In this document: in pieces, positions 1-64,000 of the stretch
Layout: every line of letters starts with the position of its first letter
How positions within the stretch are numbered: the stretch's first letter is position 1
From: Bacteroidota bacterium
GTDB lineage: Bacteria; Bacteroidota; Bacteroidia; Chitinophagales; Chitinophagaceae
Assembly (NCBI GenBank): GCA_030706735.1
Contig: JAUZNZ010000004.1
Coordinates: forward strand, 124,001-188,000
DNA length: 64,000 bases
Reading direction: 5' to 3'
Translations under genes and position numbers: made by a program
Notes under the pieces: model-generated
What the model was told of the DNA's origin: nothing
What the model saw: the letters and a program-made list of their open reading frames with translations, nothing else
The model's database searches: none

Positions 1-1005
1 TTCCGCTCTGACACCGTCACCCGTCCCACGCCCCCCATGCTTCGCGCCATGATGGAGGCGGAAGTCGGCGACGACGTATTCGGCGAAGACCCCTCCATCA
101 ACCGACTCGAATCGATGGCGGCCGGCCTTTTTGGCATGGAGGCCGCCTTATACTGTCCTTCCGGCACGATGTCCAACCAGATTGGCATAAAGTGCCATAC
201 CCAGCCAGGCGACGAGGTCATCTGCGAAAAAAGTTCCCACGTATATATTTATGAAGGCGGCGGGATCGCCTTCAATTCCGGCTCCCAGGTTAGAGCGGTC
301 GAGGGAGACCGCGGACGCATTACTGCGGAGCAGGTCATGGCTTCCATCAACCCGGATGACGTGCACCGCGCGCGTACCTCCCTCGTTTGCCTCGAGAATA
401 CCTGCAATAGGGGAGGAGGGAGTTGTTACGATGCAGCGCAGATAGAAGAGATCCGCATGGTCTGTCTACAAAACGGTCTGCGCCTCCACCTCGACGGCGC
501 CAGGCTTTTTAATGCACTCGTGGCGCGGAATGAAGACGCGCCATGGTACGGCCGGACATTCGACAGCATTTCCGTTTGCCTCAATAAGGGGTTGGGCTGC
601 CCCATCGGCAGCATACTGATGGGAACGGCCGCCTATATCCGTCAGGCAAGGAGAGTGAGAAAAGTTTTCGGCGGCGGAATGCGCCAGGCGGGTTTCATGG
701 CCGCAGCCGGCATCTATGCGTTGCAACATAACCTGTCCCGCCTCGCCGAAGATCACCTGCACGCCAAACAGATCGCAGCCGCTCTGGAGAACAAGCCATT
801 CGTCAGCCGGATCATGCCCGTGGAGACCAATATCGTCATTGCGGATATCGACGCCTCCCATGATCCCAAACAGATTGCGGCCGCATTGCGGGACAAAGGC
901 ATTCTCGTGATCGCCATTTCACCAACACAAATACGTTTCGTCACTCACCTGGATATTTCTCCCGAAATGGTCGGGACGGCTATTCGCGTCATCGAAAAAT
1001 TATAA
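1..1005 (+). CDS. ltaE: Low-specificity L-threonine aldolase, 5' truncated by window edge
   Basis: PLP-dependent aldolase that cleaves L-threonine or L-allo-threonine to glycine and acetaldehyde (family knowledge). The frame is open from base 1, and the residues before the first ATG at 37 read [12 protein letters not shown], the conserved N-terminal segment of the family, so the true start lies just outside the window. The probable PLP lysine sits in [10 protein letters not shown] (codon near nt 586), preceded by the conserved [10 protein letters not shown] segment. The C-terminal domain runs normally to the stop. pgi begins 11 nt downstream on the same strand, which suggests co-transcription. 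Confidence 0.93.
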
Positions 1006-1016
1006 AACATCCGGAT

Positions 1017-2645
1017 ATGTTCCCAAACGTCAATCCTACGCAGACGGCAGCATGGCAGCAATTGCAGGAGCACCACGACCGCGACATGCAGGGGGTGCAC
1101 ATGAGGTCCTTGTTTGCCTCCGACCCCGCCCGGTTCTCGAAATACTCCCTCAGCCTGGACGACATCCTTTTCGATTTTTCCAAGAATATCCTCAGCGACA
1201 AGACGCTCCCCCTGCTCCGCCGCCTGGCAGAGGAGTGCAAACTGAAGGAGGCCATCGCGGCCATGTTCGCCGGCGAGAAGATAAACCGGACCGAGGATCG
1301 CTCGGTTCTCCATATTGCGCTGAGGAACCTGTCCGGCGCACCGATCCTTAGCGACGGCAAGGACGTGATGCCGGATGTGTTCGGGGTATTGGCGCAAATG
1401 AAGGCCTTTTGTAACCGGCTGCACGGCGGAGAGTGGAAAGGGTACACGGGCAAAAAGATAAAGTATCTCGTCAACATCGGTATCGGAGGCAGCGATCTGG
1501 GCCCCGTAATGGTCACCGAGGCGCTCAGGCCCTATTGGGTGGCCGGTATCCAGCCCTATTTCGTAAGCAATGTCGACGGCACCCACATAGCGGAAACCCT
1601 GAAAAAGGTCGACCCCGAACAAACGCTCTTCCTGATCGCCTCCAAGACCTTTACCACCCAGGAGACCATGACCAACGCACTCACCGCGCGGCAATGGTTC
1701 CTGGATTCGGTAAAGGAGGAGAAACAGATCGCCAAACACTTCGTCGCTCTCTCCACCAATGAGAAAGAAGTCGTGAAATTCGGTATCGATAAGGCCAATA
1801 TGTTCGGGTTCTGGGATTGGGTGGGCGGGAGATACTCTCTATGGAGCGCCATCGGACTCTCGATTGCGCTTTCCGTCGGCTATGATCATTTCGAATCCCT
1901 GCTCAAAGGGGCCCACCAGGCCGATCTCCATTTTCAATCGACGCCCTTCGATCGGAATATTCCGGTGACCATGGCCTTGATCGGACTTTGGTACATCAAC
2001 TTCTTCGGCTCCCAGACCGAGGCCATCCTGCCCTACGATCAATATATGCACCGTTTTGCCGCCTATTTCCAGCAAGGGAATATGGAAAGCAACGGGAAAT
2101 CGGTGGATCGCAACGGACAGCCCGTCTCCTGGCACACCGGACCCGTGGTCTGGGGCGAACCGGGCACCAACGGGCAACACGCGTTCTACCAGCTCATCCA
2201 CCAGGGTACCCTGCTGATCCCATGCGACTTCATCGCTCCGGCCATCAGCCATAACCCGATCGGCGACCACCACGTGAAACTCCTGTCCAATTTTTTCGCC
2301 CAGACCGAGGCCCTGATGAACGGCAAGACCAGGGAGGAGCTGGAGGCCGAAAAAGTGCCCCCCGCCTTACAGCCCTTTAAGTCCTTCAGCGGCAACCGGC
2401 CGACCAACTCCTTTCTCCTGAAAGAGATCACCCCCTTCAGCCTGGGCGAGCTCATCGCACTCTATGAACATAAGATCTTCGTGCAGGGCGTGATCTGGAA
2501 TATCTTCAGTTTCGACCAATGGGGGGTGGAACTGGGCAAACAGCTCGCCGGAAAGATCCTGCCGAAGCTGAAGGACGACCGGCCCGTCGGATCGCACGAT
2601 TCGTCCACCAACGGCCTCATCAACGCCTGGAAAAAAATGCGCTAG
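1017..2645 (+). CDS. pgi: Glucose-6-phosphate isomerase
   Basis: Cytosolic isomerase interconverting glucose-6-phosphate and fructose-6-phosphate in glycolysis and gluconeogenesis. 542 aa, the usual length of the long bacterial/eukaryotic-type enzyme. Visible motifs: [12 protein letters not shown] (sugar-phosphate binding loop), [10 protein letters not shown], the first PGI signature in [15 protein letters not shown], and the second signature [17 protein letters not shown] near the C-terminus. The ATG at 1017 is the first possible start after the upstream stop. It follows ltaE by 11 nt. Sequence and length leave little doubt. Confidence 0.97.
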
Positions 2646-2677
2646 TACCCGCCGGGGGCCAAAATAAATGCATTTTA

Positions 2678-2704
2678 ATTAGTCTACCAAATTAGTAGAC
2701 TAAT
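2678..2704. promoter_or_regulatory. Perfect 10-bp inverted repeat, possible operator
   Basis: ATTAGTCTAC (2678-2687) and GTAGACTAAT (2695-2704) are exact reverse complements around a 7-nt spacer, in an AT-rich gap between pgi and the lipoprotein gene. No T-tract follows on either strand, so an intrinsic terminator is unlikely. The position, about 70 bp upstream of the -7 element at 2775, fits a regulator binding site. The regulator is unknown. Confidence 0.45.
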
Positions 2705-2774
2705 AATTAAATAAATTATCCCCATTTTTTACAATTTTGTTATGAAATAAAATCAAAATAGGTTCGTTTTGGAG

Positions 2775-2782
2775 TAGTTTTG
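2775..2782 (+). promoter_or_regulatory. Bacteroidota -7 element for the lipoprotein gene
   Basis: TAGTTTTG matches the Bacteroidota -7 consensus TAnnTTTG exactly and lies 31 nt before the ATG at 2813, giving an expected leader of about 24 nt. No clear TTTG -33 element is seen at the standard spacing. Confidence 0.45.
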
Positions 2783-2812
2783 GGCCCTTTATAAAATTCA
2801 TCACTTCCATCC

Positions 2813-3913
2813 ATGCACAACTCCGCAAGTTCTCGCGCAAAATACCCCGATCACTCAACCTATCGCATCCTGAAAGCCGCTGCCTTCCTGATCTCCTGTT
2901 GTTCCACCATCCTGGCCGGCAGTTGCCACGGCGGACAGACACAACAACAAAAGAACGGAAAGGACACGGTCGCAAACCCGGCAACAGCCAATGCGGCAAA
3001 GACGGATACCGCCGTCAATGAACCGCCCCGCACGCTCGATACGGCGCTATATAACCATAATCTGCAACATCTCGTGAACGGCGATTCCTCGGGACGCTGG
3101 CCGGTAAAGACGGCCTACCCGCTGCCTGGCGCCATTCTGCCATTTAAACGGATCGTCGCCTACTATGGCAATTTATACTCGAAGAATATGGGCGTACTGG
3201 GTGAATACCCCCCCGCAGAGATGTACAGGAGGCTCGATGCAGAGGTGAAGAAATGGGCGGCCGCGGACACGACGATCCCCATTCAACCCGCCCTGCATTA
3301 TATCTGTGTAACCGCCCAGGGTAGCCCGGGCAAGGATGGAAAGTATCGTGCGCGCATGCCGTTCAAGCAGATCGATTCGGTGCTCCACATGGCCGAGCGT
3401 ATCCATGCGATCGTTTTCCTCGACATACAGGTCGGCTTCAGCAACGTGCAGGCCGAAGTGCCGCCACTGGAGAAATACCTCAAAATGCCGCAGGTGCATC
3501 TCGGCATCGATCCGGAGTTTTCTATGAAGACGGGCAAGCGTCCCGGCAAGGTCATCGGCACCATGGACGCCGCCGACGTAAATTTTTGCACCAACTACCT
3601 GGCCAAACTGGTCAGGGAGAATAACCTGCCCCCCAAGATACTCGTCGTCCATCGGTTCACCCGCCCGATGATCACCAATTACCGCAATATCCAGAGACGA
3701 CCTGAAGTGCAGATCGTCATGGATATGGACGGATGGGGCGAGCCCAGCCTGAAACACGATAGCTATCACTCGTATGTATCCATCGAGCCCGTTCAGTTCA
3801 CCGGCTTCAAGTTGTTTTATAAGAATGACATCCGGAAAAAAGGCAGCCACATGCTGACCCCGCAAGAAGTATTGCGCCTCAAGCCGCAACCGATCTATAT
3901 CCAGTATCAATAG
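2813..3913 (+). CDS. Conserved lipoprotein of unknown function
   Basis: 366 aa. The N-terminus has a hydrophobic stretch (about residues 22-38) ending in LAGSC, a plausible lipobox, followed by a low-complexity Gln/Lys/Ala/Thr linker, so a membrane-anchored lipoprotein is likely. The rest is a soluble domain with strand-end acidic motifs such as VFLDIQVGFS, HLGIDPEFSM, VVHRFT and VMDMDGWG, which look like the strand ends of a TIM-barrel-type hydrolase fold; that is inference and no family name can be given safely. It stands alone between pgi and a convergent DoxX gene and has its own promoter-like element. Confidence 0.7.
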   Translation: MHNSASSRAKYPDHSTYRILKAAAFLISCCSTILAGSCHGGQTQQQKNGKDTVANPATANAAKTDTAVNEPPRTLDTALYNHNLQHLVNGDSSGRWPVKTAYPLPGAILPFKRIVAYYGNLYSKNMGVLGEYPPAEMYRRLDAEVKKWAAADTTIPIQPALHYICVTAQGSPGKDGKYRARMPFKQIDSVLHMAERIHAIVFLDIQVGFSNVQAEVPPLEKYLKMPQVHLGIDPEFSMKTGKRPGKVIGTMDAADVNFCTNYLAKLVRENNLPPKILVVHRFTRPMITNYRNIQRRPEVQIVMDMDGWGEPSLKHDSYHSYVSIEPVQFTGFKLFYKNDIRKKGSHMLTPQEVLRLKPQPIYIQYQ

Positions 3914-3982
3914 CTGCTGCGCATCCGGTGGCCTTCCATCGGCCTTTCTCCCCGCCGCCAAACGGCAAGCGTCCCCACGGCC

Positions 3983-4450
3983 CTACGGCAACTGCTGTCC
4001 CGCCGTCCGGCGATCGCGGTTCTTGTAGAAGTATTTGTCGATTGACAAAGGGCCTCCGCCTTCGATGATGAAGAAGATCAGCCCCGCCAGGGTCAGCAGG
4101 GCCGACCAGAGTTCCGATGGGAAGGCCACCCCGTTCTTATGCAAATTGATGAATAGGATCGCGCCGACCAGGATCGGTAACTGCAGAAAACAAACGAGCC
4201 GGGTTTGCATGCCGATTATCAGGAGGGCGCCTCCCAACAGATTCGCCCACGTGATCAATATCCTTAGCCAGGCCGAATTATCGTTCGTTGGATTTGTCGT
4301 ACCGTAGACAATCTCATCCAGTAAACTGGCATTGCTCATAAAGGCAATGCCTTTGGCAAATAAGAGGAGACCCAGGGCGATGCGCAGGAAGACGAACCAG
4401 CGGGGATGATGCTCGTTTCCCCAGCGGGCGATGTTTTGGAATGTGCTCAT
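3983..4450 (-). CDS. DoxX family membrane protein
   Basis: 155 aa integral membrane protein with four hydrophobic segments (about residues 17-37, 60-80, 86-104, 112-130). The N-terminal LRIALGLLLFAKGI and the central LLGGALLIIGMQTR segments are characteristic of DoxX/DoxD-like proteins. The function in Bacteroidota is not established; some relatives take part in redox or thiosulfate metabolism. It is monocistronic here, convergent with the upstream lipoprotein gene, and separated by 85 nt from the M61 peptidase gene that precedes it on the same strand. Confidence 0.82.
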   Translation of the reverse strand: MSTFQNIARWGNEHHPRWFVFLRIALGLLLFAKGIAFMSNASLLDEIVYGTTNPTNDNSAWLRILITWANLLGGALLIIGMQTRLVCFLQLPILVGAILFINLHKNGVAFPSELWSALLTLAGLIFFIIEGGGPLSIDKYFYKNRDRRTAGQQLP

Positions 4451-4535
4451 AATGTAAGTTTTTCCAGGGGAAGTTTCCCCCTACCATCAGGATATTCAAT
4501 TCCCATGCCCGTCCGGCCCCGCCGGGGAAGTAACC

Positions 4536-6359
4536 TTATAACCCTTTGGCCCCCAGCCAGTTTCGGCGAAAGGCCTGTATATCCGGCGTCACGCTAAGGC
4601 CTGCTTTTTCGAAGGTCAGGGCGCTTACCGAAGGGCTTTCCTGCACCTGGATCGTGGCCGTTTTGTCCTGGTCATGGTGCCGGTAGGAGATCGGCAACCG
4701 ATCCCCGGGATGATGCGCTCCCAGCACCCTGGTCAGGTCCGCCTGGGTGGCGACCGATTGATTGTCGAGGGAGATGATCCGGTCGTCTACATCCAGACCG
4801 GCCTCATAAAGGGGCGTACCACGGACGGTATTGCTTGCGATATTCAGACCGTCCTTTTCCAACCAGCGCACATTCCCGATCCACGCTTTCCCTTCCGCGG
4901 CCTTTTTCAACGTATAACCGGCCGGCGCCAGCAGGCTGTTGTAGTCAATGGGTTCATGCCCGTACACGTATTTCGCGAACCAGGCCGACGCGAATTTCCT
5001 GTCGCTGGTGACCGATGCCAGCACATCCTCCAGGCCGGGAACGGTATACGGGATCTCCGGCTTTCCGAAACGTTTCCAGGCCGCCTGCATCAGGTCGTCC
5101 AATGTCTTCTTGTAATGTTCCCTCAACTCCAGGTCAAGGGCCAGCGCGATAGCGCCCCCATAGGGATAATAGGAGGTATACATATTCGGATAGTTCGTCC
5201 TGTCGACGGAGACCCCGGCATCCACGAAGACCGCCATGCGGCTATCCTCCACGGGCGAGTAAAATAAGGCGCCAGGCGTATTCATCTTGGTATTGATCAG
5301 CCCGCTCAGCGTATTCTGGACGTATTCGGAGTCCGTCCCGATCCCCGAGCGCAGTACCAGCAGGTCGCCATAGTATTGCGTAAACCCCTCGGCGAACCAT
5401 AGCTCGTGGCTCATGTCGCTCTTCTCGAAATTGAAAGGCTCCAGGGTCCTCGGCCTGATACGCTTGACATTCCAGCAGTGGAAGAATTCGTGCGCAAAGA
5501 CGCCAAGCAGACGGTCATTGTCTGTAAAAACAACCGGTATCGTGATCATGGTCGAATTGCGATGCTCCATGCCGTCCCCGTGTACGTAGGGGTTGACGCT
5601 GGCGAGAAAGGTATAGGTGCCATAATCGTATGCCGGCACCTCTCCATAGACTGCCTGTTCCTGGAGTACGACCTTTCTGACCTTGTCGGCGAAGGAGGAG
5701 AAAGCCCCTTCGTCATCCTTCCCGTCGAGGGCGATCCGGAAGGTATAGCTCTTCCCGTCGGGGTTCTTCACCGTCCAGGACTTATAATGCAGGTCGCCGA
5801 TCACGGTCGGACAGTCCATAAAATATTGCAGCCCTCTCGCCGTAAAGGTCAGCGGATCCGATGTAGGCTCCAATTGGGTGGCGATCGTCCAATGCAGGGC
5901 TTCCGGTACGGCAAAGTGTATGCTGATGGGCACATTGTCCACGCCCTTCATCCACATGAAGGCGCCGGGCATGTTGAGATGGATGCCCGCCGGATCAATG
6001 CCTACATAGGTGCCATCCGCATAGTCGCCATACAGCGTGTAGGTAAGGCGAACATACCCGTTATGCCGCGGAACCTCATACACGTCTCCGTCGGTGCGAT
6101 TGACGGTCAGCGGCTTCCCCTGCGCGTCGGTGGCCGTCACGTCGTACACGTTCTTCCCGAACTCATGCGTGGCATATCGTCCCGGCGACGAGCGGCTCAT
6201 GCGGAAGACGGCATTCCGGCTGGGGATATCGCTTACGATGACTTCGATCCTTGCCTCATGATGGACGAGATTGGGGAAACTGACGATATACGAGATGCGT
6301 TGAGACCGGGCGGTGAGGCCGGCGCCCGCCAGTACGACCAGGAGAATGAATTTGCGCAT
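4536..6359 (-). CDS. M61 family metallopeptidase with C-terminal PDZ domain
   Basis: 607 aa. An N-terminal signal peptide (about residues 1-19, ending TARSQ) sends it to the periplasm. An M61 N-terminal beta domain follows, then the catalytic core with the zinc motif HEFFH at residues 290-294 and the downstream glutamate in FAEGFTQYY (about 324). A PDZ domain lies at about 510-600. M61 enzymes are aminopeptidases of the glycyl-aminopeptidase type that prefer small residues; the substrate here is unknown. The gene stands alone, with 45 nt separating it from the anti-sigma gene upstream. Confidence 0.92.
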   Translation of the reverse strand: MRKFILLVVLAGAGLTARSQRISYIVSFPNLVHHEARIEVIVSDIPSRNAVFRMSRSSPGRYATHEFGKNVYDVTATDAQGKPLTVNRTDGDVYEVPRHNGYVRLTYTLYGDYADGTYVGIDPAGIHLNMPGAFMWMKGVDNVPISIHFAVPEALHWTIATQLEPTSDPLTFTARGLQYFMDCPTVIGDLHYKSWTVKNPDGKSYTFRIALDGKDDEGAFSSFADKVRKVVLQEQAVYGEVPAYDYGTYTFLASVNPYVHGDGMEHRNSTMITIPVVFTDNDRLLGVFAHEFFHCWNVKRIRPRTLEPFNFEKSDMSHELWFAEGFTQYYGDLLVLRSGIGTDSEYVQNTLSGLINTKMNTPGALFYSPVEDSRMAVFVDAGVSVDRTNYPNMYTSYYPYGGAIALALDLELREHYKKTLDDLMQAAWKRFGKPEIPYTVPGLEDVLASVTSDRKFASAWFAKYVYGHEPIDYNSLLAPAGYTLKKAAEGKAWIGNVRWLEKDGLNIASNTVRGTPLYEAGLDVDDRIISLDNQSVATQADLTRVLGAHHPGDRLPISYRHHDQDKTATIQVQESPSVSALTFEKAGLSVTPDIQAFRRNWLGAKGL

Positions 6360-6404
6360 AACAGATTATTGCCGCCAATGTAAGTAAATATTCTCACACC
6401 CGGC

Positions 6405-6764
6405 TCACCGGAGGTACATGCGCACCGCAAGGAAGGCGACGAGGCATAAAAGGAGGATCAGCAGGATCGCCAGATAGGTGCTGGGATGTTCTTTCAGGCG
6501 CCGCTTCTCACGCCTCAATTTCTTTTTTTCCAGGCTTTTTTTGAGCTGGCCGTTGAGTTGATCCACATAGTCCTGCACGTCTTTCTTGTTGCCGAAATCC
6601 TGCAGGCCTTCCATCGCATCGTTCATGAATTCGCTGTCCGCCATCTTGAGTTCCACCTCATGCCGTTCCTTCCCGGACAGCTTCCCGCTCAGGTAGTCCA
6701 TCAATTGCTGGTTGTCGATGTCCTTGTTGCTATTGGCCAATATGTTCAACAGGTCGTCGTTCAT
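6405..6764 (-). CDS. Putative membrane-anchored anti-sigma factor
   Basis: 119 aa. A soluble acidic N-terminal half (NQQLMDYLSGKLSGKERHEVE, residues about 18-38) is followed by a Lys/Arg-rich coiled segment (about 70-92) and one transmembrane helix at about 95-115. The N-terminal pattern of a short helical domain that binds sigma, with a C-terminal membrane anchor, resembles small Bacteroidota anti-sigma proteins. The start codon overlaps the stop of the ECF sigma gene by 4 nt (ATGA), so translation is probably coupled. The role as anti-sigma factor is inferred mainly from this context; no zinc ligands (HxxxCxxC) are present. Confidence 0.6.
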   Translation of the reverse strand: MNDDLLNILANSNKDIDNQQLMDYLSGKLSGKERHEVELKMADSEFMNDAMEGLQDFGNKKDVQDYVDQLNGQLKKSLEKKKLRREKRRLKEHPSTYLAILLILLLCLVAFLAVRMYLR

Positions 6765-7336
6765 GGTCTTGCTTTTTCAGCGGCTTTCTTTTCCATCAGG
6801 AGTTTCAGGTTCCTTTTGCCATTCTGGATATGGCTCTTTACCTGCATCAGCGTGAACCCCGTGTCATTAACGATCTCCTGGTAGGATTTCTTTTGCAGAT
6901 AGAACAAATTTACGCAGAGTTTCTGCTCTTTTCCCAATTCTTCCAGGGACTGCGCCATCAGCTCCAGTTGCTGATCCTTTTCCAGGTGTCTGTTCCTGAC
7001 AGGGTCGTCGTCCCAGGAGACCAGCATGTTCTCCGTCAGCGCTGAAGGGGCCTGGGCATTCCTCAGCTTCATCAGGCAATGGTTGCGGGCAATGGTGTAG
7101 ATCCAGGATTTGAAATAATCCACGCGGTATTTGGGCAGTTCGGTAATGACCTTGACGAAGATCTGCTGTACGGCGTCCTTCGCCTCCTCTTCGCGCCGCA
7201 GGTATTTCATGCAGACTCCCAAAAGCAGGAGCGTATACCGTTGCAGCAGAATGCCGATCCAGTCACTGTCCCGGTCGGCATAATACCGTTCCAGCAGCTC
7301 CTGGTCAGTGATATGGAGATAAGGGTCCTTCTTCAC
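6761..7336 (-). CDS. ECF-type RNA polymerase sigma factor
   Basis: 191 aa sigma-70 family protein. Region 2 is in residues about 25-95 (AKDAVQQIFVKVITEL then YFKSWIYTIARNHCLMKLR) and region 4 in about 125-180 (LGKEQKLCVNLFYLQKKSYQEI, a helix-turn-helix). It directs RNA polymerase to a small regulon, normally held inactive by the co-encoded membrane anti-sigma factor, with which it overlaps by 4 nt. The intergenic space to the divergent NlpC gene (7337-7432) probably holds its promoter, perhaps self-recognised. Confidence 0.92.
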   Translation of the reverse strand: MKKDPYLHITDQELLERYYADRDSDWIGILLQRYTLLLLGVCMKYLRREEEAKDAVQQIFVKVITELPKYRVDYFKSWIYTIARNHCLMKLRNAQAPSALTENMLVSWDDDPVRNRHLEKDQQLELMAQSLEELGKEQKLCVNLFYLQKKSYQEIVNDTGFTLMQVKSHIQNGKRNLKLLMEKKAAEKARP

Positions 7337-7432
7337 AAGGGGTAAAATAAGAAATTTCCATTACTAAGACGCGGGTAAGGGAAAATTTCACAAATTGCAT
7401 CGGCTTCTCCTTCATTGGTTTAACTTCCTCTT

Positions 7433-8209
7433 ATGAGCTATGCAATTTGTTGTGTTCCTTTGAGCCCGCTGAGGGCCGCGCCTTCCCACAAGTCGGAAAT
7501 GGTCTCTCAGCAGCTTTTCGGGGAATGCTGCGAGGTACTGGAAAGAGAGAAGGACGGCTGGGTCCGCGTCCGTTGCCGCTTCGACGGCTATGAAGGGTGG
7601 TGTACCGATTCCCATCTGACGGAGATCGACGAACCGGAACATGCGGACATCGGCAGTGCCCTGGCGCCGGATTGGGTGAACGAGGTCGGCTTTAATGGCC
7701 GTCCCATGATGGTGCCGCTGGGCAGCAGCCTCACGGCCATGCGGAACGGACACGCCGCATGGAAAGAAAATGAGATCTATTTCAAAGGCAGGGCCTGGAT
7801 ACCGGCCGGCGCAAAACGGGATGAGCGCACGATCCGCCAACTGGCGTTTACCTTCCTCAACACACCCTATCTCTGGGGAGGCAGATCGGTCTTCGGTATC
7901 GACTGCAGCGGGTTTACCCAAACGGTATTGAAATTTTTCGGGATCGCGCTCCTGCGCGATGCCTGGCAACAAGCGGGCCAGGGCGAGCCGGTGGGGTTCC
8001 TGCAGGAAGTGCGCATCGGCGATCTGGCATTCTTCGATAATGAGGAGGGCAGGATCACCCACGTCGGGATTTTGCTAAATGAGCATGAGATCATTCATGC
8101 CTCGGGAAAGGTCCGGATCGATAAGATCGATAATATGGGCATCGTTCACTCGGAGACTTTCCGCCGCACGCATCATCTGCGCCTGATCAAACGCTGCCTG
8201 CCTTCCTAA
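7433..8209 (+). CDS. NlpC/P60 (C40) peptidase with SH3 domain
   Basis: 258 aa. The N-terminal part (about 1-65) is a bacterial SH3-like domain (KSEMVSQQLFGECCEVLE...DGWVRVRC), a second SH3-like segment follows, and the C-terminal part (about 130-250) is the NlpC/P60 catalytic domain with Cys158 in GIDCSGFTQ, His210 in ITHVGILL and His222 in IIHASG. The family hydrolyses gamma-D-glutamyl-diaminopimelate bonds in murein peptides. No signal peptide is visible, which fits the cytoplasmic YkfC-like muropeptide-recycling branch. It is divergent from the ECF sigma gene. Confidence 0.92.
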   Translation: MSYAICCVPLSPLRAAPSHKSEMVSQQLFGECCEVLEREKDGWVRVRCRFDGYEGWCTDSHLTEIDEPEHADIGSALAPDWVNEVGFNGRPMMVPLGSSLTAMRNGHAAWKENEIYFKGRAWIPAGAKRDERTIRQLAFTFLNTPYLWGGRSVFGIDCSGFTQTVLKFFGIALLRDAWQQAGQGEPVGFLQEVRIGDLAFFDNEEGRITHVGILLNEHEIIHASGKVRIDKIDNMGIVHSETFRRTHHLRLIKRCLPS

Positions 8210-8224
8210 CGGCTGCCCCACGAC

Positions 8225-8596
8225 CTAACGATCGAAGAACAACACTTTCCCGGCGATCAGGATCAGCGCGATCGCAAAAATTTTCTTCAGGGCGACCTCC
8301 GGCATGCTGATCGATAACTTACTGCCCAGCCAGCCACCCACCAGGAAGCCTATGAAGAGCAGCCCCACCACTTTCATGTCGATATACCCTTTCTTATAAT
8401 AGTTCAAAACAGCGAAGATCCCGGCAGGCAGGAGCAGGATGCCCAACGACGTACCCTGCGCCTGGTGCTGGCTGAATCCGAGAAAAAAGACCAGCGCGGG
8501 AACGATGATGACGCCGCCGCCAAGACCGACGAGGCCGCTCAGCATGCCTGCCAGCAGCCCGACGATGATCAGTATTACGATCGTTTGAACAGACAT
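8225..8596 (-). CDS. TauE/SafE family permease, single-repeat (half-size) form
   Basis: 123 aa with four hydrophobic segments. The N-terminal GLLAGMLSGLVGLGGGVIIVPAL motif (split here as residues about 13-35) is the hallmark of the TauE/SafE (DUF81) anion exporter family. Usual members are about 250 aa and contain two such repeats; this one has a single repeat and would need to dimerise to build a full transporter. The frame is intact, with a proper start and stop, so it does not look like a fresh truncation. It lies 53 nt downstream of ppa on the same strand. Confidence 0.82.
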   Translation of the reverse strand: MSVQTIVILIIVGLLAGMLSGLVGLGGGVIIVPALVFFLGFSQHQAQGTSLGILLLPAGIFAVLNYYKKGYIDMKVVGLLFIGFLVGGWLGSKLSISMPEVALKKIFAIALILIAGKVLFFDR

Positions 8597-8649
8597 GATC
8601 CGGTTTTTATTGAGTAAATGGTATTGCCCTCCCCACGGTATGGCCCTCC

Positions 8650-9201
8650 TCAGCTCGTCCTGAAATTGTCCTTGTACAACGCGACGGCCTCCTCGATGAT
8701 CTTCAGCGCGGTGGTCTTATCCCCGAATTCTTCCACGATCACCGTCTTATTCTCCAGTTTCTTGTATTCTTCGAAGAAATGCCGCAGCTCTTCGAAGAAA
8801 TGCTTGGGCAGCTCCTCGATGTTATTGTAGTGGTTGACGCTGGGGTCCTTGGCGGCAACGGCAATGATCTTATCGTCCGCATCCCCGCTGTCCACCATCT
8901 GCATCACCCCCATCACCTTGGCTTCCATGAGACAAAGCGCCTGTACGGGCAGCGACGTGATGACCAGGATGTCCAGCGGGTCCTTGTCATCCCCATAGGT
9001 CTGCGGTATGAAGCCATAGTTTACCGGGTAATAAAAAGAGGAATAGATCACCCGGTCCAGTTTCAGCAGGCCGCTGTCCTTGTCGATCTCATATTTGCAA
9101 CGCGATCCTTGCGGGATCTCGATGATCGCATTGACGACGCGCGGCGCATGATCGCCTACCGGTACGCCATGCCAGGGATGTGAGACCGTCATCATAGTCA
9201 A
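8650..9201 (-). CDS. ppa: Inorganic pyrophosphatase (family I)
   Basis: 183 aa soluble enzyme hydrolysing pyrophosphate to two phosphates, pulling biosynthetic reactions forward. The family signature with the Mg-binding aspartates is at residues 71-77 (DDKDPLD), followed by ILV, and [11 protein letters not shown] precedes it. Start is ambiguous between Met1, Met3 and Met4 ([10 protein letters not shown]); the conserved SHPW segment begins right after. It lies 5 nt downstream of crcB, so the two are almost certainly co-transcribed; this makes sense because fluoride inhibits pyrophosphatases of this type. Confidence 0.96.
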
Positions 9202-9206
9202 TCGAT

Positions 9207-9581
9207 TTAAAGGGTTTTAATGATAAATGTTCCCAGATAAACAGCCGCAATACCAAGGACGACGCTCCCCGCGGCATTTAATCCAACGTATAAAAAGTCG
9301 CCCGCTTTCATCAGGTGCATGTTTTCGAGGGCAAAGGAGGAGAACGTCGTATATCCGCCGCAAAGCCCCGTGATCAGGAAAAAGCGCCACTCGGGCGTCA
9401 GCAGATTGCCTCTCTCAGCCAATGCATAGAAAATACCGATCAGCAGGCACCCGGAGATATTCACCAGAAAAGTGCCCATGGGGAAAAGAGTAGGGTGGGC
9501 CTTGAGTACATACATCTGGGCGCCATAGCGTGCCACGCTGCCCAGCGCGCCGCCCAATGCTATGATCAGTAAGGTCTTCAT
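9207..9581 (-). CDS. crcB: Fluoride efflux channel CrcB/Fluc
   Basis: 124 aa with four transmembrane segments, a dual-topology fluoride channel subunit that dimerises. Motifs: [11 protein letters not shown] at the N-terminus, [12 protein letters not shown] with the pore asparagine, and [16 protein letters not shown] containing the central sodium-site and Phe-box region. The start chosen is the ATG at 9581, giving [12 protein letters not shown], because the longer frame only adds residues read through the end of the upstream gene. That ATG overlaps the stop of the upstream lipoprotein gene by 4 nt. No fluoride riboswitch could be recognised. Confidence 0.94.
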
Positions 9582-9988
9582 CGTTTGTTTGGACGGATGA
9601 TCTCTTTCAGGTCCACCAGCCATTCTCCCTTGATGCGGACGATGCGGATCGTCGTGGTATCCTTCTTGTAACTATTGGCATAGGTATATAAGGTCACCGA
9701 GTCGTTGACGGTCTGGATATTGATGGGCAGGATATCGGCCTCCTTGTATTTCCGGCGCTCTTCGGGAGACTGTCTGTCCAGGTCCCTCCTCCATTTATCC
9801 AGCATCATCTTGTTTTGAGAGGTAGAATCATCGTAGAGGTAGAAGCTTGCCTTGTCATAGTTGCCGTCCAGCGAGGCCCGAATGAACTCCCGCCCGGCGT
9901 CCTGGGCATTTTCCGCTTTCTTGAAGGAATTGTCCCCGCAAGCGACCAATAAACAGAACAGGCAGGGGAGAAGCGCATTTTTCTTCAT
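9578..9988 (-). CDS. Small lipoprotein, DUF4878-like
   Basis: 136 aa from the ATG at 9988 (MKKNALLPCLFCLLVACGDN), which gives a textbook lipoprotein signal with LVAC as lipobox. The remaining domain (AGREFIRASLDGNYDKASFY ... YTYANSYKKDTTTIRIVRIK) has the alpha-plus-beta pattern of DUF4878/NTF2-like lipoproteins. A longer frame upstream would lack a signal peptide and run into the phoH terminator. It leads the operon lipoprotein-crcB-ppa. Function unknown. Confidence 0.8.
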   Translation of the reverse strand: MKKNALLPCLFCLLVACGDNSFKKAENAQDAGREFIRASLDGNYDKASFYLYDDSTSQNKMMLDKWRRDLDRQSPEERRKYKEADILPINIQTVNDSVTLYTYANSYKKDTTTIRIVRIKGEWLVDLKEIIRPNKR

Positions 9989-10002
9989 AAGCAAATGTAA
10001 AT

Positions 10003-10030
10003 AAAAAAAGCCTGCAGAAATTCCACAGGC
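10003..10030 (-). terminator. Intrinsic terminator downstream of phoH
   Basis: On the minus strand GCCTGTGGA and TCTGCAGGC form a nine-pair stem with two wobble pairs around an ATT loop, followed at once by seven T residues (A run 10003-10009 on the plus strand). It separates phoH from the lipoprotein-crcB-ppa operon. Confidence 0.8.
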
Positions 10031-10063
10031 CTTGGGGTAGTTTTTTCCATTCAAAGGGGCGCA

Positions 10064-11053
10064 TTACTTATTTTCGGTCCGGGGGTCCGTTTGCTGTGGC
10101 TGGTCCTGCTCATAGGCCTTGATGATCGCCTTGACCAGCCGGTGACGCACCACGTCCTCACCATCCAGTTCCACATGCGAAATACCGTCGATATTTTTCA
10201 GGATATACAGCGCCTTGGCCAGGCCGCTCTTTTGATTTTTGGGGAGGTCGATCTGTGTCAGGTCGCCGGTGATGATGGCCTTGGCATTCGGCCCGATACG
10301 CGTCAGGAACATCTTGATCTGAAGATCCGTGGCATTCTGGGCCTCATCCAGGATGATGAAGGCATTGTCCAGGGTCCGGCCCCGCATATAGGCGAGCGGC
10401 GCGATCTCGATGGTGCGCGTGCTCATATAATAGCCCAGTTTGTCGGCCGGGATCATGTCATCGAGTGCGTCATACAAGGGCCGCAGGTAGGGATCGATCT
10501 TTTCCTTGAGATCTCCCGGTAAAAAGCCTAAGTTTTCTCCCGCTTCCACCGCCGGCCGGGTCAGAATGATCTTCTTCACCGCCTTATTCTTCAACGCACG
10601 GACAGCCAAAGCGACCGCCGTATAGGTCTTACCCGTGCCCGCAGGGCCGATGGCGAACAGCACGTCGTTCTTTTCGACGGCCGCTACCATGCGTTTTTGA
10701 TTCACGGTCCGGGCCCTTACCGTTTTACCGTTGGGTCCGAACACGAGGATATCGTTGGGATGCCGGTCGACAAAATGGTCTACCGTTTCGGCATCATCCC
10801 CTCCGAGTATCTGCTCGAAATAATTTTCACTTACATGACCATTCCTTTCCAGGTATTGCACTAACAAATCGATTTTTTCCTTGGCCGTTTCCACCTGCTC
10901 GGGTGAACCGCTCAACTTGATCTGGGTACCTCGGGATAAGATCTTCAGTAGTGGGAACTTCTTCTTCAGTAGGTCTAACTTGCCGTTGTTTACTCCGAAA
11001 AATTCAATGGGGTTAACGGTTTCCAGGTTGATAATAGTCTCTGTCAAATTCAA
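10064..11053 (-). CDS. PhoH family ATPase
   Basis: 329 aa. An N-terminal KH-like segment (about 1-75, ILSRGTQIKLSGSPEQVETA) precedes the P-loop ATPase domain with Walker A GPAGTGKT (136-143) and Walker B IILDEAQN (Asp236/Glu237). PhoH proteins are RNA-associated ATPases or helicases linked to phosphate or stress responses; the exact role is unsettled. The gene is monocistronic: a -7-like element lies at 11099-11106 and a strong terminator follows at 10003-10030. Confidence 0.93.
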   Translation of the reverse strand: MNLTETIINLETVNPIEFFGVNNGKLDLLKKKFPLLKILSRGTQIKLSGSPEQVETAKEKIDLLVQYLERNGHVSENYFEQILGGDDAETVDHFVDRHPNDILVFGPNGKTVRARTVNQKRMVAAVEKNDVLFAIGPAGTGKTYTAVALAVRALKNKAVKKIILTRPAVEAGENLGFLPGDLKEKIDPYLRPLYDALDDMIPADKLGYYMSTRTIEIAPLAYMRGRTLDNAFIILDEAQNATDLQIKMFLTRIGPNAKAIITGDLTQIDLPKNQKSGLAKALYILKNIDGISHVELDGEDVVRHRLVKAIIKAYEQDQPQQTDPRTENK

Positions 11054-11098
11054 TCCTTTTTAAGTTCTGAAAATTCATTTATCAACGGACATCTGAAC

Positions 11099-11106
11099 CA
11101 AATATA
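11099..11106 (-). promoter_or_regulatory. -7 element for phoH
   Basis: CAAATATA on the plus strand reads TATATTTG on the minus strand, an exact TAnnTTTG match 46 nt before the phoH ATG. Predicted transcription start is near 11092. Confidence 0.5.
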
Positions 11107-11137
11107 AATCCCCGATGCCCTATATACCTAAAGTTAC

Positions 11138-11158
11138 TTATCAACAACGTGTGGATAT
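11138..11158. promoter_or_regulatory. Pair of opposed DnaA-box-like nonamers
   Basis: TTATCAACA (11138-11146) and TGTGGATAT (11150-11158, reverse complement ATATCCACA) each differ by one base from TTATCCACA, face each other across 3 bp, and a third weaker copy TTATCAACG is at 11079-11087. They lie just upstream of the phoH -7 element. Confidence 0.3.
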
Positions 11159-11310
11159 TGTTAATTGTTGCCCAAAACGGGCCCAAAAATGGGGCTGAGA
11201 TGCCCATTTGCCGCAGCCAAAATGTGCATCGCCGCAGCTAACCCGCGCATGCGACGCGCCATTCCGCGAATTCGTAGAAAAAATAGTGGAGAGACGATAC
11301 AGGTGAGGCC

Positions 11311-11592
11311 TCACTTCGCCATGCCGATGGCTTCCAGTTCCTCCTCGATAAGGGTATGGAAATTGTCTTCGTTTTCCCAGATCCAGGGTTGCAGTTGCTG
11401 CTTAATGATCTTCCAGACACCCTCTTCCTTCTGCATACGGAATACGATCCGGTTACCCCGGTCATCGCTTACATCGACAGTGAACAGCCCTTCCTGCAGA
11501 CCGTTCGATTTCCTGAAGTTGAACTCCCGCAGCCTTCCGTCGGCTTTCACCAGCTTGGTGAATTGAATGTTCCTGATAAACTGAATTTGCAT
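11311..11592 (-). CDS. Hypothetical protein, 93 aa
   Basis: Small soluble protein with no signal peptide or membrane segment. The sequence alternates beta-type stretches (GLFTVDVSDDRGNRIVFRMQ, VWKIIKQQLQPWIWENE) and ends in an acidic helix (NFHTLIEEELEAIGMAK). Codon use resembles neighbouring genes and the frame is clean, so it looks real, but I do not recognise a family. It stands alone between phoH and the divergent FAD oxidase gene. Function unknown. Confidence 0.65.
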   Translation of the reverse strand: MQIQFIRNIQFTKLVKADGRLREFNFRKSNGLQEGLFTVDVSDDRGNRIVFRMQKEEGVWKIIKQQLQPWIWENEDNFHTLIEEELEAIGMAK

Positions 11593-11887
11593 AAGGTTTC
11601 CTTTAGCTTTCTTTGATGAAATTAGATCAATTAACGAGTTTCCGGGAAAGGGCCTTCTTAAAGAATAGTGAATTTTACGGGGGGCAGGAGTCTATAGGAT
11701 AAAATTAACAATTCGCTACGATCCGGCCGCAATAAGTTGTCCCCATTTTCGCTCCTTCTCTGCCCCTTCCCGCCACGCGTTAAGACCCGAAAATTGCGCG
11801 CACATTCATTTCCGTTTTCCCGCAGCAAACCCGCCTTTCTCTCTGGCCTGGTGCCTTTTTTGATGGTTATTTCTTTATATTGTTTAT
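11593..11887. other. 295-nt gene-free stretch upstream of the FAD oxidase
   Basis: No ORF, hairpin terminator or conserved RNA was recognised. Only the last 35 nt (TTG at 11860-11862 and TATATTG at 11876-11882) look promoter-like for the downstream gene. Confidence 0.4.
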
Positions 11888-13345
11888 ATGGAATCCTTTA
11901 CATTGCCCATTCTCATCGTGGGGGCGGGGGCATCCGGCCTCATGGCCGCATACGACCTCACCGCCGCATACGACCTCACCGCCGCCCGCGGATCGTCTTC
12001 CGCCAATAAGGAGGTCATTGTGCTGGAGGCGGGACCCGAACCGGGCGGCCGCATCCGAACCCTGAAGGGCGCGCCCTTTCTTCACCCCGTCGAGGCCGGC
12101 GCGGAATTCATTCATGGGAATATGCCGATCACGCTCGGCTTGTTGCACGAGGCCGGCATCGAATACCGTGCCGTAAAAGGAAACATGTGCGAATTCCGCA
12201 ACGGAAAATGGGTACGCGGCCCCCAATCTTCCGCCGATCAATCCTCCGCCGATCAATCTTCCGCCGATCAATCTTCCGCCGGCCAATCCTCCCGCGTCTG
12301 GGACGAATTGATGCAAAAGATGGAACAACTGGAGCAGGATATGCCCCTGGCCTCGTTCCTGGAGTCACTGACGGAAGAAAAATTCAGGGAGGCAGGCAGA
12401 TCCATGCGTCGTTTCGCGGAAGGCTTCGATCTGGCCGATCCGAAAACCGTCAGTACGCGCTATTTGTACAGGGAATGGCAACAGGAGGACGAAGACCAAT
12501 ATCGTATCGTCGGCGGCTATGCGCGATTGATCGATCATCTCATCGAGGTCTGCAAGCGCAGAGGTTGCCGGATCCATACCTCCGCACAGGTGACCGACCT
12601 GCACTGGCAGCAGGGTAGGGTGCAGATCCGAACCGCCGATGGCCGGGAGTTTACCGGCAGCAAGGCGATCATTACGGTCTCTCCGGCCATATTGCAGCTC
12701 ACCGCCCCCAACGCCTCCGCTGCCCCCAACGCCTCCGCTGCCCCCAACGCCTCCGCTGCCCCCACCATACCCACCGCGCCCGCCGCCATCCGCTTCTCTC
12801 CTTCATTGGACGATCACATCCGCGCCGCCGGAAAACTGGGCTTCGGCACGGTCACCAAAATATTCCTTCAGTTCACAGAGGCATTCTGGAACGGGACCGA
12901 CGATCAGCTCGGATTCATTTTCAGTGACAAGGTCGTGCCCACCTGGTGGACCCAATGCCCCGATCCCTATCCGCTCCTTACCGGTTGGGTCCCCGGCGCG
13001 GTGATGAAGGAATGCAAGCCCATGACCACAGAGGAATGGATCAGCCACAGTCTTTCCTCACTCGCTTCGATGTTCGGAATGGACGTGACGGCATTGAGGG
13101 GACGCCTGACGGCCGCCACCGTGCTGGATTGGACCGCCGAGCCCTTTATCCGGGGCGGCTATAGTTTCGACACCCTCGAAAGTGTCGCAGCGAAATATGT
13201 TCTCAACCAGCCGATTGAAAATACGCTATACTTTGGAGGGGAAGCCTTATACGAGGGCCCCGCGCCCGGAACCGTCGAGGCCGCACTCGCCAACGGAAGG
13301 TCCGTGGCCGCAAAGATCCTGCTTGATTGGAGTCTTCATTCTTAA
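11888..13345 (+). CDS. FAD-dependent amine oxidase (NAD(P)-binding Rossmann) with three in-frame repeat inserts
   Basis: 485 aa flavoprotein of the monoamine oxidase/polyamine oxidase group. The dinucleotide-binding motif is VGAGASG at residues 11-17, followed by the FAD ribose glutamate (VLEAGPEPGGRIRT); the C-terminal FAD-binding segment is LYFGGEALYEGPAPGTVEAA. Three DNA tandem arrays interrupt otherwise conserved sequence: AAYDLT repeated at residues 20-31, SSADQ repeated four times at 114-133, and PNASA(A) repeated three times at 273-290. All keep frame. The first array sits immediately after the FAD motif, which is unexpected. The substrate is unknown. No signal peptide. Confidence 0.9.
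   Translation: MESFTLPILIVGAGASGLMAAYDLTAAYDLTAARGSSSANKEVIVLEAGPEPGGRIRTLKGAPFLHPVEAGAEFIHGNMPITLGLLHEAGIEYRAVKGNMCEFRNGKWVRGPQSSADQSSADQSSADQSSAGQSSRVWDELMQKMEQLEQDMPLASFLESLTEEKFREAGRSMRRFAEGFDLADPKTVSTRYLYREWQQEDEDQYRIVGGYARLIDHLIEVCKRRGCRIHTSAQVTDLHWQQGRVQIRTADGREFTGSKAIITVSPAILQLTAPNASAAPNASAAPNASAAPTIPTAPAAIRFSPSLDDHIRAAGKLGFGTVTKIFLQFTEAFWNGTDDQLGFIFSDKVVPTWWTQCPDPYPLLTGWVPGAVMKECKPMTTEEWISHSLSSLASMFGMDVTALRGRLTAATVLDWTAEPFIRGGYSFDTLESVAAKYVLNQPIENTLYFGGEALYEGPAPGTVEAALANGRSVAAKILLDWSLHS
11945..11980 (+). repeat. 18-bp tandem duplication inside the FAD oxidase
   Basis: GCCGCATACGACCTCACC occurs twice without a mismatch, followed by a five-base partial third copy. It encodes AAYDLT twice, directly behind the FAD-binding glycine motif. 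Confidence 0.95.
12227..12286 (+). repeat. 15-bp tandem array (four copies) inside the FAD oxidase
   Basis: Unit TCTTCCGCCGATCAA, four copies with one silent T/C change and a changed last copy (GGCCAA). Encodes SSADQ SSADQ SSADQ SSAGQ. Confidence 0.95.
12704..12757 (+). repeat. 18-bp tandem array (three copies) inside the FAD oxidase
   Basis: Unit GCCCCCAACGCCTCCGCT, three identical copies plus a partial fourth. Encodes APNASA three times, in frame. Confidence 0.95.
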
Positions 13346-13380
13346 CCCACCTCCTTAACCCACCTCCTTAACCCACCTCC
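13342..13380. repeat. 13-bp tandem repeat carrying stop codons of both convergent genes
   Basis: TTAACCCACCTCC occurs three times with no mismatch. The first copy holds the TAA stop of the FAD oxidase (plus strand); the third copy holds the TTA (minus-strand TAA) stop and last codons (EVG) of the cbpM-like gene. The TTAA core supplies a stop on both strands. Confidence 0.95.
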
Positions 13381-13697
13381 GCATCGGTGATGGGATGGCG
13401 CCCTCCGGATTCATAACGTTGCAACCTGTTGCGCAAACGGCGCATCTCCTCCTGCATGTCCCGGACACGCCATAGTATATGCGCGAGGGCCTCGATCCCC
13501 GCCGGATTGATATCCAGGTCATCGTGCCAGCGCACGAACTTCTCCAGTTCCTCCAGTTCATCGGCAGGCAAAAAAGCAGTGCCCTCGACCATGGTCATAT
13601 GGATCAGTCCGGACTGATGCAGCGTCCGGATAAAGGTCATCTCCACCCGGTGACCCGCGCAAAACTCGCTGACCGCGATGAGATCATCTGTTTGCAT
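13368..13697 (-). CDS. cbpM: Chaperone modulator CbpM-like (MerR-type HTH) protein
   Basis: 109 aa. The N-terminal half has the MerR-like fold typical of CbpM (DDLIAVSEFCAGHRVEMTFI, then a short turn and HQSGLI), and the C-terminal half is a helical segment (ILWRVRDMQEEMRRLRNRL) that is probably a coiled coil. CbpM binds the J domain of CbpA and inhibits its co-chaperone activity. The gene lies 10 nt downstream of cbpA, the standard arrangement. Its last three codons and stop fall in a 13-bp tandem repeat. Confidence 0.85.
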   Translation of the reverse strand: MQTDDLIAVSEFCAGHRVEMTFIRTLHQSGLIHMTMVEGTAFLPADELEELEKFVRWHDDLDINPAGIEALAHILWRVRDMQEEMRRLRNRLQRYESGGRHPITDAEVG

Positions 13698-13707
13698 AAG
13701 ACTGGTT

Positions 13708-14673
13708 TTAGTGTTTCGCGGCGAGTTTCGCCAGCTCCCTGAATAATTCCTTTTCTTTTTCCGAAAGGTTGGAAGGCGTTCGCAGGTCCAGCGTAACGTA
13801 AAGATCGCCGAACTGCCCTTCGCTCTTGTATACCGGGAACCCCTTTCCCTTCAATCGCATGATCGTCCCGTTCTGCGTTTCGGGTTTTACTTTCAGTTTG
13901 ACCTTGCCATCCAGCGTATCCACCATGATCTCTCCTCCAAGCACCGCCGTATAAATATCGATCGGAGCCTTCGAATGCAGGTCGTTCCCGTCCCTTTTCC
14001 AACGCGGATCTTCCCCGATAACGAAGTGGATGTATAAGTCGCCCGACGGTCCCCCGTTCGATCCGGGTCCCCCGTGCCCTTTCAACTTGATGATCTGACC
14101 ATTTTCCACCCCGGCGGGTACCGTGATGCGTATATTCTTGCCATTGATGGTGAGCGTTTGCTGATGGGTCTTCGACGCATCCATCAACGATAAATGGTAC
14201 TCGGCTTGCTGATCCTGGCCCCTGAACCTTGCCTGGCCGCCTGCGCGCCCGGCGCCGCCTGATCGCGCGCTGCCTCCTGCACGTCCCCCGCCCCCGAATA
14301 AGGATTCAAAGAATTCGGAGAAGCCTCCTTCGCCAAACTCCGCGTCCCCGAAATCGCCTCCGCCAAAACCTCCTCCCATCCCGCCAAAGCCGCCCTGCCC
14401 GCCTCGTCCGCCACCCTGCGATTGCCTGGCTTTTTCAAAGGCATCGGCATGCTGCCAATCCTTTCCGTATTGATCGTATTTCTTTCGCTTTTCCGGATCG
14501 CTCAGGACCTCATTCGCTTCATTGATCTGCTGAAATTTCCGATTCGCCTCCTTGTCGTTCGGATTGAGGTCGGGATGCAGCTTCCGCGCCAGTTTACGGT
14601 ACGCATTCTTGATCTCGTCCGCACTGGCGTCTTTCTTTATGCCCAATACCTTATAGTAATCGATGAAATCCAT
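13708..14673 (-). CDS. cbpA: DnaJ-type co-chaperone CbpA
   Basis: 321 aa type II J protein. J domain at residues about 4-70 with HPD at 33-35; a Gly/Phe-rich region at about 85-145 (rich in GGGFGG and GGAGRAGG runs); two C-terminal substrate-binding domains from about 155, including the region around [17 protein letters not shown]. The cysteine-rich zinc finger of DnaJ is absent, which marks it as CbpA/DjlA-type rather than DnaJ. It stimulates DnaK ATPase and holds unfolded protein in the cytosol. The modulator gene cbpM follows after 10 nt. Confidence 0.94.
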
Positions 14674-14704
14674 GCCTTGCTCTTTTTTGCAAATCTACGA
14701 CCAT

Positions 14705-14756
14705 TTCCTAACCCACCCCCATTGCTTGCGCGCCCCATTCCTAACCCACCCCATTG
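14705..14756. repeat. Imperfect ~20-bp direct repeat at the end of the histidine kinase gene
   Basis: TTCCTAACCCACCCCCATTG (14705-14724) recurs at 14738-14756 with one C fewer. The second copy contains the stop and last codons (NGVG) of the histidine kinase gene; the first copy is a duplicate of that gene end placed in the gap before cbpA. Confidence 0.85.
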
Positions 14757-16354
14757 ATGGTAAAGAAGAACCGGCTGCCTTCCCCCAGCGTGGAGTCTAC
14801 CCAGATCCTTCCCCCATGCAGCTCGGCGATCTTTTTGCAATGCGCAAGCCCGATCCCCGATCCTCCGTATTGTGAGCGCGTATGCAGGCGCTGAAAAATG
14901 ATGAATATCCGATCCAGGAACTGCTTTTCTATGCCGATGCCATTGTCGGCAATGCAAAATTGCCACAGACTGCCCTGCCTCCCGGCACGCACCGTGATCT
15001 CGGGGGGTACGCCGGGGCGATGGAATTTTATGGAATTGGTGATGAGGTTTTGGAATAATAATTTCAATTCGGTCGGATAGCCTTGCAACATGGGAAGCCT
15101 GTCGGCTTTTATGGAGGCCCCGCATTCCCTGATCATCTTGTCCAGGTCCGCCAGCACTTCTTGCAGCAGTTGGTTGCAATCGACGTCGCGGGCCTCCTTT
15201 TCCCGGCCGATCCGCGAGTATTCCAGCAGATCCTCGATCAGGACCTTGCTGCGTTCGGACGCCTGGACGATGTAATCGAGATATTTTTCCGCATTTCCGT
15301 CCAGCTTGCCCCGATATTGCTTTTGCAATAGTTCGACAAAGCCCGAAATGGTACGCAACGGCTCCTGCAGATCGTGGGACGCGACATACGCGAATTGTTC
15401 GATCTCCTTGCTCTTGCTCTCTATTTCGGCCGTCCGGAGCGCAACCTTTCTCTCCAGTGAAGCATTCACTTCGCGGTTCTCTTTCCCAAGCCGTTCCAGG
15501 TCTTCCGCCATCTCATTAAAGTCGCCGGCAAGCTTGCCGATCTCATCGAGAGAGAAGATCTTGGCCTTGCGCGAGAAATCTCCCCTTCTCACAGCCCGGG
15601 CCGATTCCAGGATCTCATTGATCGACTTCTGGATACCCCGGCTCACCGTAATGGCAAGGGTTAACCCGGTACATTCTACGGTCAGCGCCACGATGAACAA
15701 TAGTTTGAGGATGACATTCTCGAGCCAGCGCGATCCCTCGCCGAGCGCAAAGGAAAATTCATCTTCGGACAGGGTAAGCCGGACATTCACGGGATCGATC
15801 TTGCGCAGGATGGCATTGATCCGCTCTTGCGAAGGGGAGGGCGACGTGATCTCCGCATGCAATTCCTCGCCGATAGGCTCGAATTCGCCGATCACTTCAT
15901 CGGCCTTGGTCCAGGCCTCAATGGCCCGGTGAATATAGAAATTGCTATGAAACCGCCGGAATAGCTTGATCATCCCATCGACATCCTCCTTCGGAACACG
16001 GCCTTCGAGGAAGCCTTCCCTGGCGATCTCCATATCCGGTTGATCCTTGCTCAACTCCAATCTTGTCCGGTGATCCCCTTGCGGGACCTTCATGAAATCC
16101 CGGAATTTCCGGTAGTCGGCCTCCTCGCGGGTAAGACCATATTTCAGGAGTTGGTAAATGGCATCCTTTTGTGCCTTGGACCAAAGGCCCTCCCCGCCCA
16201 CATAGGCCCGCACCGAAGACAACGTATTGATGGAGAAGAATAGCACCATCAGCTCGATGGCGATCAGCAGGGCCATGATGCCGACGGTGAAATACAGTTT
16301 TTTTGCGATGGAAACGTTCTTGAGCCGCCGGAAGAAGGGAGGTCTTTTTTTCAT
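14741..16354 (-). CDS. Membrane sensor histidine kinase (HAMP, HisKA, HATPase_c)
   Basis: 537 aa. TM1 at about 21-41, a periplasmic helical sensor of roughly 165 residues, TM2 at about 216-238, a HAMP linker (about 238-292), a coiled-coil, the phospho-acceptor His327 in ASHDLQEPLRT, and an ATPase domain with N box NLITNSIKFH, DNGIGIE and GGSGIGLAHCKKI. The HisKA sequence belongs to the phytochrome-like subgroup common in Bacteroidota. No response regulator gene is adjacent, so it is an orphan kinase. The stimulus is unknown. The C-terminal stop region is duplicated in the downstream spacer. Confidence 0.93.
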   Translation of the reverse strand: MKKRPPFFRRLKNVSIAKKLYFTVGIMALLIAIELMVLFFSINTLSSVRAYVGGEGLWSKAQKDAIYQLLKYGLTREEADYRKFRDFMKVPQGDHRTRLELSKDQPDMEIAREGFLEGRVPKEDVDGMIKLFRRFHSNFYIHRAIEAWTKADEVIGEFEPIGEELHAEITSPSPSQERINAILRKIDPVNVRLTLSEDEFSFALGEGSRWLENVILKLLFIVALTVECTGLTLAITVSRGIQKSINEILESARAVRRGDFSRKAKIFSLDEIGKLAGDFNEMAEDLERLGKENREVNASLERKVALRTAEIESKSKEIEQFAYVASHDLQEPLRTISGFVELLQKQYRGKLDGNAEKYLDYIVQASERSKVLIEDLLEYSRIGREKEARDVDCNQLLQEVLADLDKMIRECGASIKADRLPMLQGYPTELKLLFQNLITNSIKFHRPGVPPEITVRAGRQGSLWQFCIADNGIGIEKQFLDRIFIIFQRLHTRSQYGGSGIGLAHCKKIAELHGGRIWVDSTLGEGSRFFFTINGVG

Positions 16355-16461
16355 AGTAAGGATACCAAGTTACACAAGTTGGGTAAAATAGCAAGGGCCG
16401 GCCGCATTCGCGGCCGGCCCTGGTCTCCATGATCCGGGGTCCGATGACACTCACCAAAAGG

Positions 16462-16638
16462 TTATTGAAGGGCCCGCTTCTTCTCCGTCAGCAGGTACAC
16501 GCAAGTGACCATCGACAGGTAGGCGGTAACCGTGAGCAACGACGAAATATTATAATCCTTCAGAGAAAAGAAGTGAAAACTTACTAATCCCGTCAGCGCG
16601 ATGAGCATCAACATCAGTATGGTAATTGCCGTTTTCAT
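16462..16638 (-). CDS. Small two-helix membrane protein, 58 aa
   Basis: Short ORF from the ATG at 16638 (MKTAITILMLMLIALTGLVS) to a TAA at 16462. It has a hydrophobic helix at about residues 4-22, a short polar turn (FFSLKDYNISS), a second hydrophobic stretch at about 33-48 and a basic C-terminus (TEKKRALQ). Length, amphipathic layout and position in an otherwise empty 420-nt gap suggest a real small protein. No family recognised. Confidence 0.5.
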   Translation of the reverse strand: MKTAITILMLMLIALTGLVSFHFFSLKDYNISSLLTVTAYLSMVTCVYLLTEKKRALQ

Positions 16639-16737
16639 AAAATGCTTTTTAAAGTGATTTAATGTAGTTCCAAAAATAAGACCCGCGCCGGGCGCCGAAG
16701 TTTATTAAGGAAATCCTAAAGCGCTTGTGGCTCGCTG

Positions 16738-16768
16738 TTGGCGGGGCCCGCGGATTAGCATACCTTTA
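16738..16768 (+). promoter_or_regulatory. Candidate promoter for the 2-hydroxyacid dehydrogenase
   Basis: TTG at 16738-16740 and TACCTTTA at 16761-16768 (seven of eight matches to TAnnTTTG) are 20 bp apart. The ATG follows at 16779, so the leader would be only a few nucleotides. Confidence 0.4.
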
Positions 16769-16778
16769 ACATACGCAA

Positions 16779-17762
16779 ATGAAACCCAGGATACTCATCA
16801 CCAGACCACTATATCCGGATATCGTTGAACGGCTCCAGGATTACTTTGACGTGGAGGTTAATGAAGGCGCCAGATATACGCCTTCCGAGCTGAAAAAGGC
16901 CTTACAGAACAAGGAGGGCGTCCTGATCGCCGGAGGCGATCGGGTCGACGCCGAGCTGCTCGGGGGCCTGACCAACCTGCGCGCAGTATGCGTCTCAGCG
17001 GCCGGATATAATACCATCGACGTGGACGCCCTGACCCGCGCCGGCATCATCGCCACCAATGCCCCCGGCCCCGCAGATGAGACCGTCGCCGACTTCGCTT
17101 GGGGATCGCTGATAGCAACGGCCCGCCGCCTCGTGGAGGCGGAACGATGGGTGCAGCATGGTCATTGGAAGGGTTCGGCAGGCAGCCGCTTTTTCGGTAC
17201 GGAGGTGCATGGAAAGCGACTAGGGATCATCGGCATGGGCAGGATCGGACAAGCCATCGCACGACGCGCCATCGGCTTTAACATGACCACCTATTATCAT
17301 AACCGCCGCCGCCTCGCTGAGGCGATCGAGAAGGAATGCCGGGCGACATTCCGCAGCAAGGAGCACCTGCTGCTGGACGCCGATTTTGTGATCCTCTGCC
17401 TGCCCTACTCGCCAGGCAATCACCATATCATCGGCGAGCAGGAGCTGCGTCTCATGCAGCCCCGCTCGATCCTCGTCAATATCGCTCGCGGAGGACTCGT
17501 CGATGAGGCGGCCCTGGCCGGGGCCCTGTCAGAAAACCGTATCGGAGGCGCCGCCCTGGACGTATTCGAAGGGGAACCTGCCATTCACCCCGGACTCCTT
17601 GATCTGCCCAATGCCATACTGACGCCCCATATCGCCGGCGCCACCTGGGATACCCAGCACGGACTCGCCAGCCTGGCCGCCGATAACCTCATCGCCGCCC
17701 TGGGACTGGGCCCCATGGCAGGTAAGCCCCCCTCCATACTCAATCCGGAAGTCCTGTCGTAA
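16779..17762 (+). CDS. D-isomer-specific 2-hydroxyacid dehydrogenase (glyoxylate/hydroxypyruvate reductase type)
   Basis: 327 aa NAD(P)H-dependent reductase. The Rossmann motif is GIIGMGRIGQAIARR; the NAD-domain signature with the catalytic Arg/Glu is in LVNIARGGLVDEAAL and GAALDVFEGEP; the catalytic His is in LTPHIAGAT. The sequence is closest in style to glyoxylate/hydroxypyruvate (glycerate) reductases rather than PGDH because no ACT domain follows. Substrate cannot be settled from sequence. The gene is monocistronic and convergent with ahcY. Confidence 0.9.
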   Translation: MKPRILITRPLYPDIVERLQDYFDVEVNEGARYTPSELKKALQNKEGVLIAGGDRVDAELLGGLTNLRAVCVSAAGYNTIDVDALTRAGIIATNAPGPADETVADFAWGSLIATARRLVEAERWVQHGHWKGSAGSRFFGTEVHGKRLGIIGMGRIGQAIARRAIGFNMTTYYHNRRRLAEAIEKECRATFRSKEHLLLDADFVILCLPYSPGNHHIIGEQELRLMQPRSILVNIARGGLVDEAALAGALSENRIGGAALDVFEGEPAIHPGLLDLPNAILTPHIAGATWDTQHGLASLAADNLIAALGLGPMAGKPPSILNPEVLS

Positions 17763-17774
17763 GGATCGCCCGGG

Positions 17775-17813
17775 CTGTCGCCCCAGACTGTCGCCCCGGG
17801 GCTGCATCGCCCC
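17775..17813. repeat. Short direct repeats downstream of the dehydrogenase gene
   Basis: CTGTCGCCCC at 17775-17784 and 17788-17797, then CTGCATCGCCCC at 17802-17813, spaced 13-14 bp. Non-coding. Confidence 0.7.
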
Positions 17814-17849
17814 TCGGGCGAGCGACTTGCAATCGATATCAATGCCTGC

Positions 17850-17894
17850 AAAAAAGGAGCGAGCATGGTGATCGTGGCGATCAACATGCTCGCT
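17850..17894 (-). terminator. Intrinsic terminator of ahcY
   Basis: AGCGAGCATG (17858-17867) pairs with CATGCTCGCT (17885-17894); the inside pairs again as TGATCG/CGATCA around a TGG loop. On the minus strand the hairpin is followed by CCTTTTTT (A run 17850-17855). This fits termination of ahcY. Confidence 0.85.
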
Positions 17895-17964
17895 TCCCCG
17901 GTACAACAACCATTCACGATCCAGGGTGGCGCAGCGTCACGACCCTGGTATCGGATTAAAGCGT

Positions 17965-19290
17965 TTAATAACGATAGTGCTCAGGCTTGAACGGGCCATT
18001 TTTCGGAATGCCCAGATAGCTTGCCTGCGCATCGGTCAGTTCGTCCAGCTCCACGCCGATCTTCGCCAGGTGCAGACGCGCTACCTTTTCGTCGAGATGC
18101 TTGGGCAGTACATACACCTTGTTCTCATATTTCTTGTGGTTCGTCCAAAGCTCGATCTGCGCCAGCGTCTGATTGCTGAACGAGTTGCTCATCACGAACG
18201 AAGGGTGGCCCGTGGCGCATCCCAGGTTCACCAGGCGGCCTTCGGCCAGCACGATGATATCCTTTCCGTCGATGTTATAGACGTCGACCTGGGGCTTGAT
18301 GGTGTCCTTCGTATGCCCGTAGTTGGTATTCAGCCAGGCCATGTCGATCTCGATATCGAAGTGACCGATATTACAAACGATCGCCTTGTCCTTCATCGAA
18401 CGGAAATGCTTTTCGGTGATCAGGTCGCGGCAACCCGAGGCCGTTACGATGATATCGGCTTCTTTGACCGCATCGGCCATCTTCTTCACGGCATATCCGT
18501 CCATGGCCGCTTGCAGGGCGCAGATCGGATCGATCTCCGTCACGATCACGCGGCAACCCGCGCCTCTCAGGCTGGCGGCTGAACCCTTGCCCACGTCCCC
18601 ATAGCTGCCTACGACGGCTACCTTGCCCGCCATCATGACGTCGGTCGCGCGGCGGATAGCGTCCACCAGCGATTCCTTACAGCCATATTTATTATCGCAT
18701 TTGGATTTGGTCACGGAGTCGTTCACATTGATGGCAGGCATGGGCAGCGTTCCCTTTTCCATGCGCTCGTACAAACGATGCACGCCGGTAGTCGTCTCCT
18801 CGCTAAGTCCGCGAACGTGCTGAACCAGCTCGGGATACTTGTCCAATACCATATTGGTCAGGTCGCCGCCATCGTCCAGGATCATATTCAGTGGACGATC
18901 GGTGCTACCGAAGAATAAGGTCTGCTCGATACACCAGTCGGCGTCTTCCAGCGTCTGGCCCTTCCAGGCGAAGACCCCGATGCCCGCAGCGGCAATGGCA
19001 GCGGCAGCCTGATCCTGCGTGGAGAAGATGTTGCATGAGCTCCAGCGCACTTCGGCGCCCAGCTCGACAAGCGTTTCGATGAGCACCGCCGTCTGGATCG
19101 TCATGTGAAGGCAGCCTGCGATGCGTGCGCCTTTCAGCGGTTTCTGCTTGCCGTATTCGGCACGGATGGCCATCAGCCCGGGCATTTCCGCCTCGGCCAG
19201 ACGGATCTCCTTGCGGCCCCATTCGGCCAGGCTCATATCTTTCACTTTAAAGGGGAGCTTTAGATCAATGCTCTGTGTTTTTGTTGACAT
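17965..19290 (-). CDS. ahcY: Adenosylhomocysteinase
   Basis: 441 aa NAD-dependent enzyme splitting S-adenosylhomocysteine into adenosine and homocysteine, clearing the product of SAM methyltransferases. NAD-binding motif [15 protein letters not shown], the conserved [11 protein letters not shown] and [13 protein letters not shown] segments, and the C-terminal PFKPEHYRY tail are all present. The start is set at 19290 ([18 protein letters not shown]); the longer frame adds 36 hydrophobic residues read through the promoter region. A -7 element lies 24 nt upstream and a strong terminator follows. Divergent from an Lrp-type regulator. Confidence 0.97.
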
Positions 19291-19313
19291 GGGTGAAACT
19301 TTTTTTTGTGACA

Positions 19314-19321
19314 CAAAGATA
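19314..19321 (-). promoter_or_regulatory. -7 element of ahcY
   Basis: CAAAGATA on the plus strand reads TATCTTTG on the minus strand, an exact TAnnTTTG match; predicted start near 19307, leader about 17 nt. Confidence 0.55.
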
Positions 19322-19329
19322 GAATGGCA

Positions 19330-19400
19330 GAACAAATATCTATATAACATGGAAAAAAATAGAACAAATGAGTATATTTGTGGTATGAAATAGGACAAAT
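19330..19400. promoter_or_regulatory. Three phased direct repeats between ahcY and the Lrp gene
   Basis: GAACAAAT at 19330-19337 and 19362-19369 and GGACAAAT at 19393-19400 have start-to-start spacing of 32 and 31 bp, three DNA turns. The last two extend to AAATAGAACAAAT (19357-19369) and AAATAGGACAAAT (19388-19400). Sites on one DNA face suit an Lrp/AsnC octamer wrapping DNA; the binding is inferred. Confidence 0.5.
19373..19380 (+). promoter_or_regulatory. -7 element of the Lrp-family gene
   Basis: TATATTTG, an exact TAnnTTTG match, starting 3 bp after the second phased repeat; predicted start near 19387, 26 nt before the ATG. Confidence 0.5.
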
Positions 19401-19412
19401 ACCGAATATCTC

Positions 19413-20003
19413 ATGGAAAAAGACCCCAAAAAAGAAGATTCGGCTAACGCCCGGCCCGACCCGACCCGGCCCAACCCGGCCAGGCCCAACCCGCCCAGAC
19501 CCCTTCCGCCGCAGGCGGCCACGACCGCCAATCCCGTCATTCCCGTCGCACTCGATGAAAAGGACAAGGCGATCCTCCGGCTGCTGCAGGAGAACGGCAA
19601 GATGACGGTCCGAGAAGTCGCCGCCCAGGTGCACCTCAGCACCACGCCCGTCCACGACCGGATCAAACGCATGGAGGACGAGGGGGTCATCATCCGTTAC
19701 GCCGCCCTCGTGGACCACGCCCGGGTACGGAAAGGACTGATGGCCATTTGCTACGTTTCCCTGAAAGAACATAACAAGCGCTCCGGGGCCCGCTTCATCA
19801 AGGCCATGCACGAATTGCCCGAAGTGATCGAATGCTTCATCATCTCGGGAGAGTTTGATTTCATGCTCAAGGTCGTGGCCGACTCCATGGACGCGTATTA
19901 CGATTTCCACGTCAACAAGCTGGGCCAGGTGGAGAATATCGGACAGGTCCAAAGTACCTTCGTCATGGGCGCCGTCAAACAAACCTTCCCCCAGATCGGA
20001 TAG
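19413..20003 (+). CDS. Lrp/AsnC family transcriptional regulator with Pro-rich N-terminal extension
   Basis: 196 aa. Typical family members are about 150 aa; the extra ~45 residues are an N-terminal extension rich in Pro, Arg, Asn and Ala, built of four 15-bp DNA repeats (ARPDP, TRPNP, ARPNP, PRPLP; 19449-19508). The HTH domain then begins at about residue 46 (LDEKDKAILRLLQENGKMTV...TPVHDRIKRMEDEG split over residues 46-90), and the RAM/ligand domain occupies about 105-185. Divergent from ahcY with three helically phased repeats between, so autoregulation or control of ahcY is likely but inferred. Confidence 0.92.
   Translation: MEKDPKKEDSANARPDPTRPNPARPNPPRPLPPQAATTANPVIPVALDEKDKAILRLLQENGKMTVREVAAQVHLSTTPVHDRIKRMEDEGVIIRYAALVDHARVRKGLMAICYVSLKEHNKRSGARFIKAMHELPEVIECFIISGEFDFMLKVVADSMDAYYDFHVNKLGQVENIGQVQSTFVMGAVKQTFPQIG
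19449..19508 (+). repeat. 15-bp imperfect tandem array in the Lrp gene
   Basis: Four units related to ACCCGGCCCAACCCG, with third-position and some amino-acid changes, encode (A/T/P)RP(D/N/L)P. More diverged than the arrays in the FAD oxidase. Confidence 0.85.
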
Positions 20004-20067
20004 TCGCCCCCCGCCATACCGTCCCCGCGTCCCGCCCCCATTTCCTCCCTTTTTCGTACCTTGTGGC

Positions 20068-20370
20068 ATGTTTGCTTATGACACCCTCACAGAAGCGATC
20101 AATGGCTTAAAGCAACGGGGCTATACGCTCGACTTCAATCTGGGCGCGGATCAGATCACCTGCCATGCCCATTCCGTCTCCCTCCGCCCCGACGAGTTCG
20201 AGATCACGGAAGTCCATCGGTTCGAGGGCGATAGTAACCCCGATGATGAGGCCGTGGTCTACGCCATCGAGTCCAAACACGGTCACCGGGGCGTCCTGGT
20301 GAACGGGTTCGGCATTTCGTCCGACGCGCTGGGCGAGGAAATGGTAAGCCGACTCTCCTTCAAACACTGA
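20068..20370 (+). CDS. Small conserved protein (often labelled phosphoribosylpyrophosphate synthetase-like)
   Basis: 100 aa from the ATG at 20068 (MFAYDTLTEAINGLKQRGYT). It has an N-terminal helix, a mixed alpha/beta core (EFEITEVHRFEG, DEAVVYAIESKHGHRGVLVN) and no membrane segment. Small Bacteroidota proteins of this kind are sometimes annotated as PRPP synthetase, but none of the PRPP or ATP binding motifs of that enzyme are present, so that name should not be trusted. The GNAT gene follows after 3 nt, indicating an operon. Function unknown. Confidence 0.75.
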   Translation: MFAYDTLTEAINGLKQRGYTLDFNLGADQITCHAHSVSLRPDEFEITEVHRFEGDSNPDDEAVVYAIESKHGHRGVLVNGFGISSDALGEEMVSRLSFKH

Positions 20371-20373
20371 CCG

Positions 20374-20892
20374 ATGATAAACATTCGCGACGCCGCCGAG
20401 GCCGACCTGCCGGATTTGCTTGCTATCTATAATGACGTTATCTTGACCACCACGGCCGTTTATCAATATGAAACGCATTCCCTGGACATGCGTCGGGAAT
20501 GGTTCGCCGCCAAACGGCAGGCCGGTTACCCGGTATTTGTGGCCGAACAGGACAAAATCATTTTAGGCTTCAGCACCGTCGGGCCGTTCCGCGCCTGGCA
20601 GGCCTATAAATACACCGTGGAGAATTCGGTATACGTCGCCGCCGGCCATCGGGGAAAGGGCATCGGCAAACTCCTGCTGGCGCCCCTGATCGACTTCGCG
20701 CGCAGTAGGGATATGCACGCGATCATCGCCGGCGTCGACGCCACCAACGCGACCAGCCTTCGCTTGCACGCCTCCTTCGGTTTTCAGGAGGTCGCCCATT
20801 TCCGCGAGGTCGGATATAAGTTCGGCCGCTGGCTCGACCTCAAGTTCCTGGAATTGCTGCTGGACACGCCCGCGCGGCCCGTCGATGGGTAA
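20374..20892 (+). CDS. GNAT family N-acetyltransferase (phosphinothricin acetyltransferase-like)
   Basis: 172 aa. Acetyl-CoA-binding motif A is VYVAAGHRGKGIGKLLL (R/Q-x-x-G-x-G/A pattern), preceded by the FSTVGPFRAWQAYKYTVENS segment and followed by IAGVDATNATSLRLHASFGF and FREVGYKFGRWLDL, the layout of the Pat/Bar (MnaT) subgroup, which acetylates phosphinothricin, methionine sulfoximine or related small amines. Actual substrate unknown. It starts 3 nt after the preceding small gene. Confidence 0.9.
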   Translation: MINIRDAAEADLPDLLAIYNDVILTTTAVYQYETHSLDMRREWFAAKRQAGYPVFVAEQDKIILGFSTVGPFRAWQAYKYTVENSVYVAAGHRGKGIGKLLLAPLIDFARSRDMHAIIAGVDATNATSLRLHASFGFQEVAHFREVGYKFGRWLDLKFLELLLDTPARPVDG

Positions 20893-20933
20893 GTACCGCA
20901 ATATTCTCTAACTTACATATCAAACCACCGGGC

Positions 20934-23345
20934 ATGCTGCGGAATTACCTGATCATCGCCTGCAGACACCTTGCGAGGCACAAGCTGTTTTCCCTCATCA
21001 ACATCTGCTGTCTCGCTCTTGGTCTGACCTTTTCCCTTCTGATCGGCATCTATGTCCTTGGTGAAAAAAGCGTGAACGATGGTCTCCGCGACGTCCGTCA
21101 ACAATTTGCGGTGAGGTCCAAATGGAAGCAGGAGAATATGGGGAATTATACGACCACCCTGGGACCCCTCGCCAAAACAATCCGGGAGGAATACCCCCGG
21201 CTCGTCGCCGGATATTATCGTTTCGATCCCGTCCAAAATATCGTGTCCTCCGGAGACAAGCATCTCCGCGCCAACATATCCGCAGGAGATACCGGCTTCA
21301 TCTCTTTATATGGGTTTCCGTTGCTGCGAGGCAATCCCAGGCAACCATTCCGTGACGATCGATCCGCTGTCATTGCGGAAGCGTTTGCCAAACGATTGTT
21401 CGGAACCACGGAGGTGCTCAACAGGGTCGTCACCCTGCAAACGCCTGCCGACGGGCGCCAACACGATTTTGCGATATCCGCCGTGATGAAAGACCTGCCT
21501 TTCAATACCGTGACCTGTTTCACGGGAGTGCCCTTCGACCTGTACCTGCCCATGGACGCAAACCGGTACTTTCAAAACGACGACAAAGGAGATAACTGGA
21601 GCAATGTATTCATGGTGAGTATGATCAAATTGCAGACCGGAGTAGGTCCGCATCAGCTGCAGGGCCCCTTTGCCAGCCTGCTGGAAAAATATCAACCCCC
21701 ATTTGTCAAAGGGAACCTCAGCATGGAGTTGGTTCCGCTGCGCGACGATTATCTGCAGGGCAACAACGGCGCCGTCGCAAAACTACTGAGTACGCTTTCC
21801 CTGGTGGCCGTGCTGATCCTGGTGCTCGCCATCATCAACTATGTGAACATTCAGATCGGCGCTTCGGCCTATCGCCTGAAGGAGATCGGTCTTCGGAAGG
21901 TATTCGGCGGCGCCAGGAGGCAACTCATTTTCCAGCACATGACCGAATCGATGGTGCTCACCCTTGCCTCGGCCTTTCTTTCTCTTATCCTGTATGAATG
22001 GCTCCGGCCTTCCTTCGGCGAATTGCTGCATACGAACTATCTTCCTTTCTGGCATTTCGGCATCGATCAGGTTCTTTTTATCGCGACCCTCGTTATCCTG
22101 GTCGGCGTCCTGGCGGGCATCTACCCCGCCTTCGTGCTTAGCGCCTCAAATACCGTGCTGGCCGTTAAGGGCAAGAGCGGATCCGCCAGGCACGGATTGA
22201 ACCTGAGGCGGCTCCTGTTGATCCTTCAGTTTACCCTGGCCATCAGTGTCATCGTCAGCACCGTTCACATTCACCGCCAGGTGCAGTATATCTTCGACAA
22301 GGATCTCGGTTTTGATAAGCGGCAGATCATGGTGGTTTCTTCTTTGCCCAGGCAATGGGACTCGGCGGGCGTGGTCCGAATGGAAGCATTCAGAGAACGA
22401 TTGGTCCGGATCCCCGGCGTCATCGGGGCCTCCTTGTCAGGCGATCTGCCGGATGGATCGGGGGGTGGAAATACGACCGTCTACGCTCCCGGATCGGGCA
22501 ATACCTACCTCACCATGCAGCTCATGGGCGTGGATGGCGACTTTGCGACGGTGTATGGGATCCATATGAAGGAGGGCGTTTTTCTTCACCCCGGCAATCC
22601 GCCTGTCCCTGGCGGGGTGGTGCTGAACGAAACAGCTGCGAGACAGTTAGGATGGAACACAGCCACCGGAAGATCGTTTCACCTGGGCGCGCCGGACGGA
22701 CCCCTATTGACCGTCGCCGGCGTAGTCGGGGACTTTCATTATGAATCGATGCAAAAACAGGTGCAACCCCTATTGATGGTCGGCCTGAATGAGCCGTTCA
22801 CCCGCTCATACCGGTATTTTTCTCTTCGCTTGAACCCAGCCCATGTCGAACAGGGCATTACGGCGGTAGAGGCTGCCTGGAAACAGCTATTCCCCGGATC
22901 CGGCTTTGAATACACGTTTATGGATCAGACGCTTCAGCGCCTCTATCGATCGGAGGGGCAAATGAAGAAAGCGGCGGATATCGCCACCGGCCTGAACATG
23001 GTCATCATCCTGCTGGGCCTTTTCGGCGTTCTGGCCTTCACTCTTGCGCAACGTACCAGGGAAATTGCGGTGAGACGGGTGCTCGGCGCCAGGATCCGGG
23101 CCATCATCTGGCTTTTCCTGCGGGAATACGCATGGCTTATTCTTATAGCCAACCTGATTGCCTGGCCCCTTGCCTATGTATTCGTGAGCCGCTGGTTGGA
23201 GAATTATGCTTATCGCATTGATCAGAGTCCCGTCTCCTACACGCTCGTGTCCCTCTTTCTTTTCGCCATTTCTTTCCTTTTCATTGGCCTCCAGTCTTAT
23301 TCGGCGGCTTCCGCAAACCCGGTCAGGAACCTGAGAGTGGAGTAG
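20934..23345 (+). CDS. ABC transporter permease, MacB/FtsX type
   Basis: 803 aa. One TM helix near the N-terminus (about 21-41), a MacB-type periplasmic domain, three TM segments at about 285-305, 340-360 and 380-400, another at about 425-445, a second periplasmic domain, and three C-terminal TM helices (about 690-790). The conserved FtsX motif RTREIAVRRVLGAR is in the last cytoplasmic loop. This double-unit architecture is abundant in Bacteroidota. No ATP-binding subunit is adjacent, so its partner must be encoded elsewhere. Substrate unknown. Confidence 0.92.
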   Translation: MLRNYLIIACRHLARHKLFSLINICCLALGLTFSLLIGIYVLGEKSVNDGLRDVRQQFAVRSKWKQENMGNYTTTLGPLAKTIREEYPRLVAGYYRFDPVQNIVSSGDKHLRANISAGDTGFISLYGFPLLRGNPRQPFRDDRSAVIAEAFAKRLFGTTEVLNRVVTLQTPADGRQHDFAISAVMKDLPFNTVTCFTGVPFDLYLPMDANRYFQNDDKGDNWSNVFMVSMIKLQTGVGPHQLQGPFASLLEKYQPPFVKGNLSMELVPLRDDYLQGNNGAVAKLLSTLSLVAVLILVLAIINYVNIQIGASAYRLKEIGLRKVFGGARRQLIFQHMTESMVLTLASAFLSLILYEWLRPSFGELLHTNYLPFWHFGIDQVLFIATLVILVGVLAGIYPAFVLSASNTVLAVKGKSGSARHGLNLRRLLLILQFTLAISVIVSTVHIHRQVQYIFDKDLGFDKRQIMVVSSLPRQWDSAGVVRMEAFRERLVRIPGVIGASLSGDLPDGSGGGNTTVYAPGSGNTYLTMQLMGVDGDFATVYGIHMKEGVFLHPGNPPVPGGVVLNETAARQLGWNTATGRSFHLGAPDGPLLTVAGVVGDFHYESMQKQVQPLLMVGLNEPFTRSYRYFSLRLNPAHVEQGITAVEAAWKQLFPGSGFEYTFMDQTLQRLYRSEGQMKKAADIATGLNMVIILLGLFGVLAFTLAQRTREIAVRRVLGARIRAIIWLFLREYAWLILIANLIAWPLAYVFVSRWLENYAYRIDQSPVSYTLVSLFLFAISFLFIGLQSYSAASANPVRNLRVE

Positions 23346-23381
23346 AGCAGCGCCCGCCCCCAAGCCCCTCCACGCCTGGGC

Positions 23382-24197
23382 TTATCGCCTCAAGACCGTC
23401 ACGCGCAGGTAAGTGGCCGGAATGAACGTGAGATCCGTTGAGCCGCTGGTATTTTTCTGCTTGAACAGTTCTTCCAATTCATGCTGCAGTTCCGCCGCCT
23501 TTCCATTTTTTTCGGCTGCCTCGAATGCATTCATGGTAGGGCCATAGTACTTCCTGAATTTATCAACGTAGGCCGCCGGAGTGCAGGCATCGCTGAAGTT
23601 GAACGTGTCTTTGACGCAGGAAATGTCTTCTTTTGCCACGCCTGCCTTAGTGAAACGTTCCACAACATGGCTTTCTACCCCCCACAACATGGGACTGACA
23701 GAGCCTTCGGGCGGAGGGGGGGTATAGGCGGAGCTGATCTTTAGTATCTGCGCCACCAGGGTGGGATCTCCCGGGATCCAGTTCCCCATGACGATCCTTC
23801 CTCCGGGACGGGTAACGCGAACCATTTCCCGGGCCACATCGAAAGGTTTGGGCGCGAACATGGCGCCAAAAATGCTTACGACCAGATCAAATCGGCGATC
23901 TTCCAGTTCACGCAGATCCGTTGCGTCACCTTCCATGAACGTGCAATTCGTAAGGCCCGCCTCCTTTGCCCGCCTCCTGGCCGCTTCCACGAGATAGCTC
24001 GCAATGTCCACTCCCAGCACCTCGGCTCCGAGCCTGGCTTCCGGAATGGCCGTGTTGCCATCGCCGCAACCCAGATCCAATACCTTAAGTCCCTTACTGA
24101 TGCCCAGCGTAGCCACGAGCGCCGTGCCGCTCTCCCGCATGCTTTCGGCGATTTTTGTGAAGTCGCCTTTTTCCCATAATGCTTTGTTTGGATTCAT
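23382..24197 (-). CDS. Class I SAM-dependent methyltransferase
   Basis: 271 aa. Motif I is VLDLGCGDGNTAIPEA, motif II region FMEGDATDL, then FDLVVSIFGAMFAPKPFDVA and VRVTRPGGRIVMGNW, typical of UbiE/COQ5-like small-molecule methyltransferases. The C-terminal half (MLWGVESHVVERF, TPAAYVDKFRKYYGPTM) is an all-alpha/beta cap that would carry the substrate pocket. Its ATG overlaps the stop of the upstream PLP decarboxylase by 4 nt, so both are translationally coupled; it may methylate the amine the decarboxylase makes (inference). Confidence 0.9.
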   Translation of the reverse strand: MNPNKALWEKGDFTKIAESMRESGTALVATLGISKGLKVLDLGCGDGNTAIPEARLGAEVLGVDIASYLVEAARRRAKEAGLTNCTFMEGDATDLRELEDRRFDLVVSIFGAMFAPKPFDVAREMVRVTRPGGRIVMGNWIPGDPTLVAQILKISSAYTPPPPEGSVSPMLWGVESHVVERFTKAGVAKEDISCVKDTFNFSDACTPAAYVDKFRKYYGPTMNAFEAAEKNGKAAELQHELEELFKQKNTSGSTDLTFIPATYLRVTVLRR

Positions 24198-25669
24198 ACT
24201 GATTTATTTTTAATGTGATCGGCTGCCTTCCGGCCGCCGCGTAGAATAATTTCAACTATTTCTTCGATGTCGCTATCAGACGTTCGGAAATTGACGATAC
24301 AGGCACGTAAACAATATTTATTGTCAATCACCGCATTCGACAGGAATACCTCCCCATTGCGTTGCAGGTCGTTCAATAAGAGCTCGTTTAGTTGGTTCAA
24401 CTGATCTTCCGGCAACCCCGGCGGCCGATACCTCAAGGTGGTAATGCTTAGGTTCTGCGTGATCGCCTCCAGTTCCGCATGCTGCGAAGCCAGTCGGAAC
24501 AATAGGGCGGCGAGCCGGATGTCCGTAGCGATCATTTCCATATATCCCTTTCTTCCGGCCTGCTGCAATACCATCCACACTTTTAGCGCCCTGAATCCGC
24601 GCGAATTCTGAAAACCATATTCATAATAATTGCGCGCCTCCGGCTGGTCCTCCTGGTTGAAATTATAGTAGACAGGATGGGAACTGTATGTTTGAATAAG
24701 GTGGTTGGGGTTTTTCACCAGCGTGCATCCCGCTTCCAGGGGCGCATACAGCCATTTATGCGGGTCGAGGGCAATGGAGTCGGCTTCGGCCATCCCTTCA
24801 AAATGCCTGCGCTGTTCGGGTATGGCCGCGGCGGGTAGGCCATACGCCCCATCGATATGCAACCAGCAATCATGCTGCTTGCAAATTTCAGCGATCCCTT
24901 TGAGGTCATCCACGGCGCCCGTACTGACGTCGCCCGCCGTACCGATGATCATAATGGGACGTTGGTTGCTGTTCTTATCCGCCTGGAGGACTTCCTGCAG
25001 CGCATGCAGATCCATTCTGTTGGCTTTATCCGTAGCGATCCAGCGAATCGAATCTCCGCCCAGCCCGGATAAGGCGGCGGCCTTTTCAATCCAGGTGTGC
25101 GTGGTTCGGGAACAATAGACAAGCGGCCTGGCCGGGCTGGCCGCAATGCCCCCTGCTTTACTTTCGGGGACCTTTGCATGGACGGCGGCGAAAAAGGCGG
25201 TAAAGTTGGCCATGTTGCCCCCGCTTACCAATATCCCGTCATAACAGGGAGGCAGGCCGATCAATTCGCCCAGCCACTTGATCACCTGCTTTTCCATCGC
25301 CGTCGCCATCGGGCTCAAAATATGAGCGCCTACGTTGGGGTTGACGGCGGCGGCCAGCAGATCCGCCAGGGCGCCAATCGGAGCGGCGGAGGAGGTAATA
25401 TAGCCAAGGAACCTGGGATGGCCATTTAACAGGGAGAAGTTGCATAACAGATCCGCTGCCCGGTCAACGATTGCTATAGCCGGTTGGCCATGCTCAGGCA
25501 GCGGGTTGCGGCCCAGGATCTCCGAGAGTTGCGCCGGCGACTTGTCCGCGGTGACCGGTTTTTGGCCGATCTGATCGATAAAGTCGCCTAATTGGTCAAT
25601 CAACCGGTAGCCGGCCTTTTTGAATTCGGCGCCATCCATGTCGACCTGTGCATTTCTTTTCCGGGGCAT
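24194..25669 (-). CDS. Pyridoxal-dependent decarboxylase, group II (aromatic-amino-acid/glutamate type)
   Basis: 491 aa from the ATG at 25669 (MPRKRNAQVDMDGAEFK); Met11 of this frame (25639) is an alternative and the longer frame to 25729 adds an atypical Cys-rich lead. The PLP lysine lies in ALDPHKWLYAPLEAG; the motif HIDGAYGLPAAAIPE and the GTAGDVSTGAVDDL segment are family hallmarks. Members turn aromatic L-amino acids or related acids into amines; specificity cannot be read here. It overlaps the methyltransferase by 4 nt and is divergent from an AraC-type regulator. Confidence 0.9.
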   Translation of the reverse strand: MPRKRNAQVDMDGAEFKKAGYRLIDQLGDFIDQIGQKPVTADKSPAQLSEILGRNPLPEHGQPAIAIVDRAADLLCNFSLLNGHPRFLGYITSSAAPIGALADLLAAAVNPNVGAHILSPMATAMEKQVIKWLGELIGLPPCYDGILVSGGNMANFTAFFAAVHAKVPESKAGGIAASPARPLVYCSRTTHTWIEKAAALSGLGGDSIRWIATDKANRMDLHALQEVLQADKNSNQRPIMIIGTAGDVSTGAVDDLKGIAEICKQHDCWLHIDGAYGLPAAAIPEQRRHFEGMAEADSIALDPHKWLYAPLEAGCTLVKNPNHLIQTYSSHPVYYNFNQEDQPEARNYYEYGFQNSRGFRALKVWMVLQQAGRKGYMEMIATDIRLAALLFRLASQHAELEAITQNLSITTLRYRPPGLPEDQLNQLNELLLNDLQRNGEVFLSNAVIDNKYCLRACIVNFRTSDSDIEEIVEIILRGGRKAADHIKNKSV

Positions 25670-25795
25670 CTGGCAGTTCTCCCTATTTGCACAATAATAG
25701 CCATTACCGGGTTCCTGCAGATGACTCACAGGTTCAAGTTTATGACTTTAAAGGCCGCATCCCGAATTAAAAGAAATTTCATAAATTTAGTTGCC

Positions 25796-26680
25796 ATGGT
25801 TAATTTTTTCGAGCGCGTATTACAGCATCCCCAATTCTACAGGCAATTCAATTGCGGTAAATCGCTGATCACCGCCTTCAATTGCCCGATGGAGGCCCGT
25901 CTGATGAAGACCCGGTTCGCGGATCTGTGGACGCAATACAATTACCTGTTTTATGTAATTGATGGGCAAAAGACCTGGCACACGGCACAAGGTTCCTACC
26001 ATATTCAAAAGGATAGCTGCGTTTTTGTAAGGAAAGGAGGATTTATCCTGGAGCAGCTGGCGGATACGGGATTTTGCGTGGTATTGTTCTTTATTCCCGA
26101 TGAGTTCATTTGCGACACCTTGCAAATCAGGTCAAAACCGCTGATCAATCAGGATCGGCACTTCGAACCGGTCATGTTGCTTGACTCAAGCGAGACCTTG
26201 AAGGGTTTCTTTCTCTCGATGTCTTCCTACTTTGCCGAAACGCAGGATCCTGACCCTTCGCTGCTGGAGCTGAAATTCAAGGAGCTGGTGCTCAACATTG
26301 CCGATAATGCCGTAAACAAGGAACTGCTGTCCTACTTTTGTTCTTTGATCCACGAGCCGGGACCGGTGCCTTTGAAAAGGGTGATGGAAGATAATTTTTG
26401 CTATAACCTGGGGCTGGACGTCTATGCTCAACTATGTAACCGCAGCCTGTCGGCATTTAAAAGAGATTTTGCAAAGACCTTCCGGAGTACCCCCGGTAAA
26501 TGGTTGCTCGAAAAAAGATTGCATCACGCGCTTCACCTGATGCGTAATAAGAATAAAACGGTTGCCGAGGCCGCATTTGAAAGTGGTTTTGAAAATCCTT
26601 CTCATTTCAGCCGCGCGTTTAAAATGAGGTTTGGCCGGCCGCCCGCCGCCATGAAGGACCACGAACCTTCCCCAATGTAG
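25796..26680 (+). CDS. AraC family transcriptional regulator
   Basis: 294 aa from the ATG at 25796 (MVNFFERVLQHPQFYRQFN); the longer upstream frame runs antisense into the decarboxylase gene. An N-terminal cupin-like effector domain (about 20-160) is followed by the C-terminal double helix-turn-helix (about 190-290), with ALHLMRNKNKTVAEAAFESGFENPSHFSRAFKMRFG in pieces showing the family signature. It is transcribed away from the decarboxylase-methyltransferase pair with about 125 nt between, so it probably controls that pair; the ligand is unknown. Confidence 0.9.
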   Translation: MVNFFERVLQHPQFYRQFNCGKSLITAFNCPMEARLMKTRFADLWTQYNYLFYVIDGQKTWHTAQGSYHIQKDSCVFVRKGGFILEQLADTGFCVVLFFIPDEFICDTLQIRSKPLINQDRHFEPVMLLDSSETLKGFFLSMSSYFAETQDPDPSLLELKFKELVLNIADNAVNKELLSYFCSLIHEPGPVPLKRVMEDNFCYNLGLDVYAQLCNRSLSAFKRDFAKTFRSTPGKWLLEKRLHHALHLMRNKNKTVAEAAFESGFENPSHFSRAFKMRFGRPPAAMKDHEPSPM

Positions 26681-26681
26681 A

Positions 26682-27182
26682 ATGAAGATCGAGCTCATCG
26701 GGATCAACTCCTTCGTGTTCGTGCCCGAAGAAATACTAAAGGAAATATTCAGGCAATCGGGGAAGGACAAAGGACATATCCCCGTTCGTGGTTCCGTCAA
26801 CCGGCGATCCTATAAACAGACCCTGGTAAGATACAGAGGGCACTGGCGGCTATACATCAATACGACCATATTGAAGGACTCCCCGAAGCGGATAGGAGAG
26901 ACCATCGGGATCACGATCCGCTATGACCCCGGGGACAGGACGATCCCGCCTCATCCTGGATTGGCAAGAGCGCTTGACGAAAATGAGGCGGCTAAAAAAG
27001 TATTCGACAGCCTGCCCGCCTCCCGGAAAAAGGAGATCCTGCGCGGTCGGGTCCGGGAACCTCAGAACCCCTTTTTCAACAACCCCGCCACCACCTTATC
27101 GATCGGCAGCGTGACGCTCTCCTCCCCGAAGGCCTCCCAGTCGACAAAGCGAAAGGTCTCGGTCTCGCCCCTTTCCTTATAG
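26682..27182 (+). pseudogene. DUF1905/YdeI-like protein with lost C-terminus
   Basis: The first ~120 residues match the DUF1905-YdeI (OmdA) family: GKDKGHIPVRGSVNRRSYKQ, WRLYINTTILKDS, then HPGLARALDENEAAKKVFDS and LPASRKKEILR. In the family the last motif continues into YINxLKxEExRxRN and ends about 25 residues later. Here the match stops at ILRG near nt 27045, and the last ~45 residues are read antisense through the 3' end of the convergent NUDIX gene (overlap 27062-27182). A deletion at the gene end is the simplest explanation. The start follows the AraC stop by 1 nt. Confidence 0.65.
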
Positions 27183-27520
27183 ACGGCCAGTTCACGTTCA
27201 TCGAAGTCAAATGCCTTCGAACGTAACGGCGCCCGGATGGGTTCCAGGGCCTCTGCAAAATAGTAAATGGATATGATCTGATGTTCCGGGTTGAAAGCCG
27301 ACATCTGAAAGTAGTCCGTGGTATAAATATGATCGCCGATCCGGACCTCGAGGTCCATCTCCTCCTTGAATTCCCGCTTTAGGCAATCCCTCGTCCCCTC
27401 CCCGAATTCCAATCCTCCGCCGGGAAACTTGGTATAATAATTTCCCCGTATGAACTCATCGCTGACCAGCACCTGCCTGTTTTCTCCCAGCAAAATGCCA
27501 TACACCCTGATATTGAACAT
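27062..27520 (-). CDS. NUDIX hydrolase
   Basis: 152 aa. The Nudix box GX5EX7REUXEEXGU is visible in GGGLEFGEGTRDCLKREFKEEM with the metal-binding REFKEE core at about residues 47-53. The family cleaves nucleoside diphosphates linked to other moieties; the substrate is not predictable. The C-terminal SVTLPIDKVVAGLLKKGF is read antisense by the truncated DUF1905 ORF. It is separated by 53 nt from dapF upstream on the same strand. Confidence 0.9.
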   Translation of the reverse strand: MFNIRVYGILLGENRQVLVSDEFIRGNYYTKFPGGGLEFGEGTRDCLKREFKEEMDLEVRIGDHIYTTDYFQMSAFNPEHQIISIYYFAEALEPIRAPLRSKAFDFDERELAVYKERGETETFRFVDWEAFGEESVTLPIDKVVAGLLKKGF

Positions 27521-27573
27521 ATGAATTTGGATAATTCTTCTCCCTGGTTTCTGTCGTCGGGGCTGGCCCGGAC

Positions 27574-28359
27574 TTACGCATCGATCGTCCCCTCAAAGAC
27601 CTTTACCGCGGGCCCGCATAACCAGATGTTATGGTAGGACTCATCCGAAGACCGGTCGAACTTCACGGTCAGTTTGCCCCCGCGGGTGACTACCGTGACG
27701 TCATTATATCCGCACTCGTTGTGGTAACAGACCAATGCGCTGGCGGTCACGCCCGTCCCGCAGGACAGGGTCTCATCTTCCACGCCGCGTTCGTACGTCC
27801 GCACGGTGATCTCGTCCGGCTTCCGTTGCTCGACGAAGTTCACGTTGATGCCCTCCTTCGCAAATTCGGGACTGTAGCGTATCTCCATACCCTTGCGATA
27901 CACGTCATAATCCATCACCTCGCCGATGATCTTCACATAGTGCGGTGACCCCGTATCCAGGATCGAATCGCCATGGTAATCCCGGATGTGCTGAACATCC
28001 TTCATCTTCAGGTTGACGATGCCGTTATCGTCGATCTCCGCTTCATGCGGGCCGTCGATCGCCAAAAAATGATAGGAATTCTTGTGCATTCCCAGGTCGT
28101 ACGCGAATTTCACCATGCACCTCCCGCCATTCCCGCACATGCTCGATTCCCGGCCATCGGCATTGTAATATTTCATCTCGAAGTCGTAACCGGCCTTGGT
28201 ATTCATGAGCATCAATCCATCGGCGCCGATGCCCGTTCGACGGTCGCAAAGAGATTTGACGCGCTCGGTGGTCAGCGCCGTATAGCTCCAGTTCCGGTTG
28301 TCTAAAATGATGAAATCATTCCCCGTCCCCTGGTATTTATAGAAGGTCATTTTGCTCAT
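27574..28359 (-). CDS. dapF: Diaminopimelate epimerase
   Basis: 261 aa cofactor-independent epimerase converting LL- to meso-diaminopimelate for lysine and peptidoglycan. The two catalytic cysteines are Cys75 in SSMCGNGGRC and Cys200 in TLSCGTGVTA, and the N-terminal KYQGTGNDFIILD motif is intact. Length is normal. It lies 17 nt downstream of the nucleoside phosphorylase gene and upstream of the NUDIX gene, so a minus-strand operon is likely. Confidence 0.96.
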   Translation of the reverse strand: MSKMTFYKYQGTGNDFIILDNRNWSYTALTTERVKSLCDRRTGIGADGLMLMNTKAGYDFEMKYYNADGRESSMCGNGGRCMVKFAYDLGMHKNSYHFLAIDGPHEAEIDDNGIVNLKMKDVQHIRDYHGDSILDTGSPHYVKIIGEVMDYDVYRKGMEIRYSPEFAKEGINVNFVEQRKPDEITVRTYERGVEDETLSCGTGVTASALVCYHNECGYNDVTVVTRGGKLTVKFDRSSDESYHNIWLCGPAVKVFEGTIDA

Positions 28360-28376
28360 AAAGGGTCAAAAATACA

Positions 28377-29252
28377 TTATAACGTACAAACCGTATCCAA
28401 TGTTTTCCTGATCAACCGGTCGATAGTCGCTTCCGCATTTTTTGAAAAAGCCTTCCCCACCCGGTTTGCTATGATCGCGCTCAGGCTCAGGCAATGATGC
28501 CCCAGCGCCTTCCCCAGGCCGTAGATGCCCGAGGTCTCCATCTCGAAATTCGTGATCCGGTAAGGGCCATACGAAAAATTAGTCAGCCTGTCGATCAGTT
28601 CGGGATGGCTGAGGCCAAGGCGCAGCACCCGGCCCTGGGGGCCGTAAAAGCCCGGACAGGTGACCGTGATGCCCCGGTGGAACCCTTCCACGAAATGACG
28701 CAGCAGGGCAGCGCTGGCGCCGCTGATGTACGGGTTGGCGAAGCGTTGGTGCAACTGGGTTTGGGTGATGAAGGAATGCAGCAGGTGCGTGTCTTCTTCA
28801 TTGGCTTCATGCCGGTAGAAGTTCAGCAGGTTGTCGATCCCCAGGCCATGCGTGGACGCCACGAAACTGTCCACTGGTATATCGGCCTGCAGGGCGCCGG
28901 AAGTCCCGACGCGGATGATGGTCAATTGCGTCAGCTCAGGACGGATCGTTCGGGTGGCGAAATCGATATTGACCAGGGCATCGAGCTCATTCAGCACGAT
29001 ATCGATATTGTCTGTGCCGATGCCCGTGGACACCACCGTGATCCGTTTATTGCCGAGCATCCCGGTATGCGATACGAACTCGCGGTGCTGCGCTCTCGCC
29101 TCGATCCGGTCGAAGTACCGGCTGACCATGGGAACCCTGTCCGGGTCGCCCACGGTGATAATGGTCGTGGCTACTTCCTCCGGCCGAAGGTCCAGGTGAT
29201 AAATGGCGCCACGGGGATTGATGATGAGTTCGCTTTCCGCGATCGGTTGCAT
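28377..29252 (-). CDS. Nucleoside phosphorylase (uridine phosphorylase-like)
   Basis: 291 aa from the ATG at 29252 (MQPIAESELIINPRGAIYHL); the longer frame adds 19 unrelated residues. The PNP_UDP domain shows TIITVGDPDRVPMVSRYF, GTGIGTDNIDIVLNEL (phosphate/ribose pocket region), TIIRVGTSGALQADIPV and FEMETSGIYGLGKALGH with the ribose-binding Met-Glu pair. These enzymes split nucleosides with phosphate in salvage. The exact base preference is open. It is followed by dapF. Confidence 0.9.
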   Translation of the reverse strand: MQPIAESELIINPRGAIYHLDLRPEEVATTIITVGDPDRVPMVSRYFDRIEARAQHREFVSHTGMLGNKRITVVSTGIGTDNIDIVLNELDALVNIDFATRTIRPELTQLTIIRVGTSGALQADIPVDSFVASTHGLGIDNLLNFYRHEANEEDTHLLHSFITQTQLHQRFANPYISGASAALLRHFVEGFHRGITVTCPGFYGPQGRVLRLGLSHPELIDRLTNFSYGPYRITNFEMETSGIYGLGKALGHHCLSLSAIIANRVGKAFSKNAEATIDRLIRKTLDTVCTL

Positions 29253-29275
29253 AAAACGGGATAGTTTTTGCGAAT

Positions 29276-31498
29276 TTAAGCAAATGGAATGGTTATCCGG
29301 ATGGTGCAACCCTTGCCCGGCTCCGTCCGGAGCTCGACCCGCCCATTGTAGAGGCCGGTGCGCTCATAGATGTTCGATAGGCCGATGCCCCGGCGGGTCT
29401 GGCGCGCATCGAACCCGACGCCATCGTCTTCGATCAGCAGATGAACTTTCTTTTGCGTGCCCGGTTTTTGAGATACCGACAGCTTCAGCAGCACATGATT
29501 GGCCTTGCTGTATTTGATGATGTTCTTGGTCTGCTCCTGGATGATGCGGAAAAGGGTCACCTTGAGGTTGAAGTCCAGCGATTCGACCAGTGCCTCATCT
29601 TCCGGCACCCACCGGGTCTGGAAAGGATTGACGAACACCAGTTGTTCGATCAGCTCATTGATGCAGCGGATCAGCCCATTCTCTTTCAACCGCGGCATCA
29701 CCAGTTCCTTCGACAGCTTGCGGATCTCTTCGATGGCCAGCACGATGAACTCCTGCGTTTTTATCTTTATATCCTGCTCTTCCTCTGTAACGGGTTTGAT
29801 CAGGTCCAGGTATAGTTTCGAGGTGAACAGGATCTGATTGACATTGTCGTGCAGTTCGTGGCCGATCCGCGTCCGCTCCTGCTCCTGCGCCTGGAGGATG
29901 GCCTCCGCGATCTGTTTCTGTTTTTTCAGCTTCTCGCGGAAAAGACGCGCTTCGAGCTGCTTGACCTCGGAAATGTCCTGCAGGGATCCGACCATTCGCA
30001 CGGGCTGGTTATGCTGATACACGACGAAGCCCCGGTCGAGGACGATCTTATAGGATCCATCTGCGCACAAGAAGCGGTATTCCTGCTCCCACGCTTTCTT
30101 CCTCGAGGCCAGTATCTCCGCGATCTTCTTCTCCACCTTTTCCCGATCCTCGGGATGGATTTGTTTGTACCACCAGCTTAGCCCCTCCGGTTTCTCGTCA
30201 TGATAGCCGATCATCTTCAGCAGGGGTTGGTTGCGAAAGACCTGCCCGGTCTCGATATTCCAGTCCCAGACGGCTTCCGAGACCGCGCGGCTCAGGTAGA
30301 GCAGCCGCTCGTTGGTCTTTTTCAATTGCAGTTTCGCCCGATAGGATTCCGTGATGTCCCAGGCCTGGCCCCCGACCATTTTACCCGCATCTCCGCCATT
30401 CACCGGGAAGGTCGTCACGTGAAAAATGTGCTCCTGGCCGTCCGCAAGGGAAGATTTCAGGATGCTGCTGTGCGGCTGGTCGTTCTCCAATACCCACTGG
30501 TGTTTTTCATGCGCCGCCTCGGCGATGCTGTCCGGAAGGACACGGTCGACGGGTTGGTTCAGGATGGTCTCATCGGTTCGGAAATAGTCCAGCAGTCCCT
30601 TGTTCGCATAGACCACCTGCTCACGCTGGTCTACGATCCAGGCAAAGCTCGGAGAATGGTTCATGAAGGAGGAGAACAGCGCTTCCCTTTGTTCGCAGAG
30701 CGCCCTCAACCGCTTTTCTTCAGTTATATCGGAAATGGTCGAAACGGCAAAAGTGGGTACGGAAGGATCGTTTTCAAACACGGGTTCTGTGGTGATCAGC
30801 ACATACCGCCGGTCGCTCTTCCCGTCGGGGATGCTAAGCAACACATTGGCCTGTGTCTGGCCGCTCCGCAGAGCGATCATGGGTGGGGATTTTTCAAAGG
30901 ATGACGGATGGCCATTCACTTCGACGGTTTTCCATAGCTCAACGAATTCCTCATGCCTGTGCACCTGCTCCAGGCTGGTATTGAATATTTCTGCGGTCTT
31001 TTTATTCGCGGCGACGACGGCTCCGGATTTGGCCTGGCATAGTATGCCCACGCCAAGTCTGTCCAGGATGGCCTCATAATGATGACCGTCCAGCATGCCT
31101 CCTCTGCCGGCGCCCTGGTCGGACAGCTGGCCTCCGGCGATGTCTGTTCCCCAAAGCAGCAATTTTTCCACGGATCCGCCCTCGGATTTCAGCCTTCGGA
31201 TCTCCCATTTTATCCACTTGTAGTTGCTTCCTTTCAGCCGGATCTCGAATTGGCACTCCTTCCCCGTGAGCATGCATTGCGCAATGGCGTGCTTGCAGGC
31301 CTCCAGGTCGCCGGGATGTACGAAATCGAACAGCGTCTTGTACAGGATATTCAGTACGTTGGCATGCAGGCTGCTGCTGAAACGGGAGTTGATGAACCTG
31401 AAGTGGCCTTCCGCATCGATAACGCCGATATACGCCGTGTTTTGAATGCTTTTTGGGTCCCCAACCTCATCACTTAGCACGATCTCATTGATTTTCAT
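29276..31498 (-). CDS. Multi-PAS sensor histidine kinase (HisKA_3 type)
   Basis: 740 aa, no clear membrane segment. Four PAS-like domains in order: about 22-125 (IGVIDAEGHFRFINS), 140-260 (LGVGILCQAKSGAVVAANKK), 275-385 (FAWIVDQREQVVYANKGLL) and 395-510 (WDWNIETGQVFRNQPLLKMIG). The dimerisation domain holds the His in RIGHELHDNVNQIL, and the ATPase domain ends with DDGVGFDARQTRRGIGLSN. HisKA_3 kinases normally pair with NarL/LuxR-type regulators; one is encoded 0.6 kb upstream. Its ATG overlaps the receiver gene by 14 nt. Confidence 0.92.
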   Translation of the reverse strand: MKINEIVLSDEVGDPKSIQNTAYIGVIDAEGHFRFINSRFSSSLHANVLNILYKTLFDFVHPGDLEACKHAIAQCMLTGKECQFEIRLKGSNYKWIKWEIRRLKSEGGSVEKLLLWGTDIAGGQLSDQGAGRGGMLDGHHYEAILDRLGVGILCQAKSGAVVAANKKTAEIFNTSLEQVHRHEEFVELWKTVEVNGHPSSFEKSPPMIALRSGQTQANVLLSIPDGKSDRRYVLITTEPVFENDPSVPTFAVSTISDITEEKRLRALCEQREALFSSFMNHSPSFAWIVDQREQVVYANKGLLDYFRTDETILNQPVDRVLPDSIAEAAHEKHQWVLENDQPHSSILKSSLADGQEHIFHVTTFPVNGGDAGKMVGGQAWDITESYRAKLQLKKTNERLLYLSRAVSEAVWDWNIETGQVFRNQPLLKMIGYHDEKPEGLSWWYKQIHPEDREKVEKKIAEILASRKKAWEQEYRFLCADGSYKIVLDRGFVVYQHNQPVRMVGSLQDISEVKQLEARLFREKLKKQKQIAEAILQAQEQERTRIGHELHDNVNQILFTSKLYLDLIKPVTEEEQDIKIKTQEFIVLAIEEIRKLSKELVMPRLKENGLIRCINELIEQLVFVNPFQTRWVPEDEALVESLDFNLKVTLFRIIQEQTKNIIKYSKANHVLLKLSVSQKPGTQKKVHLLIEDDGVGFDARQTRRGIGLSNIYERTGLYNGRVELRTEPGKGCTIRITIPFA

Positions 31499-31961
31499 TC
31501 CGATGGTTTACTTCAAAGTGGACATGGCCCGGCGGCGGTTGTTGAGTAAGGTTGTTTTTATCTCTGGTATAAATCTCGTAGATCAGAACCGGGACCTGCT
31601 CGAATTCATTCGATTTGTCGAAGAAGTAGTGAGCGCCCAGTTTCCTGCAGGCATCCCGGTAATGGGGCCCCGCATGGTTGGTGAGGATGACCGGCAGCAT
31701 CGACCCCCGGTACTTGTCGTGCATGGATCGCAGCAATTCAATGCCCGTCCTTTCCCGCAACACGATGTCCATCAATACAATGTCCGGCTGGATCTCGTCG
31801 ATCAGGAGTGCGGCCTCCGGATAACTGCTCGCCTGGATGATGATTCGGATATGATCCTTGTCTTCCAGTAAGCCGATCATTTTTTCCATGATCAGTTCCG
31901 AATCATCGACGATCAATATGACAAGCCTTTCATCGTTCACCTTGCTAAAATGATGCTGCAA
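31485..31961 (-). CDS. Stand-alone response regulator receiver protein
   Basis: 158 aa with a receiver domain only. Acidic pocket Asp19/Asp20 (LIVDDSE), phospho-acceptor Asp65 (IVLMDIVL), Thr in ILTNHAG and Lys in FFDKSNEFE. No DNA-binding or enzymatic output domain follows; the last ~30 residues are a polar tail (TQQPPPGHVHFEVNHRNENQ). Its 3' end overlaps the start of the four-PAS kinase by 14 nt, so they form a coupled pair. Signal may pass through protein contacts or a phosphorelay. Confidence 0.9.
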   Translation of the reverse strand: MQHHFSKVNDERLVILIVDDSELIMEKMIGLLEDKDHIRIIIQASSYPEAALLIDEIQPDIVLMDIVLRERTGIELLRSMHDKYRGSMLPVILTNHAGPHYRDACRKLGAHYFFDKSNEFEQVPVLIYEIYTRDKNNLTQQPPPGHVHFEVNHRNENQ

Positions 31962-32056
31962 AGAAAGACGATTTGTAACCGATTGAAAATAGACCGTTGG
32001 CTATTTCTCCTGTCGGGGAGCGTAAGTGAAGGTTGTAGAATCCATACTACAAAAAA

Positions 32057-32683
32057 TCATAGCAGGCTGTTCTTCATGGCGTACATGGTCAGTTCCGCAT
32101 TGCTCTTCATGCCCATCTTGTGCATGATCCGGGAACGATAGGTACTGACCGTGGTATTGCTCAGGGACAGCATGCCGGCGATCTCCGAGACGGCTTTCCC
32201 GCCGGCAAGTAGCTGCAATACATGGAGTTCGCGGTCGGACAGCAATTCATGGGGAGGTTTGCCGGTATCGGCATGTACGGTATCTGCCAGCTTTTCGGCG
32301 GTCGATGGCGTAATGTATTTCTTCCCGTTCAGCACGAGCCGCACGGCTTTGACCAGTTCCTCAGGAGCCGTCTCCTTGCTGATATAGCCCGAAGCGCCGG
32401 CTTTTAACGCACGAATGGCATATTGATCCTCGGAGTGCATGCTCATGATCAGGATCGGCAGTTTGGGGAACAGCTCCTTGAGCTGGCGCAACGCATCCAG
32501 CCCGCTCCTGCCCGGCATCGTGAGGTCCGAGATGATGACGTCCCAGGATCCCTTGATGGCCGCCTTGATCAATGTCTCGGAATTTTCTACCTCTTCGATC
32601 CGGGCGCCGGGGAACCCGTCCAGGAGGATCTGCGCAAGACCTTTGCGAACCACGGCATGGTCATCGGCGATAAGGATTCGCAT
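32057..32683 (-). CDS. NarL/LuxR-type response regulator
   Basis: 208 aa from MRILIADDHAVVRKGLAQIL; Met one codon upstream (32686) is equally possible, whereas the longer frame runs back into the kinase gene. Receiver domain about 1-118 with Asp53 in VIISDLTMPG, and a LuxR-type HTH at about 140-200 (LSDRELHVLQLLAGGKAVSE, SNTTVSTYRSRIMHKMG). It follows the 599-aa PAS kinase by 16 nt, forming a classical two-component pair that controls transcription. Confidence 0.94.
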   Translation of the reverse strand: MRILIADDHAVVRKGLAQILLDGFPGARIEEVENSETLIKAAIKGSWDVIISDLTMPGRSGLDALRQLKELFPKLPILIMSMHSEDQYAIRALKAGASGYISKETAPEELVKAVRLVLNGKKYITPSTAEKLADTVHADTGKPPHELLSDRELHVLQLLAGGKAVSEIAGMLSLSNTTVSTYRSRIMHKMGMKSNAELTMYAMKNSLL

Positions 32684-32699
32684 CATAAGCAGGTTCAAT

Positions 32700-34499
32700 T
32701 TATTGGTTCGTCGCCATCGGAACGGAAACGGTGATCGTCGTGCCCTGGTTCCGGCTGCTGCTGATCGTGCACTTTCCACCCATCATGAGGGTCCGCTCCC
32801 GGATGCCCAGCAGCCCGAAGGTCTTCTTGCCGGCTACCGTCTCCGAATCGAATCCTGTTCCGTCATCGGCAACCTGGAGGACAAGATGATCATCTTGCAG
32901 GGCCAGGCTCGACTGCACTCTCTTTGCATGGGCATGCCTGGCCACATTGGTCAGCGATTCCTGGTAGATCCGGAACAGCCCGGTGACCAGGCCCGGACTG
33001 ACTTCTATTTCATGAACGGTAGATTCGAATCGGGATTCGATATGATACCTTTTCTCAAATTCCGAGCATTGCCAGTCGAGGGCGTCGGACAGGCCGAGGT
33101 CGTCGAGGATACTGGGACGCAGTTCCGAAGAGATCCGCCGCACCATCGCAATGGTCTGATCGACGATCTTGCTCATGCTGCTCAGCCGCTGCTGCAGGCT
33201 CTCATCCATTTTGCATTTCTGCAATCCCCAGGCGATATCCATTTTCAGGCCCGTCAGCTGCTGGCCCAGTTCATCATGGATCTCGCGGGCAATCCCCTTT
33301 CGTTCCTCCTCGCGCACATTTTGCAAATAGTCGGAAAGATGATGGAGTTGCTCATTGGCGCGTTGCAATTCCTGCTCCGCCTTCTTGCGCTGGGATATGT
33401 CGAGCCCGATGGCGATGTAGCAGGGTTTGCCCCCGATGTCGATCGCCATGCTCGTAAAATAAAAGGGGATCCTCCTGCCATCCTTGGTCAGGGCCTCGGC
33501 TTCCGCGTCCGCTGACCCCTCCGAAAAGACCTGCTCCAGCTTCGCCCGCAGATAGGCCTTATCCTTTTCTTCGAAAAAATCCAGTTCGTTCAGGTCCGCG
33601 ATCTCCGTGGCATTAAAGCCGGTAATGGTCTCCAGCCGCTTATTCCATCGAAGCACCTTTCCGTGATACTCGCGAAGGAGGAAGATGCCCGGAAGGCTGT
33701 TGATGATGGATTCGGAGAGCTCTTTTTCCTTGACGATCTGCATGGCGGCCTTTTTCCGCTCGGTGATATCCCTCGCGATGGCAAGCAATCTGCCGTCCGG
33801 GATCAGTTTCACATTGGCCTCCACTTCGATAATAGTTCCGTCCCTGTGCAGCATCCGCCGTTCCCGGAGCACAGGCTTCCCGGTCTTGATCACATCGAAT
33901 TGGATCGGGTCGTCCTTCAATTGCTCGGGATCGATTAGGTTATTGATATTCAAACGCATCAATTCTTCACGTGTATAGCCGAAGAGTTTGCACAACGCCG
34001 GGTTCACATCCAGGAAATGTCCCTTGTCGTCCGTGATCATGATGGCGTCCGACGCCTGATCGATCAGGGCGCGGAATCGCAATTCCGTTCTTTTCAATTC
34101 TTCCTCGGTCACCTTGCGTCCGTTGATGTCCCGGAATAGCGCCGAGATCCCGGTAGGGGAGGGGTAGATATGATATTCGACCCAGCCGCTGTGATCGTCT
34201 ATGAAGGCTTCAGCACACCGGTACTGCTGGCTGACCATGGCGTCCCGGCAGGCTTCATAAAAAGCGGCCGTTTCTCCCTCCGCATGTCCTTCCGCAGCAG
34301 CCCCTCGCGCAGCAGGGCCTTCACCCGCAGCCCCTCCGGCGATGATCGTGCCGACGGCATGGCGCAGGTCCAGCCCCAATATTTCCGCGGCTTTTTTGTT
34401 GAGATAGGTGCAACGCCCCGCCCCATCCAGGGCCAAAACCCCGTCCCTTATCCGCTCGATGACGTCGGAACTGTTTGGATGGTCTTGTGATTGCACCAT
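32700..34499 (-). CDS. PAS sensor histidine kinase (HisKA_3 type)
   Basis: 599 aa soluble kinase with three PAS/PAC units: about 12-115 (DGVLALDGAGRCTYLNKKAA), 128-245 (DAIMITDDKGHFLDVNPALC) and 255-375 (PGIFLLREYHGKVLRWNKRL). The HisKA_3 motif is GIAREIHDELGQQLTGLKMD and the ATPase domain shows VADDGTGFDSETV. Inside PAS 1 there is a low-complexity Ala/Gly/Glu insert (residues about 52-78: AAGEGPAARGAAAEGHAEGE) of the kind seen in other genes of this window. Partner regulator is the gene just downstream. Confidence 0.92.
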   Translation of the reverse strand: MVQSQDHPNSSDVIERIRDGVLALDGAGRCTYLNKKAAEILGLDLRHAVGTIIAGGAAGEGPAARGAAAEGHAEGETAAFYEACRDAMVSQQYRCAEAFIDDHSGWVEYHIYPSPTGISALFRDINGRKVTEEELKRTELRFRALIDQASDAIMITDDKGHFLDVNPALCKLFGYTREELMRLNINNLIDPEQLKDDPIQFDVIKTGKPVLRERRMLHRDGTIIEVEANVKLIPDGRLLAIARDITERKKAAMQIVKEKELSESIINSLPGIFLLREYHGKVLRWNKRLETITGFNATEIADLNELDFFEEKDKAYLRAKLEQVFSEGSADAEAEALTKDGRRIPFYFTSMAIDIGGKPCYIAIGLDISQRKKAEQELQRANEQLHHLSDYLQNVREEERKGIAREIHDELGQQLTGLKMDIAWGLQKCKMDESLQQRLSSMSKIVDQTIAMVRRISSELRPSILDDLGLSDALDWQCSEFEKRYHIESRFESTVHEIEVSPGLVTGLFRIYQESLTNVARHAHAKRVQSSLALQDDHLVLQVADDGTGFDSETVAGKKTFGLLGIRERTLMMGGKCTISSSRNQGTTITVSVPMATNQ

Positions 34500-34574
34500 A
34501 AAATATACTGAACTTTTAACGAATATCCTAACCGCGTTATCAACCTGTTATTTTTAAATTCCTCAAAATTATCT

Positions 34575-34582
34575 TATTTTTG
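34575..34582 (+). promoter_or_regulatory. -7 element of tRNA-Cys
   Basis: TATTTTTG matches TAnnTTTG exactly; predicted start near 34589, 20 nt before the mature tRNA. Confidence 0.5.
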
Positions 34583-34608
34583 CACCTGCTCAAAAATACG
34601 CAGCAAAA

Positions 34609-34679
34609 GGTTTCGTGGCCGAGTGGCTAGGCAGAGCTCTGCAAAAGCTCCTACAGCAGTTCGAATCTGCTCGAAACCT
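34609..34679 (+). tRNA. tRNA-Cys (GCA)
   Basis: A complete cloverleaf: 7-bp acceptor stem GGTTTCG/CGAAACC, D arm, anticodon stem GAGCT/AGCTC around CTGCAAA with anticodon GCA, T arm AGCAG/CTGCT around TTCGAAT, discriminator U. The CCA end is not encoded. A Rho-independent terminator follows 22 nt later. Confidence 0.95.
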
Positions 34680-34701
34680 CGGAATGCAACGCGTGAAACG
34701 C

Positions 34702-34730
34702 AAAAACCGCCGTAAGGCGGTTTTTTATTT
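34702..34730 (+). terminator. Intrinsic terminator after tRNA-Cys
   Basis: AAAAACCGCC, loop GTAA, GGCGG followed by TTTTTTATTT: a compact GC stem with a U-tract. The A run on the left side could let it work in both directions. Confidence 0.9.
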
Positions 34731-34900
34731 TATTACAGAGGATCGCTTAACTGAACATTTGACGGCTGTGCTTGCAATCTCTGCGTTTCAATAAGTCCTT
34801 TTTATTTTCAGGATCTTGGCGTGCGGGTAAACTTGACAAACGTCCAGCTAAGACTAATGATAAACGGGAGCGTCAGCGAAAGAAAAAATAATGCCGAATC

Positions 34901-35011
34901 TCAACCCTCCTGACCGTGCCTGAGCGATTTATAAAGGCAAAATAACAAATACCCCAAATACAACATAGGCAATAAGAACCAGGACAAACAGGTTCCCAAA
35001 TACATATTCAT
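34901..35011 (-). CDS. Possible 36-aa membrane peptide, frame continues past the stop
   Basis: MNMYLGTCLSWFLLPMLYLG begins a mostly hydrophobic 36-residue ORF ending KSLRHGQEG. After its TGA the same frame stays open to 34808, encoding a second hydrophobic stretch (ALFFLSLTLPFIISLSW) and a basic tail. It may be a real small protein, or the remnant of a two-helix protein with an in-frame stop. Low confidence. Confidence 0.3.
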   Translation of the reverse strand: MNMYLGTCLSWFLLPMLYLGYLLFCLYKSLRHGQEG

Positions 35012-35030
35012 CCAGAGAACCAGCCGTAAG

Positions 35031-35156
35031 CTATTCACTTCTATAGTCTTTCCCCGGACCGATAGTCAAATCGTAGACGGTATACAAAATAGTACCCAAA
35101 ATAATAATCCCCGAAGGGATAAGAACAGCCCTCTTGTAGTATTTGCCTGGATTCAT
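35031..35156 (-). CDS. Possible 41-aa single-helix membrane protein
   Basis: ATG at 35156, MNPGKYYKRAVLIPSGIIIL then a transmembrane stretch up to about residue 28 and a polar tail ending DYRSE. Basic N-terminus, one helix. It lies upstream of the 36-aa ORF on the same strand. No family recognised; the ORF may be spurious. Confidence 0.35.
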   Translation of the reverse strand: MNPGKYYKRAVLIPSGIIILGTILYTVYDLTIGPGKDYRSE

Positions 35157-35170
35157 TTACATTATCTTTA
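35142..35170 (+). promoter_or_regulatory. Bacteroidota promoter of the MBL hydrolase gene
   Basis: TTTG at 35142-35145 (-33) and TATCTTTA at 35163-35170 (-7, seven of eight) are separated by 17 bp. Predicted start about 35177, leader about 28 nt. Confidence 0.5.
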
Positions 35171-35204
35171 CCCTTTCCTAATTTTACGCACAATCAAATC
35201 GATC

Positions 35205-35972
35205 ATGAAAACGCATTTCTTTACATTACTTTTCGTCTGTTGTCTCTCCAGTTCTTTCGCCCAACGTACGGCGCCGGACCTGCTGCCCGGCAAACAGGGA
35301 ACCCTGACCGTCCAGCCCATCGTCCACGCGAGCCTGGTCCTCACCGGCAGCGGTAAGGTCATCTATGTCGATCCGACCGGCGGCGCGTCAGGCTACGCGG
35401 GACTGGCTGCGCCCGATATCATCCTGATCACCGATATCCACGGAGATCACCTGAGCAGCGCTACGATCGATTCCGTCAAAACGCCGAACACGATCCTGGT
35501 CGTCCCGCAAGCCGTCGCAGATAAACTGCCTGAGGCGGACAAGGCCAGGGCAGTGATCCTGAAGAATGGCGAATCCACCGTCCAGGCCGGGATCGGCATC
35601 CGGGCCATACCGATGTATAATCTTCCGGAAAGCCCGACGGCAGCGCACACCAGGGGCAGGGGCAACGGGTATATCCTGACCATCGCCGGAAAGAAGGTCT
35701 ACATCTCCGGGGACACGCAGGGCATCCCGGAAATGCGCGCCCTGACCGGCATCGATGTCGCCTTCGTTTGCATGAACCTTCCGTATACGATGGATATTAA
35801 TGAAGCGGCGGATGCGGTGCTGGCCTTCAAACCGAAGATCGTTTATCCCTATCACTACCGCGGACGCGGCGGCCTGAGCGATGTGAATGCATTTAAGGGT
35901 CTCGTGGAGGCCGGTAACAAGGGGATCGAAGTTCGCCTGCTTAACTGGTACCCCCCGACGCCGAAACCGTAG
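35205..35972 (+). CDS. Secreted MBL-fold metallo-hydrolase (UlaG-like)
   Basis: 255 aa. A signal peptide (residues 1-19, ending SSSFAQ) indicates export. The metallo-beta-lactamase fold shows the metal motif DIHGDH at 77-82 (H-x-D-H), His41 in PIVHASLVLT, Asp in YISGDTQGIPEM and a C-terminal His in YPYHYRGRGG. This pattern fits the UlaG/YtnP-like branch acting on small esters or phosphodiesters; the substrate is unknown. It stands alone. Confidence 0.9.
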   Translation: MKTHFFTLLFVCCLSSSFAQRTAPDLLPGKQGTLTVQPIVHASLVLTGSGKVIYVDPTGGASGYAGLAAPDIILITDIHGDHLSSATIDSVKTPNTILVVPQAVADKLPEADKARAVILKNGESTVQAGIGIRAIPMYNLPESPTAAHTRGRGNGYILTIAGKKVYISGDTQGIPEMRALTGIDVAFVCMNLPYTMDINEAADAVLAFKPKIVYPYHYRGRGGLSDVNAFKGLVEAGNKGIEVRLLNWYPPTPKP

Positions 35973-36017
35973 TGCGCTCGTCCCGCTACCGCTGGCCAGC
36001 ATCCGCCCGCCCCGCGC

Positions 36018-37559
36018 CTAGAACCGGTACCGGATTCCGGCCATGACCGGCATCGCCCATAGACTGGTATTGACCAGCGCATTCTTATTGGAGAAGTATT
36101 GACCGCCGGCTGTGACCCCCATGCCGAAACGGCAACTAAAGAAATAGAGCAATCCCAGCCTGACCCCCGCCGTCATGCCGCCCTTGACCTGCGGATCGGT
36201 GGTCAGCACATTCCCGTTATCGTCGATATGCGCCTTCATCGGCAGGGAATACCCAGCCGACAGGGCGACGGTCGACTGCCACCCCAACGGCCCGCCAATC
36301 GTGGCCTTGCCGAATAATTGCAGGGGAACGATCGGTTTGCCCAGCCAGATTTCATTATAGGTTCCGGCTACCGATCCCGGATAAGCGACGTCATCCTCAT
36401 AGCTCAACGTGATCGCGCTGGCCATTACGCCTACCTGCAGCCAGGAATTGACTATCCTGGAAATGGCCAGCTCGGCGGCTAGTTGCGACCCGCTGGTTTG
36501 CGAATGGACGGTCGCACTGGTAAAACGGGGGACCGAATTAAAGGACAATCCGCCATCCAGGGAGATCTCCCATTTTTTCGCGCATCCCGGTTCCGCCGAC
36601 GGCCCAGCTACATAGCGGCGGTTATAGCTGGTATCGTTTACGACAAAGTACAGGTCTTCGGGCTTATGATCCGACCGGTTGCTATCAACCCGCAGTCGCG
36701 TGAAGATCTTCAGCGAGCTGTCCCGGCAGATCGTCAGCTTGTCCGAAAGCTCGAGCCCATAAACCTTCCATTGCCGCGGCAATCCGTAGGGGAAGACGGC
36801 CACCGTGTCCACATGCCGGATAAGCCGCGCCACCGTATCATATCCTCCATCGCCGCTGGCCTTCCCTCCATTCCCGCGGTTCTTCCCCCGCTTGTCCGCG
36901 GGTACCAGGATCGCTTCATAGAAGTTGACCTGTACATGCACGTTACGACCCGGAGGGTCCTCCTTCCACTGGACCGTATCGACGCCTATCTGCACGTCGA
37001 GCGTCTTGCAGCAATCTCCCGCAACCCGTCCCGATCCCCCTTCATTTGGATAATAGGCATTCCCGCACGTGTGCAATATGTACAAATAACAGCCCTTCCG
37101 GTTGGTCAGCTTCCAGGCGGCGACCCCATGCGGACTTTCCCCCGCGGGCTCCAGCAGGACATAGTTGTAACTGATCAGGTCCCGCTGCGGATCATAAAAA
37201 CCCAGGTTCCCGATCGTGCCCATCGGGATAAAGACATCCTTCAGGCTGGCCATATTCAGGTCTTTATACCCGTTCTTGAATCCCGAGTTTTTCAATAGCA
37301 GGTCGAATGCGCCGAATTCACGCTTGTATTTTCCCTGTACCGAGCTATCCCGGATGGCCCGGATGAATTGTTCTGCCGTGCTCACGCCATTCACCTCCTG
37401 TAAAAAAGGAAATTGCGGATGGCTGCCCAACCTCTCGGAAAAACGCCGGGGATGACCATTACGGTCGAACTGGTATAAATGGGAATTCCTCGGGCAGTGA
37501 GGTTGGGAATAGGCTTGCAAAACGGCCGTCAGGCATGCAAGGAAGAGGGCGTATCGCAT
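36018..37559 (-). CDS. Outer-membrane beta-barrel protein of unknown function
   Basis: 513 aa from the ATG at 37559 (MRYALFLACLTAVLQAYSQP), which gives a clean signal peptide; the longer frame only precedes it. A soluble N-terminal region (about 20-310) contains paired cysteines (HTCGNAYYP, AGDCCKTLD). The C-terminal ~190 residues alternate polar and aromatic positions and end ...VMAGIRYRF, the terminal-Phe signature of outer-membrane barrels. No family recognised. It lies 73 nt downstream of the NHL/T9SS protein gene on the same strand and may act with it. Confidence 0.75.
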   Translation of the reverse strand: MRYALFLACLTAVLQAYSQPHCPRNSHLYQFDRNGHPRRFSERLGSHPQFPFLQEVNGVSTAEQFIRAIRDSSVQGKYKREFGAFDLLLKNSGFKNGYKDLNMASLKDVFIPMGTIGNLGFYDPQRDLISYNYVLLEPAGESPHGVAAWKLTNRKGCYLYILHTCGNAYYPNEGGSGRVAGDCCKTLDVQIGVDTVQWKEDPPGRNVHVQVNFYEAILVPADKRGKNRGNGGKASGDGGYDTVARLIRHVDTVAVFPYGLPRQWKVYGLELSDKLTICRDSSLKIFTRLRVDSNRSDHKPEDLYFVVNDTSYNRRYVAGPSAEPGCAKKWEISLDGGLSFNSVPRFTSATVHSQTSGSQLAAELAISRIVNSWLQVGVMASAITLSYEDDVAYPGSVAGTYNEIWLGKPIVPLQLFGKATIGGPLGWQSTVALSAGYSLPMKAHIDDNGNVLTTDPQVKGGMTAGVRLGLLYFFSCRFGMGVTAGGQYFSNKNALVNTSLWAMPVMAGIRYRF

Positions 37560-37632
37560 CGGTTGGATTTTATGGCCCGGGGAATGAGCCATATCGTAAA
37601 CGCCGGGAGGCCTGCTTTTCTTATGACAACGC

Positions 37633-39903
37633 CTACCTAATCAATAAAATATTGCCTTTGAACTCCTCCTTCGTGCCGTCCGCCAGTGCGACGATCGCGA
37701 CATACATATAGTTGCCCGTCTGCGCTTTCGATCCCTTGATGCTCCCGTTCCAGCCAAAGGCGGGGTCGCCGGGCGGCACGTCATGTACGTGGAAGACCCG
37801 CTGTCCCGATCGGGAATAGACCGAAAGGTCACGGATCATGCTGCCATCCGGTCCGCCGAGGACATAGAAGACATCGTTGCGGCCGTCTCCGTTTGGAGTG
37901 AAGGCATTCGGTACCCGGATGGGGGAGGAGACCTTCACGGCAAGGGTGCCACTGGCGGAGCAACCGTCCATCCCGACGACCTGCAAGGTATAGACGATGC
38001 TGGTTGCCGGACTCGCCTGTGGATCCCGGATCGTATTATCGGATAGGCCTGCTGCCGGGCTCCAGAGCCAGCTGGCGATGTCCCCCGTAACGACAGGCTG
38101 AAGGACAGTGCTTTCCCCGCGCAGCAGCGATACGCTCTGTCCGCTATCCACATGCGGCACAGGCTTGACGACCACGCCGATGGGATTCGAGGTGGCGGTA
38201 AGACAGCTCGAAGGGCTTGTTAGCAGGCACCGGACGGTCCCTCCGTCGGGCAGCCGGTTGCTGGAGAACCGGGATGTATCGGCGCCGGCCGGAACGCCAT
38301 TCACCTGCCAGTGATAGTCTGTCGGGTTCGCCCCGGCCGAAGGACTAGCGATAAAGTGAAGGGTCTCGCCCGCACAGATGCTGCCGGCATCTGCAGAAAT
38401 GCTGATCGCAAGAGGCAGATCGGGCGTTACCTTGATGGGAATGCTATTGGAGGTCGCGACCGCAGGCATGGCGCAAAGGTCATTGCTGGTCATTACGCAT
38501 TCGACCACGTCGCTATTCGCCGGCGCAGGATTCGTAAATCCCGTGCTGTCCGATCCGGTATTCGCGCCATTGAGCCGCCATTGGAAAGAGGGCTGCGCAC
38601 CCCCGCCGCTGGCATGAGCCGAATAGCTTACCGGGACGCCCGCACAAAGGTTCGTATCGGTCGCGGAAATTTGGATCGAGGCGGCCGTTGCGGGATTGAC
38701 GACGATGGGATTGCTGGTCAGCACGCAGCCATTGTAATCCATCACGACGGCCGTGTAGGTGCCTGCTGAACTGGGGACATAGGTATTGGCAATGCCGGAC
38801 AGCATCGCCCATTTCTGCACCCGGTTATTTCCATAATCGGCGATATAAATGACGCCGTTTGCATCGACAAATACACCCGTGGGCTGGAAAAGCTGGTTGG
38901 CGGCTGCGCCGCCGCCATTGCCTCCGGCCACCGTGATGCCGCTGGTTGCTCCATCGGGCCAGAATTGAATGCGCGCATTGACCTGGTCGTCGACATACAC
39001 GTCTCCCACGCGGTCCACGAATACAGTATAGGGAGTATTGAGCTGATTGGCTGCCTTGCCCGCACCGTTCCCCCCGGCCACCGTGATGCCGCTCGACGCG
39101 CCGGACGCCCATTTCTGAACGCGGTTATTCTTTTCGTCGGCGACGTAGAGGTTGCCGTCCTGGTCTACGAAAATGCCGGAAGGATAGTCGAATTGGTTGG
39201 CCGCGGGACCCGGTCCATTCCCTCCGGCAACTGTTATGCCGGTGCTTGCGCCGGGCGTCCATTCCTGTATCCGGTTATTGCCGGCATCGGCAATGAACAC
39301 ATTCCCTGTTTTGTCGACGAATACTCCGGTGGCATCGAAAAGTTGATTTTGCGCTGATCCCTGACCGTTACCTCCGGCTACCGTCACGCCGCTGCTTGCG
39401 CCGGACGTCCATTTCTGGATCCGGTCATTGCCATAGTCATCGACATACAGGGTACCCGCCGCGTCGACGAATATCCCGATCGGATCCGACAGCTGGTTGG
39501 CGGCGACGCCCTGCCCGTTTCCCCCCGCTACGGTCGACCCGTTGCTGGCCCCAGGCGCCCATTTTTGTATGCGATAGTTCAGGCGATCTACGATATAGAT
39601 GTTGCCGTTCGCATCGCCCCAAAGTCCGATCGGGTTATTCAATTGACTGGTTGATCCGCCGTGGAGGGTCGGACTGCCCGCTATCGTAATGCCCGTCCGG
39701 GCCGTGGTAACGGCTTTTGAAACGAGCACGGCATGGCCGTCTTCATTCCAGGTGATCTGCGACAGGATGGCTGTGGTATTGACGGTGAGGGGGATGCCCA
39801 CGCATTGGCCGGGACTGGTAAGCACGGCCGAATAAGGGCATTGGGCGAAGCTCCCATGGACAAGAACAGAGGCCGCTATGACTATCAGGGCTTTCATATC
39901 CAT
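37633..39903 (-). CDS. Secreted NHL-repeat protein with T9SS C-terminal sorting domain
   Basis: 756 aa from 39903 (MDMKALIVIAASVLVHGSFA; Met3 also possible), with a signal peptide. Six 50-residue NHL repeats (consensus ANQL-P-GIFVD-GNLYVAD-NNRIQKW-GAS-ITVAGGNGG-A) should form a six-bladed propeller. Two Ig/PKD-like domains follow (SFQWRLNGANTG, DYHWQVNGVPAG). The last ~85 residues start PNAFTPNGDGRNDVFYV and end NYMYVAIVALADG...GNILLIR, the gliding-motility-associated type B sorting domain that type IX secretion recognises. Cell-surface role likely; ligand unknown. Confidence 0.92.
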   Translation of the reverse strand: MDMKALIVIAASVLVHGSFAQCPYSAVLTSPGQCVGIPLTVNTTAILSQITWNEDGHAVLVSKAVTTARTGITIAGSPTLHGGSTSQLNNPIGLWGDANGNIYIVDRLNYRIQKWAPGASNGSTVAGGNGQGVAANQLSDPIGIFVDAAGTLYVDDYGNDRIQKWTSGASSGVTVAGGNGQGSAQNQLFDATGVFVDKTGNVFIADAGNNRIQEWTPGASTGITVAGGNGPGPAANQFDYPSGIFVDQDGNLYVADEKNNRVQKWASGASSGITVAGGNGAGKAANQLNTPYTVFVDRVGDVYVDDQVNARIQFWPDGATSGITVAGGNGGGAAANQLFQPTGVFVDANGVIYIADYGNNRVQKWAMLSGIANTYVPSSAGTYTAVVMDYNGCVLTSNPIVVNPATAASIQISATDTNLCAGVPVSYSAHASGGGAQPSFQWRLNGANTGSDSTGFTNPAPANSDVVECVMTSNDLCAMPAVATSNSIPIKVTPDLPLAISISADAGSICAGETLHFIASPSAGANPTDYHWQVNGVPAGADTSRFSSNRLPDGGTVRCLLTSPSSCLTATSNPIGVVVKPVPHVDSGQSVSLLRGESTVLQPVVTGDIASWLWSPAAGLSDNTIRDPQASPATSIVYTLQVVGMDGCSASGTLAVKVSSPIRVPNAFTPNGDGRNDVFYVLGGPDGSMIRDLSVYSRSGQRVFHVHDVPPGDPAFGWNGSIKGSKAQTGNYMYVAIVALADGTKEEFKGNILLIR
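38790..39651 (-). repeat. Six 150-bp coding repeats (NHL blades)
   Basis: Each repeat is exactly 50 codons in the first five copies, the sixth is truncated after QKWAM. They share GGNG and GIFVD blocks at protein level with many silent changes in the DNA, so they are old domain repeats and not fresh slippage. Confidence 0.85.
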
Positions 39904-40019
39904 TATATTCAACGCGGATCGCATGCGCGTCGTTGGCCCGCCTGGTCGTTCTTCGGCGTCACCCAAATCGACTCAACCTGCATGCTGCTGGATACCAGCT
40001 ATTTGGCTTAATTTGCGGC

Positions 40020-40406
40020 ATGAAATATTCTCAATGGGTGGGTGTCGCGGCCGCCCTGCTGCTCGTCGCCGCCTGCTTTCTTCCCTGGGCCTGGTATCCC
40101 GATCTCAACCGGCATTTTACCGGGTTCCATTCCGAATCCAATGTGTACGGCCGTCCCGGGAAAGTGCTGACCTTCTTCGCCGTGGTGGCTATCGTGCTCT
40201 ATCTGATCCCCCGCATTTGGGCCAAGCGCTCCAATATGCTGGTCGCTGCATTTGCGCTGGCCTTTGCGATACGCTGCTATTATGTTTTCACGGCCTGCTA
40301 TCGCGGCGTCTGTCCCGAAAAACAGGCCGGCATCTTTCTGATCATTGCGGCCGCGTCTGTCATGCTGCTGGCGACCTTCCTGCCCCGTCTTAACCGTGCT
40401 GAATGA
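40020..40406 (+). CDS. Four-helix membrane protein of unknown function
   Basis: 128 aa from the ATG at 40020 (MKYSQWVGVAAALLLVAACF). Hydrophobic segments at about 7-25, 50-68, 77-95 and 105-122. An extracytoplasmic loop holds a conserved-looking YPDLNRHFTGFHSESNVYGR. The upstream frame reads into the T9SS gene and has no support. TTAATTTG sits at 40008-40015. The 3' end overlaps the convergent VIT gene by 17 nt. Function unknown. Confidence 0.7.
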   Translation: MKYSQWVGVAAALLLVAACFLPWAWYPDLNRHFTGFHSESNVYGRPGKVLTFFAVVAIVLYLIPRIWAKRSNMLVAAFALAFAIRCYYVFTACYRGVCPEKQAGIFLIIAAASVMLLATFLPRLNRAE

Positions 40407-41130
40407 GCTTCGCGACGGCAAAAGCGCAGCCCGCCGCCAGCGCGCCGATGATCATGACGCGCAGCGCCCCGGAAAGAGGATGGATGCCCGTCATCTTGCT
40501 TTTATAATAACCAAAAATAAACAGGCAGATCAGGGTAATGACGGCCGATATCTTCAGGCCCGTCAGACCGTCGGTGACGAAGAAATAGGGCGATAGAGGG
40601 ATCAATCCCCCGACGATGTAGGAGAGACCGATATTGAAGGCGCTATTCCGCGCTCTCTTCGGATCAGGCTTGTCCAATCCCAATTCATATTTCATCATAA
40701 AGTCCACCCAGGTATCTTTGTCCTGCGTCATCTCGTCCACCGCCTTTTCCTGTACTTCGTCGCTCAGGCCCAGCTTGGCAAAGAATTCCCGCACCTCGTC
40801 TTTTTCGCGCTCAGGCACCTTTTCCACTTCATCATATTCCCGCTTCAGCTCCGCCTGGTAATGGTCCACTTCTGTTTTTCCGGCCAGGTAACCGCCCAGT
40901 CCCATCGCGATCGAACCGGCGGCGATCTCGGCCAGTCCGGCGATCCAGATCAGGTTCAGGTGCTCCGGTCCTACGGCTCCGCTTAATCCGGCTGCAAGGG
41001 CAAACGGAACGGTAAGGCCGTCCGACATGCCGATGACGATATCTCGCAGCACTTCGGATCCCTGCATGTGTTCTTCAATATGGTCGGAATGGGTATGCGT
41101 GTCTTTCAGCGTTTTGGTTTGGCTGTCCAT
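40390..41130 (-). CDS. VIT1/CCC1 family transporter
   Basis: 246 aa. The N-terminal SDGLTVPFALAAGLSGA motif with TM1, the acidic cytoplasmic hairpin (about 88-150, YQAELKREYDEVEKVPEREK) and three C-terminal TM helices (LSYIVGGLIPLSPYFF, SAVITLICLFIFGYYKS) are the layout of the vacuolar iron transporter/CCC1 group, which moves Fe2+ or Mn2+. Bacterial roles are less clear. Its C-terminus overlaps the convergent 128-aa membrane protein gene by 17 nt. Confidence 0.92.
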   Translation of the reverse strand: MDSQTKTLKDTHTHSDHIEEHMQGSEVLRDIVIGMSDGLTVPFALAAGLSGAVGPEHLNLIWIAGLAEIAAGSIAMGLGGYLAGKTEVDHYQAELKREYDEVEKVPEREKDEVREFFAKLGLSDEVQEKAVDEMTQDKDTWVDFMMKYELGLDKPDPKRARNSAFNIGLSYIVGGLIPLSPYFFVTDGLTGLKISAVITLICLFIFGYYKSKMTGIHPLSGALRVMIIGALAAGCAFAVAKLIQHG

Positions 41131-41154
41131 GAGGGTAAAACTAATTCATTTTTA

Positions 41155-42405
41155 TCATAGCGCACACAGGGCGTCGCCCACGATCTCCACGCATTCCCGT
41201 AGCTGATCGCGCGTGATCACCAGCGGCGGCGCCAGCCGGATCTTGTCTCCATGCGTGGGTTTGGCCAGCACGCCGCGATCCTTCAGGGCCAGGCAGAGTT
41301 CCCAGGCTGCTTCGGGATGGGGATGCGCGATCACGATCGCATTGAGGAGGCCCTTCCCCCTGATCTCACCGACATGGGGCGATCCCAATGCCCTCAACGC
41401 CCGGCGAAACTCTTCTCCCAACACCTCCGCCTTCGCGGCCAATCCTTCATCCTGCAGCACCTGCAGGGCTTCCATGGCCACCTTGCAGGCGAGCGGGTTG
41501 CCGCCATAGGTCGAACCATGCTCGCCCGGACCGATGGTCAGCATGACCGGGTCATCCGCCAGGACCGCCGAGACCGGTAACATGCCGCCGCTCAATGCCT
41601 TTCCAAGGATCAGCATATCCGGTCGCACCCGCTCATGGTCGCAGGCCAGGAGCTTGCCGGTGCGGCAAAGCCCGGTCTGGATCTCGTCGGCGATGAAGAG
41701 CACGCCCGCTGCTTCGCAACAGGCCTTCGCCCGCGAGAGATATCCGTCGCGGGGAACGACCACCCCCGCCTCGCCCTGTATCGGTTCGACAAGAAAGCCC
41801 GCCACATCTTTGTCTTCTAATGCAATAGCCAACGCGTCCACATCGTCGTAGGGGATTACGACAAAACCTTCCATGTACGGTCCAAACTGCCTGCGTGAGT
41901 CTTCGTCCGTACTGAACGAAATGACCGTACTGGTACGGCCGTGGAAGTTCCCTGCGCAAACCACGATCTTCGCCCGGCCTTCCGGGATGCCCTTGACCGC
42001 ATATCCCCATCGGCGGCAAAGCTTGATCGCCGTCTCCACGGCCTCCACGCCCGTATTCATGGGCAATAGCTTATCATAACCGAAATAAGCGGTGATCATT
42101 TTTTCGTACTCTCCCAGGCAATCATTATAGAACGCCCTCGAGGTCAGCGTCAGCACCTTCGCCTGCCCCACCAGGGCGGCAACGATCCGCGGATGACAAT
42201 GACCCTGGTTCACCGCGGAGTACCCGCTCAAAAAATCATAATAGCGTTTGCCGTCGACGTCCCAGAGAAAAACGCCCGATCCTTTGCTCAGGACGACGGG
42301 TAGGGGATGATAGTTATGGGCGCCATATTTTTCTTCCAGTTCGAGAAATTGGCGGCTGCGATCCGTCAGGACGCTCAGGGCGCGATTGGACATGATGTCG
42401 GACAT
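41155..42405 (-). CDS. rocD: Ornithine--oxo-acid transaminase
   Basis: 416 aa class III PLP aminotransferase that moves the delta-amino group of ornithine to 2-oxoglutarate, giving glutamate-semialdehyde. Features: [17 protein letters not shown] (PLP phosphate region), [31 protein letters not shown] and the PLP lysine in [17 protein letters not shown]. These ornithine-type motifs distinguish it from ArgD. Starts at 42405 ([17 protein letters not shown]). Monocistronic, with the glycosyltransferase gene divergent. Confidence 0.95.
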
Positions 42406-42531
42406 AAAAAAGGAAATAAATGGTTAAGTAAAGGGTTCATCCGGCTAAGCCGTGCTAGCAGGGGGCGATATCGTCACGAATGATGATCGAGGAAGTCCAG
42501 ATGCCGGCTTAAGAATGCCGGACGGAAGGAA

Positions 42532-42539
42532 TATATTTG
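42532..42539 (+). promoter_or_regulatory. -7 element of the glycosyltransferase gene
   Basis: TATATTTG, exact TAnnTTTG match; predicted start near 42546 and a leader of about 35 nt. Confidence 0.45.
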
Positions 42540-42580
42540 CACGCAATACATGGACGCAAGATAGATAATAAATCGCCAAA

Positions 42581-43480
42581 ATGAAAATATCGGCTCATTC
42601 GTATGTTCGCAATGGCCTCAGGTATAACTACCCCTTTATCGAATCCATTCGTTCGGTGCTGCCCATCGTCGATGAGTTTGTCATGGTGGTCGGGGATTCG
42701 GATGACGGCACCCGGGAGGCCATTGAGGCGATAGGGGATAGCCGGATCAGGATCGTGGATACCATCTGGGATGAGAAGCTGCGCACCGCCGGCCGCATCT
42801 TCGCTTTGCAGGCCAATACAGGCCTGGATCAGGTGACGGGGGACTGGGCTTTTCATATACAGGCCGACGAAGTCGTCCATGAGGACGACCTGCCCCTGAT
42901 CAAAGCAGCGATGGAAAAACACTTCGCCGATCCGCGTGTCGAAGGGTTCCTGTTCCGCTTCCTCAATTTTTTCGGGGACTACAGGCACTACGGACCCAGC
43001 CGCCGCTTCCACCAGCACGAAATACGCATCACCCGCAACGACCCGAAGGTTCGCTCTTACCGTGATTCCCAGGGCTTCCGGATCTTCGAACATCCGGAAA
43101 AACAATGGGAGGAGAAAGGCCGCAAGCTGCACGTCATTTCCCTTCCGGCCCGTATCTTTCACTATAGCCATGTCAAGAATCCCCTGATGCAGGTTAGGAA
43201 AAGGGCCGCCTTCGTGTCGCGATACCACTCCGATGAAAAGGTGCAGGAATACCTGAAGGCAAATGAAGGCTTCAATTACCAGGATTATGACTATCTGAAG
43301 GTCTTCCACGGTACGCACCCCGCCGTCATGCGGGATTTTATTGCGGCGCAGGACTGGGAGTTCAACTACGACCCCTCCCGAAATGATATGAACCTGAAAG
43401 AAAAAACGATGCGATGGCTGGAGCGCCTCACGGGCAGGCAATTTTTTATCTATAAGAATTATAAGATCCTGAAGAAGTAG
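42581..43480 (+). CDS. Family 2-like glycosyltransferase
   Basis: 299 aa with no membrane segment. The N-terminal ISAHSYVRNGLRYNYPFIES and VDEFVMVVGDSDDGTREAIE match the first strand-helix units of GT-A glycosyltransferases, with the nucleotide-sugar aspartates in VGDSDDG and the metal-site region in WAFHIQADEVVHEDD. The acceptor is unknown. The C-terminus (about 200-299) is a helical tail. It overlaps the convergent ispE by 22 nt. Confidence 0.85.
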   Translation: MKISAHSYVRNGLRYNYPFIESIRSVLPIVDEFVMVVGDSDDGTREAIEAIGDSRIRIVDTIWDEKLRTAGRIFALQANTGLDQVTGDWAFHIQADEVVHEDDLPLIKAAMEKHFADPRVEGFLFRFLNFFGDYRHYGPSRRFHQHEIRITRNDPKVRSYRDSQGFRIFEHPEKQWEEKGRKLHVISLPARIFHYSHVKNPLMQVRKRAAFVSRYHSDEKVQEYLKANEGFNYQDYDYLKVFHGTHPAVMRDFIAAQDWEFNYDPSRNDMNLKEKTMRWLERLTGRQFFIYKNYKILKK

Positions 43481-44370
43481 CCGGGGAATAGCGCGGCCCC
43501 GGGATCTGGCGCCCGATCCTTCAGTCGTTCCGTGTCCTCCTTCCGGAACAGGCCATAAAATGCGGACCCGCTCCCCGTCATGCTTGCATATAATGCACCG
43601 GCCTCATACAGCCGGTCCTTGATCCCTTGCAGTTCGGGGTACCTGGCGCAGGTCCATGCCTCAAAGTCATTCACCAGCCGGCCCTTCCAGCTTTCCACCG
43701 GTCCGGCCACGATCTCTCCGATCCCCGCCCCAACTCCGATCCCCGCAGCCCCAACTCCGGCCGCCGCCCCAACCCCGGCCGCATCCTGCGCTCCACCCAA
43801 GCCGCCTTCGCCCCCGCCCTCGCGGAGCCCGGCAAACGCCTCCGCGGTGCTGATCGCCAGACCCGGATGGACGATCACAAAGGCATATCCCGACAGATCC
43901 AGGGAGATCGGCTCGAGCTCCTCACCCCGCCCCCTGGCGATGCAGGGCGTACCATAAATGAAGAATGGGCAATCGCTTCCTAACTGCAGGGCATAACCGG
44001 CCAGCTTCTCCCGATCGAGCCCCAGCCGGAATTCCTCGTTCAGCGCGTTCAGCAGGCTTGCGCCGTCTGACGAACCCCCACCCAGTCCCGCACCCATGGG
44101 GATCTGCTTGTGCAAATAAATGTGGACCGGCGGCAATGCGGGGAAGTCTTTCTTTAGCAGGGCATAGGCGCGCAGACAGAGGTTGGCGCCCGGATCGCCG
44201 GCGATAGGCAGGCCGGATGGCGAAAAGGCAGGGGCCTCCGACCTGACGATCTCCAATACGTCGCAGACCGCCAGGGGCCAGAATACCGTCTCCAGGTCAT
44301 GATAACCGTCTGTTCTCCGGCCCAAAACACGCAACCCGAGATTGATCTTACATGGGGGAAACACTACCAT
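43459..44370 (-). CDS. ispE: 4-(cytidine 5'-diphospho)-2-C-methyl-D-erythritol kinase with repeat insert
   Basis: 303 aa GHMP kinase of the MEP isoprenoid pathway. The ATP loop PMGAGLGGGSSDGASLLNAL, the N-terminal CKINLGLRVLGRRTDGYHDL and the C-terminal MTGSGSAFYGLF motifs are intact. Between the VHPGLAISTAEAFAGL segment and the WKGRLVNDFE segment lies an extra ~30-residue Gly/Ala/Val/Ile insert encoded by imperfect DNA repeats (43719-43784), absent from the usual family layout. It lies 5 nt downstream of the bifunctional nuclease gene. Confidence 0.94.
   Translation of the reverse strand: MVVFPPCKINLGLRVLGRRTDGYHDLETVFWPLAVCDVLEIVRSEAPAFSPSGLPIAGDPGANLCLRAYALLKKDFPALPPVHIYLHKQIPMGAGLGGGSSDGASLLNALNEEFRLGLDREKLAGYALQLGSDCPFFIYGTPCIARGRGEELEPISLDLSGYAFVIVHPGLAISTAEAFAGLREGGGEGGLGGAQDAAGVGAAAGVGAAGIGVGAGIGEIVAGPVESWKGRLVNDFEAWTCARYPELQGIKDRLYEAGALYASMTGSGSAFYGLFRKEDTERLKDRAPDPGAALFPGYFFRIL
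43719..43784 (-). repeat. Imperfect tandem repeats inside ispE
   Basis: On the minus strand the core GCCGGAGTTGGGGC recurs, with G/A changes, three to four times in units of 15 to 21 bp, encoding AAGVGA, AAGVGA, AGIGVGAG. All lengths are multiples of three. Confidence 0.8.
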
Positions 44371-44375
44371 AAGGA

Positions 44376-44981
44376 CTATCTGGACTTTCCGCGGCCGTTG
44401 ATCTCGTCGCGGATGGCAATCGCCTTGATGTAATCCTCCTGCTCCAGGACCTCTTTTAGCAGGTTCTTCAGCTCATCGACCGAAAAAGCCTTCAGGTCCT
44501 CGCGGGACTGACTGTCCGTAGTCGTCGTGGTCGTGGGCGTCGATCCCGCCTTCTTCTTCTTGGCCGAGCTGTCCTCCATCAGGATGCCCGCGCTGTCGAG
44601 GATATGTTCGTAGGTATAAATGGGACAACCGAAACGGACGGCCAGGGCCAACGCATCGGATGTGCGGGAATCGATCTCGACCGTATCGTGTTCGCTGACG
44701 CAAACCAGCTTGGAATAAAAAATGCCTTCCTGGAGATCGCAGATGATGATCTCCTGCAGGTCGATCGTAAAGGCGCTCATGAAGTTCTTCATCAGATCGT
44801 GGGTAAGCGGGCGGCTGGGGTGCATCTTTTCCAGGGCGACGGCAATGGCCTGCGCTTCAAATCCCCCGATCACGATGGGAAGACGGCGTAGTCCATTCAC
44901 TTCCCCCAGCACGACAGCATAGGAATGGGTTTGCGTGATGCTATGTGATAACGCCACTATTTCCAGTTCGATCTTCTTCAT
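44376..44981 (-). CDS. Bifunctional nuclease (BFN) domain protein with UvrB/UvrC motif
   Basis: 201 aa. The BFN/DUF151 domain covers about 1-130 (VVLGEVNGLRRLPIVIGGFE, DLQEIIICDLQEGIFYS, IDSRTSDALALAVRFGCPIY). After a Thr/Lys-rich linker with a run of five or six threonines, the C-terminal ~40 residues (LKNLLKEVLEQEDYIKAIAI) form a UvrB/UvrC-type helical hairpin. Biochemical role in bacteria is poorly known. Located between etfA and ispE on the same strand, an arrangement found in many Bacteroidota. Confidence 0.9.
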   Translation of the reverse strand: MKKIELEIVALSHSITQTHSYAVVLGEVNGLRRLPIVIGGFEAQAIAVALEKMHPSRPLTHDLMKNFMSAFTIDLQEIIICDLQEGIFYSKLVCVSEHDTVEIDSRTSDALALAVRFGCPIYTYEHILDSAGILMEDSSAKKKKAGSTPTTTTTTDSQSREDLKAFSVDELKNLLKEVLEQEDYIKAIAIRDEINGRGKSR

Positions 44982-45051
44982 AAATAATTCACGAAACTAA
45001 GGCATTTTATCCAAAAAAAGTGGCAGGTTCAGGAGCAAAAAATAGGCCGGA

Positions 45052-46017
45052 TTACGCCATTCCTTTTAACTTTTTTACAGCTTCGATCATTTTAGGCACC
45101 ACCTCAAAGGCATCTCCGGCAATACCATAATCGGCCGCTTTGAAAAAGGGTGCCTCCGGGTCTTTGTTGATAACAACAATGACCTTACTCCTGTTCACTC
45201 CCGCGAGATGTTGAATGGCCCCGGAAATGCCGATGGCGATGTACAGGTTTGGGGCGATGGCGATGCCGGTCTGACCCACATGCTCATTGTGCGGCCGCCA
45301 GTGGGCGTCCGCGACGGGACGGCTGCAGGCCGTGGCAGCCCCCAGCAGTTTGGCCAGTTCCTCGATCATTCCCCAATTCTCGGGGCCCTTTAATCCCCTT
45401 CCCCCGCTGACCACGATCTCCGCCTCGGTCAGGGGAACCTGGCCCGAAGCCTGGGTCGTAGATAGTACGGTGACTTTGGATGGATCGACGGCCACATTCA
45501 GGGCGCTGACCTCGGCCTTTCCCTCTCCCTTGCTGACGGGATAAGCATTGGGGTTGAGGGCAATGATCTTGATCGCCGTGTCCAGGGAAACGTGCGCGAA
45601 AGCCTTTCCCGAATAGACATTTTTCTTGACCACGAATCCTTTCGACGTGTCGGGCAGGGCCACCGCCCCTGCCACCAGCGCTGCCTTAAGCCGGGCAGAC
45701 AACCTCGGCGCCACCGCCTTGCCGCACAGATTATTGGCGATCACCACGACGGTCGCCCCCGTGGCCTTGACTGCTTCCGCAACAAGACGGGCATACCGTC
45801 CTGCATCCAGCTGGTTCAGGGATTCCTGCCCGACCTGGTGGACCTTGACGGCGCCGTAGGCCCCAAGAGAGGCCAGATCTTCGCTGACCGTCCCCAGCAA
45901 CAAGGCCTCCGCGGTAACGCCCAATTGCGAAGCCAGTTTGGCGCCGTAACTCAGTGCTTCCAGGGAGGCTTTTTTGAAATGTCCTTCCGAATGGTCGATA
46001 TAGACTAATACAGACAT
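45052..46017 (-). CDS. etfA: Electron transfer flavoprotein alpha subunit
   Basis: 321 aa from the ATG at 46017 (MSVLVYIDHSEGHFKKASLE). The C-terminal FAD domain has GGRGLKGPENWGMIEELAKL, VGQTGIAIAPNLYIAIGISGA and DPEAPFFKAADYGIAGD, the strongly conserved core. With EtfB it collects electrons from acyl-CoA dehydrogenases and passes them to ETF-quinone oxidoreductase. The gene follows etfB by 16 nt. Confidence 0.96.
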   Translation of the reverse strand: MSVLVYIDHSEGHFKKASLEALSYGAKLASQLGVTAEALLLGTVSEDLASLGAYGAVKVHQVGQESLNQLDAGRYARLVAEAVKATGATVVVIANNLCGKAVAPRLSARLKAALVAGAVALPDTSKGFVVKKNVYSGKAFAHVSLDTAIKIIALNPNAYPVSKGEGKAEVSALNVAVDPSKVTVLSTTQASGQVPLTEAEIVVSGGRGLKGPENWGMIEELAKLLGAATACSRPVADAHWRPHNEHVGQTGIAIAPNLYIAIGISGAIQHLAGVNRSKVIVVINKDPEAPFFKAADYGIAGDAFEVVPKMIEAVKKLKGMA

Positions 46018-46033
46018 AATCTTGTTTTGTGGT

Positions 46034-46777
46034 TTAGAATACTTTCGCTTCTTCATGCAGGAGGCGGATCAGTTCCGCGGGATCGTCGGGCGACACCATC
46101 TTGACCCCGGCCTTGGCAGGCGGCAGTTCGAAGGCGACTACGCTGGTCAGCGGCGTGATGGCTACGGGCTCCACCACCTTCAAAGGCTTCGTCCTCGCAC
46201 CCATGATCCCTTTCATATTCGGGATGCGCTGCTCAGCCATGCCCTTCTGGCAACTCACGACGACGGGAAGAAGGACCTCGTCGGTTTCTTCCCCTCCTTC
46301 GATCTCGCGCACGACCGTCGCCTTCGTCCCGTTCAGTTCGAAATGGGTGGCCAGGCTGATATACGGCAGATCCAATAGCTCCGCTACCATCCCCCCGATC
46401 GACGAACCATTGTAGTCGATGGTCTCCTTCCCCGTAAAGACCAGGTCATAGTATCCCTGCCTGGCGATCTCGGCGATCTGCGCCGCCACACTAAAGCTGT
46501 CGGAAGAGTCCAGGTTTACCCTGATGGCCTCGTCCCCTCCCAGGGCGAGGGCCTTTCGGATGATCGGCTCCGTGTCGGCGCCTCCGACCGTGACCAGGTG
46601 CAGCACCGTGGAAGGGTCCTTCTCCTTCAGCTCGATGGCGCGCACCAGCGCATACCATTCGTCATAGGGATTGATGATCCATTGGACGCCTTCTGCGGCG
46701 AATTTCGTATTGTTATTGGTGAATGCGATCTTTGCCGTGGTGTCCGGCGTTTTGCTGATGCAAATTAATATCTTCAT
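46034..46777 (-). CDS. etfB: Electron transfer flavoprotein beta subunit
   Basis: 247 aa from the ATG at 46777 (MKILICISKTPDTTAKIAFT). AMP-binding fold with NPYDEWYALVRAIELKEK, VTVGGADTEPIIRKALALGG, the ETF-beta signature region VFTGKETIDYNGSSIGGMVA, and LPVVVSCQKG. Partner of EtfA. First gene of a minus-strand operon etfB-etfA-bfn-ispE; a -7 element lies about 50 nt upstream. Confidence 0.96.
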   Translation of the reverse strand: MKILICISKTPDTTAKIAFTNNNTKFAAEGVQWIINPYDEWYALVRAIELKEKDPSTVLHLVTVGGADTEPIIRKALALGGDEAIRVNLDSSDSFSVAAQIAEIARQGYYDLVFTGKETIDYNGSSIGGMVAELLDLPYISLATHFELNGTKATVVREIEGGEETDEVLLPVVVSCQKGMAEQRIPNMKGIMGARTKPLKVVEPVAITPLTSVVAFELPPAKAGVKMVSPDDPAELIRLLHEEAKVF

Positions 46778-46825
46778 TTTTCCGAAAGCATTGAGGATGA
46801 AATAAAGTTGTTTATGCAACTAAAA

Positions 46826-46833
46826 CAAAGATA
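46826..46833 (-). promoter_or_regulatory. -7 element of the etf operon
   Basis: CAAAGATA reads TATCTTTG on the minus strand, an exact TAnnTTTG match; TTG at 46858-46860 could be a loosely spaced -33. Predicted start near 46819, leader about 42 nt. Confidence 0.5.
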
Positions 46834-46884
46834 GGTCAAGCGGCACGAAACAGGGTGCAATGTTAATTTTTTTTTGAACACGGT

Positions 46885-47199
46885 ATGGACAGATTGGAAA
46901 AATTAAGGGAATTCCTGCAGGCGGCTCCCGATGACGCATTCCTCAAGCACGCGATGGCGCTGGAATTGATCAAGCTGGGAAAGGACGCGGAGGCCCGCCG
47001 CCTGCTCGAAGAGATACTTCGGCATGATCCTTCCTATACCGGATCGTATTATCAATTGGCCAGGTTGCTGGAGCGCAACGGTGAGACAGCCCTAGCCCTG
47101 CAATGGTACCAGAAAGGAATGGCCGCGGCGAAGACCGCGGGGGAACATCGGACCTATAACGAATTGAAGGCCGCCTGCGAAGATCTATTGGATAACTGA
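46885..47199 (+). CDS. Small TPR protein
   Basis: 104 aa. Two to three tetratricopeptide helix pairs: AFLKHAMALELIKLGKDAEA, PSYTGSYYQLARLLERNGE, ALALQWYQKGMAAAKTAGEH. Such proteins are protein-interaction scaffolds. It is 5 nt upstream of tilS, so they are co-transcribed. No signal peptide or membrane segment. Confidence 0.85.
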   Translation: MDRLEKLREFLQAAPDDAFLKHAMALELIKLGKDAEARRLLEEILRHDPSYTGSYYQLARLLERNGETALALQWYQKGMAAAKTAGEHRTYNELKAACEDLLDN

Positions 47200-47204
47200 C
47201 TGAC

Positions 47205-48659
47205 ATGGACCTGCTTCAATCTTTCAAGGATTTCATTGCCGCTGAAGACCTTTTCTCACCCGGCGAACTGCTCCTGCTGGCCGTCAGCGGCGGCCTGGAC
47301 TCCGTCGCGCTCTGCGAACTCTGCCACCAGGCAGGATTCCCGTTCGCGATGGCGCACGCCCATTTCGGGCTCCGCGGCGAAGAGAGCGATCGTGATGAAC
47401 GTTTTGTCCGTGGCCTGTCCGCTCACTACCAGGTCCCCCTGGCCACGCGCCGGTTCGACACGCCCGGCTATGCGGAGGAACGGAAGGTCTCCATTCAGGT
47501 GGCCGCCCGCGAACTCCGTTACGCCTGGTTCAACGAACTGATCGGATCCGGCGCCCCACATCGCGACCCCTCCCGCACCCCTCATCCCGACCTCCCCGGC
47601 TCCGGGAGACCATCCCGCATCCTGACGGCCCACCATCTCGACGACAATATCGAAACCCTCCTGATGAATTTTTTCAAGGGAACCGGAATGGCCGGCCTGC
47701 ACGGCATCCTTCCCCGCCAGGGCGCGCTGGTGCGTCCGCTCTTGTTCGCCCGCAAGGAAGACCTGCTGCGCTTCGCAACGGATCGGCGGCTTGATTGGGT
47801 GGAGGATAGTTCCAACCGATCGGATACCTATACCCGTAACTATCTGCGCCGCCAGATCATCCCGGCCCTCGAACAGGCCTGGCCCGGCGCGATGAATAAC
47901 CTCGCCGCCAATATCGGGCGCTTCCGTGAGGCTGAATCGCTGTATCGCCAAGCCCTGGACCGGCATAAAAGCAAGCTGCTCGAGATCCGGGGCGACGAAA
48001 CCTGGATTCCCGTATTGAAGTTCAAACAGGCCGTCCCCCTCCATACGATCTGCTATGAGATCATTCGTGAATTCGGTTTTTCCCCCCGCCAGGTCGACGA
48101 CGTGCTGCACTTGCTCGACAGCGGATCGGGTAAACGGGTGCATTCTCCGTCGCATCGCATCCTCCGGGACCGTAACTGGCTTATTGTTTCCCCGAACCAG
48201 GCCGTGGCAGGCAATCATGTCCTCATCGAATCGCTGTCCGGTACCGTTCATGCGGCAAACATGGAATTGAGGTTCTCTCTGCAGCCTGTTTCCGATCGCC
48301 CGGCTACCCCGACTACCCCGGCCACCCCTCCTTCCGCGTCCCCCTCCGCACAGCGAGCCGCACCGCCGCACACCACGCCGCCACACACCGCGCTCCTCGA
48401 CGCCTCCCTGATCCGCATCCCCCTTCTCCTCCGGAAATGGCGCCAGGGGGATTACTTTTATCCCCTGGGCATGCGAAAAAAGAAGAAGCTCGGCCGGTTC
48501 TTCATAGACAACAAGTTCTCCCTGGTCGATAAAGAAAAGGCATGGGTGATCGAAATGGATAAGAAGGTTATCTGGGTGGTCGGCCATCGCATCGACGACC
48601 GCTTCAAGGTCACGCCCGCCACGCGGCAGATCCTAAAAATCGAATCGGGGGTGAGTTAA
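47205..48659 (+). CDS. tilS: tRNA(Ile)-lysidine synthase with two repeat-encoded inserts
   Basis: 484 aa. The PP-loop SGGLDS (residues 28-33) activates tRNA-Ile2 C34 with ATP before lysine addition, changing AUG to AUA decoding; TAHHLDDNIETLLMNFFKG and EDSSNRSDTYTRNYLRRQI are further hallmarks, and the C-terminal domain has NKFSLVDKEKAWVIEM. Two Pro-rich inserts, at about residues 113-130 and 365-400, interrupt the domains; the second is made of 9-bp and 15-bp DNA repeats. The 3' end overlaps the convergent rhomboid gene by 27 nt. Confidence 0.95.
   Translation: MDLLQSFKDFIAAEDLFSPGELLLLAVSGGLDSVALCELCHQAGFPFAMAHAHFGLRGEESDRDERFVRGLSAHYQVPLATRRFDTPGYAEERKVSIQVAARELRYAWFNELIGSGAPHRDPSRTPHPDLPGSGRPSRILTAHHLDDNIETLLMNFFKGTGMAGLHGILPRQGALVRPLLFARKEDLLRFATDRRLDWVEDSSNRSDTYTRNYLRRQIIPALEQAWPGAMNNLAANIGRFREAESLYRQALDRHKSKLLEIRGDETWIPVLKFKQAVPLHTICYEIIREFGFSPRQVDDVLHLLDSGSGKRVHSPSHRILRDRNWLIVSPNQAVAGNHVLIESLSGTVHAANMELRFSLQPVSDRPATPTTPATPPSASPSAQRAAPPHTTPPHTALLDASLIRIPLLLRKWRQGDYFYPLGMRKKKKLGRFFIDNKFSLVDKEKAWVIEMDKKVIWVVGHRIDDRFKVTPATRQILKIESGVS
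48303..48392 (+). repeat. Two short tandem arrays inside tilS
   Basis: 9-bp units GCTACCCCG, ACTACCCCG and GCCACCCCT at 48303-48329 (ATP, TTP, ATP), and 15-bp units CCGCCGCACACCACG and CCGCCACACACCGCG at 48363-48392 (PPHTT, PPHTA). All in frame. Confidence 0.8.
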
Positions 48660-49253
48660 TTCATTCATGAAGATGGAAGTCACCGAGGGATGGACGGCGA
48701 TCGTGAATACGACCCCGAACAAAGCTCCCCAGAAATGTGCGTCATGGTTGATATTGTCCCCGCCCCTCCGCGACATATAGACGGAATACCCCAGGAACAA
48801 CAAGGCATAGATAATGGCCGGCACGGGAATGACCAATACCGTGATCGTCTGCCAGGGCCTCATCAATACAAAGGCGAATAGCACCGCGCAAACGCCGCCG
48901 GATGCACCGAGGCTTCGGTAATTATAGTCGTCCCGGCGCTTCAAATAGGTCGGAATATTCGCCACGATCACCGCGCCCGCATATAAGATCAGGTAATAAA
49001 AGTGCGGCAATCCCAGTTCGCCCTGGTACCAGGGCTCCATGACCTTCCCGAAAAAATACAGGGTGAGCATATTGAAAGCCAGGTGCATGAGATCGGCATG
49101 GATCAGACCGCAGGTTAGGAAGCGGTAGTATTGCCTCCGCTGGTGGATCGCCGGCGGCCAAAAGATCAATTCATCCGTGATCCGGGCATTATTGAAGGCC
49201 GAAGCCGAGATCAGGCAGGTAAGAACAATAACGCTCAGCGTAATAGGAAACAT
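48633..49253 (-). CDS. Rhomboid family intramembrane serine protease
   Basis: 206 aa with six TM segments from the ATG at 49253 (MFPITLSVIVLTCLISASAF). Catalytic Ser118 in GASGGVCAVLF and His173 in NHDAHFWGALFG match the GxSx and H of active rhomboids; HLAFNMLTLYFFG is the conserved TM2 segment. Cleaves substrates within the membrane; targets unknown. It is 40 nt downstream of rlmH, and its last 27 nt overlap tilS on the opposite strand. Confidence 0.92.
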   Translation of the reverse strand: MFPITLSVIVLTCLISASAFNNARITDELIFWPPAIHQRRQYYRFLTCGLIHADLMHLAFNMLTLYFFGKVMEPWYQGELGLPHFYYLILYAGAVIVANIPTYLKRRDDYNYRSLGASGGVCAVLFAFVLMRPWQTITVLVIPVPAIIYALLFLGYSVYMSRRGGDNINHDAHFWGALFGVVFTIAVHPSVTSIFMNELTHPRFDF

Positions 49254-49293
49254 CAGGGAACTTTTTTTTTTAAAGATAAGCGTAAACCGGCAT

Positions 49294-49767
49294 TCAGGAA
49301 TGATGGTATTTCTCGTTGCGGATGATCGTGCAGGCGCGATACAGTTGCTCTGACAGGACGAGCCGCACAAGCTGGTGGGGAAAGGTGAGCTCCGAAAGCG
49401 ACCAGCGCAGGTTCGCTCTTTTCAACACGTCCTTGTCCAACCCATAGGCCCCGCCGATCAGGAAGACAAGGTTCTTCACGCTCTCATTGGCCCGTAACCC
49501 GATGAGTTCAGCCAATCCCTCGGAGGTCATCGGCTTGCCCCGTTCGTCCAATGCAACCAGCCAGTCCTCTTTTTGCAACCCGTCCAGGATCGTCTCGCCC
49601 TCTCTTTTTTTCAGCTCCATCTCCGGAAGCGCCCCCGCGTTCTTAGGGGCAGCCAGGATCTTCCACTCCACCGGGAAATACCGGGAAATTCGCCTGGTAA
49701 AGTCTTCTACCCCCGGACGGACGTACGGCTCATGATCCTTTCCGACTGACCACAGTTGTAGCTTCAT
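49294..49767 (-). CDS. rlmH: 23S rRNA (pseudouridine1915-N3)-methyltransferase
   Basis: 157 aa SPOUT enzyme from the ATG at 49767 (MKLQLWSVGKDHEPYVRPGV); the longer frame runs back into the upstream kinase gene. The SAM-binding knot motif is FLIGGAYGLDKDVLKRA, and the C-terminal LSELTFPHQLVRLVLSEQLY with the Arg/Tyr tail EQLYRACTIIRNEKYHH is diagnostic. Methylates N3 of pseudouridine 1915 in 23S rRNA helix 69. Confidence 0.96.
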   Translation of the reverse strand: MKLQLWSVGKDHEPYVRPGVEDFTRRISRYFPVEWKILAAPKNAGALPEMELKKREGETILDGLQKEDWLVALDERGKPMTSEGLAELIGLRANESVKNLVFLIGGAYGLDKDVLKRANLRWSLSELTFPHQLVRLVLSEQLYRACTIIRNEKYHHS

Positions 49768-49784
49768 CCCGTAAAAATAGTGAA

Positions 49785-51239
49785 TCATCCCTTCGCCGGC
49801 AACGTGAACGAAAAACGGCTGCCCTTGCCCGGCTCGCTTTCGATAAGCATCTGGCCCCCATTGCGGGCCAGGAATTCCCTGCACAGCAGCAGTCCCAGGC
49901 CGGTGCCGCTTTCATTGGCTGTGCCCTTTGTAGTATAATAGCTGTTGAGGTTGATCTTTTCAAGCGCTTCGGGACTGATGCCCTCCCCGCTATCCGTTAC
50001 GAACAGGCGCGCTCCGTTTGGCTGCTTTTCGGCGCCGAGCGTGATATGGCCCTCCTCCGGGGTGAACTTGATCGCATTGGACAGCAGGTTGCGTACCACG
50101 AGGTCGATCATGTCCTTATCGGCATAGACATAGATCCGCGGTTCCGCCTTCAGTTCGATATGGATCTTTTTCGCCTCCGCCTGCAAACGCAATAGTTTCG
50201 CCACATCGGTCATCATGGCCGCGACGTCGATCAGCTGCGGTTTGACCGAATTGGCCTGCATCTGGCTTCGCGCCCATTGCAGCAGGTTTTCCATGAGGCT
50301 GGTGGTATAGTTCAGCTCATTGACCACTTCCGGCACCATCTCCTTGATCTCGGAGGCGGGCAGGTCGAATTGCTCCATATTGCGAAACATGTTCCGCAAC
50401 GCATACATCGGCGACTTGAGGTCATGGGCGATAACGGAAAATAGCTTGTTCTTGACGGCATTCAATTCGGTCAATTCCTCCGTTTGCTTCATCAAAAGCT
50501 GCTCATTCCGGAAGATCTTCTCTTTTTGTTGGAGGATGCTGAACTGGTAACCCGTGTTCTCCCGCTTGATAAGGTACAGGCCGTAAAAAATGAAGGCGAT
50601 CGCCAGCAACTGGTTGAAAAAATAAAAGACGACATTCGCCGTCTCCAATTGGTATGTGTAATTCTTGCAAACCACAGCCAACACGAAATAGTTGACCATG
50701 GATAACCCCACCGCGAACAGCATCTGGCTGATCTCCTGTAGAAAGAAGACCGAAAGGATGCCGTACAGGACGAAGGAAAGTTGCACGCCCAGGTTGACGC
50801 CGCTGATATAGACAATGCTCGTGGCGAAAGGGTAGAGGACGAAATAGGTGATCAGGGCGATATCATGGTGGTGGCGGGAATTTAACCAAAGTACCGCGAT
50901 CGGGATGATGGCGGGCATGCCGGCGATCATCCATGCCTGCGGAGGCAACTTCTCATGGTGCAGCAAACCCGCGATCGGCACGATGACGCCGGCAAGGAAC
51001 TGAAAGAAATTAAGCTGGTTGAATATCCCCAGCTTCCTTTTTTCATAGTCATCCATCGCCGGGAGAACGCCCGTAGCCTTGATGTTTCCTAAAAAGCGTA
51101 GGAAGCTGAGGGCTGCAGGTTTTATCTTCTGTGCGAGTAAAAGGGATCTTTGCTGGAATGTCTGTACCGCCGCAAGGCTCCGTGCGCTGACGGATCCACG
51201 GTCTTGAAAATTGAGTGGTTTTTGCCGGATCAATTTCAT
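49785..51239 (-). CDS. Membrane sensor histidine kinase with multi-TM sensor
   Basis: 484 aa from the ATG at 51239 (MKLIRQKPLNFQDRGSVSAR). Six or so hydrophobic segments in residues about 70-245 form a membrane sensor (7TM-like, ending YGLYLIKREN); a coiled linker leads to HisKA with FSVIAHDLKSPMYAL and the NLLQWARSQM segment, then HATPase_c with DSGEGISPEAL and ESGTGLGLLLCREFL. It sits 17 nt upstream of rlmH in a minus-strand transcript, an unusual partner. No response regulator nearby; signal unknown. Confidence 0.92.
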   Translation of the reverse strand: MKLIRQKPLNFQDRGSVSARSLAAVQTFQQRSLLLAQKIKPAALSFLRFLGNIKATGVLPAMDDYEKRKLGIFNQLNFFQFLAGVIVPIAGLLHHEKLPPQAWMIAGMPAIIPIAVLWLNSRHHHDIALITYFVLYPFATSIVYISGVNLGVQLSFVLYGILSVFFLQEISQMLFAVGLSMVNYFVLAVVCKNYTYQLETANVVFYFFNQLLAIAFIFYGLYLIKRENTGYQFSILQQKEKIFRNEQLLMKQTEELTELNAVKNKLFSVIAHDLKSPMYALRNMFRNMEQFDLPASEIKEMVPEVVNELNYTTSLMENLLQWARSQMQANSVKPQLIDVAAMMTDVAKLLRLQAEAKKIHIELKAEPRIYVYADKDMIDLVVRNLLSNAIKFTPEEGHITLGAEKQPNGARLFVTDSGEGISPEALEKINLNSYYTTKGTANESGTGLGLLLCREFLARNGGQMLIESEPGKGSRFSFTLPAKG

Positions 51240-51314
51240 GGGTATTGGCTGAGGTGGTGAGGTAGCCGGAGGGTTAAAATACATCTTTTTGTCAAAAAAC
51301 CCAAGTCCGCACGC

Positions 51315-51629
51315 CTAAATCCGCACCTCGCTGAACTGATAAACCGGCTGAATATCGGTATAATTTGGCATATCTCCTTGTAAATCAGTGGCATGTGGTG
51401 TGAACGCCGCCAAAAAGGCGTCCAGGGAATCGAATAGCATATGGGCGGCGGCCACATACGGCGGCTGCACCCCCGGAACCTCGGCCACCCGGAATCCCTC
51501 ATCCACGGTCACCCCCTTCAGGGCCGGGCTCAGCCTTTCGATGGACATGGGCATATGGACCTGTACATAATAATCCATATCAAAACGCCCTCCTTCAATA
51601 TTCGGGTATAATATGCTAAGTCTGATCAT
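51315..51629 (-). CDS. EthD family protein
   Basis: 104 aa from the ATG at 51629 (MIRLSILYPNIEGGRFDMDY). The EthD dimeric alpha/beta-barrel pattern is clear: YYVQVHMPMSIERLSP, then a central FRVAEVPGVQPPYVAAAHML and a C-terminal strand. Members are stress or catabolic small enzymes or chaperone-like proteins whose functions are often unknown. Upstream of the membrane kinase gene on the same strand. Confidence 0.88.
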   Translation of the reverse strand: MIRLSILYPNIEGGRFDMDYYVQVHMPMSIERLSPALKGVTVDEGFRVAEVPGVQPPYVAAAHMLFDSLDAFLAAFTPHATDLQGDMPNYTDIQPVYQFSEVRI

Positions 51630-51739
51630 AATAGTTCTCTTTTGCGCTGCGGCCAAAGTTACCCCTCCGCTCCCAATCCTTTTGTCGCCGGAATGACATC
51701 TCTTTGCTCCCTCGTCGTACCTTCGCCTTCTCGATCTAA

Positions 51740-53176
51740 ATGGAGACTATGGCGGTTATCGGCGGCATTCGCAGGGAATTGAAAAAGGCATTCGACGGCA
51801 TAAGGAACGAAAAGCTCAGGAATAATTTATTGCAGGCGCTGCCCTTTTGGGTTGCATCGCTCTTGACCGGACTGGTTGCCGTCGCGTATACCAGGCTCTT
51901 TGCGTTGGCCGAACGCGGGACGGCCTATATCATGCACCTTCATCTCTGGCTCTTATTCATCCTCTGCCCGGTTTGCTTTATTATCGCCTGGTGGCTGGTG
52001 GACCGTTTCGCCCCGTATGCGCGCGGCAGCGGCATCCCACAGGTCATGGCTGCCATCGAACTGGCCACCCCCCGTCACAATGAAAAGGTGAGGAAGCTCC
52101 TGAACCTTCGCGTGTTGCTGATCAAAGTATCGTCCAGCCTGGTGATGGCGCTTGGCGGTGGCATCATCGGCAGGGAAGGTCCGACTATCCAGATCGCAGG
52201 CGCCATTTTCAGGCGGGTGAACGAATGGTTGCCCTCCTGGTGGCCGAGGATATCCAAGCGCAATATGATCATGACCGGGGCGGCTGCGGGTTTGGCTGCC
52301 GCCTTTAATACGCCGCTGGGCGGGATCGTTTTTGCCGTGGAGGAGCTGACCAAGACCCATATCAGCTATTTCAAGACCGCATTATTTACGGCCGTGATCA
52401 TCGCCGGACTTACTGCCCAGGGCCTCCTGGGTCCCTATCTCTACCTTGGCTATCCCGATGTGAGCCATCTCTCCGGATCGATCTTCGTGGGGGTCGCGTT
52501 CGTGGCCATCCTGTCCGGCCTGGCCAGCAGCATCATGGCCAGGTGCATGCTCGGCATTTTTCGGTGGAGGTCCTCCTTCCGCCTCAACCGCCAGCACGTC
52601 CTCTACGCGGCGGCCTGCGCCTTGCTGATCGCCTCCCTGGGCTATTTCGTACACGAACAGGCGCTGGGCTCGGGCAAGCAGTTGATGACCACCATATTGT
52701 TTACCCACGACAAGCAGGTGCCCTGGTACCTCCCGCTGCTTAGAATGACAGGCAATGTCTTTTCTTTCACCACCGGAGCGGCAGGCGGCGTCTTTGCGCC
52801 CGCATTGAGCACGGGAGCCAGCTTGGGTGCACTGATAGCGCAGTCGATGCATTTGTCCGAATCGAATACCAACCTGTTGGTACTCTCCGGCATGGTTGGC
52901 TTCCTGACCGGCCTCACCCGGACCCCCTTCACCTCGGCGATCCTCGTACTCGAAATGACGGACCGCCATAACGTGATCTTCCACCTGATGCTTGCCGGCA
53001 TGGTAGCCAGCCTCGTCGCCATGCTCGTGGATAAGCATTCGTTTTATGACCACCTGAAGGTCCAGTATATGCACGATCTCCTGAAGGAGAACCCGGCCCA
53101 AACCCCGCCAGCCGCCCAAACCCCACCGGCCCCGCCACCGGCCGCCGATCCGGTCTCCCCGCCTTCCGTAGGATAG
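51740..53176 (+). CDS. ClC-type chloride channel/transporter
   Basis: 478 aa. The three selectivity motifs are present: GSGIPQ, GREGPTIQ and GGVFAPALS, with many TM helices. Because the Pro-rich GREGP motif is canonical, this is a chloride (not fluoride-specific) ClC. The last ~30 residues are a low-complexity AQTPPA repeat (53096-53143), an unusual disordered tail in place of CBS domains. TACCTTCG at 51718-51725 resembles a -7 element. No operon partner. Confidence 0.93.
   Translation: METMAVIGGIRRELKKAFDGIRNEKLRNNLLQALPFWVASLLTGLVAVAYTRLFALAERGTAYIMHLHLWLLFILCPVCFIIAWWLVDRFAPYARGSGIPQVMAAIELATPRHNEKVRKLLNLRVLLIKVSSSLVMALGGGIIGREGPTIQIAGAIFRRVNEWLPSWWPRISKRNMIMTGAAAGLAAAFNTPLGGIVFAVEELTKTHISYFKTALFTAVIIAGLTAQGLLGPYLYLGYPDVSHLSGSIFVGVAFVAILSGLASSIMARCMLGIFRWRSSFRLNRQHVLYAAACALLIASLGYFVHEQALGSGKQLMTTILFTHDKQVPWYLPLLRMTGNVFSFTTGAAGGVFAPALSTGASLGALIAQSMHLSESNTNLLVLSGMVGFLTGLTRTPFTSAILVLEMTDRHNVIFHLMLAGMVASLVAMLVDKHSFYDHLKVQYMHDLLKENPAQTPPAAQTPPAPPPAADPVSPPSVG
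53096..53143 (+). repeat. 18-bp tandem repeat at the end of the ClC gene
   Basis: GCCCAAACCCCGCCAGCC then GCCCAAACCCCACCGGCC and a 12-bp part. Encodes AQTPPA, AQTPPA, PPPA. Confidence 0.9.
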
Positions 53177-53200
53177 CCGGATAAATCATAAATTTGGTCT

Positions 53201-53980
53201 ATGAAACAGCGTCCCCTCCTCGTCCTGGTTCCGGTGATCTCCGTCCTGATCGCCACCTTGTCCATTATGGCGTCCCGGAAGGCCGTCCGCGAGCCCTCCG
53301 GCTTTGCCCTTGTCCAATTGTTCACTTCCGAAGGCTGCTCGAGCTGCCCGGCGGCGGAAGAGGCCCTGGCGAAGATGGCCGCGGCCTTTCCCTCACACGT
53401 CTATGTCCTCGAACTCCACGTCGATTACTGGGACCGGCTGGGTTGGAAGGATGCCTTCAGCAGCGCAGAATATACCGGCATGCAACGGGATTACGCCAAA
53501 TCGCTGAATCTGCGCAGCATCTACACGCCGCAGGCCGTCGTCAACGGGCAGGTGGAACTCGTGGGCTCGGAGGAGGGCAGGTTGCGTGCAGCCATCGAAG
53601 CGGGACTGAAGCAGCCCGCCGGGAATGCGATCGAATTGCACGTGGCCGGCGACGGGAAGAATGTTCAGGTAAATTATAAAGTGCCGGACGCAGGTAAGGA
53701 GATGCTGAATATCGCCCTGGTGCAATCGCACGCGGAGACGCAGGTTGGGGCGGGGGAGAACAGCGGCCACCTGCTGAAACATAGTAATATTGTACGCGCG
53801 ATAAAGTCCCAGGCCGTGCATGCCGGCAGTTCCGGCTCGGTTACCCTCTCCCTTCCACGGGGCCTGACTGAAAAGGATTGCAAAGTGATCGCCTGGCTCC
53901 AGGATACGGCCGTCACCGGCGCCGCATCGGCGGATATCTCCACCGCACCTTCTTCACCGCAACACGCCCTTGGTCGATAA
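53201..53980 (+). CDS. DUF1223 thioredoxin-like secreted protein
   Basis: 259 aa. N-terminal hydrophobic segment (about 5-23), then LVQLFTSEGCSSCPAAEEAL: a thioredoxin-like fold with the Cys46-x-x-Cys49 pair. VLELHVDYWDRLGWKDAFSS and YTPQAVVNGQVELVGS are family hallmarks of DUF1223, a periplasmic group with unknown activity. TAAATTTG at 53189-53196 matches TAnnTTTG but ends only 4 nt before the ATG. The 3' end overlaps the convergent DUF3089 gene by 27 nt. Confidence 0.9.
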   Translation: MKQRPLLVLVPVISVLIATLSIMASRKAVREPSGFALVQLFTSEGCSSCPAAEEALAKMAAAFPSHVYVLELHVDYWDRLGWKDAFSSAEYTGMQRDYAKSLNLRSIYTPQAVVNGQVELVGSEEGRLRAAIEAGLKQPAGNAIELHVAGDGKNVQVNYKVPDAGKEMLNIALVQSHAETQVGAGENSGHLLKHSNIVRAIKSQAVHAGSSGSVTLSLPRGLTEKDCKVIAWLQDTAVTGAASADISTAPSSPQHALGR

Positions 53981-55097
53981 AAAAGAGTTCACGCGCTGCT
54001 GCGCATTTTCCCGGATATTCACCCAAAACAGGTTGTAGTCGAACACGTGCAGGTTCTTCAGCTTGCTCACCCGGTCGGGCGCACCGGCTGGCATAGTGAC
54101 CCAAAGGATCTGGGAGGCGGGCTCCACCCCGGCCCCCGCAAAATGGGGCGTAATAGGATTGAATCCGGCGATCAGGGCGCCATGATTAAGGTCGGCGCCG
54201 GCCGCTGGCTGCTCCACGCTCCAGGTCAACGGATTGACACAAACGGAATTCCCATTCTCTTCTTTGACCTCCGGCGGAATCGTTCCCTTTCGAAAGGACC
54301 GCCAACCGACGAAGCAGCCCGTGGCGGAAGGCGACCGGCAAAGCGGCAGTTGTGCAAAAGCATCCTTCCCGATCCGATGACCTATCACATACGCGCACAC
54401 TAATTGTTTCCCCAATGGCTTACCATCGAAGAATTCCTTCAATAACCGGATCGCATGCAGGCTGCCCTGGCTATGCGACGCAATAATGATCGGCCGGCCA
54501 TGATTTTCATGGGCCAGGTAATATTGAAAGGCCGCCCTGACATCGGTATACGCCAGATCGAGCGACTGCTGCGCTCGCTCCGAATGGCCGGTTAAAAAGG
54601 CTTTCAGATTCGCTTGCCGGTACCTCGGCGCAAAAATGCGACACGCCATTGAAAGCCGTCGCCTGGTAAAGAACCGGTCGCAGGTCCGTGCTCCGGTTCA
54701 ACGCGGTGTCATCCAGGTCGGCATTCCAGGCCGCGCGCTGCATCGAGGCAAAGGCCTTCGCCGGATGTTCGTACACGCTGACAGGATCTTCATCGTCCGC
54801 TCCGACATAGGTCGTGGGGTGTATATAAAAAACGTCTGCCAGCGTATCCCTCTTCTCTTCCTTCAATCCCTCCGGGACGCTGTCCGCCGGTCCGGGCTTG
54901 CCCGGAAAGGCTGCCCAGAAATACGGGTTTGCATAGTCCGGCGCCGGCCCCCTGTTCTCAGCGGCGTCCTTGTCCAGTTTTTTTTCCATAAGCCGCATGA
55001 GCGGCCTGGCGCGCTGGGCCCTGGCCGGTAGGCCCGCTGTCAACATGAACATAAAGGCAACGACTGCATTCAGGCAAGAACGGGGGCTGTAGATCAT
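53954..55097 (-). pseudogene. DUF3089 alpha/beta hydrolase, frameshifted
   Basis: Two overlapping frames make one protein. The first (from 55097) has a signal peptide and the N-terminal half ending ALNRSTDLRPVLYQATAFNG; the second (from 54649) supplies IFAPRYRQANLKAFLTGH, the catalytic serine in IIIASHSQGSLHAIRLL and the rest. Read in one frame, VSIFAPRYRQA follows AFNG directly if one base near 54638 is removed. The family has alpha/beta-hydrolase fold and unknown substrate. Either a real +1 frameshift, a sequencing error at CATTTTTGC, or a recent inactivation. Confidence 0.8.
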
Positions 55098-55178
55098 GCC
55101 GTTTAGCAGCGATTATTGTGCCAATGGCCCCCGCGTTCACTTTTAATTCCTTACATTAGCGATCTATAGAGAACTGAC

Positions 55179-55877
55179 ATGAGAATGACCTTGACCGGCC
55201 TGCTTATCGTGACTTCCGCTTTGTGCCGGGCCCAGCAATTTCTGCCTGATACCGCGGCAAGCCGCCTGGCTGCAGATCAGACCGTCGTCAACTACCGGGA
55301 ATTTATGGGAAACCAGGCCCGGATCTATAACGGGACGGAACAGATCGGTTATCTCCCCCTGGTAGGACACCCCTATTTTATGGACGATTCGGTACACATC
55401 GGCTCCATCGTGTATGAGGGCGTCCTTTACCGCGATATGCCGATGTTATATGATATCGTCAAGGACCGCCTGATCATTACCGATAGTAGCCATAACCTGA
55501 TCGGTTTGTCCGCTGAGCGGATCAGCGATTTTGTACTGATCGGGCATCATTTTATCCAAACCCCCAACGGATTTCGCGACGTGCTGATAAGCGGTCCCGT
55601 CACCATTTGGGTGAAGCGGGACAAACGGATCGAGGAGACCATCGAGAGTCTGCACGTAGTCCGGACGGTTTACGAGGACGATCGCTATTCGGCCGTCATC
55701 GACGGCGTCGAACACCCCTTCGGCACCCTGAGATCCCTGCTACGATTGCTTAAATCCGCGAAAAAGGAAATACAGCGCGATCTTCGCGGCAAAGGGATTA
55801 AGTATAAAAAAGACCCGGAACGGGCCATCCGGGCAGCAGCTAAGTACTACAACGATCATTATCCCAAAGCCAACTAG
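55179..55877 (+). CDS. Secreted hypothetical protein, first gene of the TonB operon
   Basis: 232 aa. A short signal peptide (MRMTLTGLLIVTSALCRAQQ) suggests export. The middle (IYNGTEQIGYLPLVGHPYFM, VYEGVLYRDMPMLYDIVKDR) is beta-rich and the C-terminus is basic and helical (LLRLLKSAKKEIQRDLRGKG). I do not recognise a family. It is 1 nt upstream of the TonB-dependent receptor gene, so it is part of that operon and may be a periplasmic partner. Confidence 0.7.
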   Translation: MRMTLTGLLIVTSALCRAQQFLPDTAASRLAADQTVVNYREFMGNQARIYNGTEQIGYLPLVGHPYFMDDSVHIGSIVYEGVLYRDMPMLYDIVKDRLIITDSSHNLIGLSAERISDFVLIGHHFIQTPNGFRDVLISGPVTIWVKRDKRIEETIESLHVVRTVYEDDRYSAVIDGVEHPFGTLRSLLRLLKSAKKEIQRDLRGKGIKYKKDPERAIRAAAKYYNDHYPKAN

Positions 55878-55878
55878 C

Positions 55879-58647
55879 ATGAGAGTCTTCGTCCTGCTGC
55901 TCGCCATTCTTTCCTTTTCTGCGTTCACCCGGTCATCGGCACAGGAGAAGACTACCCGCCTGATCACCGGGGACTTCCAGGGCTGGGATTTCGACGCCTT
56001 TGTTCGCATGGCCGAAGCGTCCACGCCATACCGGTTCTATTATAATTCCGCCCAACTCGACAGTGTTTGCATTTATCTCCATGTCGGGGAGCAACCTCTG
56101 GAAAAGGTGCTGGACCAGATCTTCGCGGGGACCGCTTTTCATTATGCCATCGTGGACCAGCGGGACGTTTTTGTCAGTAAGGGGCTGACGATCCGCACGG
56201 AACTTCCGCCAGGCTTCTTCGGTAATCAGGAGCCGCAGATGGCAGCGGAGGGGACGGCGCCCGTGAAGGATCTGACCTCGGACAAGCCCCTCAAGCAGGT
56301 CACTTCCGAAAACAAGCTTTATGAGATCGGCCGGAAGACCAACCATATCCTCCCGGGCGAAGGCGTCATCTCTGGAACCATACGCAATGCCCGCACAGGG
56401 GAACCCGTCGCAGGCGCAGCGGTCTATTCGGACAAGTCGGGCGCCGGCGGCGCGACCGATCAATATGGCTATTACTCGATCCGGCTCCCAAGGGGTCCCC
56501 ATATTATTAATGTGCAGGGCCTGGGTATGCGGGATGGCCGCTACCAGGTGGTGCTGTATTCGGACGGCAAACTCGATATCGACCTGCGCGAACAGGTCAC
56601 CACGCTTCGGGAAGTGGTCGTCTCGGCCGAGAAGACCGTCAATCTGCGCCGCGTACAGCTGGGCGTGGAGCACCTCGATATCAAGACGATCAAACAGGTG
56701 CCGACCGTCATGGGCGAGGCCGACGTCTTAAGGGTCGTGCTCACCCTTCCCGGAGTAAAGACGGCGGGGGAGGCCAGTACGGGCCTGAATGTCCGCGGAG
56801 GAGCGGCCGACGAGAACCTCATCCTCTTCAATGACGCGACGATCTATAATCCATCCCACTTCTTCGGCATGTTCTCGGCCTTCAACCCCGACGTCGTCAA
56901 GGATATCGAGCTCTATAAGAGCAGTATCCCCGCAAAATACGGCGGTCGCTCTTCCTCCGTGCTGGATATTACCAGCAGGGAAGGGAACAAGAAGAATTTC
57001 TCCGGCAGCGCCGGCATCGGCTTGCTTACCAGCCGGATCATGCTGGAGGGCCCGATCGTAAAAGACAAGACCTCCTTCATCCTTGGCGGCCGCACGACCT
57101 ATGCCAACTGGTTGCTTGGCGCCCTCCCGAAGCAGTATGATCATAGCCGCGGGAATTTCAACGACCTCGACCTTTCGATCAGCCATCAGATGAATGCGAA
57201 GAATACGTTCTATTTCACCGGCTATACCAGCAATGACCGCTTCAATCTGAACAACGACACGGTCTATAGTTACGGGAACCGGAATCTCTCGGCAAAATGG
57301 AAGCATGTGTTCAGCGATCGCCTCAATGGGACGCTCACGGCAGGGTATGACCGATATCAATACAAGGTGACCGGCTCGAATGTCCCCACTTCCGCATTTA
57401 CGCTTGGGTTCGATATTAACCAGTTCAATCTGAAAACGGATTTTACATGGTATCTCAGCGCCAAACATACGATCACCTTCGGCGCCGGATCGATCCGCTA
57501 TTTGCTGCATCCGGGGTCTTATTTGCCGACCGGGAAAGCGTCCCTGGTCGTGCCGGATATCGTCGCCTCCGAACAGGCCCTGGAGAGCGCCGCCTATATC
57601 AGCGACCGGTACAATATTACGCCCGCTCTCTCGCTCGACGCCGGCCTGCGCTATTCCTTATATGATTACCTCGGCCCGCAAACCATCAACCTCTACGCGC
57701 CGGGTCTTCCGGTGCTGACGGTGAACCAGACCGGCACGAAGGAATATGGAAAGAACAAGGTCGTCAATACCTACCAGGGTCCGGAGTATCGGTTCTCCGT
57801 TCGCTATGCGATCACCAACAGCTTCTCGGTAAAAGCCGGTTATAATTCGCTGCGCCAGTATATCCATATGTTGTCCAATACGACCTCGATGGCCCCCACG
57901 GATATCTGGAAATTGAGCGATCCGCATATTCGCCCCGAACTGGGCGACCAGGTCTCCTTTGGCGTATACAAGAATTTGCACGCCAATACGATCGAAACTT
58001 CGGTCGAAGTGTACTATAAGCGGCTGCACGACTATCTCGATTATCGCTCGGGAGCAACGCTCATCATGAACCATCACATCGAAACGGATGTGCTCAATAC
58101 GAAAGGCAAAGCCTACGGCGTAGAGGTCATGATCAAGAGGCTCACAGGCAAGCTCAACGGCTGGGTCAGCTATACCTGGTCGCGTACCTTGCTTAGAACC
58201 GATGATCCCACGGCAGGGGAAACCGTAAATAACGGAAATTATTATCCCTCCGACTTCGATCAACCCCACAATGTCAATCTCGTCGGCAATTTCCGGGTCA
58301 ACCACCGCTTCAGCGTTTCGCTGAACGCAGTATACAGCACCGGCCGGCCCATCACGCTGCCCATCGGACGATATTATTATGGCGGCTCCGTTCGCGTGAT
58401 CTATGCCGACCGCAATTCCTATCGCATCCCCGATTACTTCCGCACGGACTTTTCAATGAATATCGACGGAAATCATAAAGTGCATCAATGGACGCACAAT
58501 TCATGGACGATCGGGGTTTACAACCTGACAGGCAGGCATAATCCGTATTCGGTTTATTTTATTTCGGAGAACGGCGCAGTCAATGGATATAAGCTGTCCA
58601 TTTTCGGCAGCGCGATCCCATTCGTGAACTTTAATATCCGGTTTTAA
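55879..58647 (+). CDS. TonB-dependent receptor with STN and CarboxypepD_reg domains
   Basis: 922 aa outer-membrane receptor. Signal peptide (1-20), STN domain (about 35-100: FVRMAEASTPYRFYYN...LEKVLDQIFAGTAF), carboxypeptidase regulatory-like domain (about 160-235: ISGTIRNARTGEPVAGAAVY), plug (about 260-375: NVRGGAADENLILFNDATIY) and a 22-strand barrel to the C-terminal NFNIRF. STN receptors usually signal as well as import, but no ECF/anti-sigma pair is adjacent. No SusD gene; the partner here is the DUF4249 gene 2 nt on. Ligand unknown. Confidence 0.93.
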   Translation: MRVFVLLLAILSFSAFTRSSAQEKTTRLITGDFQGWDFDAFVRMAEASTPYRFYYNSAQLDSVCIYLHVGEQPLEKVLDQIFAGTAFHYAIVDQRDVFVSKGLTIRTELPPGFFGNQEPQMAAEGTAPVKDLTSDKPLKQVTSENKLYEIGRKTNHILPGEGVISGTIRNARTGEPVAGAAVYSDKSGAGGATDQYGYYSIRLPRGPHIINVQGLGMRDGRYQVVLYSDGKLDIDLREQVTTLREVVVSAEKTVNLRRVQLGVEHLDIKTIKQVPTVMGEADVLRVVLTLPGVKTAGEASTGLNVRGGAADENLILFNDATIYNPSHFFGMFSAFNPDVVKDIELYKSSIPAKYGGRSSSVLDITSREGNKKNFSGSAGIGLLTSRIMLEGPIVKDKTSFILGGRTTYANWLLGALPKQYDHSRGNFNDLDLSISHQMNAKNTFYFTGYTSNDRFNLNNDTVYSYGNRNLSAKWKHVFSDRLNGTLTAGYDRYQYKVTGSNVPTSAFTLGFDINQFNLKTDFTWYLSAKHTITFGAGSIRYLLHPGSYLPTGKASLVVPDIVASEQALESAAYISDRYNITPALSLDAGLRYSLYDYLGPQTINLYAPGLPVLTVNQTGTKEYGKNKVVNTYQGPEYRFSVRYAITNSFSVKAGYNSLRQYIHMLSNTTSMAPTDIWKLSDPHIRPELGDQVSFGVYKNLHANTIETSVEVYYKRLHDYLDYRSGATLIMNHHIETDVLNTKGKAYGVEVMIKRLTGKLNGWVSYTWSRTLLRTDDPTAGETVNNGNYYPSDFDQPHNVNLVGNFRVNHRFSVSLNAVYSTGRPITLPIGRYYYGGSVRVIYADRNSYRIPDYFRTDFSMNIDGNHKVHQWTHNSWTIGVYNLTGRHNPYSVYFISENGAVNGYKLSIFGSAIPFVNFNIRF

Positions 58648-58649
58648 CG

Positions 58650-59795
58650 ATGAGAAGACTTTCGACCTTGACAAAAATAGTGATCTTGTTCATCACCCTT
58701 TCGGTGGCCTGCAAAGAGGCCTATGTGCCTCCGATCATCTCATCGAATAACCGCTATCTGGTCGTGGAAGGCTTTATTAATAATGGGGCGGACTCGACTC
58801 AATTCCACCTGACGCGTTCCTATAAGCTGGACGATTCCGCCAGCCTGCAACCGGAGCTGCATGCCATCCTGAACATCGAAGGCAAGGACAACAGCAGTTA
58901 TCCGCTCGTCGAATTGGGCAGTGGCTACTATGCGTGCCCGGGCCTGGCGCTGAACAACGCGATCAAATATCGTTTGCATATCCGTACCTCCGATGGCAAA
59001 CAATATCTCTCCGATTTCGTGGAGCTGAAGACCTCCCCGCCGATCGACAGCATCAGCTGGGTTCGTAACAACGATGGTCTGCAGATCTATTGCAATGCGC
59101 ACGACGATCAGGGAACCAGCCGTTATTACCGCTTCCAGTATGACGAAACCTGGCAGTTCAATGCCGTTTTCTACTCCGGACTGGAATATGTGCACGATTC
59201 GCTGAGGAACAGGGCGGTCAACAATATGTTCACCTGCTGGAAGACCGTGAGTTCGACGAATATCCTGCTTGCCTCGACAGCCAAGCTGTCCAAAGACGTC
59301 GTACAGTTTCCGGTCGTATTGGTGCCTTCCAATTCCTGGATGATCAGCATCAAATACAGCATTATCGTGAGACAATACGTATTGACCCCCGATGCATACG
59401 ACTTCTGGTCGAATCTGCAAAAGAACTCGGAACAGATCGGTTCGTTGTTCAGCCCCGAGCCCTTTCAGTCCAGGGGAAATATCCATTCCGTCAGCGATTC
59501 GAACGAGTTGGTGATCGGCTATGTCAGCGCCGGCACCATGCGTCAGCAGCGCATTTTCCTCACGCCATATGATATCCCGAATTGGATCTACGGAACCTAT
59601 GAGGATGGCTGTCATCTGATCTCGATCAAGAACGATCCGGATACGCTGCAACAATATCTTTCGGGTTTCGGTTATTTGCCCGTCGACTATGACCCCACGT
59701 CCGGAGGAGGCAAACCCAGAGTAGAAGTCACTTTTACCGTCTGCGCCGATTGCACCCAGATCGGTTCGAATACTAAACCCTATTTCTGGCCATGA
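58650..59795 (+). CDS. DUF4249 lipoprotein
   Basis: 381 aa. Signal with a lipobox-like TLSVAC-KEA. The NRYLVVEGFINNGADSTQFH and YRLHIRTSDGKQYLSDFVEL segments and YYRFQYDETWQF fit the DUF4249 family, which nearly always follows a TonB-dependent receptor in Bacteroidota and is thought to take a SusD-like, surface partner role; that role is inference. A cysteine pair CADC near the C-terminus is visible. Starts 2 nt after the receptor and ends in an ATGA overlap with the next gene. Confidence 0.9.
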   Translation: MRRLSTLTKIVILFITLSVACKEAYVPPIISSNNRYLVVEGFINNGADSTQFHLTRSYKLDDSASLQPELHAILNIEGKDNSSYPLVELGSGYYACPGLALNNAIKYRLHIRTSDGKQYLSDFVELKTSPPIDSISWVRNNDGLQIYCNAHDDQGTSRYYRFQYDETWQFNAVFYSGLEYVHDSLRNRAVNNMFTCWKTVSSTNILLASTAKLSKDVVQFPVVLVPSNSWMISIKYSIIVRQYVLTPDAYDFWSNLQKNSEQIGSLFSPEPFQSRGNIHSVSDSNELVIGYVSAGTMRQQRIFLTPYDIPNWIYGTYEDGCHLISIKNDPDTLQQYLSGFGYLPVDYDPTSGGGKPRVEVTFTVCADCTQIGSNTKPYFWP

Positions 59796-62281
59796 GAACG
59801 ATTTGCCTTTGCCTGTTATTTTGCCATTGTATGAACGGCTTGCTGGCGCAGACCGATGGTTCGGCTACGATCCGCTCGGAGTTCGACGCCTATCGCATGA
59901 AGGGCATGCAGGAAAAGCTTTTCGTGCACACCGACAAGACCGCCTACCTTGCCGGCGAGATCTGCTGGTTTAAATTGTATTGCCTTGACGGCACTTCGCA
60001 TCGCCCCCTGCCCATCAGCAAGCTGGCCTATGTGGATATCCTCGACAGGGACGACCGGTACCTGCTTCAGGGCAAGATCGCGCTCGATCAGGCGGAAGGA
60101 GAGGGTTCCTTTTACCTCCCGCTCACGCTCGCATCCGGCAATTATAAGCTTAGGGCCTACACGAACTGGATGAAGAATTTCGGCCCGGACTTTTTTTTCG
60201 AACAGCCCATCACCATCATCAACACGCTGAAGACGCTTCCCGCCCCCGCCCCTGCGCTCCCCTCATCCGCGCCCGCGTCCTCCTCATCCGTCCCAGCTTC
60301 CCCTTCATCCGCGCCCGCCGACAGCCTCTTCGAGATCTCCTTTTTCCCCGAAGGCGGCGACATGGTGGACGGTATCCGGTCAAAGGTCGCTTTCCGGGCT
60401 TCCGACCGGCAGGGTAGGGGCAAGGACTGCCAGGGCCTGATCGTGGATGAACGAAAGGATACGCTCGCGACCTTCCATTCGGGACGGGGCGGCCTGGGGC
60501 AGTTCTGGTTTACTCCCACGGGCGGCCATCACTACGAGGCCATCGTCCGCTTCCCGCTAGCTGCATCCCCCCAATCGGCCGCATCCCCCCAATCGACCTC
60601 GTCGTCCCAATCAGCCTCGTCGCCCTACCTGATAAAGGCCTTGCCCCCGGTTCGCAGCGAGGGGTATACCATGCACGTCGCAGCATCCACGGGCCGGCGA
60701 CTGACCATTACCGTGCACGCGAAAGGTCCGGCCTCGCCGGAACTCTATCTATTTGGCCGGACCGGACAATCGCGGCCCTTCGTCCGCAAAGGGCAGCTGA
60801 CAAAGGATAGTACCGAATTTGTTCTGGACAAGGACAGCCTGGGCGATGGAATAACTCAACTGACGATCCTGGACGCCTCGCTCCGGCCAGTGAGCGAGCG
60901 CCTCTATTTTAAAAGGCCCGCACAGCCTCTTGCCATTGCCTTGCAAACAGACAAGGACCGCTATGACCGGCGAAACAGGGTCACCCTGTCCGTCTCGGTG
61001 CCCGACTCCACGGCAGCCAGCCTTTCCCTGGCCGTCTATCGGCTGGACTCGCTCGGACAGCCGCCCGCGCCCGATATTCATGCGTATCTATGGCTGACAT
61101 CGGACCTGAAAGGCAGGATCGATTCCGTGGAACGGTATTTTACCTTGCAGGGCGAAGAGGCCGACCTCGCCTTCGACGACCTCATGCTTACCCACGGATG
61201 GCGACGGTTTCACTGGGAGTCCATTCATCGGATGGCCAATCGTCAGTCGTCGCTTCCCAATCCGCCGGAATTCAGCGGACAGATCATAACGGGCAGACTG
61301 ACCGACATACGAACCGGCGAACCCCTGGCCAACCGATATGCTTCCCTTTCCGTCCCCGGAGTGAACTACAAATTCCAATACGCCAGGACCGACACGGCCG
61401 GCCGGTTATTTTTCGACATCAGGGACTATTTTGGAACGACGGGGATCGTCCTGCATTCGGGCAATAATGCCGACAGTCCTTGCAAAGTGGAGATGTTTAG
61501 CCCGTTCAGCGAGCAATTTGGGGGCGATCGCCTGCTGCCATTCGGCCTGTCGCAGGAGCAGGCGGGCGTCCTGACCAGGCGCAGTCTCGGGATGCAGGTG
61601 CAAAATATCTATACAGGCGACAGCATGCGTCAATTTCGGGGATCGATAACCGATACCCTGCATTTCTTCGGAAGGCCATATCGTGCCTATATGCTGGACG
61701 ACTATACGCGTTTTACGACGATGGAAGAGGTGCTGAGGGAATATGTTCAGGAGATCGGCGTGAACCGGCCGCACGGGAAATTGCATGTACTCATGGAAGA
61801 CGTATTGCGCAAGGAGTTCTTCAACGACGACAACACCCTGGTGCTGCTCGACGGCGTTCCCGTCCCGGACGATAAGATATTTAATTACGACCCGCTCAAG
61901 GTAAGACGGCTGGAGGTCGTGCCCATGGGCTACTTCCTGGGTCCCTCCGCTTTCAGCGGCATCGCCAGCTTCACTACCTATAAAGGGAATTACGAAGGCC
62001 TGGAACTCGACAGGCATTCCGTCTTCGTGGATTACGAGGGGATGCAATTCAAACGGGAGTTCTATTCGCCCGCCTATGAAACGCCCGAACAGGCAGCCAC
62101 GCATCTGCCGGACATTCGGGACCTCATGTTCTGGTCGCCGGATATCCACGCCGACGCCCGGGGGAAGACCCAGCTCCGCTTCTACACGTCGGACCTTCCG
62201 GGAAAGTACGGGATCGTCGTCCAGGGGATCACGCCTGACGGCCGAACCTGCACCGCCACCTCGGAGTTCGAGGTTGACTGA
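59792..62281 (+). CDS. MG2/plug-domain outer-membrane-associated protein with repeat inserts
   Basis: 829 aa. Signal peptide (1-19), then an MG2-like domain (EKLFVHTDKTAYLAGEICWF, about 42-62), a beta-sandwich region, a CarboxypepD_reg segment (GQIITGRLTDIRTGEPLANR) and a TonB-plug-like domain (TLVLLDGVPVPDDKIFNYDP) followed by DLPGKYGIVVQGITPDGR. Such proteins in Bacteroidota accompany TonB receptors; the function is unproven. Two in-frame repeat arrays (60263-60321, SSAPAS-type; 60560-60625, AASPQS-type) lie in interdomain linkers. Start overlaps the previous stop by 4 nt. Confidence 0.85.
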   Translation: MRTICLCLLFCHCMNGLLAQTDGSATIRSEFDAYRMKGMQEKLFVHTDKTAYLAGEICWFKLYCLDGTSHRPLPISKLAYVDILDRDDRYLLQGKIALDQAEGEGSFYLPLTLASGNYKLRAYTNWMKNFGPDFFFEQPITIINTLKTLPAPAPALPSSAPASSSSVPASPSSAPADSLFEISFFPEGGDMVDGIRSKVAFRASDRQGRGKDCQGLIVDERKDTLATFHSGRGGLGQFWFTPTGGHHYEAIVRFPLAASPQSAASPQSTSSSQSASSPYLIKALPPVRSEGYTMHVAASTGRRLTITVHAKGPASPELYLFGRTGQSRPFVRKGQLTKDSTEFVLDKDSLGDGITQLTILDASLRPVSERLYFKRPAQPLAIALQTDKDRYDRRNRVTLSVSVPDSTAASLSLAVYRLDSLGQPPAPDIHAYLWLTSDLKGRIDSVERYFTLQGEEADLAFDDLMLTHGWRRFHWESIHRMANRQSSLPNPPEFSGQIITGRLTDIRTGEPLANRYASLSVPGVNYKFQYARTDTAGRLFFDIRDYFGTTGIVLHSGNNADSPCKVEMFSPFSEQFGGDRLLPFGLSQEQAGVLTRRSLGMQVQNIYTGDSMRQFRGSITDTLHFFGRPYRAYMLDDYTRFTTMEEVLREYVQEIGVNRPHGKLHVLMEDVLRKEFFNDDNTLVLLDGVPVPDDKIFNYDPLKVRRLEVVPMGYFLGPSAFSGIASFTTYKGNYEGLELDRHSVFVDYEGMQFKREFYSPAYETPEQAATHLPDIRDLMFWSPDIHADARGKTQLRFYTSDLPGKYGIVVQGITPDGRTCTATSEFEVD
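60263..60321 (+). repeat. 21-bp tandem repeat in the MG2-like gene
   Basis: About 2.8 copies related to TCATCCGCGCCCGCGTCCTC, encoding SSAPASS, SSVPASP, SSAPAD in frame. Confidence 0.85.
60560..60625 (+). repeat. 18-bp tandem repeat in the MG2-like gene
   Basis: GCTGCATCCCCCCAATCG, GCCGCATCCCCCCAATCG and ACCTCGTCGTCCCAATCA plus a partial copy, encoding AASPQS, AASPQS, TSSSQS, ASSP. Confidence 0.9.
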
Positions 62282-62282
62282 T

Positions 62283-62309
62283 CCGCGACGCCCGCTCGCC
62301 GCGACGCCC
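62283..62309. repeat. 16-bp spaced direct repeat between convergent genes
   Basis: CCGCGACGCCC at 62283-62293 and 62299-62309 with 16-bp period, in the short gap after the MG2-like gene. Non-coding and not a multiple of three. Confidence 0.8.
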
Positions 62310-62329
62310 ACCTGCCGCCCTCCGCCCGC

Positions 62330-63109
62330 TTAGTTCTTTTTGCCGGAGGGTTTATTCTTATCGGCTGCCGCTTTTTTATCCAGTTCGTCCTGCTTCTTCT
62401 TCTGCTCTTCCTGATCCTTTTTCTTTTGTTCTTCCTCTTTTTGTTTGGCAGCCTTCTTGAAATAGCCTTTTAATAAAAAGCTGTGTTTCGCCGCTTCCAT
62501 ATTCGAGTCCAGTCCCGCCGTACTCTTCCGGAGGTTCTTCATGGTCGCACTGATATTGCTGGACAGGGTGGTATCCCGCAACAACTTGCCCAACGCGCCC
62601 TGGCCATGGTTGATCCGCGAGGCGATGTCGGCCAGGTTGGCGGTAATGACGGCCGCATTGTCGGCTGAGGTCTTCAGGCTGGCCATGATCTGGTCGGTTT
62701 CTATCGGCGCGTGCGTTTGGAGAATATCGGCATCGCGCACGGCGACACGCCCGGAATCACCCGGTGAGATGACGATCACCTTATCGCCCATCAACCCCTC
62801 GGATCCGATGCTGGCCAAGGCATCCTGCTTGATGAATCGTTGCACCTCATGCTGGATCACCATCTCCACCGCTACGGTCGTGTCCGTCGTCAGGTGGATA
62901 TCATCCACGGTCCCGACGTCGATCCCGCCGAAACGAACATTGCTGCCGACCTTCAGGCCGCTTACGGAATGGAATACCGCATTGAGATGGAATACCGAGC
63001 CGAATAGATTCTTCTGCTTACCGACGTAATAAATGGCCGCGACCGCCACCACGAGGGCCGTTACCGCAAAAAGGCCCAACTTCCACTTATAATTTTTTTC
63101 CTTAGGCAT
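62330..63109 (-). CDS. mlaD: MlaD family (MCE domain) lipid-transport protein
   Basis: 259 aa from the ATG at 63109 (MPKEKNYKWKLGLFAVTALV); the longer frame overlaps mlaF. One TM helix (about 8-28) anchors an MCE domain (about 38-115: VFHSVSGLKVGSNVRFGGID, GTVDDIHLTTDTTVAVEMVI) in the periplasm. A helical region and a Lys/Gln/Glu-rich tail (about 215-259) follow. MlaD hexamers pass phospholipids between membranes with MlaE/MlaF. Follows mlaF by 10 nt. Confidence 0.92.
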   Translation of the reverse strand: MPKEKNYKWKLGLFAVTALVVAVAAIYYVGKQKNLFGSVFHLNAVFHSVSGLKVGSNVRFGGIDVGTVDDIHLTTDTTVAVEMVIQHEVQRFIKQDALASIGSEGLMGDKVIVISPGDSGRVAVRDADILQTHAPIETDQIMASLKTSADNAAVITANLADIASRINHGQGALGKLLRDTTLSSNISATMKNLRKSTAGLDSNMEAAKHSFLLKGYFKKAAKQKEEEQKKKDQEEQKKKQDELDKKAAADKNKPSGKKN

Positions 63110-63119
63110 GTCTGATGGT

Positions 63120-63917
63120 TTAGTAGAAAAATGATTTGACCCATTCATCGTCGGATCCTTCCAGTTCTTTGTATGTCCCCTCGGCGACGACCACTCCTTC
63201 CTTCAACATGACGATGCGATCGGAAGTCAGCCGGGCGCAGGGCATGTCATGGGTGATCAGTATTGAAGAGATGTTGTACTTCTTTCTCATTCGTATGATC
63301 AGGTCGCTGATCTCATGCGAAGTACCCGTGTCGAGCCCCGTGGTCGGTTCGTCATACAGCATGATCTCAGGCCGCAGGATCAATGTCCTCGCCAGCCCGA
63401 TGCGCTTGGCCTGCCCGCCGGATAGCTTGGAAGGCATTTGATCGATCGCATCCGACAGTCCTACATCATCGAGTACCTCTTCGATAAGCGCTTCTTTCTT
63501 TGCGCGGGGCATATCCTTTTTAAGCTGCCTGAGCGGAAAGGCCAGGTTTTCCCTTACGCTCATCGAATCGTAAAGCGCTGCATTTTGGAAGAGGAAGCCT
63601 ACTTTCTTCCGCATTTCATTCAGTTCCTCTTCGTTCAGTTCCGTGATCCGGCGACCGAATACCTCCAGATCGCCCGCGTCGGGATAGATCAGCCCGACCA
63701 GGCATTTGATCAGCACGGACTTGCCCGATCCGGACTTGCCCAGCACCACCAGGTTCTCCCCCTTTTTGACCTCCAGGTCCACGCCATTCAACACCTGGTG
63801 GTCCTTGAAGCATTTATAGAGGCCCCTGATCCGAATGACCGGCTCTTCCGGACCGTGCTCGAGTCTCTCCCTTTTGCCCTCTTCCTTTGCGATGATCATC
63901 GTTTCTTCCATATGCAT
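63120..63917 (-). CDS. mlaF: MlaF-type ABC transporter ATP-binding protein
   Basis: 265 aa. Walker A GKSGSGKS (60-67), ABC signature LSGGQAKRIGLARTLI, Walker B IMLYDEPTTGLD and the H-loop ITHDMPCA. The sequence resembles MlaF/Ttg2A lipid-transport ATPases. An N-terminal extension of ~25 polar residues precedes the domain. It lies between mlaE (upstream, window edge) and mlaD. Confidence 0.94.
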   Translation of the reverse strand: MHMEETMIIAKEEGKRERLEHGPEEPVIRIRGLYKCFKDHQVLNGVDLEVKKGENLVVLGKSGSGKSVLIKCLVGLIYPDAGDLEVFGRRITELNEEELNEMRKKVGFLFQNAALYDSMSVRENLAFPLRQLKKDMPRAKKEALIEEVLDDVGLSDAIDQMPSKLSGGQAKRIGLARTLILRPEIMLYDEPTTGLDTGTSHEISDLIIRMRKKYNISSILITHDMPCARLTSDRIVMLKEGVVVAEGTYKELEGSDDEWVKSFFY

Positions 63918-63922
63918 ACGTA

Positions 63923-64000
63923 TTAGAGTAAGTCTGTTATTTGCGCCGCCAGCATGTCGATCACGAAAACAGCGAGCGAGGCCGTCACCACCGCCGAATT
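63923..64000 (-). CDS. mlaE: MlaE-type permease, C-terminal end only
   Basis: Minus-strand frame open to the window edge and ending at 63923. The visible 25 residues (NSAVVTASLAVFVIDMLAAQ then ITDLL) match the last TM helix of MlaE permeases, and the gene precedes mlaF by 5 nt, giving the usual mlaE-mlaF-mlaD order. The rest lies outside the window. Confidence 0.8.
   Translation of the reverse strand, partial: NSAVVTASLAVFVIDMLAAQITDLL

What the first reader, a model, noticed from the sequence alone, without database searches (positions are those of the whole stretch)
11945..60625. Widespread short in-frame tandem repeat inserts in unrelated conserved proteins
Seen: nine or more arrays of 9-, 15-, 18- or 21-bp units inside six genes (FAD oxidase, Lrp regulator, ispE, tilS, ClC channel, MG2-like protein), all encoding Pro/Ala/Ser/Thr/Gln/Gly-rich stretches. 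Intergenic arrays nearby have periods of 13, ~14, 16 and ~20 bp. In coding DNA every unit is a multiple of three, outside it is not: the pattern expected from a continuing tandem-duplication process pruned by frame selection. Some arrays are perfect (recent), others diverged (old). Inference: this lineage grows disordered linkers in housekeeping enzymes and may show strain-to-strain length variation.
Basis: partly seen in the sequence, partly recalled or inferred. Interest (0 to 1): 0.75.

Follow-up and report, generated by a model that had tools for sequence, protein, structure and literature searches.

The report
Repeat-built protein loops follow DNA strand
In this bacterium short stretches of DNA are copied head to tail inside ordinary genes, adding floppy loops to the proteins, and whether a loop is proline/serine-rich or glycine-rich follows the chromosome strand on which the gene lies, which points to a copying error rather than to a designed feature.

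Summary
Confirmed: the window holds 14 tandem arrays of TRF score >=45 (9 at >=60) against shuffle means of 1.05 and 0.20. Ten lie in five of the six named genes; the ClC array is not detected. In 758 kb of this genome 22 of 23 coding arrays (>=60) have units divisible by three, against 7 of 13 noncoding. Inserts are absent from the displayed orthologues (FAD oxidase, IspE) or sit at length-variable sites (TilS) and model as low-confidence loops. Outside the window coding density is only about twice the genus's; intergenic arrays are not in excess. New: GC-rich arrays shift, against their own flanks, towards G on the G-rich (presumed leading) strand in 39 of 44, whatever the gene's orientation. 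Peptides follow: Pro/Ser/Thr 41%, Gly/Val/Glu 8% in C-rich-strand genes; 14% and 39% on the other. Pooled relatives lack this polarity. Best reading: replication-polarised tandem duplication filtered by frame and loop tolerance. Closest known: Borg tandem repeats. Strain variation untested; replication direction unproved.

The parts
11930..11985 (+). 18-bp array, 3.1 copies, in flavin amine oxidase; AYDLTA repeated after the dinucleotide-binding motif
   Evidence: extra copy absent in 4 of 4 orthologues
12224..12292 (+). 15-bp array, 4.6 copies, QSSAD repeats, same gene
   Evidence: absent in 4 of 4 orthologues
12704..12764 (+). 18-bp perfect array, 3.4 copies, APNASA repeats, same gene
   Evidence: absent in 4 of 4 orthologues
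13341..13380 (.). 13-bp perfect array between the convergent oxidase gene and the next minus-strand gene; the stop codons of both lie in copies of the unit
   Evidence: stop positions read from the sequence
14705..14755 (.). 16-bp decayed array at the end of the minus-strand gene 14741-16354 and upstream of 13708-14673
19448..19502 (+). 15-bp array in the N-terminal extension of an Lrp/AsnC regulator (19413-20003)
   Evidence: the best genus hits begin at residues 24-47
43716..43777 (-). 18-bp array in ispE (43459-44370, minus strand); Gly/Ala/Val-rich 26-aa insert, residues about 186-212
   Evidence: pLDDT below 50 at 185-187 and 189-212 only
47547..47592 (+). 24-bp array in tilS (47205-48659), variable site 1
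   Evidence: pLDDT below 50 at residues 117-126
48299..48393 (+). 9-bp and 15-bp arrays in tilS, variable site 2, before the C-terminal domain
   Evidence: pLDDT below 50 at residues 369-388
60246..60312 (+). 21-bp array in MG2-like protein (59792-62281)
60569..60625 (+). 18-bp array in the same MG2-like protein
62283..62318 (.). 16-bp array just after the MG2-like gene

Best explanation
The arrays are the residue of a mutational process that copies short stretches head to tail (mostly 13-21 bases, mode 18 in genes), preferentially where the G-rich strand is the leading strand, so that the lagging-strand template exposed at the fork is G-rich and the new Okazaki strand C-rich. The proposed step is slipped-strand mispairing: the polymerase pauses on the G-rich template, the C-rich 3' end re-anneals one short direct repeat back, and a unit is added. 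Outside genes any unit length survives; inside genes only multiples of three, in loops that tolerate extra residues. Units then decay almost neutrally into low-complexity linkers. Because polarity is set by replication and not by the protein, genes on the C-rich strand gain Pro/Ser/Thr/Ala/Gln loops and genes on the G-rich strand gain Gly/Ala/Val loops. Shown here: tandem duplication, frame filter, private or length-variable insertion sites, predicted disorder (2 proteins), polarity in this genome and its amino-acid consequence. Inferred: that the G-rich strand is the leading one, slippage as the step, and that the process is still active.
For: Frame filter: coding 22 of 23 divisible by three, noncoding 7 of 13. 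Polarity: against their own +-300-bp flanks, arrays of score >=45 and GC >=0.6 shift towards G on the contig's G-rich strand in 39 of 44; genes on that strand 10 of 11, on the other 19 of 20, noncoding 10 of 13; random GC-rich segments 51% of 4000; 0 of 10,000 resamples reach the mean. Outside contig C35 17 of 21, p = 0.007; in C4 and C6, fetched after the idea was formed, 9 of 10 and 1 of 1 arrays of GC >=0.55. Peptides: Pro+Ser+Thr 41% / Gly+Val+Glu 8% (437 aa) against 14% / 39% (274 aa); all proteins on the two strands 17.2/18.6% and 16.4/20.0%; array-level p = 1.6e-6, without C35 p = 0.002. Templated origin: one AYDLTA copy lies where orthologues have native MAAYEL/MAAREL. Disorder. Near-neutral decay: mismatches between adjacent units at codon positions 1/2/3 are 29/41/50, 937 bases compared. 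Units of different arrays are unrelated: 9 of 1035 pairs score >=24 against a mean of 7.5 in shuffles.
Against: Polarity was noticed by eye (listings) before it was tested. High-GC, strongly skewed 45-bp windows outside arrays follow the contig skew in 370 of 444 (83%); by that measure arrays (30 of 31) exceed background only at p = 0.025. Weak arrays (score 36-44, GC >=0.6) 19 of 32; arrays of GC <0.6, 18 of 29. Contig-level rank correlation 0.52, p = 0.10, n = 11; sign agrees in 7 of 9 skewed contigs. Relatives (strand judged per locus, noisier): genus 45 of 84, other genera and families 7 of 16, family loci 50 of 107; their few arrays of GC >=0.6 give 8 of 11 in the genus, 1 of 1, and 0 of 7 in the family loci, i.e. 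the opposite sign there; G009, of equal GC, has 9 of 10. Replication direction rests on base skew: tRNA genes lie on the G-rich strand in 10 of 13 on skewed contigs, five of them one cluster on C5 far from the stretch where C5's skew was measured, and C35 gives 0 of 1; only 46% of gene bases are on the G-rich strand. MutS1 and MutL are full length, so no such repair defect explains it.
Confidence: 0.64

Rival explanations
1. Selection for useful disordered linkers: the host benefits from Pro/Ala/Ser/Thr-rich or Gly-rich loops and keeps the duplications that supply them.
For: Inserts sit in loops and between domains; TilS sites are long in several genus members; unit mismatches in GC-richer family loci are third-position biased, 5/6/29, i.e. 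the peptide is constrained there.
Against: Composition flips with the gene's strand, which protein-level selection cannot see; noncoding arrays share the polarity, 10 of 13; in this genome mismatches are spread 29/41/50; displayed orthologues do without the oxidase and IspE inserts.
Confidence: 0.13
2. Ascertainment plus composition: GC-rich skewed DNA is low in complexity, so repeats and PAST-rich stretches are expected, and the window is a chance-rich patch that a reader noticed.
For: Window density is 5.7 times that of the rest at >=60; low-complexity density equals that of family loci of 42-58% GC; contigs C1 and C2 have no array >=60 in 180 kb; G009 not clearly lower.
Against: Codon-preserving shuffles give 0.05 coding arrays >=60 per 100 kb against 4.4 in the 438-kb sample; without the window coding density is still 2.1-2.3 times the genus; perfect 3-copy 18-bp and 13-bp arrays exist.
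Confidence: 0.17
3. A mobile repeat family inserted in frame, as the Rickettsia palindromic elements are said to do (recalled).
For: Two noncoding arrays share TAACCCACC; insertion into conserved genes.
Against: Unit sequences of 46 arrays are no more alike than dinucleotide shuffles; unit lengths range from 9 to 36 bp; where alignable, a unit corresponds to native sequence.
Confidence: 0.03

Closest known systems
Tandem repeats of archaeal Borg elements (PMC9879509; outline, abstract, passages and sections 2.1.3-2.1.4 seen)
   Same: Many unrelated short arrays; ORF units all divisible by three, intergenic 14-38%; amino-acid repeats commonly disordered; units nearly all unique; a base bias seen in genic and intergenic arrays; reported as recent and independently formed
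   Different: Borg units are perfect and A-enriched, and Borgs carry nearly all genes of a replichore on one strand, so gene and replication strand coincide; here a bacterial chromosome, mostly imperfect C/G-polar arrays, genes on both strands, and linker composition that flips with the strand
In-frame small variable segments and minisatellites of bacterial genomes (PMC2884548; passages seen)
   Same: In-frame length changes inside genes, a few by tandem repeats
   Different: There 3-6% of genes vary within a species and minisatellites are 2-4% of the E. coli loci; here arrays lie in housekeeping enzymes and within-species variation is untested
Prokaryotic low-complexity regions (PMC6821194; passages seen)
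   Same: Gly, Ala, Pro, Ser, Gln enrichment; slippage named as one possible origin
   Different: The passages seen do not treat replication strand; this genome's low-complexity density is ordinary for family loci of 42-58% GC
Rickettsia palindromic elements (recalled; search listing only)
   Same: In-frame inserts in conserved genes
   Different: A repeated mobile sequence; here units are unrelated

Membership tests
Slippage-type coding minisatellites | Head-to-tail units, two or more copies, above chance | tested here: met
Slippage-type coding minisatellites | Coding units divisible by three, noncoding units not | tested here: met
   22 of 23 against 7 of 13
Slippage-type coding minisatellites | Copy number varies between strains (VNTR) | not testable with these tools
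   closest relative 63% identical in TilS
Borg-type tandem repeats | Perfect repeats | tested here: not met
   2 of 14 window arrays >=45 are 100% matched
Borg-type tandem repeats | Adenine enrichment of units | tested here: not met
   shift of A-T skew towards A on the G-rich strand 35 of 72, no bias; the bias found is G/C polarity
Borg-type tandem repeats | Base bias shared by genic and intergenic arrays | tested here: met
   genes 29 of 31, noncoding 10 of 13 at GC >=0.6
Borg-type tandem repeats | Repeats largely disordered in proteins | tested here: met
   2 of 2 proteins modelled, IspE and TilS; others not modelled
Mobile in-frame inserts (Rickettsia palindromic element type) | A common sequence shared by the inserts | tested here: not met
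Mismatch-repair-deficient hypermutator | mutS or mutL lost | tested here: not met
   own mutS1 2-839 of 840 and mutL 1-553 of 555, over curated cut-offs

The most novel reading that the evidence does not exclude
A chromosome-wide, replication-polarised duplication mutator writes new loops into a bacterium's proteins, so that the chemistry of a protein's newest segment (Pro/Ser/Thr-rich or Gly/Val-rich) is decided by which replication strand its gene happens to occupy; inverting a gene would change which kind of linker it evolves.
Probability: 0.5. Interest if true: 0.75.

Novelty: new variant of a known kind. Interest (0 to 1): 0.57.

Why it matters
Where new protein segments come from is an open question. 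Here the raw supply (strand-polar duplications) and the filter (frame, loop tolerance) can be told apart in one genome, because genes on both strands act as a built-in control. If it holds, replication strand becomes a predictor of linker composition and gene inversions become natural experiments. It also warns against reading Pro-rich or Gly-rich loops in such genomes as functional adaptations.

Tried and rejected
Mobile-element origin: rejected. Loss of mismatch repair: not supported, (33 genus genomes each, own included). A first test of polarity on raw array skew (44 of 47 at GC >=0.55 and absolute skew above 0.1) proved largely expected from background windows (370 of 444), so it was replaced by the flank-paired test. 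A weak cross-match of TilS to contig C10 (E = 7.5e-4) was looked at in the sequence; TRF lists no array there; not pursued. Independent support for replication direction was sought with rplB, tRNA and translation-GTPase genes: rplB lies on C2, whose skew is about zero; tRNAs give 10 of 13 on skewed contigs; the EF-Tu contig C7 could not be fetched. Literature: all ten searches used; two returned no paper, 48 listed the Borg paper, 72 the variable-segment paper, the rest looked unrelated or only loosely related from titles and abstract starts.

Rows dropped before counts: arrays of period below 7; arrays overlapping a better-scoring one; in densities, arrays 50-80% inside a called gene fall in neither class; in polarity tests, contigs (or, for relatives, loci) with absolute skew below 0.03, among them C1 and C2, and arrays with fewer than 8 G+C; contig C3 (masked, all N). 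Genes were called by a home-made codon-usage script, so coding and noncoding labels carry some error. The 80 family loci all lie around tilS and are no random sample. Same-genus samples are 26-120 kb per genome. In one search the alignment rows of 24 of 71 IspE orthologues were displayed; 58 family IspE proteins measured run from 227 to 309 aa (own 303), and the reason for the longest ones was not examined.

Full report
What is there. TRF lists 33 rows at score 30 or more in the window. At score 45 or more there are 14 separate arrays, at 60 or more nine; 20 shuffles that keep each gene's codons and each spacer's bases give means of 1.05 and 0.20. The ClC gene gives no TRF row. Three arrays are noncoding, with units of 13, 16 and 16 bp; one (10942) is of chance quality.

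The genome and its relatives. The window is G000:C35:124001-188000 of a 5.05-Mb draft in 100 contigs. I compared 758 kb of the own genome (window included), 15 same-genus genomes (1.05 Mb of coding DNA), seven genomes of other genera and families, and 80 named family loci around tilS.

Density. Coding arrays >=60 per 100 kb: own 3.38 (23), window 13.7 (8), own without window 2.41 (15), genus 1.04 (11), family loci 1.24 (16). Own without window against genus p = 0.041, against family p = 0.082; at >=50, p = 0.004 and 0.011. Noncoding at >=60: own 16.9, genus 19.3, family 24.0; at >=50 the own genome is lower than the genus (22.1 against 39.9, p = 0.03). So intergenic arrays are common in the relatives too, and the own genome stands out only by having more arrays in genes, about twofold outside the window. 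Contigs C1 and C2 have none >=60 in 180 kb. Segments rich in Pro/Ala/Ser/Thr/Gln/Gly/Asn: own 74 per 100,000 aa, genus 39 (130 in 334,567), family loci of 42-58% GC 72, of lower GC 22.

Frame filter. Coding units are divisible by three in 22 of 23 (>=60) and 38 of 42 (>=50); noncoding in 7 of 13 and 8 of 17. Unit length centres on 18 bp in genes (20 of 56 arrays >=45; 15 and 21 next, nine each); outside, 19 of 24 units are 13-21 bp.

Insertion sites. In the flavin oxidase the three inserts are absent from the four orthologues found, and one AYDLTA copy lies where they have native MAAYEL or MAAREL. In ispE a 26-aa insert is missing from all 24 orthologues displayed of 71 aligned (two have 3-4 extra residues there), and in the genus search the strong hits stop at residues 180-188 and resume at 213-224; two weak hits, probably paralogues, run across. 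In tilS, 29 relatives (23 of the same genus) show two sites of variable length, from none to more than 40 residues, filled with unrelated sequence; here the own genome is not alone. Models from alignments of 37 and 33 sequences put pLDDT below 50 at residues 185-187 and 189-212 of IspE and 117-126 and 369-388 of TilS, i.e. at the inserts, with mostly high confidence elsewhere (means 87.9 and 85.1).

Strand polarity. In contig C35 nearly all GC-rich arrays are C-rich on the plus strand in plus genes, minus genes and spacers; in contigs of opposite skew they tend to be G-rich. A raw comparison was not convincing, because skewed background windows follow the contig skew in 370 of 444. The paired test asks whether an array is more skewed than its own flanks. 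Arrays with GC >=0.6 move towards G on the contig's G-rich strand in 39 of 44; random GC-rich segments do so in 51% of 4000; no resample of 10,000 reaches the mean shift. It holds for genes on the G-rich strand (10 of 11), on the C-rich strand (19 of 20) and noncoding arrays (10 of 13), without the window (29 of 34) and without C35 (17 of 21). Arrays of lower GC (18 of 29) and weak arrays (19 of 32) do not show it clearly. Contigs C4 and C6, fetched after the idea arose, give 9 of 10 and 1 of 1 at GC >=0.55; contigs C30 and C80 go the other way. Relatives, with strand judged per locus: genus 45 of 84, other genera and families 7 of 16, family loci 50 of 107. Most of their arrays are AT-richer; those of GC >=0.6 give 8 of 11 in the genus but 0 of 7 in the family loci, so the polarity is not general. 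G009, of equal GC, has 9 of 10.

Consequence for proteins. Repeat peptides in C-rich-strand genes are 41% Pro/Ser/Thr and 8% Gly/Val/Glu (437 aa); in G-rich-strand genes 14% and 39% (274 aa); the proteins of the two strands as a whole hardly differ. Per array p = 1.6e-6; without the window 7.3e-5; without C35 0.0021. Low-complexity segments without arrays show the same tendency weakly (Pro minus Gly, p = 0.016; 86 and 49 segments). The ispE array, in the only minus-strand gene among the five, is the Gly/Ala/Val one. Exceptions include a Gly/Ser array on C30, a Lys/Asp-rich one on C4 and a Gly-poor one on C6.

Mechanism. Protein-level selection cannot produce a sign that flips with gene orientation and is shared by spacers, so the polarity is taken as mutational. 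By the usual rule (general knowledge, not proved here) the G-rich strand is leading; tRNA genes agree in 10 of 13, five of these being one cluster; the share of gene bases does not (46%). Slippage on a G-rich lagging template fits, as does the orientation dependence of repeat instability (recalled; search listing only). Units are unrelated between arrays, mutS and mutL are full length, and mismatches between units spread over codon positions 29/41/50, close to neutral.

Comparison. The Borg repeats are the nearest described case: ORF units all divisible by three, commonly disordered products, and a base bias in genic and intergenic arrays. They differ in being perfect, A-rich and on one-strand replichores. 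None of the ten searches made listed a paper whose title or abstract start links replication strand to the composition of repeat-born protein linkers; that is a statement about those listings only.

Verdict.

Noticed in passing
L122 13864-13975; L123 8475-8606; L125 12868-13012; L126 12899-13050 (genome G014): Noncoding tandem arrays of 7-21-bp units come in neighbouring pairs whose units look like reverse complements of each other, i.e. possible long hairpins built of tandem repeats.
   Followed up: no
window 13341-13380: The stop codons of two convergent genes both lie in copies of the same 13-bp unit (TTAA core), so the duplication lengthened the spacer without harming either gene.
   Followed up: partly
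G000 contigs C1 and C2 (L041, L156-L163): 180 kb with near-zero base skew, lower GC3 and no array of score 60 or more; C2 holds rplB.
   Followed up: partly
L117 8228-8254 (genome G026 tilS): A 7-bp array (3.9 copies), not divisible by three, lies inside tilS near the second variable site.
   Followed up: no
window 34609-34679 (G000:C35:158609-158679): A tRNA gene on the plus, C-rich strand, against the presumed leading direction.
   Followed up: no
L164 (G000:C3): The 1590-base contig reads with no A, C, G or T counted (masked); left out of counts.
   Followed up: no
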